Shown: positions 1 through 64,000 of the stretch, piece by piece
How positions within the stretch are numbered: position 1 is the first letter of the stretch
Layout: each line of letters opens with the position of its first letter
Assembly: GCA_001314715.1 (NCBI GenBank)
Contig: LJSV01000001.1
Location: forward strand, 186,001 to 250,000
DNA: 64,000 bases
Origin: Rhodobacteraceae bacterium HLUCCA12
Lineage (GTDB): Bacteria > Pseudomonadota > Alphaproteobacteria > Rhodobacterales > Rhodobacteraceae
Direction of reading: 5' to 3'
Program-made: the position numbers and the translations under genes
The notes under the pieces: generated by a model
Told to the model about the DNA's origin: nothing
What the model saw: only the letters and a program-made list of their open reading frames with translations
Database searches by the model: none

Positions 1-364
1 CCAGGATCACCGCGCTGCCGGGGTCGCACAGGGTCTGGAACACCAGATACAGCGCGGTCTGGGTGCCCGGCAGGCACAAGAATCGATCCTGCCCGATCGC
101 GCGGCCGGTCATCCGCGAATACCGATCCGAAAGCGCGCGCAAGAGCGCGGGTTCGCCCCGGCCGTTGGAATAGCCGGTGCGGCCTGCCGCCATCGCGCGC
201 GCGGCGGCGTCGATCAGGCTGCCGGGGGTGGGCACATCGGGTTCGCCGATGGTCAGGTTGATCACCTCGAGCCCGGCGCGGGCGCGGGCGATGGCGGCAT
301 TGCTGAGCAACCATTTATCCGAACCCAGCCCTGCGAGGCGGGTGGTCACAGCGGCGTATTGCAT
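1..364 (-). CDS. PLP-dependent class I/II aminotransferase (3' part cut off by window edge)
   Basis: Only the first 121 residues are visible; the gene runs off the left end. The start ATG (362-364) follows the stop of the TetR-type gene by 3 bases. Seen: the class I/II N-terminal pattern, including NLTIGEPDVPTP (residues 36-47) and TGYSNGRGEPALLRAL (63-78), the usual substrate-proximal loop and helix of aspartate-aminotransferase-fold enzymes. The PLP lysine lies outside the window. It is the last visible gene of a minus-strand operon with the DDAH-fold hydrolase and the TetR regulator. Converting an amino acid to a 2-oxo acid would fit the neighbouring 2-oxo acid ferredoxin oxidoreductase, but the substrate cannot be read from this fragment. 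Confidence 0.85.
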   Translation of the reverse strand, partial: MQYAAVTTRLAGLGSDKWLLSNAAIARARAGLEVINLTIGEPDVPTPGSLIDAAARAMAAGRTGYSNGRGEPALLRALSDRYSRMTGRAIGQDRFLCLPGTQTALYLVFQTLCDPGSAVIL

Positions 365-367
365 CGA

Positions 368-997
368 TCACTCCGGAAGTTCGAGATCAAGAAGGCGCTC
401 GAACGCCTTGATCGCAATGGATTTCATTTCATTCTTGGCAAAGTGTTCGGGCAGCAGCGACCCTTCGATCCAGAGCCCGTCCAGCAGCGCGTTCCCGGCA
501 ATCGCCAGGGCGCGGGTTCCGCCGGGGGGCGGTTGTCTGCCCGCCGCCTGAAGCGCCTCGGCGATCATCGCCTCCAGCCGGTCGCGAAAGGCCAGATAGG
601 TGCCTTCGTGCACCGCGCGCATGGCCGGGTCGCGCGGCACAAGCTGCATCGATGCGGCCCAAAGCGCCATCGACCGCGGATCGACCACGGGCGGCGTCAC
701 CGCATTGGCGATGAACCCCGACAGCCGCGCCAGCGGGTCGGCGGGCAGTTCGTCCAGCCGCGCCGCGCTGGCCTCGGTCAGCCGGGACATCAGCGATTCG
801 TGGGCGGCGGCGATCAGCTCTTCCTTGGTGGCGAAATAGTGCCGGATCAGCCCTTGCGTCACCCCGGCCCTGAGCGCGATCGCGCGCACGGTCGCGGCCT
901 GCGGTCCACCCTCGGCGATGCAGTCGAGCGTCGCCTGAATCAGCGCCGCGCGCCGCGCCTCCTCGCCCTCGCGGCGATAGGGGCGGCGCGCGTTCAT
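368..997 (-). CDS. TetR/BetI-type transcriptional regulator
   Basis: The protein is 209 aa. The start is set at the ATG at 995-997, which overlaps the upstream hydrolase stop as ATGA; longer in-frame starts would run into that gene. A TetR helix-turn-helix lies at about residues 34-61 (TVRAIALRAGVTQGLIRHYF, followed by a KEEL helix). The rest resembles the ligand-binding domain of BetI-like repressors (RSMALWAASMQLVPRDP, LLDGLWIEG). It is cotranscribed with a DDAH-fold hydrolase and an aminotransferase and sits beside a divergent amino acid ABC transporter, so control of this local operon is the simplest inference. Effector unknown. Confidence 0.9.
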   Translation of the reverse strand: MNARRPYRREGEEARRAALIQATLDCIAEGGPQAATVRAIALRAGVTQGLIRHYFATKEELIAAAHESLMSRLTEASAARLDELPADPLARLSGFIANAVTPPVVDPRSMALWAASMQLVPRDPAMRAVHEGTYLAFRDRLEAMIAEALQAAGRQPPPGGTRALAIAGNALLDGLWIEGSLLPEHFAKNEMKSIAIKAFERLLDLELPE

Positions 998-1863
998 GCC
1001 CGCAGCACCGGGCGGGTCAGGCAGGTGGGGCCACCCTCGCACGCAATGCAGAGCGCATCGCCCGCGAATGTCTGAACGCGGCAACCCGCCTGTTCCATCA
1101 CTGCGCGCGTGCGGGCAAAGCCGTCGACCATCACCACGTCGCGCGGCGCCAGCGCCAGCACATTCAGGCTGAGCCCGTTCGAGGCCATGAATTCATCCTC
1201 GGGGGCATGAAGCAGGTCCCAGCCGCGATCCTTCATTGCCAGCCACAGCGCATAGGGCACCAGCGGCGCATGGATCAGCGCGATGTCGGGGCCCAGGGGC
1301 GAGACCAGCGACATCAGGTGCAGACAGGCCTCGGGCCCGGTCCACCAAGGCAGGTCATAGGCCTGAACCGCGATGCCATAGGGGGCCAGGATCGCGCCAA
1401 GGGCCTCGATCCCGGCCTGGTTGGTGCGCGCGCCCCGTCCCACGGCAAGGGTCTGAGTGTCGAGCCAGAAGCAATCACCCGATTCGACCGTGGCCGCGCC
1501 GGACAGTCGGCCGATCACCGGCACGCCGATCGTTTCATAGAAGGCGGCATGCAGATCGGGCTCGGCCCGGCGCAGGGGTTTGCCCATGTTCAGCACGACC
1601 GCGCCGTGCCGGGTCACGAAGGACGGATCCTGCACGAAGACCGCGTCCGACAGCCCGTCATCGTTGGACGCAAGCCAATGGATCTGCGCGCCGCTGTCGG
1701 CGACGATCCGCGCCAGCGCGGCATGCTGGATCTCGGCGCGGGCAGGGTCGAACCCGGCGCCGTAATGCCAGGTCTTGGGGTCGGCTGCGGCCATGGCCGG
1801 GCCGGGCGCGCGCATGATCACGCGGGCCAGCGGTTTCGAACGGTCTTCGGCGCCATAGGACAT
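994..1863 (-). CDS. Dimethylargininase/arginine deiminase-fold hydrolase (DDAH-like)
   Basis: The protein is 289 aa from the ATG at 1861-1863. An in-frame ATG at 1879-1881 exists, but it overlaps the predicted transcription start, since a perfect TATAAT lies at 1884-1889 on this strand. The guanidine-modifying-enzyme catalytic set is visible: FVQDP (Asp79), ATVESGD (Glu127), ACLHLMS (His182) and the C-terminal GGPTCLTRP (Cys281). Family members hydrolyse methylarginines, arginine or related guanidines through a Cys-thiouronium intermediate; the substrate here is unknown. It overlaps the TetR gene by 4 bases and is divergent from an amino acid ABC importer, suggesting use of an imported guanidino or amino compound as a nitrogen source. 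Confidence 0.85.
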   Translation of the reverse strand: MSYGAEDRSKPLARVIMRAPGPAMAAADPKTWHYGAGFDPARAEIQHAALARIVADSGAQIHWLASNDDGLSDAVFVQDPSFVTRHGAVVLNMGKPLRRAEPDLHAAFYETIGVPVIGRLSGAATVESGDCFWLDTQTLAVGRGARTNQAGIEALGAILAPYGIAVQAYDLPWWTGPEACLHLMSLVSPLGPDIALIHAPLVPYALWLAMKDRGWDLLHAPEDEFMASNGLSLNVLALAPRDVVMVDGFARTRAVMEQAGCRVQTFAGDALCIACEGGPTCLTRPVLRA

Positions 1864-1882
1864 GGGGATTCCGGACTGCATA

Positions 1883-1902
1883 AATTATACGCTTGCATAA
1901 TT
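1883..1902. promoter_or_regulatory. Palindromic operator candidate in a divergent promoter
   Basis: AATTAT (1883-1888) and ATAATT (1897-1902) form a perfect inverted repeat around an 8-base spacer, between the DDAH-like gene and the divergent binding-protein gene. The left arm contains a perfect minus-strand -10 TATAAT (1884-1889). The right arm would overlap the -35 zone of a plus-strand promoter with TACAAT at 1921-1926. TGCATAA also occurs twice here (1877-1883, 1894-1900). A near twin lies at 11468-11486. Regulator binding is inferred, not shown. Confidence 0.5.
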
Positions 1903-2015
1903 GCCAATTCTTTGACCACATACAATGGCAAATCTGTCATGATGCCGGGACCGGCATGCAACACGAGCAAGAGGCGCCGGTCGTGCGCCCGGATGATCAA
2001 CAACAGGAGATGACG

Positions 2016-2783
2016 ATGAAAAGACTTGCCCTTCTGGCCACCACGGCCTTCCTTGCCGCAGCCGGCATGGCGCAGGCCGACGAGGTGCGCATCGGGATCG
2101 CGGCCGAACCCTATCCGCCGTTCTCCTCGCCCGATTCCGAGGGCAACTGGGTCGGCTGGGAGATCGAGATCATCGACGCGATCTGCGACGCCTCCGAGCT
2201 TGACTGCGTGATCACGCCGACCGCCTGGGACGGGATCATCCCGGCGCTGGTTTCCGGCCGGATCGACGCGATCATGAATTCGATGTCGATCACCGAGGAT
2301 CGCCTGCAAACCATCGACTTCTCGGATCCGTATTACAACACGCCCACCGTGATCGTCGGGCAGCGCGACATGGATATCGAGCCGACGCCCGAAGGGATGG
2401 CAGGGCTGGTGCTGGGCGTGCAGGTCTCGACCATCCACCAGACCTATGCCCAGACCTATTTCGAGGACGAAACCCAGATCCGCACCTATCAGACCCAGGA
2501 CGAGGCCAACCAGGACCTGGCAGCGGGACGGATCGACGCGACCCAGGCCGACAGCCTGGCGATGGATGACTTCCTCAACAGCGACGCCGGGCAATGCTGC
2601 GAACTCAAGGGCGCGGTCGAACATGACGAAAGCATCCTGGGCGCAGGCGTCGGTGCGGGCGTGCGCAAGGATGACGACGAGTTGCGCGAAGCCATCAACC
2701 GCGGTCTTGCCACCATCCTGGAAGATGGCACCTATGACGAGATCACCGCGCGTTACTTCGACACGTCGATCTATGGCAACTGA
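2016..2783 (+). CDS. Polar amino acid ABC transporter, periplasmic binding protein
   Basis: The protein is 255 aa. The ATG at 2016 is preferred over the one at 2010 because AGGAG (2005-2009) is well spaced for it and overlaps the earlier one. The N-terminus is a Sec signal peptide (KRLALLATTAFLAAAGMAQA, cleavage near residue 21). The mature protein has the SBP_bac_3 pattern (VRIGIAAEPYPPFS, GWEIEIIDAIC, the two-lobe core with SGRIDAIMNSMSITEDR, ARYFDTSIYG at the end). It should deliver an amino acid or similar small polar solute to the two permeases that follow at once. It is transcribed divergently from the DDAH-like operon. Confidence 0.92.
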   Translation: MKRLALLATTAFLAAAGMAQADEVRIGIAAEPYPPFSSPDSEGNWVGWEIEIIDAICDASELDCVITPTAWDGIIPALVSGRIDAIMNSMSITEDRLQTIDFSDPYYNTPTVIVGQRDMDIEPTPEGMAGLVLGVQVSTIHQTYAQTYFEDETQIRTYQTQDEANQDLAAGRIDATQADSLAMDDFLNSDAGQCCELKGAVEHDESILGAGVGAGVRKDDDELREAINRGLATILEDGTYDEITARYFDTSIYGN

Positions 2784-2797
2784 GGCCGGCTGACCGG

Positions 2798-3541
2798 GTG
2801 TTCGACTGGTTGTTTGCCCTCTGGCCGGGGCTTGAGGCTTCGGTCAACCTTCTGTCCCTCCAGCCGCCGGGCTGGGGGGGCAACCTTTTGCGCGGGGCCT
2901 GGGCCAGCCTTCAGATCGCCGCCGGGGCGTTCGGCATGGGGCTGGTGATCGGCACCTTCGGCGCGCTGGGAAAGCTGCATGGCGGGCCGGTGATGCGCGA
3001 TCTGCTGGCGGTCTATACGACCGTCGTGCGCGCGGTGCCGGAGCTGATCCTGATCCTGATTCTGTATTACGCGGGCACCGACCTGCTGAACCAGGCGCTG
3101 CGCGCGATGGGCCAGCGCCCGGTCGAGATCTCGGGCGTGGCGGCGGGGATCGCGGTTCTGGGCGTGGTGCAGGGCGCCTATGCGACCGAGGTGTTGCGCG
3201 GCGCCATCCAGTCGGTGCCGCGCGGCCAGACCGAGGCCGCGCGCGCCTTCGGCATGGGCGCGGTGCTGACCTTTCGCCGCGTGGTCTTTCCGGCGATGCT
3301 GCCGCTGGCGCTGCCGGGGCTGTCGAACCTGTGGCTGATCGCCACCAAGGATACCGCGCTTCTGGCCATCGTCGGGTTTTCCGAACTCACGCTGGAAACC
3401 CGGCAGGCGGCCGGCGCCACGCGCGCCTATTTCACCTTCTTCCTGGCGGCGGGGGCCCTGTATCTTGTGGTGACGCTGCTGTCGGGCCGGATCTTCGGCT
3501 GGATCGAAGCCCGCTACCGGCGCGGCGAGGCCGCGCGATGA
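2798..3541 (+). CDS. Amino acid ABC transporter permease (HisQ/GlnP-like)
   Basis: The protein is 247 aa with a GTG start at 2798, 14 bases after the binding-protein stop. It has several hydrophobic segments, and the region RGAIQSVPRGQTEAARAFGM matches the EAA loop that docks the ATPase. The RAVPELILILILYY segment is typical of His/Glu/Asp family permeases. It overlaps the next permease by 4 bases (ATGA), so the two are probably made together as a heterodimer in the inner membrane. No ATP-binding subunit gene follows, which is unusual for this family. Confidence 0.92.
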   Translation: MFDWLFALWPGLEASVNLLSLQPPGWGGNLLRGAWASLQIAAGAFGMGLVIGTFGALGKLHGGPVMRDLLAVYTTVVRAVPELILILILYYAGTDLLNQALRAMGQRPVEISGVAAGIAVLGVVQGAYATEVLRGAIQSVPRGQTEAARAFGMGAVLTFRRVVFPAMLPLALPGLSNLWLIATKDTALLAIVGFSELTLETRQAAGATRAYFTFFLAAGALYLVVTLLSGRIFGWIEARYRRGEAAR

Positions 3542-4335
3542 CGACCCGGTTGAACCGCATCGCCGAGGAAATCCTGGTGCCGCACCGGCTGGCCATGATC
3601 GCGGTCGCGCTGGCGATCGCGGTCTGGGCGGCGCTGTCGATGCGCTGGCACTGGATCCCGCGCTATGGCGAACTGGCGCTTTTGGGGTTGTGGCGGACCT
3701 TCTGGCTGCTGGGGCTGAGCTGCGCGATCGGGTTTGTCATGGCGATCGGACTGGGGCTGGCGCAGGCGTCGGGTCCGCGCGTCCTGGCGGTGCCCGCGCG
3801 GGCCTTTTGCACGACCATTCGCGGCACGCCGCTGTTGCTGCAACTTTGGCTGATCTATTTCGGGCTCGGCAGCCTGTTTCCGCAGTTTCCATGGATTCGC
3901 GAAAGCGAGCTTTGGCCCTATCTGCGCGAAGCCTGGCCCTATGCGCTGCTGTCGCTGAGCCTGAGCTTTGCCGGCTACGAGGGCGAGGTGATGCGCGGGG
4001 CGTTCCGCTCGGTGCCCGCCGGGCAGCTGGAGGCCGCGCGGTCGATGGGCATGGGCCGGTTCGCGATCCTGCGCCGGATCTGGTTGCCACAGGCATTGCA
4101 GCGCGCCCTGCCCACGCTGGGCGGCGAGACGGTCCTGCAACTCAAGGCGACCCCGCTGGTCGCCACGATCACGGTGATCGACATCTATGCGGTGGCCAGC
4201 CGGGTGCGGCAGGACCTGTTCATCATCTACGAGCCGTTGTTGCTGCTGGCGGTGATCTACATGGTGATCGCCGGGGTGATCGCGCTGGTTTTCCGGCTGC
4301 TGGAACGGCGTTATAGCCGAGGGGTGGTGGTCTGA
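3538..4335 (+). CDS. Amino acid ABC transporter permease (HisM/GlnP-like)
   Basis: The protein is 265 aa. The ATG overlaps the stop of the preceding permease. It is the second half of the permease pair, with hydrophobic helices, the TTIRGTPLLLQLWLIYFGLG segment and the EAA loop (RGAFRSVPAGQLEAARSMGM) characteristic of polar amino acid importers. It ends the visible transporter operon. The matching ATPase is not encoded between here and the left window edge, so it lies elsewhere or is shared. Confidence 0.92.
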   Translation: MTTRLNRIAEEILVPHRLAMIAVALAIAVWAALSMRWHWIPRYGELALLGLWRTFWLLGLSCAIGFVMAIGLGLAQASGPRVLAVPARAFCTTIRGTPLLLQLWLIYFGLGSLFPQFPWIRESELWPYLREAWPYALLSLSLSFAGYEGEVMRGAFRSVPAGQLEAARSMGMGRFAILRRIWLPQALQRALPTLGGETVLQLKATPLVATITVIDIYAVASRVRQDLFIIYEPLLLLAVIYMVIAGVIALVFRLLERRYSRGVVV

Positions 4336-4487
4336 CGGGGCGTTGACACGGATCCGCGCCGCAAGCCCCTGTGGACGCCATCGACACCATCGCGGATGCC
4401 CATCGCGGCAGTCGATTTCGGCAATTTCGGAACCTTGGCGCTGCCTGTCGGTTGATCCGGGTGGAAGGCAATGACAAGGAGGTCGAC

Positions 4488-4691
4488 ATGACCATTGCAA
4501 ACATTTCCGAGATCACTGCCACGTCGAATGCGAGTTTCGAGGACGCCGTTGCCTCGGGCCTTGAGCGTGCCAGCAAGACGCTGCGCAACATCCGGACAGC
4601 CTGGGTCAAGGATCAGGAGGTCGTGGTCGAAAACGGCAAGATCGCGTCTTACAAGGTGACGATGAAGGTGACCTTCGTCCTTGATGACTGA
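4488..4691 (+). CDS. Dodecin family flavin-binding protein
   Basis: The protein is 67 aa, the full dodecin length, with a strong AAGGAGG at 4476-4482. The family pattern is clear: an N-terminal strand with KxxEIxATS-like ISEITATSNASFEDAV, then GLERASKTLRNIRTAWVKDQ including the tryptophan that stacks on bound flavin, and a C-terminal strand pair (VTMKVTFVLDD). Dodecins form hollow 12-mers that store riboflavin or FMN and limit photochemical damage. Here it lies between an ABC importer and genes for two FAD oxidoreductases and indolepyruvate oxidoreductase, so local flavin buffering is plausible but inferred. Confidence 0.93.
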   Translation: MTIANISEITATSNASFEDAVASGLERASKTLRNIRTAWVKDQEVVVENGKIASYKVTMKVTFVLDD

Positions 4692-4714
4692 GGCAGTCGT
4701 GGGGCGGCCCTGGT

Positions 4715-4780
4715 GAGGGGGCGTTGCCCCCTCTTGGCCTGCGGCCAATTCACCCCCAGGATATTTTCAGACAGAAAATG
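4715..4780 (+). repeat. Two-hairpin intergenic repeat, copy 1
   Basis: GAGGGGGC-GTT-GCCCCCTC (4715-4733) is followed at once by TTGGCC-TGC-GGCCAA (4734-4748) and then TTCACCCCCAGGATATTTTC. It lies between the convergent dodecin and iorB genes, where the GC-rich first hairpin could act as a terminator for either strand. The 3' tail differs from the other copies. Confidence 0.85.
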
Positions 4781-4822
4781 AGCAGCGGCCGGCATTGACG
4801 ATGCGGGCCACTGCGCATGGTG

Positions 4823-6382
4823 TCAGAGGAACGAACGGATCGTCTGGATCGCGCCGTCCAGCGCCTTGCCCTCTTCGTCTTGGAGCGCGGCCTCGCGCAG
4901 GCGTCGCGTCCAGTCGGCCGCGTCCTCGCGCCCGGCCAGAAGGGCGGCGGCCGCCATCGCGCGGTCGAACTTGGACAGGCCGCGGGCATGGGTGTCGGAA
5001 TAGCCCTTCACCAGCCGGCGCAGGCGCAGGATCTCGACGCCATGGGCGTAATCGGTGCGCGCCTGGTCGAGCGCGGTATCGAGCCAGCGTTCGAGATGCG
5101 CCATCTCGACGGCGTGGCGCAACGAGCGCAGCCGCCAGCCCTTGAGCCCGCCGAGGATGTAGAGCTGGAGAAAATGGCGCAGACTGTCGGTGCGCAGGCG
5201 CCGGCCCTTGTTCACGCGGCGGTCGATCCAGCCCATCAGGCGTGGCCGGGCCTCGACCCAGCGGCCGAGGCGCGCGGGCATCAGCGAGACCACCTCTTGC
5301 GCGCGCGGATGGGTGAATTCGGTCAGGTGCAAGATGCGGCTGTCGTCCACCCCCATCTCGGAGCGGATGCGCGACAGGCGCGCGGCGCGGGTCTTGCGGT
5401 CGGCGACGCGGATCATGTCGTCATAGGCCATCGCGTTGGCGATGTATTTCGCGCCCTCGCGGGTGAGTTCATGGCCCCTGTCGGGGCTGTCGAGCGCCGC
5501 CACCCGGCCGAGCCGGTCGAGATAGGCCCGGCCATAGGCGATGTCCTGGAAATCGACGACCTTGCGCAACCCGGCCAGCGCCATCTCGCGCGCGCCTTCG
5601 GGCAGGGCGTCGATGCGTGCTTCGAGTTCGGCGAAGTCACGAGCCAGCCGCGACGGACCCTGCGGCACGACGGCAGAGGGGGCAGGCGCCGGCGTAGCTT
5701 CTTCGGCCGTACCGGCCGGGGGAGGCGCCTTGGCCGCGTCATGGGCGCGCGCGAAGGCCCTGAGCGAGGCCTCGACCCCGCGGCCCGAGGCGCGGATCGC
5801 CTCTTCGAAGGTGTCGCGCGGGAACGGCAGCGCGCCCGAGCCCGCCAGCGCCCCGAAGAGCGAGGCCGAGATCACCGAACCCGCGCCGACCGCCATGGCC
5901 TCCATGTCGAACATGATCAGCTGTTGCGCCGCGACCTCGGCGGCGCGCGCGACCTCGTCGGCATTGGCGATCCCGTCGCCGGGCACCATCTTTTCGCTGA
6001 CCGCCAGCGCGCGATGGGTCGAGGCGATGAGTGTCGTGCGATCGGGCGTGACGAAGCCGCGCATGATGGCGCGCCCGGCCTCCATCATCTCGGCGGCGAT
6101 CAGGATGTCGACATCGCCCGCCGCCGGCGCCAGCGAGAAGACGGGCGTGCCGCCGTCCATCGGCGCCATTTCGATGTAATAGATCGTGGCCCCGGTGCGC
6201 TGCGCGACGCCCGCGACCGACGTGGCCTGCGCGGCATAGCCGTTGGCGCGGGCGACCGCCTCGATCCAGCCCGACAGCACGCCGCCGCCCTGGCCGCCGA
6301 CGGCCATGACCGCCAGCTTGATGATCGTCTCCATGCGCGCATCGCGTTTGCGCGGCGCAAGACCCTGGACATGCTGGTTCAT
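4823..6382 (-). CDS. iorB: Indolepyruvate ferredoxin oxidoreductase, beta subunit with DUF6537-type C-terminus
   Basis: The protein is 519 aa. The start at 6382 overlaps the iorA stop as ATGA; in-frame extension upstream only reads through iorA. The N-terminal pyruvate-ferredoxin-oxidoreductase gamma/III domain (about 20-215) has the glycine-rich VGGQGGGVLSGWI. An A/P-rich linker (about 258-290) leads to a 230-residue helical C-terminal half of the DUF6537 kind, found in the long IorB proteins of aerobic proteobacteria. With IorA it should decarboxylate aryl-2-oxo acids (indolepyruvate, phenylpyruvate) to the acyl-CoA, passing electrons to ferredoxin or another carrier. The downstream neighbour is the repeat and dodecin. 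Confidence 0.9.
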   Translation of the reverse strand: MNQHVQGLAPRKRDARMETIIKLAVMAVGGQGGGVLSGWIEAVARANGYAAQATSVAGVAQRTGATIYYIEMAPMDGGTPVFSLAPAAGDVDILIAAEMMEAGRAIMRGFVTPDRTTLIASTHRALAVSEKMVPGDGIANADEVARAAEVAAQQLIMFDMEAMAVGAGSVISASLFGALAGSGALPFPRDTFEEAIRASGRGVEASLRAFARAHDAAKAPPPAGTAEEATPAPAPSAVVPQGPSRLARDFAELEARIDALPEGAREMALAGLRKVVDFQDIAYGRAYLDRLGRVAALDSPDRGHELTREGAKYIANAMAYDDMIRVADRKTRAARLSRIRSEMGVDDSRILHLTEFTHPRAQEVVSLMPARLGRWVEARPRLMGWIDRRVNKGRRLRTDSLRHFLQLYILGGLKGWRLRSLRHAVEMAHLERWLDTALDQARTDYAHGVEILRLRRLVKGYSDTHARGLSKFDRAMAAAALLAGREDAADWTRRLREAALQDEEGKALDGAIQTIRSFL

Positions 6383-8541
6383 TCTGCCGCTACCCCCTGC
6401 ATTGCGTCGAACGACAGCCGCTTGCGGTCGCGGCGGGACTGGAGCCAGCGGATGACCGATTGCCGCCAGCGGTTGAGCCGGTGTTCCCAGCCGGTGGGGT
6501 TGTGGACCACGCGCGCCTCGTAGAACGAGGGGCACAGCACCGCCGCATCGGCGACCTCGCCGCAGTTGCCGCAGCCGACGCAGGTCTGGTCGATCGAGGC
6601 GATCGGATCGTCGCGCAGCGGATCGTCGAGCGTCTTGAGGCTGAGCGAGGGGCAGCCCGAGAGGCGGATGCAGGCGTGATCGCCGGTGCAGATGTCCTCA
6701 TCGACGCCAAAGCGCGGCTTCTCGACGCGCTGCCCCTCCTTGATGGCCTGCGCGACCTGGGGCTTTTCGCGGCGCTGGCGGTTGAGCATGCATTCCGACG
6801 AGGCCACGATCACCTTGGGCCCCTTGAAATCGGTGGTCAGGGCCTCATGAAACGTGTCGCGCATCTTCTTTACGTCATAGGTGCGATCGATCTGGCGCAC
6901 CCATTCCACGCCCACGCCCCTGAGCGCCTTTTCGATGGGGTTGCCCGTGGCCTTGGTCGGGTTCTGGGCGCGCGAGGACAGGATGTCCTGCCCGCCGGTG
7001 GCCGCCGAATAGTAGTTGTCGACGATGACCACGACCCCGTCGGACTTGTTGAACACCATGTTGCCGATCGAGCTGGACAGCCCGTTGTGCCAGAACCCGC
7101 CGTCGCCGATGACCGAGATCGGCCGGCGTTCGCCGCCGCCGTCGAACGCGCCGTTCGAGGCCGGCCCAAGGCCATAGCCCATGGTCGCGCCGCCGATGTT
7201 GAACGGGGGCAGCGAGGCAAAGAGGTGGCAGCCGATATCGGCCGAAATCTGGTGCTCGCCCAGTTCCTCCTGCACCAGCTTCATGGCCGCGAAGATGGGC
7301 CGTTCGGGGCAGCCGGTGCAGAATCCGGGTGGCCGGATCGGCACGGTCTTGGACAGGTCGGGAATGGCCGGCGCCGGGGCGTTGGGCGCGCGCACCTGCG
7401 GCGGCAGGTATTGCGGCGCGGCCTTGCGCAAAAAGCCCTCGATCCCGTCGAGCATGATCTGGCCGGTATATTCGCCGGCCATCGGAAAGACATCCTTGCC
7501 GTGCAGCTTGACGCGGGACCCGGCGCGATACATCAGGCTGCCCAGTTGCTGTTCGATGAACTCGGGCTGGCCTTCCTCGACCACGAGAACGGCCTCCTTG
7601 CCCTCGCAGAAGGCGTCGAATTCCTCGGTGACGATGGGATAGGTCACGTTCAGGCAGTAAAGCGGCACCTCGGTCTGGCCGTGGATGTCGGCCAGGCCCA
7701 GCCGTTGCAGCGCGCGGATCACGCCATTGTACATGCCGCCCTGGCAGACGATGCCGACGGGTGCCTGTTCTGGCCCGAAAATCTCGTTCAACCCGTGCTT
7801 GCGGATGTAGTCCTGCGCGGCGGGCCAGCGGTTATTGACCTTGTCTTGTTCCTGCGCATAGCTCATCGGCGGCAGCACGATGCGCGAGACATCGCGGCGC
7901 GGGTTCGACAGCGCGTCGCGCACATTCAGCGGCGGGCGCTTGTTGTCGCGGGTGTCGAATTGCCCGGTGACATGGCACGAGCGGATGCGCACCATCAGCA
8001 TGACCGGCGTGTTCGAGGCCTCGGACAGTTCGAACCCCTGTTCCACGGCCTTGACGATCGAGGGAAGGTTGGGGCGCGGGTCCAGAAGCCAGAACTGCGA
8101 TTTCATCGCAAAGGCGTGGCTGCGTTCTTGCATGATCGACGAGCCTTCGCCGTAATCCTCGCCCACGATCACCAGCGCGCCCCCGGTCACGCCCGAAGAC
8201 GCGAGGTTGGCCAGCGCGTCCGAGGCCACGTTGACCCCGACCGAGCCCTTGAACGTCACCGCGCCGCGGATCGGATAGTGCACGCTGGCGGCCAGCATTG
8301 CCGCCGCCGCCGCCTCGGAGGCGTTGGCCTCGAAGCGCACGCCCAGCTCGCCCAGGATTTCCTCGGCGTCGGCCAGAACGTCCATCAGGTGGCTGATCGG
8401 GGCACCCTGATAGCCGCCGACATAGCCCACGCCGCATTCCAGAAGCGCCTTGGTGATCGCCAGGATGCCTTCGCCGGTGAAGGTCTGGCCATCGCCAAGC
8501 TTCAAGTGTTCCACTTCCTTCTTGAAGGATCTTTCGGCCAT
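6379..8541 (-). CDS. iorA: Indolepyruvate ferredoxin oxidoreductase, alpha subunit
   Basis: The protein is 720 aa, full length for IorA. The order seen is: an N-terminal 2-oxoacid oxidoreductase domain (EGILAITKALLECGV; QGAPISHL near residue 47), the conserved GFCTGCPERP near 405, a thiamine diphosphate motif GDGGFWHNG near 477 followed by VVIVDNYYSA, and a C-terminal Fe-S region with CTGDHACIRLSGCP (about 619) and CVGCGNC (about 654). The first cluster lacks one cysteine of the standard ferredoxin pattern, as I recall for aerobic-type relatives. It forms an operon with marR upstream (15-base gap) and iorB downstream. The likely substrates are aromatic 2-oxo acids made by a transaminase. Confidence 0.93.
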   Translation of the reverse strand: MAERSFKKEVEHLKLGDGQTFTGEGILAITKALLECGVGYVGGYQGAPISHLMDVLADAEEILGELGVRFEANASEAAAAAMLAASVHYPIRGAVTFKGSVGVNVASDALANLASSGVTGGALVIVGEDYGEGSSIMQERSHAFAMKSQFWLLDPRPNLPSIVKAVEQGFELSEASNTPVMLMVRIRSCHVTGQFDTRDNKRPPLNVRDALSNPRRDVSRIVLPPMSYAQEQDKVNNRWPAAQDYIRKHGLNEIFGPEQAPVGIVCQGGMYNGVIRALQRLGLADIHGQTEVPLYCLNVTYPIVTEEFDAFCEGKEAVLVVEEGQPEFIEQQLGSLMYRAGSRVKLHGKDVFPMAGEYTGQIMLDGIEGFLRKAAPQYLPPQVRAPNAPAPAIPDLSKTVPIRPPGFCTGCPERPIFAAMKLVQEELGEHQISADIGCHLFASLPPFNIGGATMGYGLGPASNGAFDGGGERRPISVIGDGGFWHNGLSSSIGNMVFNKSDGVVVIVDNYYSAATGGQDILSSRAQNPTKATGNPIEKALRGVGVEWVRQIDRTYDVKKMRDTFHEALTTDFKGPKVIVASSECMLNRQRREKPQVAQAIKEGQRVEKPRFGVDEDICTGDHACIRLSGCPSLSLKTLDDPLRDDPIASIDQTCVGCGNCGEVADAAVLCPSFYEARVVHNPTGWEHRLNRWRQSVIRWLQSRRDRKRLSFDAMQGVAAE

Positions 8542-8556
8542 TGCTTTTCCCGTATC

Positions 8557-9042
8557 TCAGAAGTCGTGTTTGCGGATATTGCCGAGGATCTTTTGCAGCG
8601 TGCGCACGAAGGCTCGCTTTTCCTCGTCGTCGATACCGTTGAACATCTGCGCATAGGTCTGCGCCATGTGCGGCCAGAGCCGGTCGAACGCCGCGCGGCC
8701 CGCGTTGGTGATGTGAATGCGCGTGGCGCGGCTGTCGTTGGGGTCGGGTTCGCGGCGCACCAGCCCTTCGCCGGCCAGCGCGTCCAGCGCGCGGCTGAGC
8801 GTCGATTGTTCGGTGACCGCATAGACCGCCAGTTGCCGGATCTGGATGCCGTCGATCACCGCCAGCACCGCCAGCGCGCGCATCTTGGGCGTGGTCAGCC
8901 CCAGCGCGGCCATTTCGGCCCTCAGCGACAGGTTGTAGCGCCCCATGATCCGGTTCATCAGATAGGGGGCAAAGTTGTTCAGCCCGATTTCGCCCAGACG
9001 CGGGGGCGCTTCGGTGGTCGGGGTGCTGGCCAGATCGTTCAT
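8557..9042 (-). CDS. MarR family transcriptional regulator
   Basis: The protein is 161 aa with winged-helix MarR features: IRQLAVYAVTEQSTLSRALD is the recognition-helix region (about 70-90), followed by the wing LVRREPDPNDSRATRIHIT. The start ATG overlaps the stop of the upstream FAD oxidoreductase (ATGA), and iorA follows 15 bases after its stop, so it is embedded in the catabolic operon. MarR proteins often sense aromatic or carboxylate ligands and bind short palindromes. The paired palindromes at 1883-1902 and 11468-11486 are natural candidate targets, but this link is inference. Confidence 0.92.
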   Translation of the reverse strand: MNDLASTPTTEAPPRLGEIGLNNFAPYLMNRIMGRYNLSLRAEMAALGLTTPKMRALAVLAVIDGIQIRQLAVYAVTEQSTLSRALDALAGEGLVRREPDPNDSRATRIHITNAGRAAFDRLWPHMAQTYAQMFNGIDDEEKRAFVRTLQKILGNIRKHDF

Positions 9043-10604
9043 GCGCCCAGCCCCTTTGCCGCCAGAAAGCCCGATCCGCCGGCCAGACCGGGGCCGGGGT
9101 GGGTGGAGGCGCCGATATGCGTGAGCCCGCGCAGCTTCAGGTCACCATTGCCCGAATGCGCGAAGGGGCGCCAGATGAAGAACTGGTCGATCGAACAGGC
9201 CCCGCCATAGGGGTCGCCGCCCACGAGGTTCAGGTTCATCGCTTCCAGATCGGCGGGCGAATAGGCCCGCCGCGCCAGCTTGATCGCGTCGAAATCCTTG
9301 ATGTGGCGCGCCAGGATCGCCTCGATCCGGTCGGCGAACGCCTCGCGCGTGGCCTCGTCCCAGTCGCGGCCCTCGATCTGGCCGGCGGCATCGCCCTTGA
9401 TCGCGCGCGGTGCGTCGGGGATCTGCAACCACAGCACCGCCTTGCCATCAGGCGCGCGCGTCGGATCCAGCCGGTGGGGCTGGCCCACGCAGATCGTGGG
9501 GGTTTCGGGGAACAGGCCGCGCTCGGCTTCGTTGGCGGATTTCGACACGCTGTCGATGCCGTCGGCCAGATGGATCAGCGCGACATCGTCCAGCCCCTCG
9601 GTGTGCCATTCGGGGGCGCGATCGAGCGCGAAATGAAGCTGGAAGTTGCCACGGCCGTGGCGGAAGGATTGCGCCGCCGCCTTGTCCTCGGGCAGGTGCA
9701 GGTCTTGCAGCAGGCGCCCATACAGCTGGCCGGGCGCGACCGAGGCCAGAACCGACCGGGCCGCGATTTCCTCGCCCGTCGTCAGGCGCACGCCCGTCAC
9801 CGTGCCGTTGCGCGCCAGGATGCGCTCGACATCGGCGCCGGTACGCACGACGCCGCCCTTTTCGCGGATCAGGCCGACAAAGGCATCGACGGCCGCGCCC
9901 GCGCCGCCCTTGACCACCGGGGCACCGGCAGCTTCGAGGGCAAAGGCGATGACCTTGCCCATCTGGCCGGAATAGGTGGATTCGGGCGTCAGGCCCGTAT
10001 GCAACACCCACGGCGCCCAAAGGGCCTGCACCAGCGGCGATTGATAGGTGGTCTCCAGCCAGCCGCGCGCCGGGGTCAGGGCGGTGCCGAACCACGCGGC
10101 CAGCCCCTGCAAACCGCGCTTTCGGGCCTGGCCGATGATCATTTTCAGGGTTGGCCACGACCACAGCTTGCCGCCCAGAAGACCAAACAGGAACGGTGCG
10201 TCGGCTTCGATCGTGCCGACATCGGCGGCATGGCGATCGCCGTCGCCCGCCGTCAGCGCATTGAACCGCGCGACATTCGCCGCGCGATCGGTGGCCAGAA
10301 CCAGCGCCGACCCGTCAGGGCGCAACACCGCCGTCGGATGGGCGGTGTGGCACAGTTCAAACCCGTGCCGGCCCAGGTCTTCGGCCAGTTCGGCATGGGC
10401 CGGAGACGTCAAGAACAGGACGAAAGTGGCGGCCATCACATCGTGGCGGAAACCGGGCAGGGTGCATTCCTCGGTCCGCATGCAGCCGCCGGGGACCGAT
10501 TCGCGTTCCAGGACCAGCACCCGCTTGCCCTTGCGCGACAGCATCGCCGCCGCGACCAGCGCGTTGATGCCCGACCCGATGATGATGTGATCGACCGCCG
10601 CCAT
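9039..10604 (-). CDS. NAD(P)/FAD-dependent oxidoreductase, phytoene-dehydrogenase (CrtI) fold, paralog A
   Basis: The protein is 521 aa. The N-terminal FAD-binding Rossmann motif IIIGSGINALVAAAML is at residues 7-22, followed by VLVLERESVPGGCMRTEE. The C-terminal FAD contact GLTHIGASTHPGPGLAGGSG is typical of the CrtI/amine-oxidase superfamily. It is related along its length to the divergent gene at 11530 (shared PGFRHD, RAPDGK/RAPEGK, NLVGGD). Members oxidise carotenoids, amines or other alkyl chains. No carotenoid genes are nearby, so a role on a small catabolic intermediate is more likely. It lies 4 bases after the isatin-hydrolase-like gene and overlaps marR. Confidence 0.88.
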   Translation of the reverse strand: MAAVDHIIIGSGINALVAAAMLSRKGKRVLVLERESVPGGCMRTEECTLPGFRHDVMAATFVLFLTSPAHAELAEDLGRHGFELCHTAHPTAVLRPDGSALVLATDRAANVARFNALTAGDGDRHAADVGTIEADAPFLFGLLGGKLWSWPTLKMIIGQARKRGLQGLAAWFGTALTPARGWLETTYQSPLVQALWAPWVLHTGLTPESTYSGQMGKVIAFALEAAGAPVVKGGAGAAVDAFVGLIREKGGVVRTGADVERILARNGTVTGVRLTTGEEIAARSVLASVAPGQLYGRLLQDLHLPEDKAAAQSFRHGRGNFQLHFALDRAPEWHTEGLDDVALIHLADGIDSVSKSANEAERGLFPETPTICVGQPHRLDPTRAPDGKAVLWLQIPDAPRAIKGDAAGQIEGRDWDEATREAFADRIEAILARHIKDFDAIKLARRAYSPADLEAMNLNLVGGDPYGGACSIDQFFIWRPFAHSGNGDLKLRGLTHIGASTHPGPGLAGGSGFLAAKGLGA

Positions 10605-10608
10605 CGGT

Positions 10609-11400
10609 TCAGCCCTTCGGGACCAGGGCCAGCGCGCGAATCGGCGAGCCGGTTCCGTTCACGATCTTCAGCGGCGCCGCGATCAGGATCGCGCCCTTGG
10701 CGGGCAGCTTGTCCAGATTGGCCAGCGAGGCCAGGCCAAAGCAGTTGTCGCGATGCAGGAAGTTATGCGCCGGGAAAGGCGGGTTCATGCCGCCGGCGGC
10801 GCCCGCATCGGTGCCGATGCACTGCGTGCCCCAGCCGACGATCCCCTTGGACAGCAGGTATTCCACCGCCTCGGGCGTCGGTCCGGGCGAATGTGGGCCG
10901 TTCTCGTCGGTGTTCAGGAACAGCGCCTCGTCATGGGCGCGCTTGTCCCAGTCGGTGCGCATGACGACCCATTCGCCCTTGCCGATCTCGCCGTGCTCGG
11001 CCTCCCAGGCCTTGATATGCTCGGGCGTAAGCAGGAAATCGTGGTCCTTTTCGGCCTCTTTCGAGCAGTCGATCACGTTGACCGGGGCGACGATGCGCTG
11101 GATCTTGAGCGTGTCGGTATAGCCGTCGGGATAATCCTTGCCGGTCACCCAGTGGTGCGGGGCGTCGAAATGGGTGCCGCTGTGCTCGCCCAGGACCATC
11201 CAGTTCCAGGCAAAGAACGGGCCATCCTCGTCGTATTCCGAAATCTTGTGAATCTCGACCTTCGGCGAGTTCTTGGCAAAGTCGGGCGGAAGTTGCAGGA
11301 TCGGCGTATCCGGGCCGAGGGTGCCGGAGCAATCCACCACCTCGATCTCGCCGGACAGAAGCGCCGCGCCAAGCGACTGAAGGGTCTGGGCTGAAGTCAT
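10609..11400 (-). CDS. Cyclase-family metal hydrolase, isatin hydrolase-like
   Basis: The protein is 263 aa. The metal-binding HSGTHFDAPHHW at residues 73-84 matches the HxGTHxDxPxH motif of the kynurenine formamidase/isatin hydrolase family, with His73, His77 and Asp79 as predicted Mn ligands. The surrounding sequence (PILQLPPDFAKNSPKVEIHK, CIGTDAGAAGGMNPPFPAHN) looks very close to what I remember of Labrenzia isatin hydrolase, including the residue numbering of the ligands. That enzyme opens isatin to isatinate, a step in indole-3-acetate breakdown. It is the first gene of the minus-strand operon with a FAD oxidoreductase, marR, iorA and iorB. Substrate assignment needs assay; general cyclase function is secure. 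Confidence 0.85.
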   Translation of the reverse strand: MTSAQTLQSLGAALLSGEIEVVDCSGTLGPDTPILQLPPDFAKNSPKVEIHKISEYDEDGPFFAWNWMVLGEHSGTHFDAPHHWVTGKDYPDGYTDTLKIQRIVAPVNVIDCSKEAEKDHDFLLTPEHIKAWEAEHGEIGKGEWVVMRTDWDKRAHDEALFLNTDENGPHSPGPTPEAVEYLLSKGIVGWGTQCIGTDAGAAGGMNPPFPAHNFLHRDNCFGLASLANLDKLPAKGAILIAAPLKIVNGTGSPIRALALVPKG

Positions 11401-11457
11401 CGCAAGTCTCCCTTTGTTGCGTGAGCCGGTTTCACGGGCGTCGCCCGAAGAAACATT

Positions 11458-11491
11458 TTGAGCCTGAAATTATGCTGGACATAATTGAATG
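11458..11491. promoter_or_regulatory. Divergent promoter with palindromic operator candidate
   Basis: A perfect inverted repeat AATTAT-GCTGGAC-ATAATT at 11468-11486 lies between the divergent isatin-hydrolase-like and FAD oxidoreductase genes. A plus-strand promoter TTGAGC (11458-11463)-N16-CATAAT (11480-11485) and a minus-strand -10 CATAAT (11469-11474) are both inside it, so one bound protein could block both directions. The same arms occur at 1883-1902. Confidence 0.55.
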
Positions 11492-11529
11492 TATATGCAA
11501 GTAATTTTTTCAACAGGGAGACGCGAAGA

Positions 11530-13101
11530 ATGACACAAGTCGTCGATGCGGTGTTCGTGGGCGCGGGGCACAACAGCCTCGCCTGTGCGATTCATCTGGC
11601 GGCAAAGGGCTGGTCCGTATCGGTGGTCGAACAGGCCGAAGAGGCCGGCGGCGCGGTGCGCGCGGGTGAATATACGCAGCCGGGATTCCGGCATGACTGG
11701 GCCGCGATGAACCTGTCGCTTTTCGCCGGTTCCGCGTTTTTCAAGCAATATGGCAAATCACTGACCGGGCGCGGGCTGGAGTTCGTGCCGGTGGACAAGC
11801 CCTTTGCCAGCGCCTTTCCTGATGGCCGCTGGCTGGGTGTCAGCAGCGACGCCGCTGTCACGTCCGACCGCATTCGCGCCTTTTCCGACGCGGATGCCGA
11901 GACCTGGGGACGGCTGCTGGCCGATTTTCCCGCGCAGGCCGAGCAGATTTTCGCACTCCTCGGCAATCCCATGCGTAATCATGCATTGGCCGGTTTCCTT
12001 TTTCGTCTGTGGCGCAAGCGCGGCATCGGTGGCGCCCTGGATCTGGGCCGGTTTCTGGTGCAGTCGCCGCGCGCCTGGCTGGACCAGACCTTCGAATCGC
12101 CGCACCTGAAGGCGATGCTGGGGGCATGGGGAATGCATCTGGATTTTGCCCCCGACGTGGCCGGCGGCGCGCTGTTTCCGTATCTTGAGGCGATGGCGGG
12201 CCAATCCTTCGGCATGGTGATCGGCAAGGGCGGGGCCGACACGATCATCCGCGCCATGCAGGCCGAACTGACCGCACGCGGCGGGACGGTGACATGCAAC
12301 GCGCCGGTTTCGCGCATCCTGCATGACGGCGGCAAGGCGCAGGGGGTGGAACTGGCCGATGGCCGGCAGATCATGGCGCGCAAGGCGGTCATCGCCAATG
12401 TCGCCCCTTCGGCGCTGGTGCGGCTGACCGGCGGCACCGGCGATTGCGGGTTCGACCGCGCGATGAACACGTTCGAACACGCGCCGGGCACGATGATGAT
12501 CCATCTCGCGCTTGACGGATTGCCCGACTGGGCGGCGGGCGATGCGCTGAAGACCTTTGCCTATGTGCATCTGGCCCCGTCGCTGGACCAGATGGCGCGC
12601 ACTTATCAGCAGGCCCGCGCCGGGCTTTTGCCCGATGAGCCCGTGGTGGTGGTGGGCCAGCCCACCGTTTTCGACCCGTCGCGCGCCCCCGAGGGCAAGC
12701 ATGTGCTGTGGATGCAGGTCCGCATGGTGCCCGGCACCATCCGCGGCGATGCCGCGGGCACGATCGCGGCGACCGACTGGGGTGAAGCGGCACAGCCCAT
12801 GGCTGACCGCGCGCTGGATATTCTGGACCGCTATGCCCCCGGCACGCGGGCCAGGATTCTTGGGCAGCGCATCGTCGCCCCCACGGACCTTGAGGCCCAG
12901 AACCCCAATCTTGTCGGTGGCGACCAGGTCTGCGGCAGTCATCATCTGGCGCAGCATTTCCTGTTTCGCCCCGCGCGCGGGCATGCCGATGGCCGCACGC
13001 CGATCGACCGGCTGCACCTGAGCGGCGCCGCCGTCTGGCCGGGCGGCGGCACGGGGGCGGGGCCGGGCTATCTGCTGGCGCGCAAGCTGGCGGGCAACTG
13101 A
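11530..13101 (+). CDS. NAD(P)/FAD-dependent oxidoreductase, phytoene-dehydrogenase (CrtI) fold, paralog B
   Basis: The protein is 523 aa; the start ATG at 11530 has AGGGAG at 11515-11520. The FAD-binding motif AVFVGAGHNSLACAIHLAAKG is near residue 7, followed by VSVVEQAEEAGGAVR, and a C-terminal GAAVWPGGGTGAGPGYLLA contacts FAD. It is homologous over its whole length to the gene at 9039, with the same length and shared motifs (PGFRHD, GQPTVFDPSRAPEGK, PNLVGGD), but the two have diverged a lot, so the catalytic steps probably differ. It heads the plus-strand operon that continues with the dipeptide-type ABC importer 31 bases downstream, suggesting oxidation of the imported compound. Confidence 0.88.
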   Translation: MTQVVDAVFVGAGHNSLACAIHLAAKGWSVSVVEQAEEAGGAVRAGEYTQPGFRHDWAAMNLSLFAGSAFFKQYGKSLTGRGLEFVPVDKPFASAFPDGRWLGVSSDAAVTSDRIRAFSDADAETWGRLLADFPAQAEQIFALLGNPMRNHALAGFLFRLWRKRGIGGALDLGRFLVQSPRAWLDQTFESPHLKAMLGAWGMHLDFAPDVAGGALFPYLEAMAGQSFGMVIGKGGADTIIRAMQAELTARGGTVTCNAPVSRILHDGGKAQGVELADGRQIMARKAVIANVAPSALVRLTGGTGDCGFDRAMNTFEHAPGTMMIHLALDGLPDWAAGDALKTFAYVHLAPSLDQMARTYQQARAGLLPDEPVVVVGQPTVFDPSRAPEGKHVLWMQVRMVPGTIRGDAAGTIAATDWGEAAQPMADRALDILDRYAPGTRARILGQRIVAPTDLEAQNPNLVGGDQVCGSHHLAQHFLFRPARGHADGRTPIDRLHLSGAAVWPGGGTGAGPGYLLARKLAGN

Positions 13102-13132
13102 AAAAAAACGACCAACCAACCGGGAGACGACC

Positions 13133-14656
13133 ATGAAACTGTCACGCAGAAGCCTTTTGCAGATGTCCGCGGCCTCGGTCGCGCTGACTTTTGTCAAGCC
13201 GGTGCTGGCCCAGTCCATCGACGAGCTGGTGATCGCCTATAACGTCAACCTGCCCAGCTGGGATCCCACGGTGGGCCCCTCGGCGGTGAACCCGACCATT
13301 CAGGGGCTCTATCAGTCGGTGTTCGACCAGTTCATCCTGCAAAAACCCGACCTGTCGCCCGCGCCGGGCCTGCTGACCGACTGGGGCTGGAACGAGGATC
13401 GCACGCAGGTCTGGATGGATGTCCGCGAAGGCGTGAAATGGCATGACGGATCGGACTTCACGGCCGAGGACGTGCGCTGGTCGCTGGAACGCGCCGCGCG
13501 CGAGGAAACCGGCAATCCCATCCAGTTCGTCTGGGGCACCCTGACCAACCACCGGGTCGAGGGCAACCGCGTGATCGCCGATGTCGCGCAGTTCGATCCG
13601 ACGATCTTCAAGTGGATGTATTTCCTGACCGGCTATGTCCTGCCAAAGGATTACTATGAGCGCGTCGGCGCCGACGGGTTCGAAGAGGCGCCGATCGGCA
13701 CCGGCCCCTACATGGTCGAACAATACGAGCGCAACGCCTTTGTCCAGCTCAAGGCGAACCCCGATTACTGGAACGGCGTCCCCGAGTTCGAGACCGTCAC
13801 CATCCGTTTCGTGACCGATGCAACCAGCCGCGTGGCCGAGGTCGAATCGGGCGGCAGCCATGTCACGCTGGAAGTGCCCTACGAAGAGTACGACCGCCTG
13901 CGTGCGCGCGACGGTCTGTCGGGCACGCATGCGCCGGTGTCGGATATCGCGATGATCTTCTTCAACGACATCGATGTGATGCTGGACGACAACGTGCGCA
14001 AGGCCGCCGTCCACGCCATCGACAAGCAATTGATCATCGACCGCCTGCTGGAAGGCTACGGCGTGCCGATCCACACCATGCAGACGCCCGAATATCTGGC
14101 CTATGATCCGTCGATCGAGGTCGAATATGACCCCGATCTCGCGCGCGAGCTGCTGGCCGAGTCGGGCTATTCGACCGACGAGCCGGTGCGGTTCACCATC
14201 CAGACCACGCGCGGCTTCAAGCCCAAGGACTATGAGATGATCCAGGCCATCGTCGGCATGTGGCGCCGGGTCGGGATCGAGGCCGAGATCGAGGTCTACG
14301 AAGTGGCGCGCCATTTCGAGCTGCGCGCGGCTGACGACCTGGCGCCGGCGGCGTTCTACAACTGGGGCAACTCGGTCGGCGATCCGACGACCTCGACCGG
14401 CTTCGCAATGTTCGGTCCATCGCCGCATTCGGTCTGGGACAGCGAAGACCTGGTCGAGAAGATCGCGCCGCTGTGGGCCGAGTCCGACGAGGAAGCCCGC
14501 ATCGAGGGCTGGAAAGAGGTGGATCGCTATATCGCCGAGAATGCCTATGTGCTGCCGCTTTTCCAGTATGTGCAGCCCATCGTTCATGCCTCGGGCGTGA
14601 AGGTGACGCCCCATGCCTCGGGCGCGCTGTTGCCGCATCTGATGACCCGCGCCTGA
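13133..14656 (+). CDS. Dipeptide/oligopeptide-type ABC transporter, periplasmic binding protein
   Basis: The protein is 507 aa. The N-terminus has a twin-arginine-like start, RRSLLQMSAASVALTF, ending in VLAQS, so export by Tat or Sec with cleavage near residue 27 is expected. The mature part is SBP_bac_5 family: LVIAYNVNLPSWDPT, GVKWHDGSDFTAEDVRWSLER, and FEEAPIGTGPYMVEQYERN. Such proteins bind peptides, opines, nickel chelates and various small organics, so the substrate is open. The permease and ATPase genes follow in order. Its position after a catabolic oxidoreductase suggests a non-peptide substrate. Confidence 0.92.
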   Translation: MKLSRRSLLQMSAASVALTFVKPVLAQSIDELVIAYNVNLPSWDPTVGPSAVNPTIQGLYQSVFDQFILQKPDLSPAPGLLTDWGWNEDRTQVWMDVREGVKWHDGSDFTAEDVRWSLERAAREETGNPIQFVWGTLTNHRVEGNRVIADVAQFDPTIFKWMYFLTGYVLPKDYYERVGADGFEEAPIGTGPYMVEQYERNAFVQLKANPDYWNGVPEFETVTIRFVTDATSRVAEVESGGSHVTLEVPYEEYDRLRARDGLSGTHAPVSDIAMIFFNDIDVMLDDNVRKAAVHAIDKQLIIDRLLEGYGVPIHTMQTPEYLAYDPSIEVEYDPDLARELLAESGYSTDEPVRFTIQTTRGFKPKDYEMIQAIVGMWRRVGIEAEIEVYEVARHFELRAADDLAPAAFYNWGNSVGDPTTSTGFAMFGPSPHSVWDSEDLVEKIAPLWAESDEEARIEGWKEVDRYIAENAYVLPLFQYVQPIVHASGVKVTPHASGALLPHLMTRA

Positions 14657-14664
14657 CGCGCCTG

Positions 14665-14693
14665 GCCCCGGCCGTGCCTGCCATGGCCGGGGC
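14665..14693 (+). terminator. Intercistronic hairpin between binding protein and permease genes
   Basis: A 9-bp perfect stem (GCCCCGGCC at 14665-14673 with GGCCGGGGC at 14685-14693, 11-base loop) lies in the 49-base gap. There is no T run, so it is more likely an mRNA-stabilising or partial-termination hairpin that lowers permease levels relative to the abundant binding protein. Confidence 0.5.
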
Positions 14694-14705
14694 GGAAATG
14701 AGCCC

Positions 14706-15713
14706 ATGATCCTGCGACGAGTTCTTTTGCGCCTTCTGACCACGTTGGTGACACTTCTGGGTGTCTCGGTGATCGTGTTCGTGACCATCCGCGTGGTGCC
14801 CGGCGACCCCATCGCCATGATGCTGCCCCCCGGCGCAACCGATGACGATATCGACCGTCTGCGCAGGATCTACGGGTTGGACCGTTCGATTGCCGAGCAG
14901 TATTTCATCTGGCTGTCAGGGGTGGTGCAGGGCGATTTCGGCACCTCGATCCAGACCCGGCAGCCGGTGCTGAACCTTGTGCTGCGCCGCCTGCCCGCGA
15001 CCCTGGAACTGTCGATCATGGCGTTGGTGATCGCTATGGTCATCGGCGGATTTCTGGCCCTGACCGGCACCCGGCTGCGCGGCACCCGGACCGAGGGCGC
15101 GATCGACGTCACCAACGGCATGGCCCTGTCGGTGCCCGATTTTCTGTGGGGGCTGGTGCTGATCCTGCTGTTTGGCGTCTTGTGGCCGGTCTTTCACATC
15201 TCGGGCCGGATTTCGCCGAACCTGACATCCGAGTTCAGCACCTCGTTCTACCTGTTCGAAAGCGTGTTCCGGCTGCGCTTCGACCTGTGGCTGGATCTGG
15301 TCAGCCACATGTTCATGCCCGCATTGGCGCTGGCGATTCCGCTGGCGGCGATCATCGGCCAGTTGCTGAAACAAAGTCTCAAGGAAACCATGCATCTGGA
15401 TTACGTCACGCTGTCGCGCACCAAGGGCTATGGCGAGAACCATGTCATCATCCGCGAGGCGTTGCCGAACGCGGTGCTGCCCACGCTGACGCTGATCGGG
15501 GTGCAGTTCACCTTTCTGATCGGCGGCACCGTCATCATCGAACGGCTTTTTTCCTACGAGGGGCTGGGCAACATGGCCATCGACGCGGTGATCAACCGCG
15601 ACCTGCCCCTGATCCAGGGCATCGTGATCCTGTTCGCGTTGCTGTTCACCGTGGTGAACCTGCTGGTCGACATGCTCTATGCCGTGCTGAACCCGAGGCT
15701 TCGCCATGCTTGA
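14706..15713 (+). CDS. ABC transporter permease, DppB type
   Basis: The protein is 335 aa with the N-terminal TM segment and periplasmic loop typical of DppB/OppB (VVPGDPIAMMLPPGATDDDI, LRRIYGLDRSIAEQY). The C-terminal binding-protein-dependent transport domain carries the EAA loop in the region DYVTLSRTKGYGENHVIIRE and the GGTVIIERLFSYEGLG signature. It overlaps the next permease gene by 8 bases. It forms the inner-membrane channel together with the DppC-type partner. Confidence 0.93.
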   Translation: MILRRVLLRLLTTLVTLLGVSVIVFVTIRVVPGDPIAMMLPPGATDDDIDRLRRIYGLDRSIAEQYFIWLSGVVQGDFGTSIQTRQPVLNLVLRRLPATLELSIMALVIAMVIGGFLALTGTRLRGTRTEGAIDVTNGMALSVPDFLWGLVLILLFGVLWPVFHISGRISPNLTSEFSTSFYLFESVFRLRFDLWLDLVSHMFMPALALAIPLAAIIGQLLKQSLKETMHLDYVTLSRTKGYGENHVIIREALPNAVLPTLTLIGVQFTFLIGGTVIIERLFSYEGLGNMAIDAVINRDLPLIQGIVILFALLFTVVNLLVDMLYAVLNPRLRHA

Positions 15714-16557
15714 TGCACGCGGAATGATCAAGCGCCGCCTGGGTCTGCGGCTGTGGCTGTCGGGCGGCTGGTTGCTGCTGCTGGCCCTGGCGGCGATTCT
15801 GGCGCCATGGATCGCGCCGCACGATCCGTTGATGCAGGATCTGTTCACCAGCCGGCTGCCACCGTTCTGGATGGACGGGGCCGAGCCCGGCTACTGGCTG
15901 GGCACCGACAGCTTGGGGCGGGACGTGCTGAGCCGAATCATGCACGGCGCGCGCGTGGCGCTGATCGTGGCACTGATCGCGGGCACCGCCACGGCCCTGA
16001 TCGGGGCCACGCTGGGGCTGATCGCGGGCTATTTTCGCGGCTGGGCCGATCTGGTCATCTCGCGCATGGTCGATATCTGGATGGCGTTTCCGCCGGTTCT
16101 GTTCGCGATCCTGCTGATCGCGGTGATGGGCACCGGCCTGACCTCGGTCGTGGTGGCGATCATCGTCATCGACTGGACGCGGTTTGCGCGTGTCGTGCGC
16201 GCCGAGGCCATGAGCCAGGGCGCGATGGACTATGTCGCCTCGGCGCAGGTGGCCGGGCAACGGCGGCTGGGCACCATGCTGACCGAGATCCTGCCCAATG
16301 TCCTGCCCACGATCGTGGCATTGCTGACACTTGAAATGGGGATCGCCGTGATCGTCGAGGCAATTCTGGGTTTCGTGAACCTGTCGGTCTCGACCGATTC
16401 GCCGACCTGGGGCGGCATGATCGCCGAAGGGCGCGCATCGGTCCATCGCGCCTGGTGGGTGCTGGTCTTTCCGCTGATCACCTTGTTTCTGACCGTCCTG
16501 TCCTTCAGCCAGTTGGGCGAGGGGCTCAAGGACCGCTTCGATCCGGTGCTGCGATGA
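15706..16557 (+). CDS. ABC transporter permease, DppC type
   Basis: The protein is 283 aa. The N-terminal TM helix (LLLLALAAILAPWIAPHDPL) is followed by WLGTDSLGRDVLSRIMHGAR, the hallmark of DppC/OppC permeases. The EAA loop region is MDYVASAQVAGQRRLGTMLT. It overlaps the genes on both sides (8 bases and ATGA), showing tight translational coupling within the importer operon. Confidence 0.93.
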   Translation: MLDARGMIKRRLGLRLWLSGGWLLLLALAAILAPWIAPHDPLMQDLFTSRLPPFWMDGAEPGYWLGTDSLGRDVLSRIMHGARVALIVALIAGTATALIGATLGLIAGYFRGWADLVISRMVDIWMAFPPVLFAILLIAVMGTGLTSVVVAIIVIDWTRFARVVRAEAMSQGAMDYVASAQVAGQRRLGTMLTEILPNVLPTIVALLTLEMGIAVIVEAILGFVNLSVSTDSPTWGGMIAEGRASVHRAWWVLVFPLITLFLTVLSFSQLGEGLKDRFDPVLR

Positions 16558-17426
16558 GCGCGTTCTTGTCCATTCGGAACCTGTCGGTTGCGCTGAAAGG
16601 CGGGCCACGGCTGCTGCGCGCGGTCTCGCTGGATGTCGCGGTTGGCGAGGTCCGCGGGCTGGTGGGCGAATCCGGCGCCGGCAAGTCGATGATCGGCAAG
16701 GCGGTGCTGGGTATCCTGCCCCACTCGGTCGAGGTGGTCGCCGGTGAGATCTGGCTCGATGGCGTGGACCTCCTGCGCCTGAAACCCGCCGAACGCCGCC
16801 GCAAGGTCGGCGCCACGGCCGCGCTGATCCCGCAAGACCCGCTGACGGCGTTGAATCCGTCGCGCCGAATTGGACGCCAGATCACGGATCGGCTGGTGGA
16901 CATACTGGGATGGACCCGCGCCGATGCCGAGTCGCGCGCGCTGGAACTGCTGGGCGAGGTCCATATCCCGGACCCAGCGCGCGTGATGCACAGCTATCCG
17001 CATGAATTGTCCGGGGGCATGCGCCAGCGGGTTCTCATCGCCTCCGCCTTTGCCGCCGAGCCACGGCTGATCGTAGCTGATGAGCCCACGACCGCGCTGG
17101 ATGTGACGGTGCAAAAACAGATCCTGCGCCTGATCGCGCAGATGCAGGCCCGCCATGGAACGGCGCTCTTGTTCGTCACGCATGACCTGGGGGTGGTGTC
17201 CAAGGTCTGTTCCAGCCTGTCGGTTCTCTATGGCGGGCTGGTGCTGGAACAGACCGGCGTACGCGATTTCTTCCGCGCGCCGCAGCATCCCTATTCGCGC
17301 GCGCTTCTGGCGGCGACGCCGCAATACACCGACCCCATGGCCGGGCTGAACCCGGTGCCCGAATCGGTGATCGCCGCCGTGACCGAGGAGGTCGCACAAG
17401 CCGACAGGGGGTGGCGCCATGGCTGA
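16554..17426 (+). CDS. ABC transporter ATP-binding protein, DppD type
   Basis: The protein is 290 aa. Walker A GESGAGKS is at residues 38-45, the signature is LSGGMRQRV, and Walker B is LIVADEPTTALDVTVQ. It is shorter than usual DppD (about 330 aa); the C-terminal oligopeptide/dipeptide extension is reduced to about 40 residues ending in DRGWRHG. The ATG overlaps the DppC stop. It pairs with the next ATPase to power the importer. Confidence 0.93.
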   Translation: MSAFLSIRNLSVALKGGPRLLRAVSLDVAVGEVRGLVGESGAGKSMIGKAVLGILPHSVEVVAGEIWLDGVDLLRLKPAERRRKVGATAALIPQDPLTALNPSRRIGRQITDRLVDILGWTRADAESRALELLGEVHIPDPARVMHSYPHELSGGMRQRVLIASAFAAEPRLIVADEPTTALDVTVQKQILRLIAQMQARHGTALLFVTHDLGVVSKVCSSLSVLYGGLVLEQTGVRDFFRAPQHPYSRALLAATPQYTDPMAGLNPVPESVIAAVTEEVAQADRGWRHG

Positions 17427-18231
17427 CCTGTATACCGTCACCGATCTGCACCTGTCGCTGCCCGATATGGTGCACAAGCCGTTGCTTGGATCGGCCCCGC
17501 GCATCGACATTTTGCACGGGCTGAATTTCACCATCGCCTCGGGCGAGGTGCTGGGGATCGTCGGCGGTTCGGGCTCGGGAAAATCGACGCTGGGTCGCGT
17601 GCTGGTCCGCCTGCTGGAGCCCACGCGCGGGCAGGTGCTGTTCGACGGGCAGGACATCACCCATCTGGACGAGGCCGCGCTGCGCCCGCTGCGCCGGCGC
17701 TTTCAGATGATCTTTCAGGATCCGATGTCCTCGCTCAATCCGCGCCGCACCGTGGCCGCGATCATCGCCGCGCCGCTGAAACTGCAAGGGTTCGATGACA
17801 CGTCGCGGCGTGTCGATCGGGCGCTGGATCATGTCGGCCTGCCGCGCGCCTTTCGCGGCCGTTACCCGCATGAGCTGTCGGGCGGGCAGCGCCAGCGCGT
17901 GGGCATCGCCCGCGCGATTGCCATGGAGCCCGAGTTCATCCTGGCCGATGAAATCGTCTCGGGGCTGGATGTGTCGAGCCAGGCACAGGTGCTGAAACTG
18001 CTGGACGACCTGGTGCGCGAGTTGGGCCTGACGCTGGCCTTCATCAGCCACGATCTGAGCGTGATCCGCCGGCTGTGCTCGCAGGTCATGGTGCTGCATC
18101 AGGGCCGTATCGTCGAACACCGCCCGACGCAGGCGCTGTTCGACGCACCGCAGGCCGCATACACGCGCGAACTGCTCGATTCGATCCCGTTGCCGGACCC
18201 CGATCAGCCCTGGGCAATGCTGGAAACCTGA
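17419..18231 (+). CDS. ABC transporter ATP-binding protein, DppF type
   Basis: The protein is 270 aa. It has Walker A GGSGSGKSTLG, Q-loop FQMIFQDPMSSLNPRR, signature LSGGQRQRVGIARAIA and Walker B FILADEIVSGLDVSSQ. It is short for DppF, ending soon after the YTRELLDSIP motif. It overlaps the DppD-type gene by 8 bases and closes the operon that began with the FAD oxidoreductase at 11530. Confidence 0.93.
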   Translation: MADLYTVTDLHLSLPDMVHKPLLGSAPRIDILHGLNFTIASGEVLGIVGGSGSGKSTLGRVLVRLLEPTRGQVLFDGQDITHLDEAALRPLRRRFQMIFQDPMSSLNPRRTVAAIIAAPLKLQGFDDTSRRVDRALDHVGLPRAFRGRYPHELSGGQRQRVGIARAIAMEPEFILADEIVSGLDVSSQAQVLKLLDDLVRELGLTLAFISHDLSVIRRLCSQVMVLHQGRIVEHRPTQALFDAPQAAYTRELLDSIPLPDPDQPWAMLET

Positions 18232-18291
18232 CCCGGCGTGGCCTGGCCCTCTTGCCCTCGGGCGGTCGAATCGCTATCTCAGGGGCACTGG

Positions 18292-18365
18292 GCGGGTATG
18301 GTGTAATGGTAGCGCCTCAGCCTTCCAAGCTGATGGTGCGGGTTCGATTCCCGCTACCCGCTCCA
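18292..18365 (+). tRNA. tRNA-Gly (anticodon UCC)
   Basis: A complete cloverleaf of 74 nt with encoded CCA. The acceptor GCGGGTA pairs with TACCCGC (18355-18361), the anticodon loop CTTCCAA gives UCC, and the T arm is GCGGG-TTCGATT-CCCGC. It lies between the transporter operon and an SDR gene, a frequent boundary for accessory regions, but no integrase or repeated 3' end is seen. Confidence 0.97.
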
Positions 18366-18495
18366 GCCCTTCGTCAAAAGATTGTGCCCCAGCGTCACGG
18401 CCGTTGGACGCTGGACTTGGAACGAGGTTCTGGGCAAGGAATGAACATGTGTTCAATTCCGGCTCAGGCCGACGAACCTAAGGGAGGACAATCTG

Positions 18496-19251
18496 ATGAA
18501 CATGCAGGAAACCGCAGCGATCATCACCGGCGGGGCATCGGGGCTGGGTGCGGCGACCGCGCGCGCCTTTGCCGCGGCCGGCGCGACCGTCGCCATCTTT
18601 GATCGCGAGGCCAAGGCGGGCGCGGCGTTGGCCGAAGAACTGGGCGGCGTGTTCGCCGAGGTCGATGTCAGCGACGAAGCCTCGGTCAAGGCCGGGATCG
18701 CCGCCGCGCATGACGCAATGGGCAAGATCAACGCGCTGGTCAACTGCGCGGGCGTCGCGGTGGCGATCAAGACCCTGGGCCGCGATGGCGCCCATCCGCT
18801 GGATGTCTATCGCAAGGTGATCGACGTGAACCTTGTGGGCACGTTCAACTGCATACGGCTGGTGTCCGAGGTGATGGCGCAGAACGTGCCCAACGACGAG
18901 GGCGAGCGCGGCGTGATCGTCAACACCGCGTCCATCGCGGGCTTTGACGGGCAAAAGGGGCAGGCGGCCTATGGTTCGTCCAAGGCCGGGGTCGTCGGCA
19001 TGGCGCTGCCGGTCGCGCGCGATCTGGCGCCAATGGGCATTCGCGTGAACACGATCGCGCCGGGCCTGTTTCTGACGCCGATGCTGATGGGCCTGCCCGA
19101 CGAGGCGCGCGAACAACTGGCCGCCGATGTCCCCTTTCCCAAGCGACTGGGCCGGCCCGAGGAATATGCCCGTCTTGCGCGGTTCATGGTCGAATCGGCT
19201 TATCTGAACGCTGAATGCGTGCGCCTTGACGGCGCGTTGCGCATGCAGTGA
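18496..19251 (+). CDS. SDR family dehydrogenase, 3-hydroxyacyl-CoA dehydrogenase type II-like
   Basis: The protein is 251 aa with AGGGAGGA upstream. The NAD-binding TGGASGLGAATA is at residues 10-21, the NCAGVA core is near 88, and the catalytic Ser-Tyr-Lys set is in NTASIAGFDGQ and AAYGSSKAG. The C-terminal PFPKRLGRPEEYA and the LDGALRMQ ending fit the HSD17B10/type II 3-hydroxyacyl-CoA dehydrogenase subgroup, which acts in branched-chain and short-chain acyl-CoA oxidation. It stands alone between tRNA-Gly and the convergent dnaB. Substrate specificity is inferred from overall similarity only. Confidence 0.88.
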   Translation: MNMQETAAIITGGASGLGAATARAFAAAGATVAIFDREAKAGAALAEELGGVFAEVDVSDEASVKAGIAAAHDAMGKINALVNCAGVAVAIKTLGRDGAHPLDVYRKVIDVNLVGTFNCIRLVSEVMAQNVPNDEGERGVIVNTASIAGFDGQKGQAAYGSSKAGVVGMALPVARDLAPMGIRVNTIAPGLFLTPMLMGLPDEAREQLAADVPFPKRLGRPEEYARLARFMVESAYLNAECVRLDGALRMQ

Positions 19252-19257
19252 GCCGGG

Positions 19258-19279
19258 GCAGGGGCGCGACGGCCCCTGC
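19258..19279. terminator. Hairpin between convergent SDR and dnaB genes
   Basis: GCAGGGGC (19258-19265) pairs with GCCCCTGC (19272-19279) around a 6-base loop, in the 43-base gap between two convergent stops. It lacks a T run in either direction, so termination strength is uncertain. Confidence 0.45.
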
Positions 19280-19294
19280 ATTCCGCGAAGCGGG

Positions 19295-20782
19295 TCAAAG
19301 CCCCTCGCCGCCCTGTTGCCACGGCTGGACAAGGTTTCCGAACCGGGTAAAGCGCCCTTCGAAGCTGAGCTCGATCGTGCCGATCGGGCCATGGCGCTGC
19401 TTGCCGATGATGACTTCGGCCTTGCCATGGACCTTTTCCATGATGTCCTGCCATTTCGCCATGGCCTCAAGGTCATGGTCGCCCGGTTTTTCACGCTCGC
19501 GGTAGTATTCGTCGCGATAGACGAACATCACCACATCGGCATCCTGCTCGATCGAGCCCGACTCGCGCAGATCCGACAGTTGCGGGCGCTTGTCGTCGCG
19601 CGATTCGACCTGGCGCGACAGCTGCGACAGCGCGATCACCGGGATGTTCAGCTCCTTGGCGATGGCCTTCAGGCCCTGGGTGATCTCGCTGACCTCCTGC
19701 ACGCGGTTTTCCCGGCTCGACCCCTTCAGAAGCTGAAGATAGTCCACCATCAGCACGTCCAGCCCGTGCGTGCGCTTGAGCCTGCGGGCACGGGCAGCGA
19801 CCTGGCTGATCGGCAGGGCAGGTGTGTCGTCGATATAGAGCGAGCAGGATTCCAGCGCCTTTGCGGCCTCGACAAAGCGGCGGAACTCGGCCTCGGTCAT
19901 GTCGCCGCGCCGGATCTGTTCGGACGGCACTTCCGAGGCTTCGGACAGGATGCGCGCGGCCAGCTGTTCGGCCGACATTTCCAGCGAATAGAACCCGACC
20001 ACCCCGCCGTTGACCGATCCTTCGGTGCCGTCGTGACGGATGCCGCGCTTGTGGGCCTTGGCGATGTTGAAGGCAATGTTGGTGGCCAGCGAGGTCTTGC
20101 CCATCGACGGTCGCCCGGCAAGGATGATCAGGTCGGACGGGTGCAGCCCGCCCAGCTTCTTGTCCAGATCGATCAGCCCGGTCGAGATACCGGCCAGCCC
20201 CCCATCGCGCTGATAGGCGGCGTTGGCGACATTCACGGCCTCGGTCACGGCCTTGAGGAACGATTGGAAGCCGCGCTCGGCGACACCCTGTTCGCCAAGC
20301 TGGTACAGGCGTTGTTCGGCCTCGGTGATCTGTTCGCGCGGCTCGCTGTCGACATCGACCTGCCCGGCGCGCGCGGCAATGTCGCGGCCAAGCTGGATCA
20401 GGTCGCGCCGGACCGCCAGATCATAGATCATCTGCGCATAATCGCGTGCGGCATAGGATGAGATGGCCGCGCCCGCCAGCCGCGCCAGATAGGCCGGGCC
20501 ACCAAGTTCCTTGAGCCCGGCATCGTCTTCCATGAATGCCTTGAGGGTGACCGGCGAGGCCAGCGCGTTCTTCTGGATGCGGGCGGCGGCGATCTCGAAG
20601 ATTCGCTGATGCACCGGATCGAAGAAATGCTCGGCGCGGACCAGTGACGAGACGCGATCATAGATGTCGTTATTGGTCAGGATCGCGCCCAGCAACTGCT
20701 GCTCGGCCTCGACGTTATGGGGCAGGGCCTCGGGCTCGGCCTGGGCGGGGGTGTTGGTTCGAAGTGCAGCGATTTCCGTCAT
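19295..20782 (-). CDS. dnaB: Replicative DNA helicase DnaB
   Basis: The protein is 495 aa, full length. The N-terminal helical domain has NVEAEQQLLGAILTNN (about 22-37). The RecA-fold C-terminal domain holds Walker A GRPSMGKTSLA, then FYSLEMSAEQLAAR, Walker B-like LDVLMVDYLQLL and VIALSQLSRQVE. It is the ring helicase at the replication fork, loaded with DnaA/DnaC-like help and working with DnaG. It stands alone, convergent with the SDR gene. Upstream lies a promoter overlapped by three DnaA-box-like nonamers. No intein is present. Confidence 0.97.
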   Translation of the reverse strand: MTEIAALRTNTPAQAEPEALPHNVEAEQQLLGAILTNNDIYDRVSSLVRAEHFFDPVHQRIFEIAAARIQKNALASPVTLKAFMEDDAGLKELGGPAYLARLAGAAISSYAARDYAQMIYDLAVRRDLIQLGRDIAARAGQVDVDSEPREQITEAEQRLYQLGEQGVAERGFQSFLKAVTEAVNVANAAYQRDGGLAGISTGLIDLDKKLGGLHPSDLIILAGRPSMGKTSLATNIAFNIAKAHKRGIRHDGTEGSVNGGVVGFYSLEMSAEQLAARILSEASEVPSEQIRRGDMTEAEFRRFVEAAKALESCSLYIDDTPALPISQVAARARRLKRTHGLDVLMVDYLQLLKGSSRENRVQEVSEITQGLKAIAKELNIPVIALSQLSRQVESRDDKRPQLSDLRESGSIEQDADVVMFVYRDEYYREREKPGDHDLEAMAKWQDIMEKVHGKAEVIIGKQRHGPIGTIELSFEGRFTRFGNLVQPWQQGGEGL

Positions 20783-20931
20783 TTACACGTCGATCCTCTG
20801 GTCGGTTCGGTTGGCCGTGCGGGCGGCTTGAATGTCAGGCATTATCCGGCACCACGTCTGGCGCAGCGGGCGCGGTCTGCCGGGCGCCCCAGTGTCGACT
20901 CGGTAATGCCAAATCCACGCCGGTGGCGCAA

Positions 20932-20977
20932 TCTGGGTAACCTTGGGGATAACCTGCGGATAACCCTATCCTGTCAA
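20932..20977 (-). promoter_or_regulatory. dnaB promoter with three DnaA-box-like nonamers
   Basis: Minus-strand -35 TTGACA (20972-20977), 17-base spacer, -10 GGTTAT (20949-20954). Three minus-strand nonamers sit at 11- to 12-base steps: TTATCCGCA (20955-20963), TTATCCCCA (20944-20952) and TTACCCAGA (20932-20940). The first two differ from the DnaA box TTATCCACA at one base each. They overlap the spacer and -10. The 276-base gap between dnaB and pyrE holds nothing else I can name. Confidence 0.5.
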
Positions 20978-21058
20978 TATATCGCGGACGGGCGAAAAAA
21001 TCTTCCCATATCTGGCGCGATGACAATGTCACCTTGCCGAAAAATATGTCTTACAAAT

Positions 21059-21730
21059 TTACGCCGGTGCCTGCCAGTCGTGTGGCGCCCGCAGGAAGCC
21101 TTCGACCGAATCCAGCGTCGCCCCGTCGAAATCGCCGCCGCGCCTTGCCTCGGCCAGAACGTCCCACCAGGTGCACAGATAATGCAGCGCGACGCCGTGT
21201 TCGGCCAGGCGCGGCTCGGTCTCGGGGAAGATGCCGTAATAGAAGATCACGGCGGTATGCGCGCAGGTCGCGCCGGTGTCGCGGATCGCCTCCACGAAAC
21301 TGAGCTTGGAGCCGCCATCGGTCGTCAGATCCTCGACCAGCAGGACGCGCTGGCCGGGGGTCATCGCCCCCTCGATCCGGGCGTTGCGGCCATAGCCCTT
21401 GGGCTTCTTGCGCACATAGCTCATGGGCAGGGCCATGCGCTCGGCGACCAGCGCGGCAAAGGGGATGCCCGCGGTCTCGCCACCGGCGACATTGTCGAAG
21501 GCCTCGAACCCGGCATCCTCGAACACGCGACAGGTCAGGAAATCCATCAGCGTGGCGCGGATACGGGGATAGCTGATCAGCTTTCGGCAGTCGATATAGG
21601 TCGGCGCCTTGAGCCCCGAGGCAAAGGTGAAGGGCTCGGTCGCGTTGAAATGAACGGCCTCGATATCCAGTAGCATCCGCGCGGTCAGGCGGGCGACGGT
21701 GGCGCGGTCGGGATAGCTGGCGGGGATCAT
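21059..21730 (-). CDS. pyrE: Orotate phosphoribosyltransferase
   Basis: The protein is 223 aa from the ATG at 21728-21730, which follows AAGGAG; earlier in-frame starts lack a site. The PRPP-binding loop [14 protein letters not shown] (near 127-140) and the [18 protein letters not shown] segment identify OPRTase, which makes OMP from orotate and PRPP in pyrimidine synthesis. It follows ilvN on the same strand (78-base gap) and is not linked to other pyr genes here. Confidence 0.95.
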
Positions 21731-21808
21731 CGAAGGCTCCTTGCGCGGATCTGGCGCGGCGGGCATAGCGCCTTTCAGACCGCCGCGCAATCCGGACGGG
21801 CGCTTTGT

Positions 21809-22369
21809 TCAGACCCCGCGCGCCAGCGCGGCAACGCCGGTGCGCGCGATCTCGATCAGCCCCAGCGGGCGCATGAGATCGGCAAAGGCGTCGATCTTGT
21901 CCGGCGCGCCCGTCATCTCGAAGACAAAGCTTTCCAGCGTGGAATCGACGACATTGGCGCGAAAGATCTCGGCCAGGCGCAGCGCCTCGATCCGGGCATC
22001 GCCCTTGCCCGTGACCTTCAGCAGCGCCAGTTCGCGCTGGACCGACGGCCCCTCGACCGTCAGGTCGTTGACGGTGTGCACCGGAACGATCCGGCCCAGT
22101 TGCGCCTTGATCTGGTCGATCACCTGCGGCGTGCCGGTCGTGACCACGGTGATGCGCGAGCGATGCCCCTGATGGTCGGTTTCGGCCACGGTCAGGCTGT
22201 CGATATTGTAGCCCCGGCCCGAGAAAAGGCCGATCACCCGCGCCAGAACGCCCGGCTCGTTATCGACCAGGACGGCCAGGGTATGGGTTTCCAGAACTTC
22301 GGAATAGGGGTCGCGCAGGTCATAGGCCGAATGTTTGGACGAGCCTTGCTGGATCTTGAGGGGGGACAT
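21809..22369 (-). CDS. ilvN: Acetolactate synthase small (regulatory) subunit
   Basis: The protein is 186 aa. An N-terminal ACT domain starts at about residue 27 (HTLAVLVDNEPGVLARVIGL, FSGRGYNIDSLTV), which binds valine for feedback inhibition. The C-terminal half is of the ALS_ss_C type. The start has AAGGAG 8 bases upstream and lies 12 bases after the ilvB stop, so both subunits come from one mRNA governed by the leader attenuator. Also called ilvH by its length. Confidence 0.95.
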   Translation of the reverse strand: MSPLKIQQGSSKHSAYDLRDPYSEVLETHTLAVLVDNEPGVLARVIGLFSGRGYNIDSLTVAETDHQGHRSRITVVTTGTPQVIDQIKAQLGRIVPVHTVNDLTVEGPSVQRELALLKVTGKGDARIEALRLAEIFRANVVDSTLESFVFEMTGAPDKIDAFADLMRPLGLIEIARTGVAALARGV

Positions 22370-22381
22370 GATTCTCGCTCC

Positions 22382-24136
22382 TTATACCAGCACCGCGCCG
22401 GACTGGCCGATTACGCCCTGCGTTTCGGCCTCACCCAGAATCATCTGGTTGTGCGCATTGCCCGACGGGATCATCGGAAAGCAGTTTTCATGCTTTTCTA
22501 CCAGGCAGTCAAAGATCACGGGGCCGTCATAGGCCAGCATTTCCCTGATCGCCTCGTCCAGGTCGTCGGGGTGGTCGCATTTGATCCCCTTGCAGCCAAA
22601 GGCCTCGGCGAGCTTGACGAAATCGGGCAGCGCCTCGGACCAGGAATGCGAATACCGCTCGCCGTGCAGCAGTTCCTGCCACTGGCGCACCATGCCCAGA
22701 CGCTCGTTGTTGAGGATGAATTGCTTGACCGGCGCGCGGTATTGCACCGCCGTGCCCATCTCCTGCATGTTCATCAGCCACGACGCCTCGCCGGCGACGT
22801 TGATCACCAGCGCGTCGGGATGGGCGATCTGCACGCCGATACTGGCCGGCAGGCCGTATCCCATCGTGCCCAGCCCGCCCGATGTCATCCAGCGGTTGGG
22901 CGCATCGAACCCCAGAAATTGCGCGGCCCACATCTGGTGCTGGCCAACCTCGGTGGTGATATAGCGATCCATGTCGCGGGTCAGCGCCTCAAGCCGTTGC
23001 AAGGCGTGCTGCGGCTTGATCGTATCCTTGGAGGGCTTGAAGGAAAGGCAGTCGATCGCGCGCCATTCGGCGATCCGTTTCCACCAGCTTTCGATCCCTT
23101 CGCGGTTGGACTTGCGGCCGCGCGATTTCCAGATCTTGAGAAGATCTTCAAGCACATGGCCGACATCGCCGACGATGGGCACATCCACCCGGATCACCTT
23201 GTTGATCGACGAGGGGTCGATGTCGATATGCGCCTTGCGCGAGTTCGGTGAAAACGCATTCACCCGCCCCGTGATGCGGTCGTCGAACCGCGCGCCGACG
23301 GCGATCATCAGATCGCAATCGTGCATGGTCATGTTGGCCTCATAGGTGCCGTGCATCCCCAGCATGCCGATCCAGTTCCTGCCGCTGGCCGGATAGGCGC
23401 CCAGCCCCATCAGGGTCGAGGTGACGGGAAAACCCGTGGCCTCGGCCAGTTCGCACAGCAACTGGCTGGCGCCGGGGCCCGAATTGATCACCCCGCCACC
23501 GGTATACAGCACCGGCCGCTCGGCGGTTTCCATCATCTCGACCAGCGCGGTGATCGCCTCGATATCGCCTTTCACGCGCGGGGCATAATGATCGGTGCGC
23601 GCCTTTTTCGGCGGCAGATAGGTGCCGGTGGCGAACTGCACATCCTTGGGGATATCCACCAGCACCGGCCCCGGCCGCCCCGAGGTGGCGACATGGAACG
23701 CCTGGTGGATGGTCTCGGCCAGCTTGTTGGGGTCCTTGACCAGCCAGTTGTGCTTGGTGCAGGGGCGGGTGATGCCGACGGTATCGGCCTCCTGAAACGC
23801 GTCGTTGCCGATCAGGAAGGTCGGCACCTGGCCCGACAAAACGACCAGCGGGATCGAATCCATCAACGCATCGGTGATGCCGGTGACGGCGTTGGTCGCG
23901 CCTGGTCCCGATGTCACCAGCACCACACCCGGCTTGCCGGTCGCGCGGGCATAGCCCTCGGCGGCATGGGCCGCGCCCTGTTCGTGGCGCACGAGGATAT
24001 GGCGGATCTCGTTTTGCTGAAAAATCTCGTCATAGATCGGCAGCACGGCCCCGCCGGGATAGCCGAACACGACTTCGACGCCCTGTTCCTTGAGGGCCTG
24101 AACAACCATCTTTGCGCCGGTCATCTGCTGGGACAT
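22382..24136 (-). CDS. ilvB: Acetolactate synthase large (catalytic) subunit
   Basis: The protein is 584 aa from the ATG at 24134-24136 with GGAGAAG upstream; a start 9 codons earlier lacks one. It is a ThDP enzyme: the N-terminal catalytic Glu is in the GAAHAAEGYARATG region and the FAD/central domain follows GRPGPVLVDIPKDVQ. The C-terminal ThDP domain has NVAGEASWLMNMQEMG where most relatives have GDGS or GDAS, so the Mg-binding acidic residue appears as Glu. It makes acetolactate and acetohydroxybutyrate for Val, Leu and Ile. It is transcribed behind a leader peptide and terminator at 24208-24302. Confidence 0.95.
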   Translation of the reverse strand: MSQQMTGAKMVVQALKEQGVEVVFGYPGGAVLPIYDEIFQQNEIRHILVRHEQGAAHAAEGYARATGKPGVVLVTSGPGATNAVTGITDALMDSIPLVVLSGQVPTFLIGNDAFQEADTVGITRPCTKHNWLVKDPNKLAETIHQAFHVATSGRPGPVLVDIPKDVQFATGTYLPPKKARTDHYAPRVKGDIEAITALVEMMETAERPVLYTGGGVINSGPGASQLLCELAEATGFPVTSTLMGLGAYPASGRNWIGMLGMHGTYEANMTMHDCDLMIAVGARFDDRITGRVNAFSPNSRKAHIDIDPSSINKVIRVDVPIVGDVGHVLEDLLKIWKSRGRKSNREGIESWWKRIAEWRAIDCLSFKPSKDTIKPQHALQRLEALTRDMDRYITTEVGQHQMWAAQFLGFDAPNRWMTSGGLGTMGYGLPASIGVQIAHPDALVINVAGEASWLMNMQEMGTAVQYRAPVKQFILNNERLGMVRQWQELLHGERYSHSWSEALPDFVKLAEAFGCKGIKCDHPDDLDEAIREMLAYDGPVIFDCLVEKHENCFPMIPSGNAHNQMILGEAETQGVIGQSGAVLV

Positions 24137-24207
24137 GATCTTCTCCGAGTCTCTCGCCTTCACTGTGCCGTGGCCAGCCTTTGCCGCATGTGCGGCGGGC
24201 GGGCAAC

Positions 24208-24227
24208 AAAAAACCCCCGCGCGGGGG
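24208..24227 (-). terminator. Attenuator terminator of the ilvBN leader
   Basis: On the minus strand CCCCC-GCGC-GGGGG is followed by six Ts, an intrinsic terminator about 70 bases before the ilvB start. Upstream GACCCCC (24234-24240) can pair with GGGGGTC inside the leader peptide codons, giving the alternative structure expected of a translation-coupled attenuator. Confidence 0.85.
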
Positions 24228-24254
24228 GTGTCAGGGGGTCGTCCGGTCGCTGGC

Positions 24255-24302
24255 TCATGCCATCCGGTGTCCGACCCCCACGCCTACGATTACCAAGCTC
24301 AT
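24255..24302 (-). CDS. ilvBN leader peptide (branched-chain amino acid attenuator)
   Basis: A 15-residue ORF, MSLVIVGVGVGHRMA, with AAGGAG upstream (about 24311-24316) and a TGA stop. Residues 3-10 include Leu, Ile and four Val, the control codons expected for acetolactate synthase. An intrinsic terminator lies 28 bases after the stop and ilvB follows. Ribosome stalling when Val, Leu or Ile-tRNA is scarce should prevent terminator formation. The mechanism is well known in other proteobacteria; its operation here is inferred from the layout. Confidence 0.88.
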   Translation of the reverse strand: MSLVIVGVGVGHRMA

Positions 24303-24443
24303 GCGTCCTTACTCCTTGTCTCGCGGCGACACTAGGCCCTGCATGTCAGAGCGTCAACGGGCAAGCGGCCGGTTTTTGCGCGATCACCGGCAAAATAAGA
24401 CATAAAATTGCGTGATGCGACAAGCTGGCGCAGCAAGTGCAAA

Positions 24444-25304
24444 TCATCCCGGCTTTCCGGGGGCCGGTTTGGCCGCGGGCAGGGTGATCGCCGCGACCTG
24501 TTCGGTGATCGGGCGCACCGCCAGCGGATGGGGCGCCTCGCCATAGCTTGCGGCATCGCCCAGCTCGCGCCAAACGCCATCCTGAAAGACCTCCAGCGCG
24601 CCAAAACGGGCCTTGTAGGCCATCTTGTCGCTGCCCGGCACCCAATAGCCCAGATAGACATAGGGCAAACCGACCTCGCGCGCCAGCTCGACGTGATCAA
24701 GGATCATGTAGGTACCCAGGCTGTCGCCCGTGCGCCCCGGCTCGAAGAAGGAATAGACCAGGCTCAAGCCGTCATCCAGGACATCGGTCAGGCAGACCGC
24801 GACCAGCCGGCGCGCCCCGCGTCCGGTGCCGTCTTCCTCGGGTGCGAGGCTTTCGCTGTATTCGATCACGCGTGACCGGATCGGCGTTTCCTCGATCATC
24901 GCGGCGAATTCGAAGATGTCCATATCGGCCATTCCGCCATCGGCGTGCCGGGCATCCAGGTAGCGGCGAAACAGGTCGTACTGTTCCTCGGTGGCCCAGG
25001 GGCTCGTGGCCTCGCGCTTGAGGCCGGCATTGCGCCGGATCACCTTGCGCTGACTGCGCGAGGGCGCGTGATCGGCCACCCGGATGCGCGCCGACAGACA
25101 GGCCGCGCAATCTGAACAGGCGGGCCGATAGAGGACGTTCTGCGAGCGGCGAAACCCCTGTTTCGACAACGTGTCATTCAACGCGCGCGCCCCGTCCCCT
25201 GCCAGCGAGGTGAACAGCTTGCGCTCGCTCTGACCGGGCAGGTAGGGGCAGGGTTGTGGCGCCGTGACATAGAACTGCGGCGCGATCGGAAGCGTATGGC
25301 GCAT
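24444..25304 (-). CDS. bpt: Aspartate/glutamate leucyltransferase (Bpt)
   Basis: The protein is 286 aa. The N-terminal ATE domain has the cysteine pattern PCPYL and [15 protein letters not shown] (about 19 and 61-75), then [13 protein letters not shown]. The C-terminal domain includes [23 protein letters not shown] and [19 protein letters not shown], diagnostic of arginyl/leucyl-tRNA-protein transferases. It adds Leu to N-terminal Asp or Glu, feeding the N-end rule and ClpAP. The gene lies 128 bases after the RDD gene on the same strand. Confidence 0.94.
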
Positions 25305-25432
25305 GACGGTGAAAAGCCCCTGTCAGTGTTGAAACGCGGCCCGGCACGGGCATTCCGTCTGAACATGGTATCGGCACGCACGCTAGCAAGGGCGCGCGGC
25401 GCTGCCAAGGGTCCGGTTTGACGCTTTCGTGA

Positions 25433-25870
25433 CTAACGGTCTTCGAGGTAGCGGTTGATCATCGTCGTTCCCAAGACGACATCGTTCAGCCCCTGCCGGT
25501 AGGGTGTGATCAGCATCAGCCCGACCGAGGCGATCTGGCCGACGACGCTGGCCATGCTGGCCAAAAAGATGACGGCATGCCACAGGCAGGTCATCGGATC
25601 GGGGCGGTGCCCGTTCAGATGGCGCAGCCGGATCGCGGCCAGCATCATGCCCAGCGTGGCCGAATGATTGGCCAGCATCACCGCGCGATAGGTCACCGAG
25701 ACCGCGATCCACAGGATCGGCAGAAAGAACAGCCCGACGAAGGCCGTCAGCAGCACGATCGCGGCCACCAGCACCAGCGTCACCACCAGGTCCACGCACC
25801 AGGCGATGAACCGCTTGAGGATCAGATCCCGGTACAGATCGGGCGCATGGGCGGGGTCGGGCAGGCTCAT
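25433..25870 (-). CDS. RDD family integral membrane protein
   Basis: The protein is 145 aa. Three hydrophobic stretches are visible (VDLVVTLVLVAAIVLLTAFV, the segment around ILWIAVSVTYRAVML, and VIFLASMASVVGQIASVGLM), with the RDD-type RFIAWCVDLVV at about residue 20 and a mid-protein SATLGMMLAAIRL. The molecular function of the family is poorly defined (some members are ion antiporters). It overlaps the YbaK-like gene by ATGA, so both are coexpressed. Confidence 0.85.
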   Translation of the reverse strand: MSLPDPAHAPDLYRDLILKRFIAWCVDLVVTLVLVAAIVLLTAFVGLFFLPILWIAVSVTYRAVMLANHSATLGMMLAAIRLRHLNGHRPDPMTCLWHAVIFLASMASVVGQIASVGLMLITPYRQGLNDVVLGTTMINRYLEDR

Positions 25871-26331
25871 GCCGTGAAGTCGGCCATGCGGGCGCCGCAG
25901 GCGGCCAGCAGCGCGCGGGGTTCGGCAGCAAAGACATGGCGCGGCGTGCCGGCGGCGGCCCAGACACGTTCGAAATCCAGCAATCTCGGGTCGGCCAGGA
26001 TCTCGGGCTTCTGCCGATGGCCCAGCGGCGCCACGCCGCCGATGGCGAACCCGGTCTCGCGCCGCACCGTTTCGGCATCCGCGCGCATCAGCGCCTCGCC
26101 CGCGGCCCTGGCCGCGCGGGCCATGTCCAGCCGGTTTCCGCCCGCCGTCAGGAACAGATAGATCCGCCCGCTCGCGCCTTGAAAGATCAGCGATTTGACG
26201 ATCTGGTCAAGGGCGCAGCCACAGGCGGCCGCAGCCTCTTCGGCGGTGCGGCTGGGGCCGGGTTCGACGATCTCGGCCGCCAGTCCAGCCTCCTGCAAGG
26301 CCTGGGCCACCCGTGCCACGCTCTTGCTCAT
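25867..26331 (-). CDS. YbaK/EbsC-type aminoacyl-tRNA deacylase
   Basis: The protein is 154 aa from the ATG at 26329-26331 with GGAGGACAGG upstream; a 31-codon in-frame extension would cover the repeat and is rejected. It has the YbaK-associated domain pattern: RTAEEAAAACGCALDQIVKSLIF, then the GGNRLDMARAARAAG region and the substrate loop TGFAIGGVAPLGH. Such proteins hydrolyse mischarged tRNAs, e.g. Cys-tRNA(Pro). The exact specificity cannot be told. It overlaps the RDD gene. Confidence 0.88.
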   Translation of the reverse strand: MSKSVARVAQALQEAGLAAEIVEPGPSRTAEEAAAACGCALDQIVKSLIFQGASGRIYLFLTAGGNRLDMARAARAAGEALMRADAETVRRETGFAIGGVAPLGHRQKPEILADPRLLDFERVWAAAGTPRHVFAAEPRALLAACGARMADFTA

Positions 26332-26372
26332 CCTGTCCTCCCGTCGCGGCCGCCAATCGTGGTCGGCCGTTT

Positions 26373-26438
26373 CATCTTGCCGAAAATACGCTGGGGGTGA
26401 ATGGCCGCAGGCCAGAGGGGGCAACGCCCCCTGACCCC
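26373..26438 (-). repeat. Two-hairpin intergenic repeat, copy 2
   Basis: Read on the minus strand, AGGGGGC-GTT-GCCCCCT is followed by TGGCC-TGC-GGCCA and TTCACCCCCAGCGTATTTTC then GGCAAGATG. It fills the gap between sspB and the YbaK-like gene, in the same orientation as both. Confidence 0.85.
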
Positions 26439-26444
26439 GGCACC

Positions 26445-26897
26445 CTATTTGCGGAACTTGTCCAGGCTGACGACCTCGCCCGCCTTGGGCGGGTCCGGCT
26501 CGGCCTCTTCCATCGGCGCCTCTTCGTCGTCGTCCTCATCGTCGGAATGGGTTTCGAACTTCAGCCCGAATTCGACGGACGGGTCGACAAAGGTGGTGAT
26601 CGCGTCAAACGGCACATACAGCGGCTCGGGCTGGTTGCCGAAATTCAGCGTGATCGCGAAGCCGGCCTCGCCAACCTCCAGGTTGTCGAACCAGTGCTGG
26701 ACGACGATGGTGATTTCCTCGGGATAGCGGGCGCGCAGCCAGTCGGCCATCTCGACGCCGGGATGGTGGGTATTGAGTGTGATGAAGAAGTGATGCTCAC
26801 CCGGCAGCCCCGATTCGGCGACTTTGGCCATCACCTCGCGGATCAGGCTGCGCATGGCCTGGTGCATCAGGTTTCCATAGTCGATTCCACGCTCCAT
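26445..26897 (-). CDS. sspB: SspB-type ClpXP protease adaptor (alpha-proteobacterial form)
   Basis: The protein is 150 aa from the ATG at 26895-26897. The N-terminal SspB fold (DYGNLMHQAMRSLIREVM; HHFFITLNTHHPGVEM; ITIVVQHWFDNLEV) is followed by an acidic linker (SDDEDDDEEAPMEEAEPDPP) and a conserved short tail EVVSLDKFRK, as expected for the ClpX-binding tail. SspB tethers ssrA-tagged proteins to ClpXP. The ssrA gene lies about 130 bases upstream on the same strand, so tag and adaptor are encoded side by side. Confidence 0.9.
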   Translation of the reverse strand: MERGIDYGNLMHQAMRSLIREVMAKVAESGLPGEHHFFITLNTHHPGVEMADWLRARYPEEITIVVQHWFDNLEVGEAGFAITLNFGNQPEPLYVPFDAITTFVDPSVEFGLKFETHSDDEDDDEEAPMEEAEPDPPKAGEVVSLDKFRK

Positions 26898-27029
26898 CGG
26901 CACCTTTCCCCTGTCCTTGCGCATCCAGCATAGGCTTTTCGTCAGCGATGAAAAGAGACGAGCGCGGAGTGCCGGAAAGAAATCCGAAAGAAATTTCCGC
27001 CCCTGTTGCCACCGGCGGTCCATGTCGAA

Positions 27030-27358
27030 AGAGAGGGGAAAGTGCAGGCTTCTGTTGCCAGGTGCCTGCGAACCCCGCCTGACGCGGCTAAGCGCCAGGG
27101 CTTGAGTTTCGGTGTAGGTTACCGCTTACGCAGCAACGGCCACCGGAGCACGGTTGTCATTGGCAACTGTACTTTATGCACCGATAACGGTGGTCGCTCA
27201 CCGGGACAAAGCAAACCCCTTTAGACGTTCGTCGATCCTGTTTCGGCCCCGATCTCCCCCAATGAGGGGTTTTTGGTGGAGCCGCCGGGTACCGCCCCCG
27301 GGTCCGATCCGCGTATTACGGGCGCGTTTATGTCCATAGTCCCCGTTTCCGGGAACAG
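27030..27358 (-). ncRNA. ssrA: Two-piece (circularly permuted) tmRNA
   Basis: Read on the minus strand, the acceptor piece comes first (about 27358-27274). It opens with the GTTCCCG-GAAA-CGGGGAC hairpin and contains a T arm CCGGG-GGCGGTA-CCCGG and the 3' strand CGGCTCC-ACCA. A removed spacer (27251-27273) contains the CCCC-TCATT-GGGG hairpin. The coding piece starts at 27250 with GGGGCCGAAACAGGATCGAC, whose first 7 bases pair with CGGCTCC. Its tag frame at 27126-27164 encodes ANDNRAPVAVAA then TAA. The end is set near a GCAGGC/GCCTGC hairpin. tmRNA rescues stalled ribosomes and tags products for ClpXP. The exact 5' and 3' ends are estimates. Confidence 0.95.
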
Positions 27359-27362
27359 AGCC

Positions 27363-27391
27363 AATATAGGGATGTATCAGGGCGTTCTCAA
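27363..27391 (-). promoter_or_regulatory. ssrA sigma-70 promoter
   Basis: Minus-strand TTGAGA (27386-27391), 17-base spacer, TATATT (27363-27368), with the predicted start about 5-7 bases on, exactly before the acceptor-piece hairpin. It begins 26 bases after the gntR stop. Confidence 0.75.
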
Positions 27392-27416
27392 GGGCTTGAA
27401 GCGCGATCGCGCGCCG

Positions 27417-28277
27417 TCACGGCTTGGCGCCGTTCTCGGGCGTCAACCGTTGCACCGGCGGCGGGCGCAGGTCGCGCATGCGCGGCGGACGTTCGAAGGT
27501 GGGCTCGGCGCCGCCGGCTGGCGCGCCCTGCGGCGCGTCCAGGCATTGCAGCTCATAGTCCAGAAGCTCGCCCAGCGCCGCGTCGGCATCGGCCGGGCGC
27601 CCGGCCGCGATGGCATTGGCCAGGCGCACATGGAACGACAGCATCCGCGCGCGCATCCGGGTCGGGCGCGGTGTATCGCCTGCTTGCGCGGCCTCGGCCT
27701 CGATCACCGCCTGGGCCAGCACGGTCATGACGGTGTTGTCGGCCCCTTGCGCGACCGCGTGATAGAACCGCCGGCACGCGGCGCGAAAGGCGGCATCGTC
27801 GATGGCGAAATCCGACTGGCGGTCGATCTCGGCGCGCAGGTCGTCGATCGGCGCGCGGCGCAGCGCGGCCAGCCGGGCGCAACCCGCCAAGATCTGCAAC
27901 CGCGCCTCGATCATCCCGGCGCCGCTGTCGGCCCCGGTCGTGCCCAGCGCGATCTGCGTGGCGATCCGCGTCGTCAGGTCGCGCGCGTTCGGCCGGGTCA
28001 CGAAGGCGCCGCCACCGGCCCCGCGCCGCGAGTGCAGCAACCCCAATGCCGACAACCGGCCCAGGGCTTCGCGCAGGGTCGGGCGCGAGACCTCGAAATG
28101 GCGGCAGAGATCGGCCTCGGAGGGCAGGCGGTCGCCGGGTCCGTAATGCCCGGTCAGGATGTTGTGTTCCAGAACGTCGGCAATATACCGCGCGCGGTCC
28201 GGCCTGTGCGGCGCCCCCGATGGCCGGCCTGTGGATGAATTGTCGCCCATGGATGCAAAGACCTGATTATGCGTCAT
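27417..28277 (-). CDS. GntR/FadR-type transcriptional regulator
   Basis: The protein is 286 aa from 28277, or 277 aa from the ATG at 28248-28250; neither has a clear ribosome site. The winged helix-turn-helix GDRLPSEADLCRHFEVSRPT with LREALGRLSALGLL and GGGAFVTRP lies in the first third. The all-helical FCD-like effector domain follows (MIEARLQILAGCARLAALRR). The proline-rich tail (about 35 aa) is unusual. It is divergent from a class V aminotransferase gene with a palindrome between them, so it probably controls that gene and itself. Confidence 0.88.
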   Translation of the reverse strand: MTHNQVFASMGDNSSTGRPSGAPHRPDRARYIADVLEHNILTGHYGPGDRLPSEADLCRHFEVSRPTLREALGRLSALGLLHSRRGAGGGAFVTRPNARDLTTRIATQIALGTTGADSGAGMIEARLQILAGCARLAALRRAPIDDLRAEIDRQSDFAIDDAAFRAACRRFYHAVAQGADNTVMTVLAQAVIEAEAAQAGDTPRPTRMRARMLSFHVRLANAIAAGRPADADAALGELLDYELQCLDAPQGAPAGGAEPTFERPPRMRDLRPPPVQRLTPENGAKP

Positions 28278-28283
28278 TTCATT

Positions 28284-28307
28284 TGTCTGTCATTAGGATG
28301 TCAGACA
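28284..28307. promoter_or_regulatory. Palindrome upstream of gntR and the divergent aminotransferase
   Basis: TGTCTG (28284-28289) and CAGACA (28302-28307) form an inverted repeat with a 12-base spacer, 7 bases from the gntR start. It is a likely operator for the GntR protein. The inner CTGTCAT-N4-ATGTCAG also resembles a degenerate Pho box, so assignment is open. Confidence 0.45.
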
Positions 28308-28388
28308 GCGATCGCCCTGTCAATCGCCGGCCACTCTTTCAGGCCGCGCCCGCCCGGCGTATCGTCTCGCCCGAAAAGGGAGATTCGA

Positions 28389-29612
28389 ATGCAACTCGAC
28401 ATTGATTTCGTGCGCGCGCAGTTTCCGGCCTTCGACGAGCCGTCGCTGCAAGGGCAGGCGTTTTTCGAGAATGCGGGCGGCAGCTATACCTGCCGTCCGG
28501 TGATCGACCGGCTGACACGGTATTACCACAGCCGAAAGGTCCAGCCCTACGGGCCGTATGCCGCCTCGCAACTGGCCGGCGACGAGATGGACGAGGCGCG
28601 CACGCGCCTGGCCGCGATGATGGGCGTCGAGACCGATGAATTGTCGTTCGGCCCCTCGACCACGGCCAACACCTATGTTTTGGCGCAGGCCTTTCGCCAG
28701 CACCTGAAGCCGGGCGATGCGATCATCGTCACCGACCAGGACCATGAGGCCAATACCGGCCCCTGGCGGCGGCTGGCTGATAGCGGGATCGAGTTGCGCG
28801 AATGGAAGATCGACCCGTCCACGGGGCACCTGCCGCTCGATCGGTTGCAGGCGCTTCTGGATGAGCGCGTCAAGCTGGTCTGCTTTCCGCATTGTTCCAA
28901 CGTCGTGGCCGAACTCAACCCGGTGGCCGAGATCGTGGCCATGGCGCATGGCGTTGGGGCGGTCACCTGTGTCGATGGTGTCAGCTATGCGCCGCACGGG
29001 CTGCCCGATGTCGGCGCACTGGGCACCGACATCTATCTGTTCTCGGCCTACAAGACCTATGGCCCGCACCAGGGTCTGATGGTGATCCGGCGCGAGCTGG
29101 GGTTCGCGCTGCCCAACCAGGCGCATTATTTCAACGCCGACACGCTTTACAAACGCTTCACGCCGGCGGGGCCCGATCATGCGCAGATCGCGGCCTCGGC
29201 CGGGATGGCCGATTACATCGACGCGCTGGCCGCCCATCATGGCGGGGCGGCGCTGGATGCGCGCGGGCGCGCGGGCCTGGCGCACGATTTGATGCGCGGG
29301 CATGAGACCCGCTTGCTTCAAACCCTGCTGGACTATCTGGGCAACCGCAACGAACTGCGCGTCCTGGGGCCGCGCGACGCAAAGACCCGCGCACCCACCG
29401 TGGCCATCCAGACGGACCGACCGGGGCTTGAGATCGCGCAGGCGCTGGCCGCGCAGGGGATCATGGCGGGGGGCGGCAGTTTCTATGCCGATCGCGCGCT
29501 CACGGCGCAGGGGGCGGACCCGGTGCATGGTGTCTTGCGGCTGAGTTTCGTTCATTACACCAGCCCCGATGAGCTTGACCAGGTGATCGGCGCACTAGAT
29601 CGGGTTCTGTAG
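28389..29612 (+). CDS. Class V aminotransferase / cysteine desulfurase-fold PLP enzyme
   Basis: The protein is 407 aa from the ATG at 28389; a 40-codon in-frame extension overlaps the promoter region. It is PLP fold type I, class V: FENAGGSYTCRPVIDR (about 25-40), FGPSTTANTY, a cofactor histidine in CFPHCSNVVAELNP, Asp in VTCVDGVSYAPHG, and the PLP lysine in FSAYKTYGPHQG (about residue 222). It lacks the cysteine loop of a clear SufS, so it could be an aminotransferase, lyase or desulfurase. It is divergent from the GntR regulator. Substrate unknown. Confidence 0.85.
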   Translation: MQLDIDFVRAQFPAFDEPSLQGQAFFENAGGSYTCRPVIDRLTRYYHSRKVQPYGPYAASQLAGDEMDEARTRLAAMMGVETDELSFGPSTTANTYVLAQAFRQHLKPGDAIIVTDQDHEANTGPWRRLADSGIELREWKIDPSTGHLPLDRLQALLDERVKLVCFPHCSNVVAELNPVAEIVAMAHGVGAVTCVDGVSYAPHGLPDVGALGTDIYLFSAYKTYGPHQGLMVIRRELGFALPNQAHYFNADTLYKRFTPAGPDHAQIAASAGMADYIDALAAHHGGAALDARGRAGLAHDLMRGHETRLLQTLLDYLGNRNELRVLGPRDAKTRAPTVAIQTDRPGLEIAQALAAQGIMAGGGSFYADRALTAQGADPVHGVLRLSFVHYTSPDELDQVIGALDRVL

Positions 29613-29649
29613 GCGCCGCTCGCGGCGCATTCCAAACCTGCAGGTCGCC

Positions 29650-31062
29650 ATGACGCCCATCCTCCTCTGGTTTCGCCGCGACCTGCGGCTGGATGACAAC
29701 CCGATGCTGCACGCGGCCGCCCGGACCGGGCGGCCCATGATCCCGGTTTTCGTGGGCGACGATGCGATTTTCGGCATCGGCGCGGCGGCGCGCTGGCGCT
29801 ATGGCGAGGCCCTTTCCAGTTTTTCGCAACGGCTGCAATCGCACGGGGCGCGGCTGATCTTGCGGCGCGGGCCGGCGCTGCCGGTCCTGCGCGAACTGGT
29901 CCGTGAAACCGGCGCGGGCGCGGTCTGGTGGACGCGGCTTTATGACCCGCAGGCCCGCGCGCGTGACGGCGATGTCAAATCGGCCCTGCGCGCGGACGGG
30001 ATCGAGGCGCGCAGCTTTCCCGGCCACCTGCTGGTCGAGCCCTGGCAGGTGGAAACCGGGCAGGGCGGTCCCTATCGCGTCTATACGCCGTTCTGGAAGG
30101 CCGTCAGCGCCCGCGACATGCCGACACCCTGCCCGGAACCGGATCGGCTGGCGACACCGCCGCACTGGCCCCGCTCAGAGGCGCTGGACGACTGGGCGCT
30201 GGCGGCCGGGCTGGTGCGCGCCGCCCCGGTTCTTGCCCGCCATGCCCGCATCGGCGAGGCGGCCGCCCAGGATCGGCTTGAGCGGTTCCTGTCGGCGGCG
30301 GTCGCCGACTACCGCACGGCGCGCGATCTGCCGGCGCGCGAGGCCACATCAGGCCTGTCCGAGAACCTGACCTATGGCGAGATCGGCCCGCGCCGGGTGT
30401 GGTCGGCGGCGCAGGCGCTTTTGTCGGCCGAACCGGGCAACAAGGGGGCCGAGCATTTCTGCAAGGAACTGGTCTGGCGCGAATTCGCCTATCACCTGAT
30501 GTTCCACTGGCCGCAGATCCTGAAGGACAACTGGCGCGAGGGCTGGGAAGATTTTCCCTGGCGCGACGACAATACGGATGCCGAACGCTGGCGGCGCGGG
30601 ATGACCGGCGAACCCTTCGTGGATGCCGGTCTGCGCGAGATGTATGTGACCGGCACGATGCACAACCGCGCCCGGATGATCGTCGCAAGTTACCTGACCA
30701 AGCATCTGATGACGCACTGGAAAGTGGGGCTGGACTGGTTCGCCGACTGCCTGATCGACTGGGATCCGGCGTCGAACGCGATGGGCTGGCAATGGGTTGC
30801 CGGGTCCGGCCCTGATGCCGCGCCCTATTTTCGTATTTTCAACCCCGCGACCCAGGCCGAGAAATTCGACCCGCAATCCCGATACCGCCATCGCTTCATC
30901 GCCGAGCTGGCGTCGAAGCCGGGCACGGACGCGCTGTCCTATTTCGACTGCGTCCCGCGCGCATGGGGGCTGGACCCCGCGCAACCTTATCCGGCGCCGC
31001 TGGTCGATCTGAAAGCCGGGCGCGCACGCGTGCTTGAGGCCTATCATGCCAACAAGCCCTGA
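29650..31062 (+). CDS. phr: Deoxyribodipyrimidine photolyase (class I CPD type)
   Basis: The protein is 470 aa. The N-terminal antenna-binding Rossmann domain starts LLWFRRDLRLDDNPML (residues 5-20). The C-terminal FAD domain has WREFAYHLMFHWPQI, GLREMYVTGTMHNRARMIVA, FLTK-like YLTKHL, and WQWVAGSGPDAAPYFRIFNP near the end. It repairs cyclobutane pyrimidine dimers with blue light. It lies 37 bases after the aminotransferase and before a cyclopropane fatty acid synthase; homologs of both are, to my knowledge, photooxidative stress genes in Rhodobacter sphaeroides. Confidence 0.95.
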   Translation: MTPILLWFRRDLRLDDNPMLHAAARTGRPMIPVFVGDDAIFGIGAAARWRYGEALSSFSQRLQSHGARLILRRGPALPVLRELVRETGAGAVWWTRLYDPQARARDGDVKSALRADGIEARSFPGHLLVEPWQVETGQGGPYRVYTPFWKAVSARDMPTPCPEPDRLATPPHWPRSEALDDWALAAGLVRAAPVLARHARIGEAAAQDRLERFLSAAVADYRTARDLPAREATSGLSENLTYGEIGPRRVWSAAQALLSAEPGNKGAEHFCKELVWREFAYHLMFHWPQILKDNWREGWEDFPWRDDNTDAERWRRGMTGEPFVDAGLREMYVTGTMHNRARMIVASYLTKHLMTHWKVGLDWFADCLIDWDPASNAMGWQWVAGSGPDAAPYFRIFNPATQAEKFDPQSRYRHRFIAELASKPGTDALSYFDCVPRAWGLDPAQPYPAPLVDLKAGRARVLEAYHANKP

Positions 31063-31185
31063 GCGTTGCTGCGCTTGTCGCCGCCAATGCGCTGGAAAGC
31101 CGGCGCTTTTCGTTTTACGAATGCACCCGGCGCCGGTAGTCTCGCGTTTCAAAACAAGAACCAGAAGTCATCCACCGGGGGAGCG

Positions 31186-32397
31186 ATGCATTTCTTGACC
31201 AGCACCGAGGGCGAAACCGCCCTGCCGCGCTATTTCCGACAGGTCTTTGCCCAGATCCGCAAGATGAATTACGGGCGGATGGACTTTGTCCTGCCCGATG
31301 GCCGGCGCTTTCGCGCCGAGGGGGCAAAGCCCGGCCCGGTGGCCGAGGTGCATATCCACAACCCCGATGCCTTTGCCCGCCTGATCCGCGAGGGCGATCT
31401 GGGCTTTTCGGACGCGTATCTGGAAGGCTGGTGGTCAACGCCCGATCTGCAAACCTTCATGGATGTCGTGACCCAGGACAACCCCGAGGTTTACGACGGT
31501 TTCGGCGGCATGGCGCTGGTGCGTCTATACGAGCGTATCCGCCATTGGCTGAATTCGAACACCCGGCGGCAGGCGCGCAAGAACATCTCGTATCATTACG
31601 ATCTGGGAAACGATTTCTACAGCCTGTGGCTGGATGACAGCATGACCTATTCCTCGGCGCTGTTTCGCACGGGCCAGGAAAGTCTTGAACGCGCGCAAGA
31701 GCAGAAATACGCAGCCCTTGTCGATGCGCTGGGGGTCAAGCCGGGCGATCACGTGCTGGAAATCGGCTGCGGATGGGGCGGGTTTGCCGAATATGCGGCC
31801 GGGCAACGCGGCCTGCGCGTCACCGGGCTGACGATCAGCCAGGCGCAGCATGATTACGCGGTCGCGCGGATGCGCCGCGCGGGCCTGTCGGACCGCGTTG
31901 AGATCAAGATGCAGGATTACCGCGACGAGCGCGGGGAATATGACGGCATCGCCTCGATCGAGATGTTCGAAGCCGTGGGCGAGAAATACTGGCCCTCCTA
32001 TTTCAACACCGTGCGCGCCCGGCTCAAACCGGGGCGGCAGGCAACGATCCAGGTCATCACGGTGCCGGAATCGCGGTTTGATACGTATCGAACGAACGTG
32101 GATTTCATACAGAAATACATCTTTCCGGGCGGCATGCTGATCTCGCCCACGCGATTTCGCCAGGAGGCCGCGCAGGTCGGGCTGGATACGCAAGGCTCGA
32201 TCGAGTTCGGTGACAGCTACAGCCAGACGCTGCGCCGCTGGCACGAGACCTTTCTGGCGCAATGGGACCGGGTGCAGGCCTTGGGCTATGATGCGCGCTT
32301 CCGGCGGATGTGGGAATTCTATCTGACCTCTTGCGCCGCCTGTTTTCGCACGGGTATCTGTGACGTGACCCAGATCACCCTGCGCCGCCCGGCCTGA
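31186..32397 (+). CDS. cfa: Cyclopropane-fatty-acyl-phospholipid synthase family methyltransferase
   Basis: The protein is 403 aa from the ATG at 31186 with GGGGGAG just upstream. The SAM-binding motif VLEIGCGWGGFAEYA lies near residues 190-204. Upstream is NISYHYDLGNDFYSLWLDDS (the lipid-headgroup/active-site region), and downstream FIQKYIFPGGMLISP and YSQTLRRWHETF are family hallmarks. It methylenates unsaturated membrane lipid chains to cyclopropane forms, or a related reaction. It follows phr by 123 bases and precedes trgA. Confidence 0.92.
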   Translation: MHFLTSTEGETALPRYFRQVFAQIRKMNYGRMDFVLPDGRRFRAEGAKPGPVAEVHIHNPDAFARLIREGDLGFSDAYLEGWWSTPDLQTFMDVVTQDNPEVYDGFGGMALVRLYERIRHWLNSNTRRQARKNISYHYDLGNDFYSLWLDDSMTYSSALFRTGQESLERAQEQKYAALVDALGVKPGDHVLEIGCGWGGFAEYAAGQRGLRVTGLTISQAQHDYAVARMRRAGLSDRVEIKMQDYRDERGEYDGIASIEMFEAVGEKYWPSYFNTVRARLKPGRQATIQVITVPESRFDTYRTNVDFIQKYIFPGGMLISPTRFRQEAAQVGLDTQGSIEFGDSYSQTLRRWHETFLAQWDRVQALGYDARFRRMWEFYLTSCAACFRTGICDVTQITLRRPA

Positions 32398-32430
32398 CCG
32401 CGCGGCCGGCGTCAGGTTCAAGGAGGCGCG

Positions 32431-32889
32431 ATGTTCACCCTGATCCGACCGCTTGCCGCGCTAGCGCTTGGCCTTCTGGGCTGGATCGCCGCCGACGCCT
32501 ATCGCCTGCTCAACGAGATGGTGCCCGATACCGCGACCTTTACGTTCTTGACCGCCGGAATCGCGGCCGTTTCGGGCTGGGTGTTTCTGGGCGGGCAGAT
32601 CGGACGGGCGCTGTGGTATTCGATCTATGCCAGCATCCAGGCGGTGGTCGTGGCCTCAGTGGCGACCAGCGCGTTCTTTGCGGTGCGACAGGGCTTCGTT
32701 CTGGGCTACCGGATGCGCTATCGCGAACCGATGGAGGCCGTGGCCGACATGTTCGCCCATTTCGTCGATTTCCTGCGCATTGGCCTTGAGCGCGATTTCC
32801 TGATGCTGCTGGGTGCGGGGGCCGTCCTGATCGGCATTGCGCTGCACGTTCTGTTCTGGTTGCTGGAACGGCGCCGGACAACGCGCTGA
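32431..32889 (+). CDS. trgA: TrgA family inner membrane protein
   Basis: The protein is 152 aa with four predicted TM helices (LAALALGLLGWIAADAY; FTFLTAGIAAVSGWVFLGG; the SIYASIQAVVVASVATSAFF segment; MLLGAGAVLIGIALHVLFWL) and AAGGAGG upstream. Sequence, size and the following NUDIX gene match the trgAB pair described for tellurite resistance in Rhodobacter sphaeroides. The biochemical role of TrgA is unknown. Confidence 0.85.
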   Translation: MFTLIRPLAALALGLLGWIAADAYRLLNEMVPDTATFTFLTAGIAAVSGWVFLGGQIGRALWYSIYASIQAVVVASVATSAFFAVRQGFVLGYRMRYREPMEAVADMFAHFVDFLRIGLERDFLMLLGAGAVLIGIALHVLFWLLERRRTTR

Positions 32890-32909
32890 CGAACACGAAT
32901 AGGTCCGAT

Positions 32910-34055
32910 ATGCCGCCCCTCTTTCTCTATGGCACGCTGCGCCATCCGCCGCTTCTGGCCGCTGTTTCGGGCAGCGATGCGCTGTCTGGCGTGGCCGCGA
33001 CGCTGGCTGACCACACGATCGCCCATGCCGTCGGCACCGACGGGGTGGTGCAAAGCTTTCCCTTGTTTGCCGAACGCCCCGGCGCGCAGGCGCTGGGCCT
33101 CTTGATCCGGCCTGATGCGGCGGCGCGGGCGCGGCTGGATGCCTATGAGCGGGCCTTTGGCTATGACACCAGCAGCATCACGGTGCAGACCGCGGATGGC
33201 CCGGTCGAGGCCGCGATCTATCTGCCGCAGGCCGCGCTGTGGCGGCCGGGGCCGAAATGGTCGCTGGCGGACTGGGTCAAGACCCATGGCGCGCTGACGG
33301 TGGAAACGGCGGGCGAGGTGATGGCACTGTTGCCGCACACGCCGCCCGAGGCCGTGCGCGCGCGCTACCGGATGCTGGAGATGCGGGTGTCAAGCCGCTG
33401 GCGCGCGCAGGCCGACCCGGCGCCGACGACGCTGCGCCGCCAACCGTCGCCCGGCGATGTGACGATCGCGGCGCGAGATGCGCCCTATGTGCGTTTTTTC
33501 GGCGTTGATGAGGCCGATCTGCGCTTTCGCCGCTTCGACGGGACGATGAGCGCCTCGGTCAAGCGCGCGGCGTTCGTGATGTCGGACGCGGTGACGGTTC
33601 TGCCCTATGACCCGGTGCGCGACACCGTCTTGGTGATCGAACAGTTCCGCTTTGGCCCGATGACGCGGGGTGCGCCGAATTGCTGGTCGCTGGAACCCAT
33701 CGCCGGGCGCATCGACCCGCACGAGACCCCGGAACAGGCCCTGCGGCGCGAAACCCGCGAGGAAGCGGGCATCGAACTGGGTGCCCTTCTCCCGATCGCG
33801 GGGTATTATCCATCGCCCGCCGCGGTGTCGGAATTCCTGTATTCCTATGTCGGGCTGGCCGATCTGGAAGCGGGGCAGGGCGGCCTTGGCGGGCTGGAGA
33901 GCGAGGCCGAGGATATTCGCACCCATGTCATCCCCTTTGACCGCCTGATGGCAGTGGTGGACAGCGGCGAGGTGCAGAACGGCCCGCTTTTGCTGTCGGC
34001 CTTCTGGTTGGCGCGGCACCGCGATGCGTTACGCCGCGAACACGCCCCCGGTTGA
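32910..34055 (+). CDS. trgB: TrgB-type protein: gamma-glutamylcyclotransferase-like domain fused to NUDIX hydrolase
   Basis: The protein is 381 aa. The N-terminal part (about 1-90) begins FLYGTLRHPPLLAAV, the AIG2/GGCT-like YGTLR motif. The C-terminal NUDIX domain has the box GRIDPHETPEQALRRETREE continuing AGIEL (about 268-292), after FVMSDAVTVLPYDPVRD, as in ADP-ribose pyrophosphatases. It should hydrolyse ADP-ribose-like nucleoside diphosphates. It follows trgA by 20 bases. The name comes from the tellurite resistance operon; the fused first domain has no known role. Confidence 0.87.
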   Translation: MPPLFLYGTLRHPPLLAAVSGSDALSGVAATLADHTIAHAVGTDGVVQSFPLFAERPGAQALGLLIRPDAAARARLDAYERAFGYDTSSITVQTADGPVEAAIYLPQAALWRPGPKWSLADWVKTHGALTVETAGEVMALLPHTPPEAVRARYRMLEMRVSSRWRAQADPAPTTLRRQPSPGDVTIAARDAPYVRFFGVDEADLRFRRFDGTMSASVKRAAFVMSDAVTVLPYDPVRDTVLVIEQFRFGPMTRGAPNCWSLEPIAGRIDPHETPEQALRRETREEAGIELGALLPIAGYYPSPAAVSEFLYSYVGLADLEAGQGGLGGLESEAEDIRTHVIPFDRLMAVVDSGEVQNGPLLLSAFWLARHRDALRREHAPG

Positions 34056-34063
34056 GCGCGGTT

Positions 34064-35293
34064 TCAGGCGTCGCGCGCCGACAGCCGCCGTGCGGCCAGC
34101 ATGAAGCCCATCGCCGTCAGGGCGCAGATCAGCGCACCGATCGTCAGCGGCACGGGCGTGCCGTCGAAGGCGCGTGCAACGGGCGTTGCGATGATCGCCG
34201 CCGCGATCGCCGACACCCCGCCCATGACCGATGCCGCCATCCCCGCGACATGGCCCATGGGTTCCAGCGCCAGCGCGTTCAGGTTTCCGAACAACAGACC
34301 CACGCAAAAGAACTGGATCACCATGAAGGCGATGAAGGCCGGGAACTCGACCGTCGCGGACAGCCCGGCTGAAAAGATGAACAGCATCAGCACCGCCATG
34401 GAAATCTGCGCCAGCAGGGCACTCATGACCATGCGCCGCATGCCAAGGCGCATCACCAGCCGCGCGTTCAGCAGGCTTGCGGGCGCCGACAGGATCGCGA
34501 CCAGCGCGAACCAGTAGGGAAATTCGGTTCCGCGCGCATAGGTCTGCTCAAAGATCAGCGAGACGCTCGACAACCAGACGAACATTGGCGCAAAGCAAAA
34601 ACACAGCGCGGCCAGATAGAGCATCACCAGACGATGGCCAAAGACCTCGGCCAGCGCGCCGCGCAGGGCGACGATGCTTAACGGGCGCCGGGCTTCGGGC
34701 GCCAAGGTCTCGGGCTGGCGGATCAGCAGCCACAGGGCCGAAACCGTGCCGAAGATCAGAAAGCTCCAGAAGATCGCGCGCCAGCCGAACAGCCCGCCGA
34801 TCTGCGCGCCCAGAAGCGGCGCCACCGCCGGCACCAGAACAAAGATCGTCATGGCAAAGGACATCACGCGCGCCATGCTGCGCCCGCCATAGAGATCGCG
34901 CACCAACGCCTGCGACACCACACGCGGCCCGGCCGCGCCCAGCCCCTGCAGGAACCGCGCGAACAGCAGCATCGGCAGGCTGTTGGCCAGCGCGGCAATG
35001 CAGGCGGCGGTCATGTAAAGCGCGATTCCGACCACGATCACCGGCCTGCGCCCGAACCGGTCCGACAGCGGCCCGGCAAAGAACGTGCCCAGGCCCAGAC
35101 CGCCGACAAAGACGGTGATCACCATCTGCGCGTCGGCGGGCGAGGCGGGGGCAAGCTCGGCGCCCATCTGCGACAACAGGGGCAACATCGCGTCGATGGA
35201 AAACGCCACCGTGGCCAGCAACAGGGCCAGAAGCGCGATGAACTCGCCAAACGGCATCCGCCGGGCGGGGGGCGGGCTGGCGGCGACGCTCAT
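34064..35293 (-). CDS. Bcr/CflA-type multidrug efflux MFS transporter
   Basis: The protein is 409 aa with 12 predicted TM helices. Helix 1 ALLLATVAFSIDAMLPLL, motif A-like GPLSDRFGRRPVIVVG (about residue 65-80), and RFLQGLGAAGPRVVSQALVRD are typical of the drug:H+ antiporter-1 Bcr/CflA group. It is in the inner membrane. It overlaps the DsbA-like gene as ATGA and converges on trgB with an 8-base gap. Substrate unknown. Confidence 0.9.
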   Translation of the reverse strand: MSVAASPPPARRMPFGEFIALLALLLATVAFSIDAMLPLLSQMGAELAPASPADAQMVITVFVGGLGLGTFFAGPLSDRFGRRPVIVVGIALYMTAACIAALANSLPMLLFARFLQGLGAAGPRVVSQALVRDLYGGRSMARVMSFAMTIFVLVPAVAPLLGAQIGGLFGWRAIFWSFLIFGTVSALWLLIRQPETLAPEARRPLSIVALRGALAEVFGHRLVMLYLAALCFCFAPMFVWLSSVSLIFEQTYARGTEFPYWFALVAILSAPASLLNARLVMRLGMRRMVMSALLAQISMAVLMLFIFSAGLSATVEFPAFIAFMVIQFFCVGLLFGNLNALALEPMGHVAGMAASVMGGVSAIAAAIIATPVARAFDGTPVPLTIGALICALTAMGFMLAARRLSARDA

Positions 35294-35922
35294 GCGCGGC
35301 CCGCCAGCTCGTCGATGACGTTGAGCCAGAACGGCGTGGTCTGCGCACCGGTCACCACATGCTGCCCGGCGATGACAAAGGCCGGAACACCCTCAAGCCC
35401 GCGCGCGCGGATTTCGCGGTCACGGCTGCGGATCTCGTCAAGATCGGCGTCGGTGGCCAGCAGTCGCGCCATCATCGCGCCGTCCAGACCCGCCTTTTGG
35501 GCAAGCTCGGTCAACACCTCGGGCTTGCCGATATCGGCCCCTTCGACGAAATAGGCGCGAAAGAGTGCGCTCACCATGGCCGATTGCCGCCCCTCCTGAT
35601 CGGCCCAGTGGATCAGCCGGTGGGCATTGCGGGTAGCGGGTGTGCGCGTGATCCGGGCCAGGTCCAGCGGCAGGCTGACCTCTTCGGCGGCCCGTTGCAT
35701 CGGCAGATAGGCCGCGACCGCTTTTTGCTGGCCGCCGAATTTCAATTCCAGATACGCGCGGCGGTCCATGCCGCCGGGCGGCATGTCCGGGTTCAGCATG
35801 AACGGGTTCCAGTTGATCTCGAACGGATGGTCGGGCCGGATCTCAAGCGCGGCATCAAGGCGCGCCTTGCCGATGTAACACCAGGGGCAGATGGGATCGG
35901 AAAAGATGTCAAGCGTGATCAT
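35290..35922 (-). CDS. DsbA family oxidoreductase, FrnE-like
   Basis: The protein is 210 aa from the ATG at 35920-35922. The thioredoxin-fold active site CPWC lies in IFSDPICPWCYIGKARL (about residues 5-21). It has no signal peptide, so it acts in the cytoplasm, as for FrnE-type proteins. The C-terminal GVPAFVIAGQHVVTGAQ carries the cis-proline loop. It overlaps the acyl-CoA ligase by 14 bases and the MFS gene by 4, forming a three-gene operon whose common purpose is unclear. Confidence 0.9.
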   Translation of the reverse strand: MITLDIFSDPICPWCYIGKARLDAALEIRPDHPFEINWNPFMLNPDMPPGGMDRRAYLELKFGGQQKAVAAYLPMQRAAEEVSLPLDLARITRTPATRNAHRLIHWADQEGRQSAMVSALFRAYFVEGADIGKPEVLTELAQKAGLDGAMMARLLATDADLDEIRSRDREIRARGLEGVPAFVIAGQHVVTGAQTTPFWLNVIDELAGRA

Positions 35923-37438
35923 GGCGCGTCCTCCAACCCTCGCGCAGGGCGCGGCGGTTGAGCTTGTTGTTTGCCCCGCGCGGCAACGCGGTTTCGGCGA
36001 CGAACAGGCGGGGCTGCTTGTAGCGGGCCAGATGCGTGCGCGCATGGGCGTTCAACGCATCCTCGTCCGGCGGTGTCTGGCTGGGGATATAGAACAGCCC
36101 GATCACGCTGACACCCTCGCGCACAGGCAATTCGACGGCGGCGCTTTCCTGTATGCCCGGATGGGCGTCGAATACGCGCTCGATCTCAAGCGGCGACACC
36201 CGGAAGCCCCCGGCATTGAGCATGTCATCGTCACGCCCCAGATAGCGGATCGCGCCCGCCTCCTCCATCAAGACCGTATCGCCGGTGTGAAACCAGCCGT
36301 CGCGCAGCCGCGCGGCGGTGTCGGCCTCGGCGCGCCAGTAGCCCAGAAAAAGGCCCGGATCGCGGGCATCCACCGCCAGCTCGCCGGGCTGGCCGCGCGG
36401 CACCGGGTGCCCGTCATCGCCCAGAACCGCGATCCTGCGGCCCGGCTGGGCAAAGCCCGCGGTGCCCGCGGGAGCCGAGCGCTCGGGGCAGGCCGAGACG
36501 AAGGTCGAGACCTCGGACATGCCCAGGGCCTCGAATATCGCGGTGCCGGTGGCCTCTTCCCATGCTGTACGAACCGGATCGGCCAGCTTTTCACCCGCCG
36601 ACAAGCCATGACGCAGACGTGGCAGCGGCGGCACGGGCACTTTCAACATCTGCCGGTAAACACCTGGCGCCGCGGCAAAAATCGTCGCATCGAACCGTTT
36701 GAGCAGAAGGGGCAGTTGCACCGCCTCGATCCCGGCATCGGGGATCAGTGCGGTGGCGCCGATGGCCCAGGGGTCCATCAGCCCGGTGCCCAGCGTATAG
36801 GTCCAGTTGAAGGCGCCGGCGTGCAACAGCCGGTCCTGCGGCGTCAGCCCATACCAGCCGTCCCACATCATCCGCCGCGCCCAGACCGCGCGGTGGGCAT
36901 GCATCACCGCGCGCGGCCGCCCCGAGGTGCCCGAGGTGAAAATCATATAGGCCAGCCGGTCGGGGCTGCCCAAATCCCAGTCGCAGGGCTCCAGCGCGTG
37001 CCAGCCGCGCAGCGTATCGGCCGCGATGACCGGGGCCGGATGGCGCGGCAGTGCGATGCCGGGTTCGGCGACGATCAGCGCGGGCTCCAGCCCCTCGGCC
37101 ATGCTTGAGATTTCGGATTCGGTCAGCTGCGCCGAGGTCGGCACCGGCACCAGGCCGGCCGCGATGGCCCCCAGAAAGGCAAGCGGGAAGTCCACGGTAT
37201 TGCCCAGGCGCATCAGCACGCGGTCGCCGGGGCGGAAACCGGCCTCCAGAAAGCCCGTGCCGATCCCGCGCACGGCCCGTGTCAGCGCGGCATAGGACCA
37301 GCGTTCCGCCCCCGTCAGGCGCAGCACCTGCAATGCGATCTTGTCGGGCTGTTCGCGCCCGGCCGCCAGAACATAGGCGGCCATGTTGAACGGCTGGGGG
37401 CAGGGGGCGCTTGCCTGGGGTTCGGTGATCGACAGCAT
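35909..37438 (-). CDS. AMP-dependent acyl-CoA synthetase/ligase (benzoate-CoA ligase-like)
   Basis: The protein is 509 aa. It is an ANL superfamily member: P-loop YMIFTSGTSGRPRAVMH (about 167-183), core FEALGMSEVSTF, GWFHTGDTV (aspartate for ribose), LGRDDDMLNAGGFRVSP hinge, and the adenylation lysine in LPRGANNKLNRRAL near the C-terminus. It activates a carboxylate to its CoA thioester; aromatic acid ligases are the closest in feel, but the substrate is unproved. It leads the minus-strand operon and is divergent from an XRE-cupin regulator that may control it. Confidence 0.88.
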   Translation of the reverse strand: MLSITEPQASAPCPQPFNMAAYVLAAGREQPDKIALQVLRLTGAERWSYAALTRAVRGIGTGFLEAGFRPGDRVLMRLGNTVDFPLAFLGAIAAGLVPVPTSAQLTESEISSMAEGLEPALIVAEPGIALPRHPAPVIAADTLRGWHALEPCDWDLGSPDRLAYMIFTSGTSGRPRAVMHAHRAVWARRMMWDGWYGLTPQDRLLHAGAFNWTYTLGTGLMDPWAIGATALIPDAGIEAVQLPLLLKRFDATIFAAAPGVYRQMLKVPVPPLPRLRHGLSAGEKLADPVRTAWEEATGTAIFEALGMSEVSTFVSACPERSAPAGTAGFAQPGRRIAVLGDDGHPVPRGQPGELAVDARDPGLFLGYWRAEADTAARLRDGWFHTGDTVLMEEAGAIRYLGRDDDMLNAGGFRVSPLEIERVFDAHPGIQESAAVELPVREGVSVIGLFYIPSQTPPDEDALNAHARTHLARYKQPRLFVAETALPRGANNKLNRRALREGWRTRHDHA

Positions 37439-37557
37439 GGCGTTCAGCTACGCCCTGGCGCGGGCAGAGGCAAGACCGGGCGCGCCGGATCTCGACATCT
37501 CCCGACGAAGGCAGTAGCGAAGCACGATCCTCTTGCAGCGCATCGGCGGCCCCGACC

Positions 37558-38181
37558 ATGAGCGACCTGACCAACGCCAGCATCATCCGTATCGCCCGCG
37601 CCAGCGGCGAGGACGCCCTGGCCGACCCTATCGACCTGGCCGAGCGCGTGCGCGCGCTGCGCAAGGAACGCGGCTGGACGCTGGAACAGGCGGCGCAGGC
37701 GGCGGGCATGGCGCGCTCGACCCTGTCCAAGATCGAGAACGGGCAGATGTCGCCGACCTATGACGCGCTGAAAAAGCTGGCGGTGGGTCTGAACATCTCG
37801 GTGCCGCAGTTGTTCACCCCGCCCAAGAACGGCGCCCCGGCGGGGCGGCTGACGACGACGCGTGCGGGCGACGGCGAGGCGCAGGTGACAACCACCTATG
37901 AGCACGAGCTGTTGGCCGGCGGACTGACGCGCAAGGCGATGCTGCCCTACCGCGCGCGCATCCGCGCCCGCCGGTTCGAAGAGTTCGACGGATGGGTGCG
38001 CCACGACGGCGAGGAATTCCTGTATGTGCTGACCGGCGTGGTCCGGCTTTACACCGAATTCTATGCCCCCATCGACATGAAGCGCGGCGACAGTGCCTAT
38101 TACGATGCCTCGATGGGGCACAATGTGATCAGCCTGTCGCCCGAGGATGCCACCATTCTTTGGGTGACGTCGCTGGCGTGA
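37558..38181 (+). CDS. XRE-family regulator with C-terminal cupin domain
   Basis: The protein is 207 aa. An HTH_3 domain lies at about residues 28-82 (RVRALRKERGWTLEQAAQAA, ARSTLSKIENGQMSPTYDAL), followed by a cupin beta-barrel (about 125-200; HDGEEFLYVLTGVVRLYTEF, GDSAYYDASMGHNVIS). Such proteins sense small acids or polyamines and often regulate adjacent catabolic genes. It is divergent from the acyl-CoA ligase operon and convergent with the entericidin-like gene. Confidence 0.9.
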   Translation: MSDLTNASIIRIARASGEDALADPIDLAERVRALRKERGWTLEQAAQAAGMARSTLSKIENGQMSPTYDALKKLAVGLNISVPQLFTPPKNGAPAGRLTTTRAGDGEAQVTTTYEHELLAGGLTRKAMLPYRARIRARRFEEFDGWVRHDGEEFLYVLTGVVRLYTEFYAPIDMKRGDSAYYDASMGHNVISLSPEDATILWVTSLA

Positions 38182-38221
38182 TCGGTGAAACGGTCGGTCG
38201 GGTGCCCCGGTCCTTGCCGGA

Positions 38222-38350
38222 TCAATACCCGATCCAGCCGCGCACCGCGCTGGCGCTGTCGGCGATGTCCATGCCGACGCCTTCGACCGTGTTGCAGCCC
38301 GCCAATGCCAAGACGGCCCCGATCATGGCAATCCACACAAGGCGTTTCAT
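38222..38350 (-). CDS. Entericidin A/B-like small lipoprotein
   Basis: The protein is 42 aa, found by hand. It has a lipoprotein signal (KRLVWIAMIGAVLALAGC) with lipobox LAGC, giving Cys19 as the lipidated residue, then NTVEGVGMDIADSASAVRGW. The Asn after Cys, the NTVEGxGxD pattern and the size match the entericidin family, which in E. coli forms an osmotically regulated toxin/antidote pair. Its ATG overlaps the stop of the YejA-like gene (ATGA), so translation is probably coupled. Only one member is present. Confidence 0.85.
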   Translation of the reverse strand: MKRLVWIAMIGAVLALAGCNTVEGVGMDIADSASAVRGWIGY

Positions 38351-40170
38351 TCCTGATACCACCATACCTCGGGCAAGAAGCCCGTCCAGTCACCATATAT
38401 TGGCAATTGGTCCGGAAAATGCAAGCCTTCCCACACCGCCAGCCGGGATTGTGGCGCATACCAGAACGGCACCGCGTAGCGCCCGGCCATGAGGACGCGG
38501 TCCAGTGCGCGTGCGGCGGCGGTAAAGATGTCGGGATCGTCGGTTTCCAGCAATGTATCGATCATCGCCTCGGCCGCGTCGGAATCCACCCCGGCCAGAT
38601 TGCGCGATCCCGGTTGCGTCACCCCGTCGGACCCCCAATAGAGCATCTGTTCGTTGCCGGGGCTGAGTGACATCAGCCGCACGAAATGCGTCATGTCGAA
38701 ATCATACGCATTGGTGCGTTCGACATATTGCGCCGGGTCGATCACGTTGATCCGGGCGCGAATACCCAGCGCCTCAAGCGCGCTGACATAGCTGCTGGCG
38801 ATGGCCAGAACCTCGCCCGAGCCCTGGCGCAACAGGATGTCGAAGGCAAAGGCCGCGCCGCTGTCATCGCGCAGCACGCCCGCGTCGTCGGGCTCCCAGC
38901 CGGCCTCGCGCAGCAGGCGCAGCGCCTGGCGCAGGTTGCGCCGGTTGCTGCGCCCGTCGCTGACCGGCAGCGCGTAGCCGTCCAGCGCGCCGGGCGGCAG
39001 GTCGTCGGCGAAGGGTTCCAGCAGCCGGCGCACATGGCCTTCGGCCGCGCCAGGCCGCATGCCCAGCCGCGAATTGCCGAAATAGGATTCGATGCGCGGC
39101 TCATGCCCGCCATTGATCAGCGCATTGATCCGTTCGAAATCGAACGCCAGGATCAGCGCCTCGCGCACGCGCCAGTCGGCAAACAGCGCACGACGGGTGT
39201 TGAACACGAAGCCGTTCATCCCCGATGGTCGGCGATGGGGAATTTCCTCAAGACGGATACGACCGTCGCGCACGGCGGGAAAATCATAGGCGTCGGCCCA
39301 GCGGGCGGCATTGGATTCGCGCCAGACCGACACGTCGCCGGCCTTGAAGGCCTCGAACGCGACCGCGTTGTCGCCGAAATAGTCGTAGCGGATCTCTTCG
39401 AAATTGTGCTGACCGGCATAAAAGGGCAGGTCGCGCGCCCACCAGTCGGGATTGCGCCGGAAGCGGATGAAGCGACCGGGTTCGAACCGGTCCACGACAT
39501 AGGGGCCAGAGCCGATCACCGGCTCAAGCGAGCTTTGGTCGAACGGACGCCCGCCCGCGTCGGTGTCGAACTGCGCGCGTTGCAGGATCGGGCGCAGGCC
39601 CAGGATCAGGGGCAGTTCGCGATCGGGCTCGGTAAAGGTAAAGCGGACGCTGCGCGGCCCCGTGGCCTCGGCCGAGTCGATCTTGCTCCAGGCGTTGCGG
39701 TAACGGGCGTGGCCCTCGGTGCCCAGGGTGCGCATCGACCACAGCACATCGTCGACCGTGACGGGTGATCCGTCGGAAAAGCGCGCCTCGTCGCGCAGGG
39801 TGAATTCCACGAAGGAACGCGAATCATCGGTCTCGACCGACTCGGCCAGAACACCATAAAGGGTGAAGGGTTCGTCATAGCTGCGCCCCATCAGGCTTTC
39901 GACCGTCAGCAGGTTGACCCCCCAAGGCGCGGTGCCAAGCCGGATATAGGGATTGAGCGAATCGAAACTGCCGACCTCGGCAAAAGTGATTCGCCCCCCC
40001 TGCGGCGCCTGCGGGTCGGCATTGGGCAGGGCCACGAAATCTGGTGGAAGCGCGGGCTCGCCATACATAGCTATGCCATGCATCCTCTGCCCAAAGGCCG
40101 GTGCCGACACGCAGCAAAGGCCCAGAACCGCGACGGCGACAATGCGGAACAGAGGATCGGCAAGGCGCAT
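38347..40170 (-). CDS. YejA-type extracellular solute-binding protein (family 5)
   Basis: The protein is 607 aa with AGGAGA 7 bases before the ATG. The signal peptide (IVAVAVLGLCCVSAPAFG) cleaves near residue 27. It contains SBP_bac_5 hallmarks in the YejA subgroup: HGIAMYGEPALPPDF, SLNPYIRLGTAPWGVNLLTV, EARFSDGSPVTVDDV and WYAPQSRLAVWEGL. YejA binds oligopeptides and microcin C for the YejBEF importer. No permease or ATPase genes are adjacent; instead a small lipoprotein gene follows with ATGA overlap. The partners may lie elsewhere in the genome. Confidence 0.88.
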   Translation of the reverse strand: MRLADPLFRIVAVAVLGLCCVSAPAFGQRMHGIAMYGEPALPPDFVALPNADPQAPQGGRITFAEVGSFDSLNPYIRLGTAPWGVNLLTVESLMGRSYDEPFTLYGVLAESVETDDSRSFVEFTLRDEARFSDGSPVTVDDVLWSMRTLGTEGHARYRNAWSKIDSAEATGPRSVRFTFTEPDRELPLILGLRPILQRAQFDTDAGGRPFDQSSLEPVIGSGPYVVDRFEPGRFIRFRRNPDWWARDLPFYAGQHNFEEIRYDYFGDNAVAFEAFKAGDVSVWRESNAARWADAYDFPAVRDGRIRLEEIPHRRPSGMNGFVFNTRRALFADWRVREALILAFDFERINALINGGHEPRIESYFGNSRLGMRPGAAEGHVRRLLEPFADDLPPGALDGYALPVSDGRSNRRNLRQALRLLREAGWEPDDAGVLRDDSGAAFAFDILLRQGSGEVLAIASSYVSALEALGIRARINVIDPAQYVERTNAYDFDMTHFVRLMSLSPGNEQMLYWGSDGVTQPGSRNLAGVDSDAAEAMIDTLLETDDPDIFTAAARALDRVLMAGRYAVPFWYAPQSRLAVWEGLHFPDQLPIYGDWTGFLPEVWWYQE

Positions 40171-40244
40171 TTCGGCTCTCCTGGAACGGGTGGTCGCGGT
40201 CCCTTGGTGCTATCGCTTCAATGGAGGTTTTTCAAACTTTTAGC

Positions 40245-40273
40245 TTGGAACGTTGAGAAGGATTGGATATAAA
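40245..40273 (+). promoter_or_regulatory. Sigma-70-like promoter of the candidate small RNA
   Basis: TTGGAA (40245-40250), 17-base spacer, TATAAA (40268-40273), giving a start near 40280. The only thing downstream before a strong terminator is about 76 nt of non-coding sequence. Confidence 0.65.
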
Positions 40274-40279
40274 GTAGGC

Positions 40280-40355
40280 ACTGCTCGATAGGTTTCTTGC
40301 CTGTATGAAACCTGCCTCAACGACTGACGCCCGCCTTGTGCGGGCGTTTTTTTTT
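40280..40355 (+). ncRNA. Candidate small RNA of about 76 nt
   Basis: It lies between a good promoter and a strong intrinsic terminator. The transcript would fold as a 7-bp hairpin AGGTTTC (40290-40296) with GAAACCT (40307-40313) and a 10-base loop TTGCCTGTAT, then a single-stranded linker, then the terminator stem. No ORF with a ribosome site fits. It could be a trans-acting sRNA with a T9 Hfq-type tail, or a leader whose terminator gates bdhA, which starts 73 bases further on. Not recognised as a known family. Confidence 0.6.
40327..40355 (+). terminator. Intrinsic terminator upstream of bdhA
   Basis: ACGCCCGC (40327-40334) pairs with GCGGGCGT (40340-40347) around CTTGT, ending in nine Ts (40347-40355). 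It is the strongest intrinsic terminator in the window. No plus-strand protein gene lies directly upstream of it. Confidence 0.92.
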
Positions 40356-40427
40356 ACTTTGGCGCGGGCTGGCCTTTGGCGGCGCACGGTTTATGCTGCG
40401 CCGCGACATTCCAGCAATGAGGGCACC

Positions 40428-41210
40428 ATGAACGGTCAGTTTCTGCGCGGCAAGCACGCCATCGTCACCGGGTCCAATTCCGGCATCGGCCTGGGCATCG
40501 CCGAGGCGCTGGCCGGGGCCGGGGCCGAGGTGACGATCAACTCGTTCACCGATTCGGCCGAGGATCACGCGCTGGCCGCCAGCCTCAGCGAAAAGCATGG
40601 CGTGGGCGTGCGATATTTCCAGGCCGACATGTCCAGCCCCGACCAGTGCCGCGCGCTGATCGAACAGGCGCCGGGCTGCGATATCCTTGTCAACAATGCC
40701 GGCATCCAGCACGTCGCCCGGATCGAGGAATTTCCGCCCGACCGCTGGGACGCGATCATCGCGATCAACCTCAGTTCCGCCTTTCATACCACCGCCGCGG
40801 CGCTGCCTGCGATGTATGCGGCGGGCTGGGGCCGGGTGATCAACATCGCCTCGGCCCACGGGCTGACGGCCTCGCCCTACAAGGCGGCCTATGTGGCGGC
40901 CAAGCACGGCGTCATCGGGCTCAGCAAGACCACCGCGCTTGAGGCGGCGGGCAAGGGCATCACCTGCAACGCCATCTGCCCCGGTTACGTGCTGACCCCG
41001 ATCGTGGAAAGCCAGATCCCCGACCAGATGAAAACCCACAACATGGACCGTGAAACGGTGATCAAGCAGATCATGCTGGCGCGCCAGCCCTCGGGCGCGT
41101 TCGCCACCACGGCGCAGGTGGGGGGCACGGCGCTGTTTCTGTGTTCGGACGCGGCCGAGCAGATCACCGGCACCACGATCAGCGTCGATGGCGGCTGGAC
41201 CGCGCTTTAA
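40428..41210 (+). CDS. bdhA: 3-hydroxybutyrate dehydrogenase
   Basis: The protein is 260 aa, the typical length, starting at the ATG at 40428. It is an SDR enzyme with TGSNSGIGLGIAEALA (residues 14-29), LVNNAGIQHVARIEEFP, catalytic Tyr-Lys in AAYVAAKHGVIGL, and NAICPGYVLTPIVESQIPDQ, the substrate lid sequence specific to D-3-hydroxybutyrate dehydrogenases. It interconverts 3-hydroxybutyrate and acetoacetate in polyhydroxybutyrate use. The C-terminus ITGTTISVDGGWTAL is standard. It converges on hemF with a 6-base gap. Confidence 0.93.
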   Translation: MNGQFLRGKHAIVTGSNSGIGLGIAEALAGAGAEVTINSFTDSAEDHALAASLSEKHGVGVRYFQADMSSPDQCRALIEQAPGCDILVNNAGIQHVARIEEFPPDRWDAIIAINLSSAFHTTAAALPAMYAAGWGRVINIASAHGLTASPYKAAYVAAKHGVIGLSKTTALEAAGKGITCNAICPGYVLTPIVESQIPDQMKTHNMDRETVIKQIMLARQPSGAFATTAQVGGTALFLCSDAAEQITGTTISVDGGWTAL

Positions 41211-41216
41211 GCGCGC

Positions 41217-42101
41217 TCACACCCATTTCGCCAGCGGCGGCAGGCTCATCAAGACGGCATTGGCGTCATGCCCGGTTTCCAGCCCGAACCGGGTGCCGCG
41301 GTCATAGACGAGGTTGTATTCGGCGTAGAGCCCGCGATGGACAAGCTGGCGATCCTTGTCCTCATCGGTCCAGGATTGGGCGCGGCGGCGTTCGACCAGG
41401 GGTTCGAAGGCCGGCAGAAACGCCTCGCCCACCGCGCGGGTGAAGGCGAAATCGGCCTCCCAGTCGCCGGTGTTCAGATCGTCGAAAAAGATTCCGCCGA
41501 CGCCACGCGCCCGGCCGCGATGGGGGATGAAGAAATAGTCGTCCGCCCAGGCCTTGAAGCGATTGTAGTACCCGGCGTCATGGGCGTCGCAGGCGGCCCG
41601 CAACGCGGCGTGGAAATGATCGGTGTCGGCGGCATATTCGATACAGGGGTTCAGATCGGCCCCGCCGCCAAACCACCACGCGCCCGGCGTCCAGAACAGA
41701 CGGGTGTTCATGTGCACCGCCGGGCAATGCGGGTTCTGCATATGCGCGACCAGGCTGATGCCTGAGGCCCAGAAGCGCGGATCCTCGGCCATGCCGGGCA
41801 CGCCGCGCGCGGCCATCGCCTGCTGCGCGCGCTCGCCCAGCGTGCCGTGCACGGCAGAAATGTTCACCCCCACCTTTTCGAACACGCGCCCGCCGCGCAT
41901 GACGCTCATCACGCCGCCACCGCCGCGCCCCTCGTCGCGCTGGGTGGGCGTGACGGCAAAACGGCCCGGCGGGCTGTCGGACAGCGGGCCGGCGTCATGG
42001 CTGATCTCCAGCGCCTCGAACGCGGTGACGATGCGGTCGCGCAGGGTGCGGAACCAGTCGGCGGCGCGGGTCTTGCGGTCGTCGAAATCGGTCTCGGTCA
42101 T
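41217..42101 (-). CDS. hemF: Oxygen-dependent coproporphyrinogen III oxidase
   Basis: The protein is 294 aa from the ATG at 42099-42101 (GGAAGA upstream); an in-frame TTG at 42132-42134 overlapping pth is less likely. Family blocks seen: GGGVMSVMRGGRVFEKVGVN, NPHCPAVHMNTRLFW, WWFGGGADLNPCIEY, and RGRARGVGGIFFDDL. It converts coproporphyrinogen III to protoporphyrinogen IX with O2 in haem synthesis, fitting an aerobic lifestyle and the nearby ctaA. It follows pth on the same strand. Confidence 0.96.
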   Translation of the reverse strand: MTETDFDDRKTRAADWFRTLRDRIVTAFEALEISHDAGPLSDSPPGRFAVTPTQRDEGRGGGGVMSVMRGGRVFEKVGVNISAVHGTLGERAQQAMAARGVPGMAEDPRFWASGISLVAHMQNPHCPAVHMNTRLFWTPGAWWFGGGADLNPCIEYAADTDHFHAALRAACDAHDAGYYNRFKAWADDYFFIPHRGRARGVGGIFFDDLNTGDWEADFAFTRAVGEAFLPAFEPLVERRRAQSWTDEDKDRQLVHRGLYAEYNLVYDRGTRFGLETGHDANAVLMSLPPLAKWV

Positions 42102-42130
42102 CAGATCTTCCGGATTGTCAGGGTCTTGGG

Positions 42131-42847
42131 TCAACGAAAGCGATCCACCAGCTTTTGCAGTGCGCTGCGGCCGTCGGGTGCGGGGGGCGGTTCCGGCGGG
42201 TCGGCGGACGGTTTGGGTTCCGTCGCAGGTTCGGCGGCTCGCGCGGTCTTTGCCCCGCCTTGCGGACCGGCGTTGCGCGCCGGTGCCGTGCGGTTGGCAA
42301 CGGCATTGAGGAACCTGGCGCTGTCGCCCTGGGCCAGCGCCGCCGCGCCGTCGCTGATGCCGCGCATCAGGTCGTCCAGCCAGTCGCCATCGCTTTTGGC
42401 GAAATCGTGCAGCACATAGGCCGACACCAGTTCCTTGCGCCCCGGATGGCCGATCCCCAGCCGCACGCGGGCGAAATCGGCGCCGGCATGCGCGATGATC
42501 GAGCGCAGGCCGTTATGCCCGGCGTGACCGCCACCCTGCTTGACGCGGCACTTGCCGGGGGCAAGGTCCAGCTCGTCGTGAAAGACCGTGATGTCGCTGA
42601 CGGCAAGCTTGTGATAGCGCATCGCCTCGCCCACCGCCTGGCCCGACAGGTTCATGAAGGTCTGCGGCTTGAGCAGCAAGATCTTTTCGCCGCCCAACCG
42701 GCCCTCGGTCACAAGCGCCTGAAACCGGGCCTTCCAGGGGCCAAAGCCGTGATCGTCGGCAATGCGCTCCAGTGCCATGAACCCGATGTTGTGCCGGTTC
42801 ATGGCGTATTTCGCACCTGGATTGCCCAGGCCCACCCAAAGCCGCAT
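42131..42847 (-). CDS. pth: Peptidyl-tRNA hydrolase
   Basis: The protein is 238 aa with GGAGG before the ATG. Catalytic motifs: VGLGNPGAKYAMNRHNIGF (His about 20), KPQTFMNLSGQAV, FHDELDLAPGKCRVKQGGGH, and GHNGLRSI. About 45 residues at the C-terminus are a Pro/Ala-rich tail (PEPPPAPDGRSALQKLVDRF), longer than in E. coli Pth but usual in this group. It recycles peptidyl-tRNA released from ribosomes. It is often next to rplY; here one small divergent gene separates them. Confidence 0.95.
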   Translation of the reverse strand: MRLWVGLGNPGAKYAMNRHNIGFMALERIADDHGFGPWKARFQALVTEGRLGGEKILLLKPQTFMNLSGQAVGEAMRYHKLAVSDITVFHDELDLAPGKCRVKQGGGHAGHNGLRSIIAHAGADFARVRLGIGHPGRKELVSAYVLHDFAKSDGDWLDDLMRGISDGAAALAQGDSARFLNAVANRTAPARNAGPQGGAKTARAAEPATEPKPSADPPEPPPAPDGRSALQKLVDRFR

Positions 42848-42967
42848 CCTGCCTCCTTTCGTCTTGACCCGGCCCCTTCATGCCGCAATTCTGCGCCCCG
42901 CGCCAGATCGCCCGGCCCGCGCCCAGCCATCCACACGCCCCACCGATCCCAACAAAGGATATTCAGC

Positions 42968-43282
42968 ATGTTTCTGACCATGAACCGGTTCAAGGTCAAA
43001 CCCGGCCATGAGGCCGAATTCGAGGCCATCTGGCTGGGCCGCGACAGCCATCTGCCGCAGGTGCCCGGCTTCGTCTCGTTTCACCTGATGAAGGGGCCCG
43101 AGCGCGCGGATTATCGCCTCTATGCCTCGCACACGATGTGGGAAAGCGAGGACGCCTTCAAGGCCTGGACAACGTCCGAGGCATTTCGCGCCGCCCATCG
43201 CGGCGCCGGGGGTGCGGCGGATATCTACCTGGGCCCGCCCGAGCTGGAGACCTTTGATTCGCTTCAGTCGATCGGCGGCTGA
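42968..43282 (+). CDS. Antibiotic-biosynthesis-monooxygenase-fold protein
   Basis: The protein is 104 aa with AAGGAT before the ATG. It has the ABM ferredoxin-like fold pattern: MNRFKVKPGHEAEFEAIWLG, PGFVSFHLMKGPE, and YASHTMWESEDAFKAWTTSE, similar to small haem-degrading or quinol monooxygenases (HmoA/HmuD-like). The function is unproved; an asparagine near residue 6 (MNRF) matches the haem-degrading subgroup. It lies between pth and rplY, transcribed opposite to both. Confidence 0.8.
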   Translation: MFLTMNRFKVKPGHEAEFEAIWLGRDSHLPQVPGFVSFHLMKGPERADYRLYASHTMWESEDAFKAWTTSEAFRAAHRGAGGAADIYLGPPELETFDSLQSIGG

Positions 43283-43293
43283 GCGCATGAAAA

Positions 43294-43368
43294 CGGGCGC
43301 GCGGTCGGCCCGCGCGCCCGAATCGGCAGTCCCGCAAGGGGGCGGATGCGCCGCAAGGGCGCGTCCGC
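43294..43368. terminator. Pair of convergent terminator hairpins
   Basis: CGGGCGCGCGG (43294-43304) pairs with CCGCGCGCCCG (43310-43320), an 11-bp stem. A second hairpin, GCGGATGCGCC (43342-43352) with GGCGCGTCCGC (43358-43368), abuts the rplY stop. They separate the plus-strand monooxygenase gene from minus-strand rplY. T runs are absent. Confidence 0.6.
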
Positions 43369-44007
43369 TCACTCCTCCCCGGTCTGTTCCTCGACTTCGT
43401 CCTCGTCCTCGCCCTCTTCGGCTTCCGAGGCGCGCAGACCCGACGGGGCCGCGAGATTGGCCACCACGAAGTTGCGCGTCACCGTCGGCTTGGCGCCGGC
43501 GGGCAGGGCAATGTCGCTGATATGGACCACATCGCCGATCTCAAGCCCGCTCAGATCCACGGTGACCTTTTCGGGGATGTCGCCGGCGACCACGTTCAAC
43601 TCGACCTCGGGGCGCACCACCGTCAGCGTGCCGCCACGCTTGAGGCCGGGGGCCGCGGCGTGGTTGATGAATTCGACATGAATGAACAGGTTGATGCGCG
43701 AGGTGCGGCGCAGGCGCATCAGGTCGACATGCGTGGGCAGGTCGCGGACCACGTCGCGCTGGACGCCGCGGCAGATCACGCGCACGTCGTCTTGCCCCTC
43801 GACCTTGAGGTTCCACAGCCTCGACAGGAAGCGGCCCTCTTTCAGTTTCTTGAGCAGTTCGTTGTAGTTGAAGTTCAGTGCCAGCGGTTCCACACCGCCA
43901 CCATAAACCACGCCAGGTACCTTGCCGTTGCGACGGGCGAGACGGGCGGCCCCCTTGCCTGTCCCCGTGCGTACCTCGGCGATCAGATCAGGGATCTCAC
44001 CAGCCAT
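43369..44007 (-). CDS. rplY: 50S ribosomal protein L25/general stress protein Ctc
   Basis: The protein is 212 aa from the ATG at 44005-44007 (GGAG 8 bases upstream). It is the CTC form: N-terminal L25 5S-rRNA-binding domain ([20 protein letters not shown]) followed by a TL5-like C-terminal domain ([30 protein letters not shown]) and an acidic tail ([16 protein letters not shown]). It binds 5S rRNA in the large subunit. Confidence 0.95.
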
Positions 44008-44117
44008 ATCGGATACTCCAGTTTTCCAAAGTGACGCGTGCCCCTCCAAGGGTGGATGCACGCATGCCGGGGCCAATAGAGCAGTTTGGCGCGGTTGAAA
44101 AGGGGCAAGCGACGCAA

Positions 44118-44180
44118 AGGGGCGCTGCCCCTCTTGGCCTGCGGCCAATTCACCCCGGCGTATTTCGGGCAAGATGAAGG
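44118..44180 (+). repeat. Two-hairpin intergenic repeat, copy 3
   Basis: AGGGGC-GCT-GCCCCT (44118-44132), then TTGGCC-TGC-GGCCAA and TTCACCCCGGCGTATTTCG followed by GGCAAGATGAAG. It lies between parE and rplY, oriented against both genes, so orientation is not tied to transcription. Confidence 0.85.
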
Positions 44181-44207
44181 GCGGGTGCCGGACCCTTGAT
44201 CAGCGGG

Positions 44208-46163
44208 TCAGACATCCACATCCTCGACAAAGCGCGCGTTCTCCTGGATGTACTGAAAGCGCAGCTCGGGCTTCTTGCCCATCAGCCGTTCGACCAGATC
44301 GCCGGTCTCGCCGGGGATGTCGTCGTCGATCGAGACCCGGATCAGCTTGCGCGTGGCCGGGTTCATCGTGGTGTCCTTGAGGTCCTTGGCATCCATCTCG
44401 CCCAGCCCCTTGAACCGCGAGACATCGATCTTGCCGCGCCCGCCAAGACCCTTTTGCAGCCATTCGTCCTTTTCGATCTCGCTCAGCGCATAGTGGCGAT
44501 GCGCGCCCTGCGTGAGGCGAAAAAGCGGCGGACAGGCCAGATAAAGGTGGCCCGTGTCGATCAGGGGGCGCATCTGGGTGTAGAAAAAGGTCATCAGAAG
44601 CGCGGCGATATGGGCGCCGTCGACATCGGCATCGGTCATGATGATGATCTTGTCATAGCGCAGATCGTCGAGGCGGAACCTGGTGCCCATGCCCACGCCG
44701 AGCGCCTGGCACAGGTCGTGGATCTCGGCGTTCTGACCCAGCTTGCCCGAGGCCGCGCCCAGGACGTTCAGGATCTTGCCGCGCAGGGGCAGCAGCGCCT
44801 GGGTCTTGCGGTCGCGCGCCATCTTGGCCGATCCGCCGGCCGAATCGCCCTCGACGATGAACAGCTCGGTCCCTTCGCGGCTGCTGGCGGTACAATCGAC
44901 CAGCTTTCCCGGCAGGCGCAGCTTCTTGGTGGCCGACTTGCGCGCGGTTTCCTTTTCCTGGCGCCGGCGAAGACGCTCTTCCGAGCGCAGCACCAGGTAG
45001 TCCAGGATGGCGCCCGCCGATTTCGTGTCGGCCGCCAGCCAGTTGTCGAAATGGTCGCGCACCGCGCCCTCGACCAGGCGCGCGGCCTCGGTCGTGGCCA
45101 GCCGGTCCTTGGTCTGGCCCACGAATTCCGGGTCGCGGATGAAGCACGACACCAGCGCGCAGCCGCCGGCCACCATGTCCTCGCGGGTGATCTGCTGCGC
45201 CTTGCGGTTGCCGGCCAGTTCGCCATAGGCGCGAATGCCCTTCAAGATCGCGGCCCAGAACCCGGCCTCGTGGGTGCCGCCCTCGGGGGTGGGGACGGTG
45301 TTGCAATAGCTTTGCACGAATCCGTCGCGCGCGGGGGTCCAGTTGATCGCCCATTCGACCGAGCCGGGCACGCCGAATTTCTCCTGAAAGCCGACCTTGC
45401 CGGCAAAGGGGCGATCGGCATAGGTCGCATCCCGGCCCAGTTGCTCGCCCAGGTAGTCGGCCAGCCCGCCGGGAAAGTGGAACACGGCCTCCATCGGCGT
45501 GTCGTCATCCGCGATCGCGGATTTCCAGCGGATCTCGACGCCCGAGAACAGATAGGCTTTCGATCGCGCCATCTTGAGCAGCCGCGCCGGGCGGAACCGG
45601 TGGTGGCCAAAGATCTCGGCGTCGGCATGGAAGGTGACCGAGGTGCCGCGGCGGTTGGGGGCGGGGCCGACCTTTTGCACCGGGCCCTGCGGCACCCCGC
45701 GCGAGAATTCCTGGGCATAAAGCTCGCGGTTGCGCGCCACCTCGACACGCATGTGATCCGCGAGCGCGTTCACGACCGAGGCGCCGACCCCGTGCAGCCC
45801 GCCCGAGGTCTGATAGGCCTTGCCCGAGAACTTCCCCCCCGAATGCAGGGTGCACAAGATGACCTCGAGCGCGGACTTGTCGGGGAATTTCGGATGCGGG
45901 TCGATCGGGATGCCGCGCCCGTTGTCGCGGATGGTGACGGCGTGATCGGCGTGCAGTTCGATCTCGATTCGCGTCGCATGGCCGGCCACGGCCTCGTCCA
46001 TGGCGTTGTCCAGAACCTCGGCGACCAGATGGTGCAGCGCGCGCTCGTCGGTGCCGCCGATATACATGCCCGGTCGCTTGCGCACCGGCTCCAGCCCCTC
46101 CAGCACCTCGATGCTTGAGGCGTCATAGGTTTCTGGGCTGCCGGAAAGAAGGTCGTTGGCCAT
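44208..46163 (-). CDS. parE: DNA topoisomerase IV subunit B
   Basis: The protein is 651 aa from the ATG at 46161-46163; an upstream in-frame extension overlaps the intergenic space. GHKL ATPase: RPGMYIGGTDERALHHLVAE, EVLDNAMDEAVAG, DNGRGIPIDPHPKFP, and the TSGGLHGVGASVVNALA lid. TOPRIM domain: ELFIVEGDSAGGSAKMARDR (about 420-440), ADVDGAHIAALL. The QTS-type loop and length (about 650, versus about 800 for GyrB) favour ParE. It decatenates daughter chromosomes with ParC. Confidence 0.95.
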   Translation of the reverse strand: MANDLLSGSPETYDASSIEVLEGLEPVRKRPGMYIGGTDERALHHLVAEVLDNAMDEAVAGHATRIEIELHADHAVTIRDNGRGIPIDPHPKFPDKSALEVILCTLHSGGKFSGKAYQTSGGLHGVGASVVNALADHMRVEVARNRELYAQEFSRGVPQGPVQKVGPAPNRRGTSVTFHADAEIFGHHRFRPARLLKMARSKAYLFSGVEIRWKSAIADDDTPMEAVFHFPGGLADYLGEQLGRDATYADRPFAGKVGFQEKFGVPGSVEWAINWTPARDGFVQSYCNTVPTPEGGTHEAGFWAAILKGIRAYGELAGNRKAQQITREDMVAGGCALVSCFIRDPEFVGQTKDRLATTEAARLVEGAVRDHFDNWLAADTKSAGAILDYLVLRSEERLRRRQEKETARKSATKKLRLPGKLVDCTASSREGTELFIVEGDSAGGSAKMARDRKTQALLPLRGKILNVLGAASGKLGQNAEIHDLCQALGVGMGTRFRLDDLRYDKIIIMTDADVDGAHIAALLMTFFYTQMRPLIDTGHLYLACPPLFRLTQGAHRHYALSEIEKDEWLQKGLGGRGKIDVSRFKGLGEMDAKDLKDTTMNPATRKLIRVSIDDDIPGETGDLVERLMGKKPELRFQYIQENARFVEDVDV

Positions 46164-46236
46164 GCGTGTCTCGTATGTCGGGGGTCGGTCCGGCAATAGA
46201 CCATTCACGCGGCGCCGGTGCAAGCCTGCGCGGTGC

Positions 46237-47397
46237 TCAGGGTTGGCGCGGCTCGTGGCGGGCAAGCTGGGCGCGCAGGACCAGCCCCACCAGCAGGGCC
46301 AGCGCCACCAGCCCATAGGCCATGCGCAGCCCGGCCAGCTGCGCGGTCAGGCCCAGAACCGGCGGGCCCAGGAAAAAGCCCAGATAGCCCAGCATCGTGG
46401 CTCGCGCGATGGCGTGGCTGCGCAATCCCGGCGGCGCCAGGCGCCCGGCCACGGCCAGCGCCGTCGGCACCACGACCGAGGCGCCGAACCCCAGCACCAT
46501 GAAACCGGCATAGGCCATGATGACGCCATTCGCGGCCACGACCAGAGCCGCGCCCAGCCCCGCCACGATCAGGCCGCCCCGCATCAGCGCCTGATCGCTG
46601 ACGCGGGCGGCCACCAGTTGCCCGGCCAGCCGGCCGATTCCCATGGTCAGCCCCAAAAGCGCGGGTCCGGCCGAACCCGCGCCGGTACCCCCGCCCAGAT
46701 CGCGCTCGATATAAAGCGCCGACCAGGCCTCGGCGGCATTCTCGGTCAGGAACCCCACCAGGATCAGGCAGCCCGCAAGCCAGGGGGCCGCGCCCAGCCG
46801 GATCGGCCCGTGCGCTGCCTTGCCGCGGCCGAACCCGTCGATCCGGCCATCGCGCTCGATGCTGGCCAGTGCCAGCAGAAAGACCACCAGCGCAACCATG
46901 CCCAGGATCGCCGCCGCCGACAGCCCGGCGGCACGGGCCACACCGGTCAGGGCCGCGGCCCCGGCATAGGCAAAGGAATAGATCGCGTGATTGAGGTTCA
47001 TCAGCGACACGCTGCGCTCGGCCTCGATCGTGCTCAGCCGCGCGTTCATCCACACATCGACCGCGCCGCTGGCGCCGCCCATGATCAGCATCGCCCCGAT
47101 GAACAGAAGCGGCGTGGCGGCCTGGGCGGGCAGGGCCACGCCCAGCGCCATCGCCGCCGTGCCCAGCGGCACCGCGCCGCGCCCCAGCCAACCGCCCAGA
47201 TAGGGTGCCAGCGCCATCATCGCGATCGCCATGACCGAGCCAAAAAGCAACAACTGCCCCAGCCGTCCGTCATCGACATCCAGCGCGGCCTTGATGTCGG
47301 GCATGGTGGCCATGAACGCGCCCCAGACCGCGCCGATGGCGACGAATGCGGCCATCGGCCCGCGCGAGGCGGCGAACTGGGTCAGGATCAGGGGCAT
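46237..47397 (-). CDS. Major facilitator superfamily transporter
   Basis: The protein is 386 aa, about 12 hydrophobic segments (e.g. MALAPYLGGWLGRG, LLFIGAMLIMGGASGAVDVW, the second-half LLGLTMGIGRLAGQLVAARV, SDQALMRGG as motif A repeat). It resembles the YbjJ/sugar-type or fosmidomycin-type MFS with the ASGAVDVWMNA block. It is in the inner membrane; the substrate is not inferable. It is a single gene with a 73-base gap to parE. Confidence 0.85.
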   Translation of the reverse strand: MPLILTQFAASRGPMAAFVAIGAVWGAFMATMPDIKAALDVDDGRLGQLLLFGSVMAIAMMALAPYLGGWLGRGAVPLGTAAMALGVALPAQAATPLLFIGAMLIMGGASGAVDVWMNARLSTIEAERSVSLMNLNHAIYSFAYAGAAALTGVARAAGLSAAAILGMVALVVFLLALASIERDGRIDGFGRGKAAHGPIRLGAAPWLAGCLILVGFLTENAAEAWSALYIERDLGGGTGAGSAGPALLGLTMGIGRLAGQLVAARVSDQALMRGGLIVAGLGAALVVAANGVIMAYAGFMVLGFGASVVVPTALAVAGRLAPPGLRSHAIARATMLGYLGFFLGPPVLGLTAQLAGLRMAYGLVALALLVGLVLRAQLARHEPRQP

Positions 47398-47496
47398 CGT
47401 GTCGGCCGCTCTCGATTGTGCCGCACAGACAAATCACGCCGTCCAGCCCCCCGCAAGTCCCCGACCCGTTGCAATCGGTTCCCGACCGATGCTTCA

Positions 47497-47555
47497 GCTT
47501 GCCGGAAATACGCCCGGGGGCGGCCGCAGGCCGGCGGGGGCAGGCAGCCCCCGAG
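47497..47555 (-). repeat. Two-hairpin intergenic repeat, degenerate copy 5
   Basis: Read on the minus strand it keeps GGGGGC-N8-GCCCCC, CGGCC-TGC-GGCCG and a CGTATTTCCGGCAAG tail, but the TTGGCC/GGCCAA and TTCACCCC blocks are altered. It occupies the 241-base gap between the divergent MFS and lipoprotein genes, which otherwise shows only a GC-rich stretch and no clear promoter. Confidence 0.6.
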
Positions 47556-47638
47556 CGGGCCGAGCCCCCTCGATGGGGGCGAGGCCCGCGCCCCCCGTTT
47601 CCTCTTTTCTTTGCCGAGACATCCACTAGGCTCGCGGC

Positions 47639-48313
47639 ATGCGCGCGTTGCTTTTGACCCTGATGCTGTTGTCCGCCTGCGGCCGCCCGCTGGCCGAGAA
47701 CGAGCGCGCGCTGGCGCAGGGGCTTTATGGCGACAGCCTCGACCCGGCGCCCGTGCGCCTGGTCGAGAACGGGTTGATCGGCCTTGTCACCCGCGAATAC
47801 CCCGCCCGCCCGCGCACCACCTGCCGCGAACGCATCCTGCCGCCGTCCAAGGCCGAAACCTTCACCACGCGCGCGGCCGGGATCGTCTTGTGGAGCCATA
47901 TTCACATCCGTCCCGACCTGATGCAGCCCGATTACGCGCGCGCCGTCGACGGGACGATGGACCTGGGCGCGGCGATGTTCCTGGCGCATGAGTTGACGCA
48001 TGTCTGGCAATGGCAGAACCGCGCCCTGACGCGCTATTCGCCGCTGCGCGGCGGCGGCGAGCATCTGGGCGGGGGCGATCCCTATCTGTTCGACCCGGCT
48101 GCCGATGACCGCGCCTTTCTGGAATTCGGCTATGAACAACAGGCCAGCCTGGTCGAGGAATATGTCTGTTGCCAGGCGCTCGACCCGCAAGGCGCGCGCA
48201 CCGCGCGCCTGCGCGCACTTCTGGCGCAGGTCATGCCAAAACCGGCCCTGTCCCTGCCCGACGACATTCGCCTGCCCTGGCCGCAGGCCCGGCGGCGCGG
48301 GATCTGCGCCTGA
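47639..48313 (+). CDS. Putative lipoprotein with HExxH zinc-protease-like motif
   Basis: The protein is 224 aa. A short lipoprotein signal, RALLLTLMLLSACGR, has lipobox LSAC with Cys at about 14. HELTHVWQW (about residue 118-126) fits the HExxH zinc-binding motif, and a Glu further on (SLVEEYVCCQAL, about 172-183) could be the third ligand. No wider family is recognised with confidence. It may be an outer-membrane-anchored metallopeptidase or a non-catalytic relative. It is transcribed towards the glycan operon, with a 2-base gap between the convergent stops. Confidence 0.75.
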   Translation: MRALLLTLMLLSACGRPLAENERALAQGLYGDSLDPAPVRLVENGLIGLVTREYPARPRTTCRERILPPSKAETFTTRAAGIVLWSHIHIRPDLMQPDYARAVDGTMDLGAAMFLAHELTHVWQWQNRALTRYSPLRGGGEHLGGGDPYLFDPAADDRAFLEFGYEQQASLVEEYVCCQALDPQGARTARLRALLAQVMPKPALSLPDDIRLPWPQARRRGICA

Positions 48314-48315
48314 TT

Positions 48316-50529
48316 TCAGCGCCAGTGCAGCGGCCCGCGCTTGTGCGGAAAGGCCAGGTTGGTGCTGATGCGCCGACAATAGCCGGCCTGGTCCAGCAGC
48401 CGCAGGCCGGTATCGGCACCCGGCGCGGCCCCGCCGCGGGTGACGGCGAACACCGCGCCGGTCAGTTGGGCCGGCCCGCTGTCCCACCAGGGATAGGGCG
48501 CGTCGCACGCGCGCAGCCGCGCCGCGATCCGATCCAGCGCATTGGCAAGAACCGGGTATCCGGGTTCGGCCGCCAGAAAGTTGTTGGCCACCGTGCCATG
48601 CCCGCATTCCAGGCACAGAACGGCGCGCGCGCCCTCCAGCCAGTCGTCGATCGCTGCGCGGGGGTATTCGTCGACATCCGCATAGATCCCGCCCTCGGTC
48701 ACGATCCACGCGATGCGGAACAGATCGGCGCGGGTTGCGGGCAGGGTCTGGCGCGCGAACAGATCCACCAGCCCCGGATGGTGACGCGCCAGCCAGGCCC
48801 GCGCCGTATCGGCATCGAACAGTTGCAGCGCATGGCCGGGCATCAGGCGCCGCCAGGCCGCGACGCTGCGGTTGACCGCGCCTGAGGCCGGGCCGTCCCA
48901 GTAAAGCGCGATCCGGCGGGGGATGGCGGCATCCGAAACCGGCACGAAGGCGGGGGGATCGCGCGCCAGCAGGCAGGCCGACAAGCCCGGCGAGTCGGCG
49001 ATCCGCGCGGCCCCCATACGGGCCACGATCACGTCCACCGGCTGGCGGGCGAACCCCGGCGGCCAGCCGTGGGTGGTCCGCGCGGCGTCGCGCACCAGTC
49101 GGTCGCGCAGATCGTCGGGCGGGGGTGTCCCGGTCTGGTCGGTCTTGAGCCTGCCAAATGTGGCCAGCGCGTCCTCGGCCCGGTCGAAATCGCCGCGCAG
49201 GAACGCCGCGCGCGCCAGCGCCAGCCACAGCCCCATCCGCTGCGGCGCCAGCCGTTGCACGCTTTCCAACGCGCGGTCTGCCGCATCCGGGTCAAAGCGC
49301 CACAGCGCGATCTCGGCCCGGAGGAGCGCCAGATCCACGCGGGTGGGCGCGGGCGGTGTCAGGGCCTCGGCCGCGTCCAGCGCGGCCCCGGCCCGATCCG
49401 GCGCGCCTTGCAGCAACTGGCAGTCGGCCAGTGCCAGCAGGCGGCGCGCGCGGGGGTTGGCGCCCTCGGTGCGCTGGAGCTCGGCTTCCAGTTGCGCGGC
49501 CGCCGCGTCATGCAGTCCCAGCCGGTTCAGGGCGGGGGCCGCGCCCGGCAGGCCGGGCAGTGCGCGCGCAAGCGCCGACCAGTCGTCGCACAGGCTGCGG
49601 CAGGTCAGCCATAACCCGCGCAACGCCTCCGCGCGCGCATGCAGCCGAAGCGCGGCGTCGGCATGGGCGCGGGCCTTGCGGTGCAGGCTGTCGGGGTCGG
49701 TCGCAAGGCGCGCCTGTCCCAGCAGGATTCGCAGCCAATGGGCGTGGTCGCGCGCGTCCCAGTGCCAGGGATCGGCCGTCAGGCCGGGGGACAGCAGCGA
49801 CAGCGCGGTGTCGGGGTCGTCGCAGGCCAGCGCCAGCCGGATCGCGGCATCGCGCGTCGCGTCCGGGCCGTGATGGGTGCGTGCCTGGTCCAGCAGGGCG
49901 CGCGCGCGGGCGAAATCGCGCTCTTGCAACAGCAGGTCGAAGGCGCGGTGCCACAGCTCGGTCAGTGCCAGCGGCGCGGCATCGACATGGGCGGCCAGCC
50001 CCGCGGCCCCGTCGCGCGCATGCACGGCCTGAAGGGTCAGGCGCCGGTGCAGGCCGGGCCATTGGCGCAGCCGGGCAAGATCGGCCTCGGCCGCGCCCGT
50101 GTCGCCGTCCAGAAGCGCCAGCTCGGCCCGGCAGGCCAGATCGGCGGCGGCGGTTGGCGTGCGCATGTCGATCTCGGCCAGCGCGTCGCGCGCCGCGCTT
50201 GCGCGGCCCGCGCGCCAATAGGCCCAGGCGGCGGCGGCACGTCGGCGGTTTTGCGCGGCGCAGCGCGCGCGCAGCCGCGCCAGCGCCTCGTCGGTCGGGT
50301 CGGCCTCGGCCGCGACCAGCGCCAGGTCGATCGACCAGGGCCATCGCGCCAGCGCGGGGGCGAGCGCCGGCTCAATCGGCAGGCCGCAGCGCGCCAGCAG
50401 CCGCAGCGCCGTCAGGACCGGCTCGTAACCTTGTTCAGGCAACCGCGCGGCCAGGGTCCGCGCCGGGTCGGCGGGGTCGGCCAGCGGGGCCTGCCACAAT
50501 GTCTTTTGCAGCCCCGCCAGCAGATCCAT
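48316..50529 (-). CDS. TPR-like N-terminal region fused to a DXD glycosyltransferase (GT32-like)
   Basis: The protein is 737 aa from the ATG at 50527-50529. The first 480 residues are an Ala/Leu/Arg-rich helical repeat array (e.g. ARARALLDQARTHHGPDATR, LDAAEALTPPAPTRVDLALL), TPR-like. The last 230 hold a glycosyltransferase sugar-binding domain: IPRRIALYWDGPAS, TRADLFRIAWIVTEGGIYAD with DXD in YADVDEYP, and ALDRIAARL. It probably transfers a sugar to a surface glycan or protein. It is the last gene of a five-gene minus-strand operon, 1 base after the sulfotransferase stop. Confidence 0.8.
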   Translation of the reverse strand: MDLLAGLQKTLWQAPLADPADPARTLAARLPEQGYEPVLTALRLLARCGLPIEPALAPALARWPWSIDLALVAAEADPTDEALARLRARCAAQNRRRAAAAWAYWRAGRASAARDALAEIDMRTPTAAADLACRAELALLDGDTGAAEADLARLRQWPGLHRRLTLQAVHARDGAAGLAAHVDAAPLALTELWHRAFDLLLQERDFARARALLDQARTHHGPDATRDAAIRLALACDDPDTALSLLSPGLTADPWHWDARDHAHWLRILLGQARLATDPDSLHRKARAHADAALRLHARAEALRGLWLTCRSLCDDWSALARALPGLPGAAPALNRLGLHDAAAAQLEAELQRTEGANPRARRLLALADCQLLQGAPDRAGAALDAAEALTPPAPTRVDLALLRAEIALWRFDPDAADRALESVQRLAPQRMGLWLALARAAFLRGDFDRAEDALATFGRLKTDQTGTPPPDDLRDRLVRDAARTTHGWPPGFARQPVDVIVARMGAARIADSPGLSACLLARDPPAFVPVSDAAIPRRIALYWDGPASGAVNRSVAAWRRLMPGHALQLFDADTARAWLARHHPGLVDLFARQTLPATRADLFRIAWIVTEGGIYADVDEYPRAAIDDWLEGARAVLCLECGHGTVANNFLAAEPGYPVLANALDRIAARLRACDAPYPWWDSGPAQLTGAVFAVTRGGAAPGADTGLRLLDQAGYCRRISTNLAFPHKRGPLHWR

Positions 50530-50530
50530 C

Positions 50531-51310
50531 CTAACCCTCAAGCAGTTCAGCGCCTTCGGAAAACGTCATTCCAAAGGCATCCGCGACCGCATCGCGTGTG
50601 CGCCAGGTATAGCCATGCAAAAACAGCAGCACCGATCGGTCGATGGCGAAGGGTGCGCTTTCCCAGACGCGGCGCTGCATCAGCCCGTCGAGCCGCGCGC
50701 GCTGGTTCGCGTCCATCCGCGCCGGATCGAGCTCCAGATAGGCCATGACGCGCGCGACGCTGGCCGCGCGGTCATTGTGAAAATCCTCGTAGTTCAGAAC
50801 CAGGATGTCGTCGTAATGCCGGTTCCAGTTCGTCCAGTTGCGCACGAAACCGCCATGGGGGTCCAGGCGGGCCTTCTTGATCAGCTCGAAAAAGGTGTCG
50901 TCCAGCCGCAAGGGCTGATCGTGTTCGCGCCCGAAACGCCACAGCATGTGCATCTTCAGCGCCGACACCGCCCGTGCCAGCGGATCGCGCAGGATATAGA
51001 TGACCTTGGCGGTGGGGTTCAGCGCCTTGCACTCGGCGATCTTGTGGTCGGGCAGAAAGGCGTATTCGGGCGTGAAATCCATCGCGCGGCGTTCGGGCTG
51101 GGGCGGTGCCATGAGGTTGCGATACCAGTCGATGCCGCGATGGTGGTTCCAGTCCCAGAAATGTGCCTCCTTGTCGGTCGAGGTGACGGGCGCGGAATTG
51201 GGAAAGGAATAGGTGTCGGGGTGGCAGGCCAGCACCGAATGCAGCCAGCTGGTCGAACCTTTCTGACAGCCGATGCACAGGATGTCGGTGATATTGGTGC
51301 GCTGGGTCAT
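50531..51310 (-). CDS. Sulfotransferase family protein, paralog A
   Basis: The protein is 259 aa from the ATG at 51308-51310. The PAPS 5'-phosphosulfate loop is CIGCQKGSTSWLH (residues 12-24) and the 3'-phosphate site is VIYILRDPLARAVSALKMH (about 100-118). The block EAHFWDWNHHRGIDWYRNLM is shared almost word for word with the next gene, so they are tandem duplicates. It transfers sulfate to a hydroxyl or amino group of an acceptor, probably a carbohydrate given the flanking glycosyltransferases. An 11-base gap separates it from paralog B. Confidence 0.88.
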   Translation of the reverse strand: MTQRTNITDILCIGCQKGSTSWLHSVLACHPDTYSFPNSAPVTSTDKEAHFWDWNHHRGIDWYRNLMAPPQPERRAMDFTPEYAFLPDHKIAECKALNPTAKVIYILRDPLARAVSALKMHMLWRFGREHDQPLRLDDTFFELIKKARLDPHGGFVRNWTNWNRHYDDILVLNYEDFHNDRAASVARVMAYLELDPARMDANQRARLDGLMQRRVWESAPFAIDRSVLLFLHGYTWRTRDAVADAFGMTFSEGAELLEG

Positions 51311-51321
51311 GGGCGGCTGTC

Positions 51322-52125
51322 TCATGCGTCGGTGGGTTCGGCGGGCGCGACGAATTGTGCGGGATCGGGGCGTTCGAACCGCAGGCCGGTTTCGGCCGCA
51401 ATCTCTTCGCGCTCGCGCCACAGCATCCCGTCCAGAAAGTGCAGGCAATCGGCGTCCAGCGCATAGTCGGGCGCGTGCCAGACGGTGCGATGCAGGCGCG
51501 CGGCGTGATCGGGCTGGACCACCAGCGGCGCGGCGGGCAGGTTGCAGGCGTCCAGCACGCGCGCCAGCCCGGCGGGGGGGTCGGCGGCGAGTTGCGCGAA
51601 TTCCAGCACCAGCAGATCGGGGTAATGGCGCCGCCAGCGCCGCAGGTTCCCGGCATAATCGCCGTGGCGCTGGATGCGCGCGGCCTGCACGCGATCCAGG
51701 AATTCCCGGCCAAAGCCGATCCGCAGGGCGTCTGCCGGGGCGCCGTTCGATGCCCACATCGTATGCATGCGGATGGCCGAGACCGCCCGCGCCAGCGGTT
51801 CGCGCAAGATGTAGATCACGCAAGCGCCGGGGTTCAGCGCCTTGCATTCGGCGATCTGGTCATCGTTCAGAAGGGCATAATCGGGCGTGAAATCCAGCGA
51901 TTTCAGGCCGGGGTCGTCGGGTGGTGTCATCAGGACGCGATACCAGTCGCGCCCGCGATGGTGGTTCCAGTCCCAGAAATGCGCCTCTTTTCGGGTCGAT
52001 GTGACCGGGTCGAAATCGGGGAATGCCCAGGTTTGCGGATGGTGGCTGATCACCTGGTGCAGCCAACTGGTCATCGCACGCTGCGCGCCGATGCACAGGA
52101 TGTCGGCGTAATTCTCGCGCCTCAT
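51322..52125 (-). CDS. Sulfotransferase family protein, paralog B
   Basis: The protein is 267 aa; the ATG overlaps the upstream stop as ATGA. The 5'-PS loop is CIGAQRAMTSWLHQVI, in which the usual Lys of KxGTT is replaced by Arg-Ala, and the 3' site is VIYILREPLARAVSAIRMH. It shares EAHFWDWNHHRG-DWYR and ALNP with paralog A but has a different C-terminal half, suggesting a different acceptor. The altered phosphate loop could lower PAPS binding; whether it is active is not clear. Confidence 0.85.
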   Translation of the reverse strand: MRRENYADILCIGAQRAMTSWLHQVISHHPQTWAFPDFDPVTSTRKEAHFWDWNHHRGRDWYRVLMTPPDDPGLKSLDFTPDYALLNDDQIAECKALNPGACVIYILREPLARAVSAIRMHTMWASNGAPADALRIGFGREFLDRVQAARIQRHGDYAGNLRRWRRHYPDLLVLEFAQLAADPPAGLARVLDACNLPAAPLVVQPDHAARLHRTVWHAPDYALDADCLHFLDGMLWREREEIAAETGLRFERPDPAQFVAPAEPTDA

Positions 52126-52919
52126 GCGGGGCCGGACCCGGCCAGCGACTGGCGCAGCGCATCCAGATCGGCGGGGATGGACCCGCGCGCGGCAAAGGCG
52201 TCGATATGCGCAAGCGCCACGCCGGTTTCGCCCGCGGCCTGTGCCGCCGCGATCGCCTTGCGTCGGCGAAACGGGTTGTCGCCGGCCCGGATCGCGGCCT
52301 CGAAACAGGCCAGCGCGCGGTCGGGCGCCTGATCGCGCAGAAACAGATCGCCCAGCAGCCGCAGGGCAAACCCCGTGGCCTCGTCGTTGTCTTCGCTGAA
52401 ACCGGGGGTGTCCACGCGCGCGATCACGCGCGGCGCCAGCGTTTCGCAAAGGCTGCGGGCGCGGGCCAGCATGTTGTAGTCCAGCAGCAGCTTCAGCGCC
52501 CCGGTCGTGTCGCCATAGTGGCGCACCGCGCGCTCGGCATCCTCGGCCAAGCGTTCCTCATAGCTGGCGATGGTCAGGTCGGCGACCATGCGGACGCGGC
52601 AGAATTCAAGGCACTGGAACAGCAAGAGACGGCTGGCCGGGTCACGCATCGACGGATAGTCGCCGGGCCGCGCGAACCGAAAATCGTGGTGCAGGGCGGG
52701 CGTCTGTTCGAACCGGGCGACGGCCTGCCACAGCCGTTCAGGATCGGGGCAGGCCTTGGGCAGGAACACCTCAAGCCGGCGGTCGCCGCCCGGCGCGTCA
52801 TGGACGGTTGCGATGCATTCGAACTGCACCCGTCGCTGGCCCGTGTCCTCGATGCGGCGGAAAAGATCGATCCCGCGGTCGCCGGCAAGGGCAAGCTCGG
52901 TCGGATCGTTTTCGAACAT
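52122..52919 (-). CDS. Protein of unknown function in glycan operon
   Basis: The protein is 265 aa, not recognised. The N-terminal part (about 1-90) is mixed alpha/beta with RRLEVFLPKACPDPERLWQA; the C-terminal part (about 110-260) is helical with TPR-like pairs (ATGFALRLLGDLFLRDQAPD, RALACFEAAIRAGDNPFRRR). It starts 11 bases after the GT2 stop and overlaps the sulfotransferase gene by 4, so it is part of the operon. It may be a scaffold or an accessory to the transferases. Confidence 0.7.
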   Translation of the reverse strand: MFENDPTELALAGDRGIDLFRRIEDTGQRRVQFECIATVHDAPGGDRRLEVFLPKACPDPERLWQAVARFEQTPALHHDFRFARPGDYPSMRDPASRLLLFQCLEFCRVRMVADLTIASYEERLAEDAERAVRHYGDTTGALKLLLDYNMLARARSLCETLAPRVIARVDTPGFSEDNDEATGFALRLLGDLFLRDQAPDRALACFEAAIRAGDNPFRRRKAIAAAQAAGETGVALAHIDAFAARGSIPADLDALRQSLAGSGPA

Positions 52920-52930
52920 GGCGCCACCCT

Positions 52931-54472
52931 CTACAATCGGCTGATGACAAGGTCGCGGCAGCAGAACCGGAAATTGAGCGCCTGACGCGGCAGGATGATG
53001 GACAGTTTGGGGCTTTCGCCGCGGCTCAGCATCGCGGGGGTGAGGTCGCGCGTCACCCGCAGCGGCGCATGCGCCTGGCAGGAATGGACATGCGTGTCCA
53101 GAAACTTGTGCTGGCGCCGGCCAAGGCCTTCGCGCTCGATGATCGACAGCGCGGTTTCGAACAGATAGCCGGTGTCGGCCTCGATCTCGAACTGGCAGCG
53201 CAGGCCGTGGCCCGGCCCGGCCAGCCCGTCGAGCGCGATTTCCAGCGCGCTCCAGTCGCGGGTCTGGGGCAGTTGCACGATCAGGCGCCGCGCGGCCTTT
53301 GAGACATGCAACAGCCGCCCCGGCAGGTCAAAGGGCTGTGACAGTTCCAGCCGTTCGGCAAACGGATGGCCGGGCGCGACCGGGTGGGCGATGTCCTGTT
53401 CGCCCATCCGGTCCCACAGCGACCACAGGCAGGTTTCGGGATCGGCGTCCAGCGCGGCGGTTTCCGGCGCGGCATGGGCCAGCCGCCCCTCCAGCCGGTC
53501 CAGCCGCTGATGCAGGCGCCCGGCCTCGCCGTCAAGCTTGTGCCACAGCGCGCTGGTCTCATCGTTGACCTCGCGCAGGACGGTGGTGGCGATGGCGCGC
53601 AGGCGGGTGTCGTGCGCGGTCCGGTCGGCATCGGTGCCCGGCGGTGAATGCACCGGAACGCGCGCCAGGTCGGAAAACAGGCGCCAGTCGTAGGACGGGT
53701 TGTCGATGGTGTTCATCTCGACCCGCCGGGCGCGATCGTCGCGCCGCGACACGCGCCGGTGATGAAACGCCAGCGGCCGGTCCAGCATGGCAACGCGCCA
53801 GTGCTGCAAGAACCGGGTCATGAAGGCGCGATCCTCCATGACGTTGAAATCCTCGGGGAAGCCGCCCACCGCGCGCGCGGCCTCGCGTCGCAGCATCCAT
53901 TGCACCGGATAGACATCCTGCCGATAGCAGGCATAGGCGATGGGGTTCAGAAAGAAGTCGTCGCGCTTGAAGGAATTGGGCAGCCCGTCCTCGCCCAGCG
54001 TGACGATGGTGGGTTTGCCGTTCAGCTCGATGACATCCTCGCGAATCGCGGTCAGCCCGCACATGACCCCGCCCAGATCGGGGACAAGGGGCGCGGTGCG
54101 CGCGTGAAAGGCCACCAGATCGCGCAGGAAATCCGGGCTCCAGGTGTCGTCGTCGTCCAGGCAGGTGACGAATTCGGTATCCAGCCGCTCCATCCCCAGG
54201 TTGAACGCGGCCGAGCGCCCGATCGACTGCGCCAGGTGTTCGACGACCAGCGCCCCGTCCGGAAAGGCGCGCACCGATGCGACATCCGCGATCGCGGCCT
54301 CCAGCGTGTCGCGCGCGCCGCCATCGTTGATCAGGGCGATGCGCCAGTGCGGCCACGACTGGGCCAGAACGCTGGCGAGCGCGCGGCGCACGAACAGGGG
54401 CCGGTCGCGGGTGCGGATCACGATTCCCACCTGCACCGCGCCCTCACCGGCACTCATGGTTTGCGCCTGCAT
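52931..54472 (-). CDS. Glycosyltransferase family 2 protein with C-terminal extension
   Basis: The protein is 513 aa with AGGAG before the ATG. The N-terminal GT-A domain (about 12-270): VGIVIRTRDRPLFVRRALAS, IALINDGGARD, the DXD-type TEFVTCLDDDDTWSPDFLRD, and NVMEDRAFMTRFLQHW. About 240 further residues contain a coiled-coil-like stretch (LWHKLDGEAGRLHQRLDRLE) and a beta-rich end of unknown fold. It is the first gene of the operon for a probably sulfated glycan. The acceptor and sugar are unknown. Confidence 0.85.
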   Translation of the reverse strand: MQAQTMSAGEGAVQVGIVIRTRDRPLFVRRALASVLAQSWPHWRIALINDGGARDTLEAAIADVASVRAFPDGALVVEHLAQSIGRSAAFNLGMERLDTEFVTCLDDDDTWSPDFLRDLVAFHARTAPLVPDLGGVMCGLTAIREDVIELNGKPTIVTLGEDGLPNSFKRDDFFLNPIAYACYRQDVYPVQWMLRREAARAVGGFPEDFNVMEDRAFMTRFLQHWRVAMLDRPLAFHHRRVSRRDDRARRVEMNTIDNPSYDWRLFSDLARVPVHSPPGTDADRTAHDTRLRAIATTVLREVNDETSALWHKLDGEAGRLHQRLDRLEGRLAHAAPETAALDADPETCLWSLWDRMGEQDIAHPVAPGHPFAERLELSQPFDLPGRLLHVSKAARRLIVQLPQTRDWSALEIALDGLAGPGHGLRCQFEIEADTGYLFETALSIIEREGLGRRQHKFLDTHVHSCQAHAPLRVTRDLTPAMLSRGESPKLSIILPRQALNFRFCCRDLVISRL

Positions 54473-54596
54473 CTGCTGCTCCTGTGGACACGCGCCAAGA
54501 CGGCTTGCCGCCCGTGCCCAAGGGTTAGACGAAACGCGCCCGACGGTCTATCCTTATCGCCGGGCACGGATGTTGGGCGGCGCGGTGCGGTTGCGC

Positions 54597-54697
54597 TTGA
54601 CTTTCGGGCGGCGATTTTCCATAGAGCGGCCTTCAGGCCCTGTCCGGTTCGGCGCGGGGTTTGTGTTTTTCATCCATCACCCCGTCTGATCGGGGTG
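54597..54697 (+). promoter_or_regulatory. rplU promoter and leader hairpin
   Basis: TTGACT (54597-54602), 17-base spacer, CATAGA (54620-54625) gives a plausible promoter. The leader then holds a hairpin CACCCCG-TCTGAT-CGGGGTG (54678-54697), about 80 bases before rplU. It might be an L21 autoregulatory site or just a structured leader. The rest of the 303-base gap 54473-54775 shows nothing I can name. Confidence 0.45.
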
Positions 54698-54775
54698 CGC
54701 AGCCCGAAGGCGGAGCGATCCGGCAACACCCGCAAGGGGGCCACAGGGCGCGGCAACGAAGAAGGAAACAGGCCG

Positions 54776-55366
54776 ATGTTTGCGGTCCTCAAGACCGGTG
54801 GCAAGCAATACCGGGTGCAGTCGGGTGACGTGCTGCGCGTGGAACGTCTTGCTGCCGAAGCTGGCGACAAGGTCCAGTTCAACGATATTCTGATGCTGGG
54901 TGGTGATGCCCCGGTCGTCGGTGCGCCGCTGGTCGCGGGTGCCGCCGTTCAGGCCGAGGTGATCGACCAGATCAAGGGCGAGAAGGTCATCCACTACGTC
55001 AAGCGCCGCCGCAAGCACAGCTCGCAGCGCACCAAGGGCCACCGCCAGAAGCTGACGCTCGTGCGCGTGACCGACATTCTGGCCTCGGGCGGCGATGCGA
55101 CCGGCGTCAAGGCGGCGATCGGCTCGGGCGCGGCCCCGAAGGTCAACGGCGCTGGCGCTGCTTCGGCTGCTGCCGCCCCGGCGGCTGCTGCTTCGGCAGG
55201 CGCTGACGATCTGACCGCCATCACCGGTGTCGGCCCCGCCGCCGCCAAGAAACTGAACGAAGCCGGGATCACCACCTTTGCGCAGCTTGCTGCCGTCGAT
55301 CCTGAGACCTTCGAGGGCGCCAAGGTGAAGCCCGAGTGGGTCGAACAGGCCAAAACGCTGTCCTAA
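54776..55366 (+). CDS. rplU: 50S ribosomal protein L21 with C-terminal helix-hairpin-helix extension
   Basis: The protein is 196 aa, nearly twice the usual 103. Residues 1-103 are a full L21 (FAVLKTGGKQYRVQSGDVLR, KRRRKHSSQRTKGHRQ). An Ala-rich linker (AASAAAAPAAAASAG) leads to a helix-hairpin-helix-like domain (LTAITGVGPAAAKKLNEAGI, then TTFAQLAAVDPETFEG) like those in DNA-binding proteins and in other Rhodobacterales L21 sequences as I recall. The role of the extension is unknown. It leads the rplU-rpmA pair. Confidence 0.95.
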   Translation: MFAVLKTGGKQYRVQSGDVLRVERLAAEAGDKVQFNDILMLGGDAPVVGAPLVAGAAVQAEVIDQIKGEKVIHYVKRRRKHSSQRTKGHRQKLTLVRVTDILASGGDATGVKAAIGSGAAPKVNGAGAASAAAAPAAAASAGADDLTAITGVGPAAAKKLNEAGITTFAQLAAVDPETFEGAKVKPEWVEQAKTLS

Positions 55367-55384
55367 GGACAAGGAGAGACACTC

Positions 55385-55654
55385 ATGGCACACAAGAAAG
55401 CAGGCGGTTCCTCGCGCAACGGACGCGATTCGGCCGGCCGTCGCCTCGGCGTGAAGATCTATGGTGGCCAGGCCGTCAACGCGGGCAACATCATCGTGCG
55501 CCAGCGCGGCACCAAGCACTGGCCAGGCGAAGGCGTGGGCATGGGGCGCGATCACACGCTGTTCGCGCTGACCGATGGCCGCGTGACCTTTACCAAGGGC
55601 CTCAAGGGCCGCAGCTTCGTATCGATTATTCCCCAGACCGAGGCCGCCGAATAA
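55385..55654 (+). CDS. rpmA: 50S ribosomal protein L27
   Basis: The protein is 89 aa, beginning [20 protein letters not shown], the conserved N-terminal arm reaching the peptidyl transferase centre. AAGGAGAG lies upstream. Its position 18 bases after rplU is the usual order. The family signature GxNVGxGxDHTLFA appears as [16 protein letters not shown]. Confidence 0.97.
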
Positions 55655-55687
55655 AGCAAAAGATTTACAGTCTTGCGCTAGTTCGGA

Positions 55688-55711
55688 GGGGCCGGTCAGC
55701 AGACCGGCCCC
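55688..55711 (+). terminator. GC-rich hairpin after rpmA
   Basis: GGGGCCGGTC (55688-55697) pairs with GACCGGCCCC (55702-55711), a 10-bp perfect stem with loop AGCA, 34 bases past the rpmA stop. The tail GGTTCGTTTC is only weakly T-rich, so partial read-through into the GNAT-obg genes is likely. Confidence 0.65.
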
Positions 55712-55812
55712 GGTTCGTTTCGGCGGTTGCCGCGCCACCGCCCCGAACCGGAAAACCAACCGACCCCGCCCCGCCCTGCGCCGGGCGCCATTGACCAGGA
55801 CGAGCCTTTCCC

Positions 55813-56391
55813 ATGAATCTTTCCTTTTCTGCCGCCCAGGCCGTTCCGGCCGCCATGACCGCTGGCAACCGGGAGCAGCCGGTCATTCACGCCCCGCGCC
55901 TGACCCTGCGGCCGCTGCGCCGGCAGGATCGCGACCAGTTGCAGCTGTTCACCAGCGATCGCCGCCTGGCCGAGGGGACGCGCTCGATCCCGCATCCGCT
56001 GCCTGCCGATGCCGCCGCATCCTTCATCGAGGCCGCGCGCGCCCCGGACCGCGAGGAAGATGTCTGGGCGCTCGATGGCTCATTGCGCGGCTCGGCCACG
56101 TTGATGGGGGTGATCTCGCTCAAGGCGCTGGACCGGGGGCAAAGCCAGATCGGCTATTGGGTGGCGCCGGCGTTCTGGAATACCGGCCTCGCCTCGGAGG
56201 CCGTGCGCGCCCTGATCGAGGCCAATCCCCATGCCAGCCGCACCCTGTTCGCCGAGGTGTTTCAGGACAACCCGGTGTCGGCCCGCATCCTGACCAATGC
56301 CGGGTTCGAATACATCGGCGATGCCGAGGCCATGTCGCTGGCGCGCGGGCAGGCGGTGCCGACCTGGACCTATCTGCGCCGGATGGACTGA
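55813..56391 (+). CDS. GNAT family acetyltransferase (RimJ/RimL-like)
   Basis: The protein is 192 aa. The RimL-type pattern is ITAPRLTLRPLRRQD-like HAPRLTLRPLRRQDRDQ, then IGYWVAPAFWNTGLASEAVR (acetyl-CoA loop region, 107-126) and FQDNPVSARILTNAGFEYIG. It is predicted to acetylate an N-terminal amino or small substrate. It sits between rpmA and obg, a position it shares in many alphaproteobacteria, which hints at a translation-related target. Substrate unknown. Confidence 0.88.
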   Translation: MNLSFSAAQAVPAAMTAGNREQPVIHAPRLTLRPLRRQDRDQLQLFTSDRRLAEGTRSIPHPLPADAAASFIEAARAPDREEDVWALDGSLRGSATLMGVISLKALDRGQSQIGYWVAPAFWNTGLASEAVRALIEANPHASRTLFAEVFQDNPVSARILTNAGFEYIGDAEAMSLARGQAVPTWTYLRRMD

Positions 56392-56487
56392 CGCGCAGAC
56401 CGCGCGGGTTGCCAGCAGCGGCGTGCGCCCGTGGCGCGCGCCCTCTTGATCTGTGGCGCATCCGCGACTATCGCCTGAAGCGTATAA

Positions 56488-58658
<2,171 letters not shown>

Positions 58659-58663
58659 CGGGG

Positions 58664-58734
58664 CAGGGGGCGTTGCCCCCTCTTGGCCTGACGGCCAATT
58701 CACCCCCAGCGTATTTGAGGCAAGATGAAGGAGG
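58664..58734 (+). repeat. Two-hairpin intergenic repeat, copy 4 (carries the proA ribosome site)
   Basis: AGGGGGC-GTT-GCCCCCT (58665-58681), TTGGCC-TGAC-GGCCAA, then TTCACCCCCAGCGTATTTGA and GGCAAGATGAAGGAGG. The terminal AAGGAGG (58728-58734) is the Shine-Dalgarno site of proA, whose ATG is at 58740. It lies in the proB-proA gap in the direction of transcription. Confidence 0.85.
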
Positions 58735-58739
58735 GGCCG

Positions 58740-60002
58740 ATGGGCACGGAGGATATCGCAACGCTGATGGCCGGGATCGGCGCGCGCGCGCGCGCGGCGG
58801 CGGCCGAGCTGGCCATTGCCCCCGCCGAGCAGCGCCGCACCGCGCTGGAGGCGGCGGCGCGCGCCGTGCGTGAGTCTGACGCGGCGATTCTGGAGGCGAA
58901 TGCGCGAGATCTGGAGCAGGGCCACGACAAGGGGCTGAGTGGTGCGATGTTGGACCGGCTGATGCTGGACCGCGGCCGGATCGCGGCGATCGCGTCGGGG
59001 CTTGAAGCCGTGGCCGCGCAGGACGATCCGGTCGGCGCGGTCATGGCCGAGTGGCAACGCCCCTCGGGCCTGACGATCCGGCGGGTGCGCACGCCGCTGG
59101 GCGTGATCGGGGTAATCTATGAAAGCCGTCCGAACGTCACCGCCGATGCCGGGGCGCTGTGCCTGAAATCGGGCAACGCGGTGATCTTGCGGGGCGGATC
59201 GGAAAGCTTTCAGTCCTCGCGCGCGATTCATGCCGCCCTGGTGCAGGGTCTGGAGGCCGCCGGTCTGCCCCCCGAGGCCATCCAGCTGGTGCCCACCCGC
59301 GATCGCGGCGCGGTGTCCGAGATGTTGCGCATGGTCGCGCATATCGACGTGATCGTGCCGCGCGGCGGCAAGGGGCTGGTCGGGCTGGTTCAGGCCGAGG
59401 CGCGGGTGCCGGTCTTCGCGCATCTGGAGGGGATCTGCCACATCTACCTGGACCGTGCCGCCGACCCCGACAAGGCGCGGCGCGTGGTTCTCAATGCCAA
59501 GACCCGGCGCACCGGCATCTGCGGGGCCGCCGAATGCCTGCTGATCCACAAGGATCTGGTCGCGGGGTTGGGGGCGCAGGTCGTCGCCGATCTGATCGCC
59601 GCCGGGGTCGAGGTGCGCGCGGGCGCGGGGCTGGATCATCTGCCCGGCGTGGTGCGCGCCGCACCCGAGGATTTCGGGCGCGAGTTCCTGGACATGATAA
59701 TCGCCGCCGCCGTGGTCGAGGATGTCGACGGCGCGATCGCGCATATCGGGCGCTTCGGATCCAGTCATACCGAAAGCATCCTGACCGAGGATGCGGCCAC
59801 CGCGCAGCGGTTTCTGGACCGCGTCGACAGCGCGATCGTGATGCACAATGCCTCGACCCAGTTCGCGGACGGCGGCGAGTTCGGCATGGGGGCCGAAATC
59901 GGCATCGCGACCGGAAAACTGCATGCGCGCGGCCCCGTCGGGGCCGAGCAACTGACCAGTTTCAAATATCAGGTCACGGGCGACGGTACGGTGCGCAGTT
60001 GA
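58740..60002 (+). CDS. proA: Gamma-glutamyl phosphate reductase
   Basis: The protein is 420 aa. The ATG at 58740 is preferred over one 15 bases earlier, which lies inside the repeat and before the AAGGAGG. The ALDH-fold enzyme has [31 protein letters not shown], the [11 protein letters not shown] block, and catalytic Cys in [13 protein letters not shown] (about 260). It reduces glutamyl-5-phosphate to the semialdehyde for proline synthesis. It completes the rplU-rpmA-GNAT-obg-proB-proA run. Confidence 0.95.
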
Positions 60003-60015
60003 CCGCGCGGCCCCG

Positions 60016-60612
60016 CTACAGCGAAAGTTCGATCGTTTCCGGGCCGGTGCGCAGCGCGAGCCTGCGGCCGGTGGTGGCCAGCATGCCGGGAACCAGCGCG
60101 AAATGGACCTCGGCCGGGCCAGGGTCGGCGGGGGGCCGGGCGGCGTTGAGCGCGGTCCAGAGCGCGTCATCGATCCGCAGGCGCGGCGCCTGCGCGGCGA
60201 TGCGGATCTGCGCGTCCTCATGGGCAATGGTCAGCGCGCCACCCCAGGCCATCGCGCTTTCGCAGCATTGCACCAGAAGCAGCAGCAGCTTGGCGTCCTG
60301 GCGGGGCAGATCGGTCGGCAGCGACCATTCGAACCGGATGCGCCCGCCCCTGCCCAGCCCTTCCAGGATCGAGGCGACCTCGCGCCCGCTGATGCGCTGT
60401 TCGCCGCGCACCGCGCCGAAGGCCAGGCGGAACATGCGGATGCGTGCCAGCGCATGCGCCACGCTGGCATGGATGAGATCAAGCTCGGCCGAGGGCGGCT
60501 GGTTCATGCCCAACAGTTCGACGCCGTTGCCGATGGCGCCCAGCGGGCTGACCAGGTCATGGCAGATACGCGAGCCGATCAGGGCACTGAGATCTGGAAG
60601 GGGCTTGTTCAT
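60016..60612 (-). CDS. chpT: Histidine phosphotransferase ChpT
   Basis: The protein is 198 aa. Residues 10-30 (LIGSRICHDLVSPLGAIGNG) contain the phospho-accepting His in ICHDLVSP (His18), with a DHp helix pair followed by a degenerate GHKL-like domain. In Caulobacter and relatives ChpT relays phosphate from CckA to CtrA and CpdR; in Rhodobacterales the same relay controls motility and gene transfer agents. It is convergent with proA (13-base gap) and divergent from the DUF3553 gene. Confidence 0.92.
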   Translation of the reverse strand: MNKPLPDLSALIGSRICHDLVSPLGAIGNGVELLGMNQPPSAELDLIHASVAHALARIRMFRLAFGAVRGEQRISGREVASILEGLGRGGRIRFEWSLPTDLPRQDAKLLLLLVQCCESAMAWGGALTIAHEDAQIRIAAQAPRLRIDDALWTALNAARPPADPGPAEVHFALVPGMLATTGRRLALRTGPETIELSL

Positions 60613-60644
60613 GTCTGGTGTCGAAGCTTGTGAACGAGGGTGCG

Positions 60645-60824
60645 ATGTCTGAGCGTCTGGAACCGGGCATGGTGGTGCGACATCCGGGGCAACCCGATTG
60701 GGGCCTGGGTCAGGTTCAGTCGGTCATCGGTTCGCGCGTGACCGTGAATTTCGAGGAGGTTGGCAAGATCGTCGTGGATTCCCGTGTCGTTCATCTGGAA
60801 TGGGTGATCGACCCCCCGCATTGA
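60645..60824 (+). CDS. DUF3553 family small protein
   Basis: The protein is 59 aa from the ATG at 60645; an earlier in-frame ATG (60618) lacks a ribosome site. The sequence LEPGMVVRHPGQPDWGLGQV followed by QSVIGSRVTVNFEEVGKIVV is the DUF3553 signature, an SH3-like beta fold related to the CarD/Mfd RNA-polymerase-interaction or UvrD tail module. Function unknown. It is divergent from chpT with a 32-base gap. Confidence 0.88.
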   Translation: MSERLEPGMVVRHPGQPDWGLGQVQSVIGSRVTVNFEEVGKIVVDSRVVHLEWVIDPPH

Positions 60825-60925
60825 TCCTGATGCAAATAGGTTAATGTTCGACTTAAAGGCGAGTCAATCGAACTGCATGCATTTGCACAGGCTTGCACGA
60901 AACCGATGCCTGGAGTGAATACCGG

Positions 60926-60954
60926 TTCACACAAGACATTCTGTCTTATTATTG
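60926..60954 (+). promoter_or_regulatory. Inverted repeat and promoter-like elements before olsB
   Basis: AAGACA-TTC-TGTCTT (60933-60947) is a perfect short palindrome. TTCACA (60926-60931)-N17-TTATTG (60949-60954) could be a promoter around it. CTGTCTT with N4 and TTGCAAT (60941-60958) weakly resembles a Pho box, of interest because olsB is phosphate-controlled in rhizobia. Confidence 0.35.
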
Positions 60955-61003
60955 CAATGATGGGGCGCTTGACCTAAGCGGGATGCAGCGGACAAGGCGG
61001 GCC

Positions 61004-61810
61004 ATGATCACCACCAAGACCAAACCTGTTCCCGAGCCTGGCGCGCTGGAAGTGCGCCTTGCGCGCGGCATGGCGGATCTGGAGGCCGCGCAACGCCTGC
61101 GCTATCGCGTGTTCATCGAGGAACTGGGCGCGCCGGGCGGGCCGACTGTGGATCATCAGCGCCGGCTTGAGCGCGACGCGCTGGACCCGTATTGCGATCA
61201 CCTGCTGCTGGTGGACCGACGCCGCGACATGGAGGCCGGCGATCATGTCGTTGGCGCCTACCGGCTGCTGACCGACGAGCGCGCGCGCGCACTTGGCCGG
61301 TTCTATTGCGACAGCGAATACGATCTGGCGCCGCTGCGCGGCCTTGGCCGCAAGCTGGTGGAACTGGGCCGTTCCTGCGTCGAGCCCGAGCACCGGCGCG
61401 GCGCGGCGATGCTGCTGTTGTGGAAGGGGCTGGCCGATTACGTCCTTGGCCGCGGGATCGAGGTGATGTTCGGCGTGGCCTCGTTTCACGGGGCCGATGC
61501 CGCGCGCCACGCCATGGCGCTGAGCTATCTGCACCATGCCCATCTGGCGCCCGCGCCGATGCGGGTGCGCGCGCTGGACGGCCATTTCCACGCGATGAAC
61601 CAGATCGCGCCCGACAAGATCGACCCGCAGGCGGCGCTGGCCGCGATCCCGCCGCTGATCCGGGCCTATCTGCGGCTGGGCGGATTCGTCGGCGAGGGGG
61701 CCTATATCGACCACGAGTTCAACACCACCGATGTCTGCCTGATCATGGACACATCGGCCATGTCGGATCGTCATTTTGACTACTACACCCGCAAAGCCCT
61801 CAGAGCCTGA
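61004..61810 (+). CDS. olsB: Ornithine lipid N-acyltransferase OlsB
   Basis: The protein is 268 aa from the ATG at 61004 (AAGGCGG upstream); starts at 60983 or a TTG at 60893 are possible. It is a GNAT-like acyltransferase (hemolysin-type): ARGMADLEAAQRLRYRVFIE, GRFYCDSEYDL, RKLVELGRSCVEPEHRRGAA, LWKGLADYVLGRGIEVMFGV. It makes lyso-ornithine lipid from ornithine and 3-hydroxyacyl-ACP at the membrane. It overlaps the following acyltransferase gene, the expected OlsA partner. Confidence 0.9.
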   Translation: MITTKTKPVPEPGALEVRLARGMADLEAAQRLRYRVFIEELGAPGGPTVDHQRRLERDALDPYCDHLLLVDRRRDMEAGDHVVGAYRLLTDERARALGRFYCDSEYDLAPLRGLGRKLVELGRSCVEPEHRRGAAMLLLWKGLADYVLGRGIEVMFGVASFHGADAARHAMALSYLHHAHLAPAPMRVRALDGHFHAMNQIAPDKIDPQAALAAIPPLIRAYLRLGGFVGEGAYIDHEFNTTDVCLIMDTSAMSDRHFDYYTRKALRA

Positions 61811-62678
61811 CGCGCCCGCGCGCCGCGACACCGGGCCCTCGTGGGTCTCGCCCGAGGGCGAGGCGCCGCCTGTTACCATCACGCCGCTGGGCTGGGTGCT
61901 GGTGGCCCTGCGCCTGCCGCTGCTGTCGGTGGTGGTCTTTGGCGGGCTGGCCGTGCATCTGGCGCTGCGCCTGCTGGAGCGACCGCTGTGCGGTCTTCGC
62001 CGTCCGCTCACCCCGTTCGTCACGCAGGCGGTGTGCCTGGCCAGCCTGGCGATCCTGGGCCTGCGACTGGAGCGTCGTGGCAGGCCCATGCGCAGGCGGG
62101 GCGCGGTGGTGGCCAACCATGCCTCATGGCTGGACATCTTTTCCATCAATGCGGTGCAACGGGTGTATTTCGTCTCGAAATCCGAGGTGGCGGGCTGGCC
62201 CGGCATCGGCTGGCTGGCCCGCGCGACCGGCACGGTCTTCATCAACCGAAACGCCCGCGATGCCCGCCTGCAGAAGGACATCTTTGAGGCCCGCTTGCGC
62301 GCCGGCCATCACCTGTGCTTTTTCCCCGAGGGCACCAGCACCGACGGCGCCCGCGTGATCAGCTTCAAGCCGACGCTGTTTGCGGCCTTCTTCACCCATG
62401 GTCTGGCCGATATCCTGCATATCCAGCCCGCCACCGTGGCCTATGTCGCGCCAAGATCGCGCGATCCGCGCTTTTACGCCTGGTGGGGCGAACTGGGCTT
62501 TGCGCCGCATTTGTTGGCGATCCTGGCGACGGCGCGGCGCGGGCGGGTGGTGGTCAGCTTCCACCCGCCGGTGCGGGTTGCCGATTTCGCCGGCCGCAAG
62601 GACCTGGCACGCCATTGCGAAGATAGCGTGCGCGCGGGCCTGCGCGATGCGCTGCCGCCGGGAGCGATGCGCGAATAG
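61776..62678 (+). CDS. olsA: 1-acyl-sn-glycerol-3-phosphate acyltransferase family, OlsA-type
   Basis: The protein is 300 aa from a TTG at 61776, overlapping olsB by 35 bases; the start is uncertain because no ATG or GTG precedes the first helix. A TM segment (GWVLVALRLPLLSVVVFGGL) precedes the PlsC domain with catalytic NHASWLD (HX4D, about 113-119) and FPEGTSTDG (about 177-185). OlsA acylates lyso-ornithine lipid at its 3-hydroxyl, giving ornithine lipid. The tandem position supports OlsA rather than plain PlsC. Confidence 0.87.
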   Translation: MTTTPAKPSEPDAPARRDTGPSWVSPEGEAPPVTITPLGWVLVALRLPLLSVVVFGGLAVHLALRLLERPLCGLRRPLTPFVTQAVCLASLAILGLRLERRGRPMRRRGAVVANHASWLDIFSINAVQRVYFVSKSEVAGWPGIGWLARATGTVFINRNARDARLQKDIFEARLRAGHHLCFFPEGTSTDGARVISFKPTLFAAFFTHGLADILHIQPATVAYVAPRSRDPRFYAWWGELGFAPHLLAILATARRGRVVVSFHPPVRVADFAGRKDLARHCEDSVRAGLRDALPPGAMRE

Positions 62679-62753
62679 CCCGGCCGGGGATTGATCTTTC
62701 CTGCGCCGCCCGGCATTGCAGGCGCCGACGGAAAAGTCGGGCGAGGGCAGGAA

Positions 62754-63503
62754 ATGCGGCCATTGACGAGCGAAGCGGGATCGGCGCCGATCATGGTTCT
62801 GGTGCGCCCGCAGATGGGCGAGAACATCGGCGCGGCGGCGCGCGCGATGCTGAACTTCGGGCTTGAGCACATGCGCCTTGTCGGCCCGCGCGACGGCTGG
62901 CCGAACCCGGCGGCTGTCGCCATGGCTTCGGGCGCGGGGCCGGTGCTGGATCATGCCGGGGTCTTTGCCGATCTGCCGGGCGCGCTGGCCGATTGCGATT
63001 ATGTCTATGCCACCACCGCGCGCGCGCGCGGTCTGGTCAAGCCGGTGCTGACGCCCGAGGCCGCGATGGACGAGGCGCGCGCGCTGATCGGCGCGGGCAA
63101 GCGCGTGGCGGTCCTGTTCGGCCCCGAACGTGCCGGGCTGGAAAACGAGGACGTGGCGCGCGCCAATGCCATTGTCACCATCCCGGTCAACCCCGCCTTC
63201 TATTCGCTGAATCTGGCGCAGGGCGTGTTGCTTCTGGCCTATGAGTGGATACGCCGGACCGGCGACACGCCCCTGCGCCAGGACGGGCTGGCCGGGACCG
63301 ATTTCGCCTCGGCCGAAGAGGTCGAGAAACTGGGCGATCACCTTGAGGACAGGCTCGATGCCGCCGGTTTCTTCTTTCCCACGCAAAAGGCCCCCGGCAT
63401 GAAGCTGAACCTGCGCAACATGCTGACCCGCTGGGGCCTGACACGGGCCGAGGTGCAGACCCTGCACGGCATCCTGCGCCAGCTTGTGCGCGGGCCGCGA
63501 TGA
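62754..63503 (+). CDS. trmJ: tRNA/rRNA methyltransferase TrmJ-type (SPOUT)
   Basis: The protein is 249 aa from the ATG at 62754 (GGCAGG upstream). SPOUT fold: MVLVRPQMGENIGAAARAML (SAM knot entry, about 15-34), VAVLFGPERAGLENEDVARA, VTIPVNPAFYSLNLAQGVLL knot, and a C-terminal helical tail (GMKLNLRNMLTRWGLTRAEV). It 2'-O-methylates C/U32 in tRNA anticodon loops. It lies 75 bases after olsA. Confidence 0.92.
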   Translation: MRPLTSEAGSAPIMVLVRPQMGENIGAAARAMLNFGLEHMRLVGPRDGWPNPAAVAMASGAGPVLDHAGVFADLPGALADCDYVYATTARARGLVKPVLTPEAAMDEARALIGAGKRVAVLFGPERAGLENEDVARANAIVTIPVNPAFYSLNLAQGVLLLAYEWIRRTGDTPLRQDGLAGTDFASAEEVEKLGDHLEDRLDAAGFFFPTQKAPGMKLNLRNMLTRWGLTRAEVQTLHGILRQLVRGPR

Positions 63504-63558
63504 ACCCTTGAAGGCCCGGTGAGCGCGCTCTAGCTTGGCGCGGGCAAAGGAGCAAGCG

Positions 63559-64000
63559 ATGGCGAAACGTCCCATCTTCGAAGAGGTTGCCGAGGGCACG
63601 GCCCAGGCCGCGCCGGTGCGCGTGCAGATCGAACGCCCCTCGGGCGCGCGGCGCGCGATCCGGGCCTGGCTGGGGGTCCTGTTCGTGCTGGTCATGGCGA
63701 TGATCGCGGTGGGCGGGCTGACGCGGTTGACCGGATCGGGCCTGTCGATCACCGACTGGCGCCCGCTCAGCGGGGCGATCCCGCCGATGACGGCCGAAGA
63801 CTGGGCGCGCGAATTCGACGCCTATCGCCAGATCGACCAATATCGGCTGGTCAATCAGGGCATGACGCTGGGCGAGTTCCAGTTCATCTATTGGTGGGAA
63901 TGGGGGCATCGCCAGCTGGGCCGCGTGATCGGCCTGGTCTGGGGGCTGGGGTTCGTGTGGTTCTGGCTGCGCGGCCAGATCCCGCCGGGATGGACCGGAC
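63559..64000 (+). CDS. ctaA: Heme A synthase (3' part cut off by window edge)
   Basis: The first 147 residues are visible; AAGGAG at 63547-63552. An N-terminal soluble stretch precedes TM1 (AWLGVLFVLVMAMIAVGGLT), which leads into RLTGSGLSITDWRPLSGAIP, the COX15/CtaA signature. A second helix (WGHRQLGRVIGLVWGLGFVW) carries a haem-ligand His in EWGHRQLGR. CtaA oxidises haem O to haem A for aa3-type oxidases. It continues past the window. Confidence 0.93.
   Translation, partial: MAKRPIFEEVAEGTAQAAPVRVQIERPSGARRAIRAWLGVLFVLVMAMIAVGGLTRLTGSGLSITDWRPLSGAIPPMTAEDWAREFDAYRQIDQYRLVNQGMTLGEFQFIYWWEWGHRQLGRVIGLVWGLGFVWFWLRGQIPPGWTG

Follow-up and report, generated by a model that had tools for sequence, protein, structure and literature searches.

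The closest described relatives of the unit reported here are the iad auxin loci of Variovorax and Bradyrhizobium which, in the parts of the papers available to us (PMC9613470, PMC12633357), encode IorAB (IadAB), a MarR repressor and IadI, annotated as a kynurenine formamidase, and for which isatin and isatinic acid are reported as intermediates. In the available part of PMC12633357, strains overexpressing iadC-K2, among whose named genes there is neither iadA nor iadB, accumulate a compound C8H7NO3, a formula given for isatinic acid in the available part of PMC8383072. Variovorax makes anthranilate from iadC-K2 alone, again in the available part of PMC12633357, and IadAB is thus dispensable there; the accessible sections of the iad literature consulted assign no reaction to IorAB, although it is a marker of the locus. 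Mn-dependent isatin hydrolysis is reported for the Labrenzia isatin hydrolases in the accessible part of PMC6117287, and the literature seen in part on isatin hydrolase B of Labrenzia (Roseibium) aggregata (PDB 4j0n) treats the enzyme itself, its gene context being absent there.

The window is the 64,000-nucleotide stretch of DNA that was analysed, and its first 18 kb (Table 1) had been described in a preliminary description as one pathway. The gene types named there are all present, about where it placed them, and the overlapping operons are real, the iorB ATG at 6382, for example, lying within the iorA stop. However, the 18-kb stretch is two neighbouring modules, at 1-4335 and 4823-18231, and not one pathway: among the isatin hydrolase loci compared, the best 80 of 401 with a relative, some of which end at contig edges, none contains the left-module genes checked (DDAH-like gene, TPP decarboxylase, TetR) or the dodecin gene. 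We therefore reject the single 18-kb pathway and set aside with it a transaminase feeding IorAB. The left module is, to judge by its genes, of guanidino/arginine type; it runs on past the window edge into an AruI-type 5-guanidino-2-oxopentanoate decarboxylase, which, as the test for the arginine transaminase pathway, scores 615 bits against NF005712 (cut-off 500). Its DDAH-fold protein, in which a candidate Cys and His are present, stays below the NCBIfam dimethylargininase equivalog cut-off (75.3 vs 340 bits), and only two of 120 same-family genomes, its own among them, encode a relative at E 1e-40. DDAH, dodecin and the left importer, once counted as pathway parts, look like bystanders. An Rfam search of positions 1-20000 found nothing besides a tRNA; a tRNA-Gly lies at 18292, after the dppF-like gene. 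Longest-ORF gene calling gave shadow ORFs in this GC-rich DNA and served only to choose neighbours for annotation.

Table 1. Features of the first 18 kb of the window
Feature	Position	Strand	Remark
aminotransferase	2-364	-	cut by window edge; complete in locus L085
BetI-like TetR	368-997	-	
DDAH-fold hydrolase (ADI/DDAH fold)	994-1881	-	
substrate-binding protein, family 3, basic-amino-acid importer	2016-2783	+	
two permeases of left importer	2798-3541, 3538-4335	+	
dodecin	4488..4691	+	
iorB	4823..6382	-	PRK08312-type beta subunit, POR domain + DUF6537
iorA	6379..8541	-	TPP-dependent 2-oxoacid oxidoreductase alpha subunit
marR, IadR-like MarR regulator	8557..9042	-	3cjn E 8e-57; 7kym E 9e-25
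fad1, CrtI-fold flavoprotein	9039..10604	-	168 bits with the CrtO ketolase model, the closest in NCBIfam (cut-off 1000)
ihb, isatin hydrolase B orthologue	10609..11400	-	best PDB match 4j0n, E 3e-157
putative promoter/operator, conserved	11472..11500	-	TTGCAT, 17 nt, CAGCAT, with TTGCAN3RCA half-site element
fad2, second CrtI-fold flavoprotein	11530..13101	+	185 bits with the CrtO model (cut-off 1000)
dppA-like substrate-binding protein, family 5	13133..14656	+	
dppB-like permease	14706..15713	+	
dppC-like permease	15706..16557	+	
dppD-like ATPase	16554..17426	+	
dppF-like ATPase	17419..18231	+	right end of unit

The hydrolase of the right-hand unit, previously called isatin-hydrolase-like, can be named more firmly as an orthologue of isatin hydrolase B (IHB). 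Its identity to the gene of Roseibium aggregatum is 84%, and the locus of that gene (L018) contains the whole unit in the same order. A metal motif, HxGTHxDxPxH, at residues 73-83, kept in the form HxG[T/A]HxDxPxH in all 80 relatives (best 80 of 401 loci), together with clear similarity to characterised enzymes, places it among the isatin hydrolases. The source genome has a second IHB, on contig 12, fused to a kynureninase-like PLP enzyme.

The unit is laid out as ihb-fad1-marR-iorA-iorB, facing fad2-dppABCDF, and the linkage that had been named as a check is conserved across related genomes. Within 10 kb, 73 of the best 80 of 401 loci have iorA and 75 have marR; in the same 80, fad1 lies immediately downstream in 56, and fad2 and dppA occur in 53 and 50. 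This linkage supports the suggestion of a locus that imports and degrades some indolic compound, with isatin hydrolase and IorAB at its centre. Both flavoproteins fall below every NCBIfam cut-off, those for CrtO/CrtI carotenoid enzymes included, and their structures indicate only the CrtI/amine-oxidase fold (4rep, TMq 0.77 and 0.75), with no clue to a substrate; the roles we give them below are guesswork. IHB, MarR and IorAB might form an isatin module that has nothing but a divergent promoter in common with FAD1/FAD2 and the Dpp importer, these acting on an unrelated substrate. Indeed, 27 of the 80 loci (20 of the 60 with long flanks) show no fad2, so an isatin core exists without the FAD2/Dpp part; yet fad1 is flanked by ihb and marR within one closely packed operon and, in 120 same-family genomes, FAD1 occurs in 12 of 16 IHB genomes and in 0 of 104 others, which makes this separation unlikely. 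All 16 IHB genomes of that sample carry either FAD1 or the kynureninase-like PLP enzyme, as if the two were alternative entry steps.

The 120 same-family genomes, one per genus, were searched for A- or B-like isatin hydrolases at E 1e-60. Eighteen carry one (B-type in 16), and a split IorA (at least 70% identity) is found in exactly those 18 (p=9e-22, or p=2e-19 with two 55% IorA copies elsewhere counted in). The IorA of the window has a TPP motif at residue 479 and a CxxCGxC Fe-S motif at residue 654, and IorB exceeds the PRK08312 / NF006179 cut-off (671.7 vs 348 bits). In the IorA tree, 38 of 42 sampled IorA sequences linked to isatin hydrolase (IH) form one supported group (100/96), four lying outside it (L010, L077, L122, L123), and a close relative, L007, has ihb-fad1-marR with no iorA detected. 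Could IorAB instead act on indole-3-pyruvate or phenylpyruvate from transamination, with isatin hydrolase acting further along the same route from tryptophan? The name of the enzyme family, the aminotransferase gene within the same 18 kb and other aminotransferases near some loci speak for this, as do IorA homologues without isatin hydrolase in other families: IorA is present in 63 of 387 class-sample genomes, 50 of these 63 are without isatin hydrolase at E 1e-60, and the family is thus not isatin-specific at class level. However, the aminotransferase, from which the preliminary description had IorAB fed, sits with the AruI-type decarboxylase in the module whose tested genes are missing from all 80 loci, and the 2-oxo acid expected from the locus itself is isatinate. 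Moreover, IorA misses the cut-off of the indolepyruvate:ferredoxin oxidoreductase equivalog TIGR03336 (292.4 vs 650.9 bits), arylpyruvates have other candidate enzymes because the source genome holds two longer IOR reading frames (1144 and 1150 aa) besides its one split IorA, and in the family sample an IorA orthologue accompanies isatin hydrolase in all 18 cases. We consider an arylpyruvate substrate quite improbable.

Isatinate (2-aminophenylglyoxylate), the product of isatin hydrolase, is itself an aryl-2-oxo acid, and for this reason IorAB most likely acts on it; we infer from the sequence that it would oxidise isatinate to 2-aminobenzoyl-CoA. A chemical parallel would be phenylglyoxylate:acceptor oxidoreductase, a multi-subunit, anaerobic enzyme that converts an aryl-glyoxylate and CoA to an aroyl-CoA. 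The next step may fall to the PRK08255 family, named salicylyl-CoA 5-hydroxylase in NCBIfam, which we take to include 2-aminobenzoyl-CoA monooxygenase/reductase. The homologue in L010, with fused FAD/FMN domains, scores 1213 bits against NF006101 (cut-off 1078, applied to this homologue only), and a protein encoded on contig 8 of the source genome shares 68% identity with it (residues 1-757). The family occurs in 16 of the 18 isatin hydrolase genomes, being missing from G013 and G099 and only 48% identical in G050, vs 24 of 102 others (p=2e-7). In 4 of the 18 (G071, G029, G095, G110) no more than 20 kb separates its gene from IHB; the gene is also found at 60% identity or more in 4 of the best 80 of 401 loci, and in L122, from another family, stands in one row with IH-IorAB. 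This monooxygenase/reductase family belongs to the 2-aminobenzoyl-CoA pathway of aerobic anthranilate degradation which, in the part of PMC6221969 available, starts from anthranilate via a ligase; the window unit would make 2-aminobenzoyl-CoA from isatinate directly. A statement that IorAB acts on isatinate was not found in the available parts of PMC6221969, PMC9613470, PMC8383072 and PMC12633357, nor was a published step from isatin to a CoA-activated aromatic acid, in a search that covered few subscription papers.

The fusion of IHB to a PLP enzyme invites another explanation, that the hydrolase is a formamidase or amidase in a kynurenine-type route in which the two convert oxidised tryptophan to anthranilate or 2-aminobenzoyl units and IorAB has a different 2-oxo acid as its substrate. 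The kynureninase-like Aminotran_5 enzyme (kynureninase 1qz9, E 1e-12) is in frame with IHB, with no stop, in five loci (L072, L080, L093, L096 and L110, one of them the source genome's second IHB), 10 of the 16 IHB genomes and one of the remaining 104 encode it, and a kynureninase above its cut-off lies near the cluster in L043. Against this, the ihb product scores 525 bits with isatin hydrolase vs 23 with kynurenine formamidase, in 6 of the 16 IHB genomes no PLP enzyme is found at E 1e-40 and FAD1 stands in its place, and the fusion in the source genome lies outside the window. A kynurenine-type role for the hydrolase of the window therefore seems to us rather unlikely.

The MarR protein resembles 7kym, the structure deposited with PMC9613470; in an ungapped hand alignment with MarR_73 it keeps the equivalent of Arg46, while those of Ser28 and His32 are Asn and Arg. 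All 59 hits of a relaxed form of the promoter motif in the 80 loci, spread over 57 of them, lie no more than 200 nt upstream of ihb. Of 27 short-form loci, only 8 have the relaxed motif ahead of ihb. The half-site also stands upstream of marR-iorAB in two iad-type loci (L097, L099); in the source genome, no half-site was seen ahead of either the PLP-IHB fusion or the contig-8 monooxygenase/reductase gene. The site and the inducer of MarR are predictions.

The unit contains the iad marker genes iadA/iadB (as iorA/iorB), a MarR and, as counterpart of the formamidase-type IadI, isatin hydrolase, and we propose isatin and isatinic acid as its intermediates too; but its hydrolase is of B type, and flavoproteins and a peptide-type (Dpp) importer take the place of the iad Rieske oxygenase. 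The assertion that no such pathway had been described was too strong, since IorAB, a MarR and IadI are present in iad loci; what stands is that IorAB joined with a Dpp importer and a pair of CrtO-like flavoproteins was not met in the literature, which was consulted with other questions in view. For the Rieske oxygenase IadDE, the source genome gave no Ring_hydroxyl_A (PF00848) match, in a search positive in 4 of 14 control genomes, and no acyl-CoA synthetase IadF or thiolase IadG is among the genes of 1-18231; candidate CoA ligase and thiolase genes, named from their sequence, adjoin isatin hydrolase A (IHA) on contig 13 (L094). Two same-family genomes (L097-L100) have CoA-ligase, thiolase, IHA and Rieske-motif genes no more than about 15 kb from an IorA 81% identical to that of the window (IorB 60-62%). 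A broad Rieske regex gave many implausible matches, and we counted the CPH...CPYH type, found in L097, L099, L103, L112 and L114, all with iad-type gene content, in L102 (IHA and CoA-ligase-like genes only) and in L123. A plausible CPH...CPFH motif lies in the flank of L081 and L082, both long-form loci, so that some versions may include an oxygenase.

The identity of the hydrolase, the linkage, the co-occurrence, the common promoter element and the presence of a next-enzyme-family gene are established by the sequence. We consider it somewhat probable that the two operons of the right-hand unit form an isatin-degradation pair leading from isatin through isatinate to 2-aminobenzoyl-CoA. The Dpp-type importer would take up an oxindole-type compound, which the CrtO-ketolase-like FAD1 and FAD2 may raise to the level of isatin; isatin hydrolase B would open isatin to isatinate, IorAB would convert isatinate and CoA to 2-aminobenzoyl-CoA by oxidative decarboxylation, and the contig-8 monooxygenase/reductase would take on this product, with MarR presumably keeping the ihb promoter repressed until it binds an indolic acid.

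More tentatively, and with doubt outweighing confidence, we hypothesize an undescribed, widespread alphaproteobacterial branch of aerobic indole-ring breakdown in which IorAB is an isatinate:acceptor oxidoreductase served by interchangeable isatin entry modules. One entry would be the iad Rieske route from auxin; in a second, the kynureninase-like-isatin hydrolase fusion would cleave dioxindolylalanine, an oxidised tryptophan, to give isatin and alanine; in the third, that of the window, two CrtO-like flavoenzymes with a Dpp importer would turn the oxindole CH2 into the C3 carbonyl. 2-Aminobenzoyl-CoA would then be made directly, and indole breakdown would join the CoA route without free anthranilate. 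The isatin-to-CoA route proposed for the unit itself gives IorAB a testable reaction and places the crystallised isatin hydrolase B in a nearly complete route. It would mean that a sizeable minority of the family (16 of the 120 genera sampled carry a B-type isatin hydrolase), many of whose members are marine to judge by record names, degrade isatin-type products of indole oxidation, which would affect how auxin and tryptophan are turned over in the surroundings of algae.

Re-annotating the window, positions 186,001-250,000 of contig 27, by profile and sequence comparison, we found the gene list of the preliminary description to be correct. The isatin hydrolase B gene, ihb, is followed by fad1, marR, iorA and iorB, whose ends overlap or nearly abut, and fad2 and dppABCDF are transcribed in the opposite direction, with a shared intergenic gap of about 130 bp. 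The hydrolase scores 525 bits against isatin hydrolase B (structure 4j0n) versus 269-292 bits against A-type isatin hydrolases and 23 bits against kynurenine formamidases, so that by sequence it is an isatin hydrolase B, which would convert isatin to isatinate (2-aminophenylglyoxylate). Its closest named relatives among the matches listed are from Pararhodobacter MAGs (89-92%). Roseibium aggregatum IAM 12614, which we take to be the source of 4j0n, contains the entire right-hand unit and a hydrolase 84% identical to that of the window.

Mapping the window proteins onto the loci of the best 80 of 401 hydrolase relatives, we observed marR (75 loci), iorA (73), iorB (71), fad2 (53) and dppA (50) within 10 kb of the hydrolase, and fad1 immediately downstream of ihb in 56. 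The 60 loci with at least 9 kb on both flanks contain marR in 59 cases, iorA and iorB in 57 each, fad1 in 41, and fad2 and dppA in 40 each. The DDAH-like protein, the TPP enzyme, TetR and dodecin were found at none of the 80. The proposal of a single 18-kb pathway thus stands for the linkage of the hydrolase with iorAB, which is conserved, and falls for the DDAH-like protein, TetR and dodecin. We excluded the aminotransferase as a marker because aminotransferases of the same broad family occur near some loci. In a close relative (L005), gene order is kept through dppF to a downstream SDR gene and dnaB; its contig stops just past iorB, short of where the left module would lie.

The aminotransferase is complete upstream of the window and directly adjoins the gene for a TPP enzyme, which scores above the cut-off of the 5-guanidino-2-oxopentanoate decarboxylase model (615 bits, cut-off 500); beyond lie clpX- and clpP-like genes, named from sequence. 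The DDAH-fold protein, which has relatives in just 2 of 120 family genomes (HLUCCA12 itself counted), scores under the dimethylargininase cut-offs, and the importer is closest to lysine/arginine/histidine systems. Given the decarboxylase score, the DDAH fold and the importer type, the left module (aminotransferase, AruI-like decarboxylase, DDAH-fold protein and importer) is probably a guanidino or basic amino acid module.

Locations of the features discussed
Feature	Location	Strand
Left module, part inside window	window 1-4335	
Left module, second stretch	L085:11621-14364	
Right-hand unit	window 4823-18231	
ihb	window 11400-10609	minus
Relaxed promoter-like element, single match in the 64-kb window	window 11500	minus
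Relaxed promoter-like element, further locus	L106, 9821	minus
PLP-IHB fusion (HLUCCA12 contig 12)	L093:9804-11825	minus
iad-like set (HLUCCA12 contig 13)	L094:2335-16173	

The family sample comprised 120 genomes, one per genus and at least 90% complete, with isatin hydrolase called at E 1e-60. Isatin hydrolase is present in 18, of which 16 have a B-like copy (72-100% identity, HLUCCA12 counted) and two, G027 and G085, only copies of 47-51% identity. Split IorA at 70% identity or more occurs in exactly these 18 genomes (Fisher p=9e-22; p=2e-19 when a 55% copy with different gene surroundings in G008 and G109 is counted). A gene of the 2-aminobenzoyl-CoA monooxygenase/reductase family (E 1e-150) is found in 40 genomes, 16 of the 18 with isatin hydrolase versus 24 of the 102 others (p=2e-7; 15 of 18 and p=2e-6 without G050, a 48% match). 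FAD1 occurs in 12 genomes, all B-type and all with a FAD2-like second match nearby, and a kynureninase-like PLP enzyme (E 1e-40) in 11, 10 of them B-type; every one of the 16 B-type genomes has one or the other (6 both, 6 FAD1 only, 4 PLP only).

Among 387 genomes of the class, isatin hydrolase was found in 13, all with an IorA match, versus 63 genomes with IorA overall. Where the hydrolase has at least 50% identity, IorA lies within 10 kb in 6 of 6; at 45-48% (n=7), IorA is 54-56% identical and on separate contigs. From this excess and this placement we conclude that the IorA family is broader, with 38 of the 42 sampled rows linked to isatin hydrolase falling on a single supported branch of the tree. 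In two genomes (G208 and G437; loci L120 and L121) an IorA 73-74% identical to that of the window adjoins TRAP transporter genes, and isatin hydrolase is absent genome-wide at E 1e-60; this is a related oxidoreductase, perhaps with a different substrate.

Roughly 60-150 nt upstream of ihb we observed a promoter-like element, TTGCA-N3-RCA ... TGTCTAGCAT. Of 53 long-form gaps (window counted) and 27 stretches upstream of ihb in short-form loci, 26 and 8 contain the strict form (shuffled expectation 0.01 and 0.00), 49 and 8 the relaxed form, and 50 and 22 a half-site; both patterns were composed after inspection of these same sequences. The 80 loci amount to about 3.0 million strand-bases, and every one of their 59 relaxed matches lies within 200 nt upstream of ihb. 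Among further loci, one relaxed match, in L106, has none of the mapped genes in the 400 nt downstream of it; a half-site lies ahead of marR in L097 and L099 and ahead of iorA in L110. We infer that MarR would occupy the element before ihb. Structure 7kym is, we assume by elimination, likely Bradyrhizobium IadR. The best PDB match of MarR is 3cjn, followed by structures from the auxin-regulator paper (PMC9613470).

That paper describes IorA and IorB as exclusive markers of iad-like auxin-degradation operons (PMC9613470). The iad gene content is seen in loci L097-L100 of G024 and G027, where an IorA 81% identical to that of the window (IorB 60-62%) and a MarR are at most some 15 kb away from genes for CoA-ligase, thiolase and isatin hydrolase A and from a Rieske motif of the CPH-CPYH type. 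The window unit shares the lower half of the iad locus but lacks IadDE, and Ring_hydroxyl_A had zero matches in a whole-genome profile search of HLUCCA12; for these two reasons we do not class it as an iad locus. The third, A-like isatin hydrolase of HLUCCA12 belongs to a set that is iad-like but without the Rieske oxygenase, beside CoA-ligase-, thiolase-, TRAP-transporter- and luciferase-like flavin-monooxygenase genes (named from sequence). Two long-form loci, L081 and L082, are flanked by what could plausibly be a Rieske motif (CPH...CPFH); in L053 and in L077 a single locus of about 20 kb holds both an A-like and a B-like hydrolase alongside thiolase-like and SDR-like genes. Records titled Nocardioides marinus (L019) and Blastopirellula MAG (L062) also contain the cluster of the window, with Rhodobacterales-like identity, possibly through contamination or mislabelling. 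According to PMC12633357, iadC-K2 restores anthranilate, and a C8H7NO3 compound builds up on iadC-K2 overexpression. We suggest that this compound may be isatinate left unused without IadAB.

For the AlphaFold models of FAD1 and FAD2 (mean pLDDT 85.2 and 88.5), the top structural match is in both cases gamma-carotene desaturase 4rep (TMq 0.77 and 0.75), followed by phytoene desaturase and then amine and nicotine oxidases. For both, the top-scoring profile is the CrtO ketolase model, far under cut-off. CrtO converts CH2 to C=O, and we suggest by analogy that such a change on oxindole, which would yield isatin, is a candidate role for FAD1/FAD2. The second isatin hydrolase B of HLUCCA12 shares an uninterrupted reading frame of 673 residues with a kynureninase-like Aminotran_5 domain; such stop-free in-frame fusions also occur in L072, L096 and L110, where in every case a Met lies close to the start of the hydrolase, and in L080, whose PLP part is truncated by the contig end. 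Kynureninase has a retro-aldol side activity; given this and the fusions, one idea is that PLP-IHB acts on dioxindolylalanine. The idea also draws on the compound being a known oxidation product of tryptophan, as stated in PMC8228365.

The other two IorA-like matches of HLUCCA12 belong to reading frames 1144 and 1150 residues long, presumably the length of fused IORs, the arylpyruvate type. Four genomes (G071, G029, G095, G110) carry the monooxygenase/reductase family gene no more than about 20 kb from the hydrolase, as do L010, L033, L051 and L077 of the best 80 of 401 loci, and L122, where genes resembling those for CoA ligase, thiolase, isatin hydrolase, IorA, IorB, RidA, thioesterase and the monooxygenase stand in a single row. 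In HLUCCA12 the family gene is on contig 8 (L095) with SDR-, RidA- and thioesterase-like genes. Enzymes of the IOR/POR superfamily act on aryl-2-oxo acids, and isatinate is one such acid. We hypothesize that IorAB would oxidatively decarboxylate isatinate with CoA to 2-aminobenzoyl-CoA, which would then be taken on by an enzyme of the 2-aminobenzoyl-CoA monooxygenase/reductase family.
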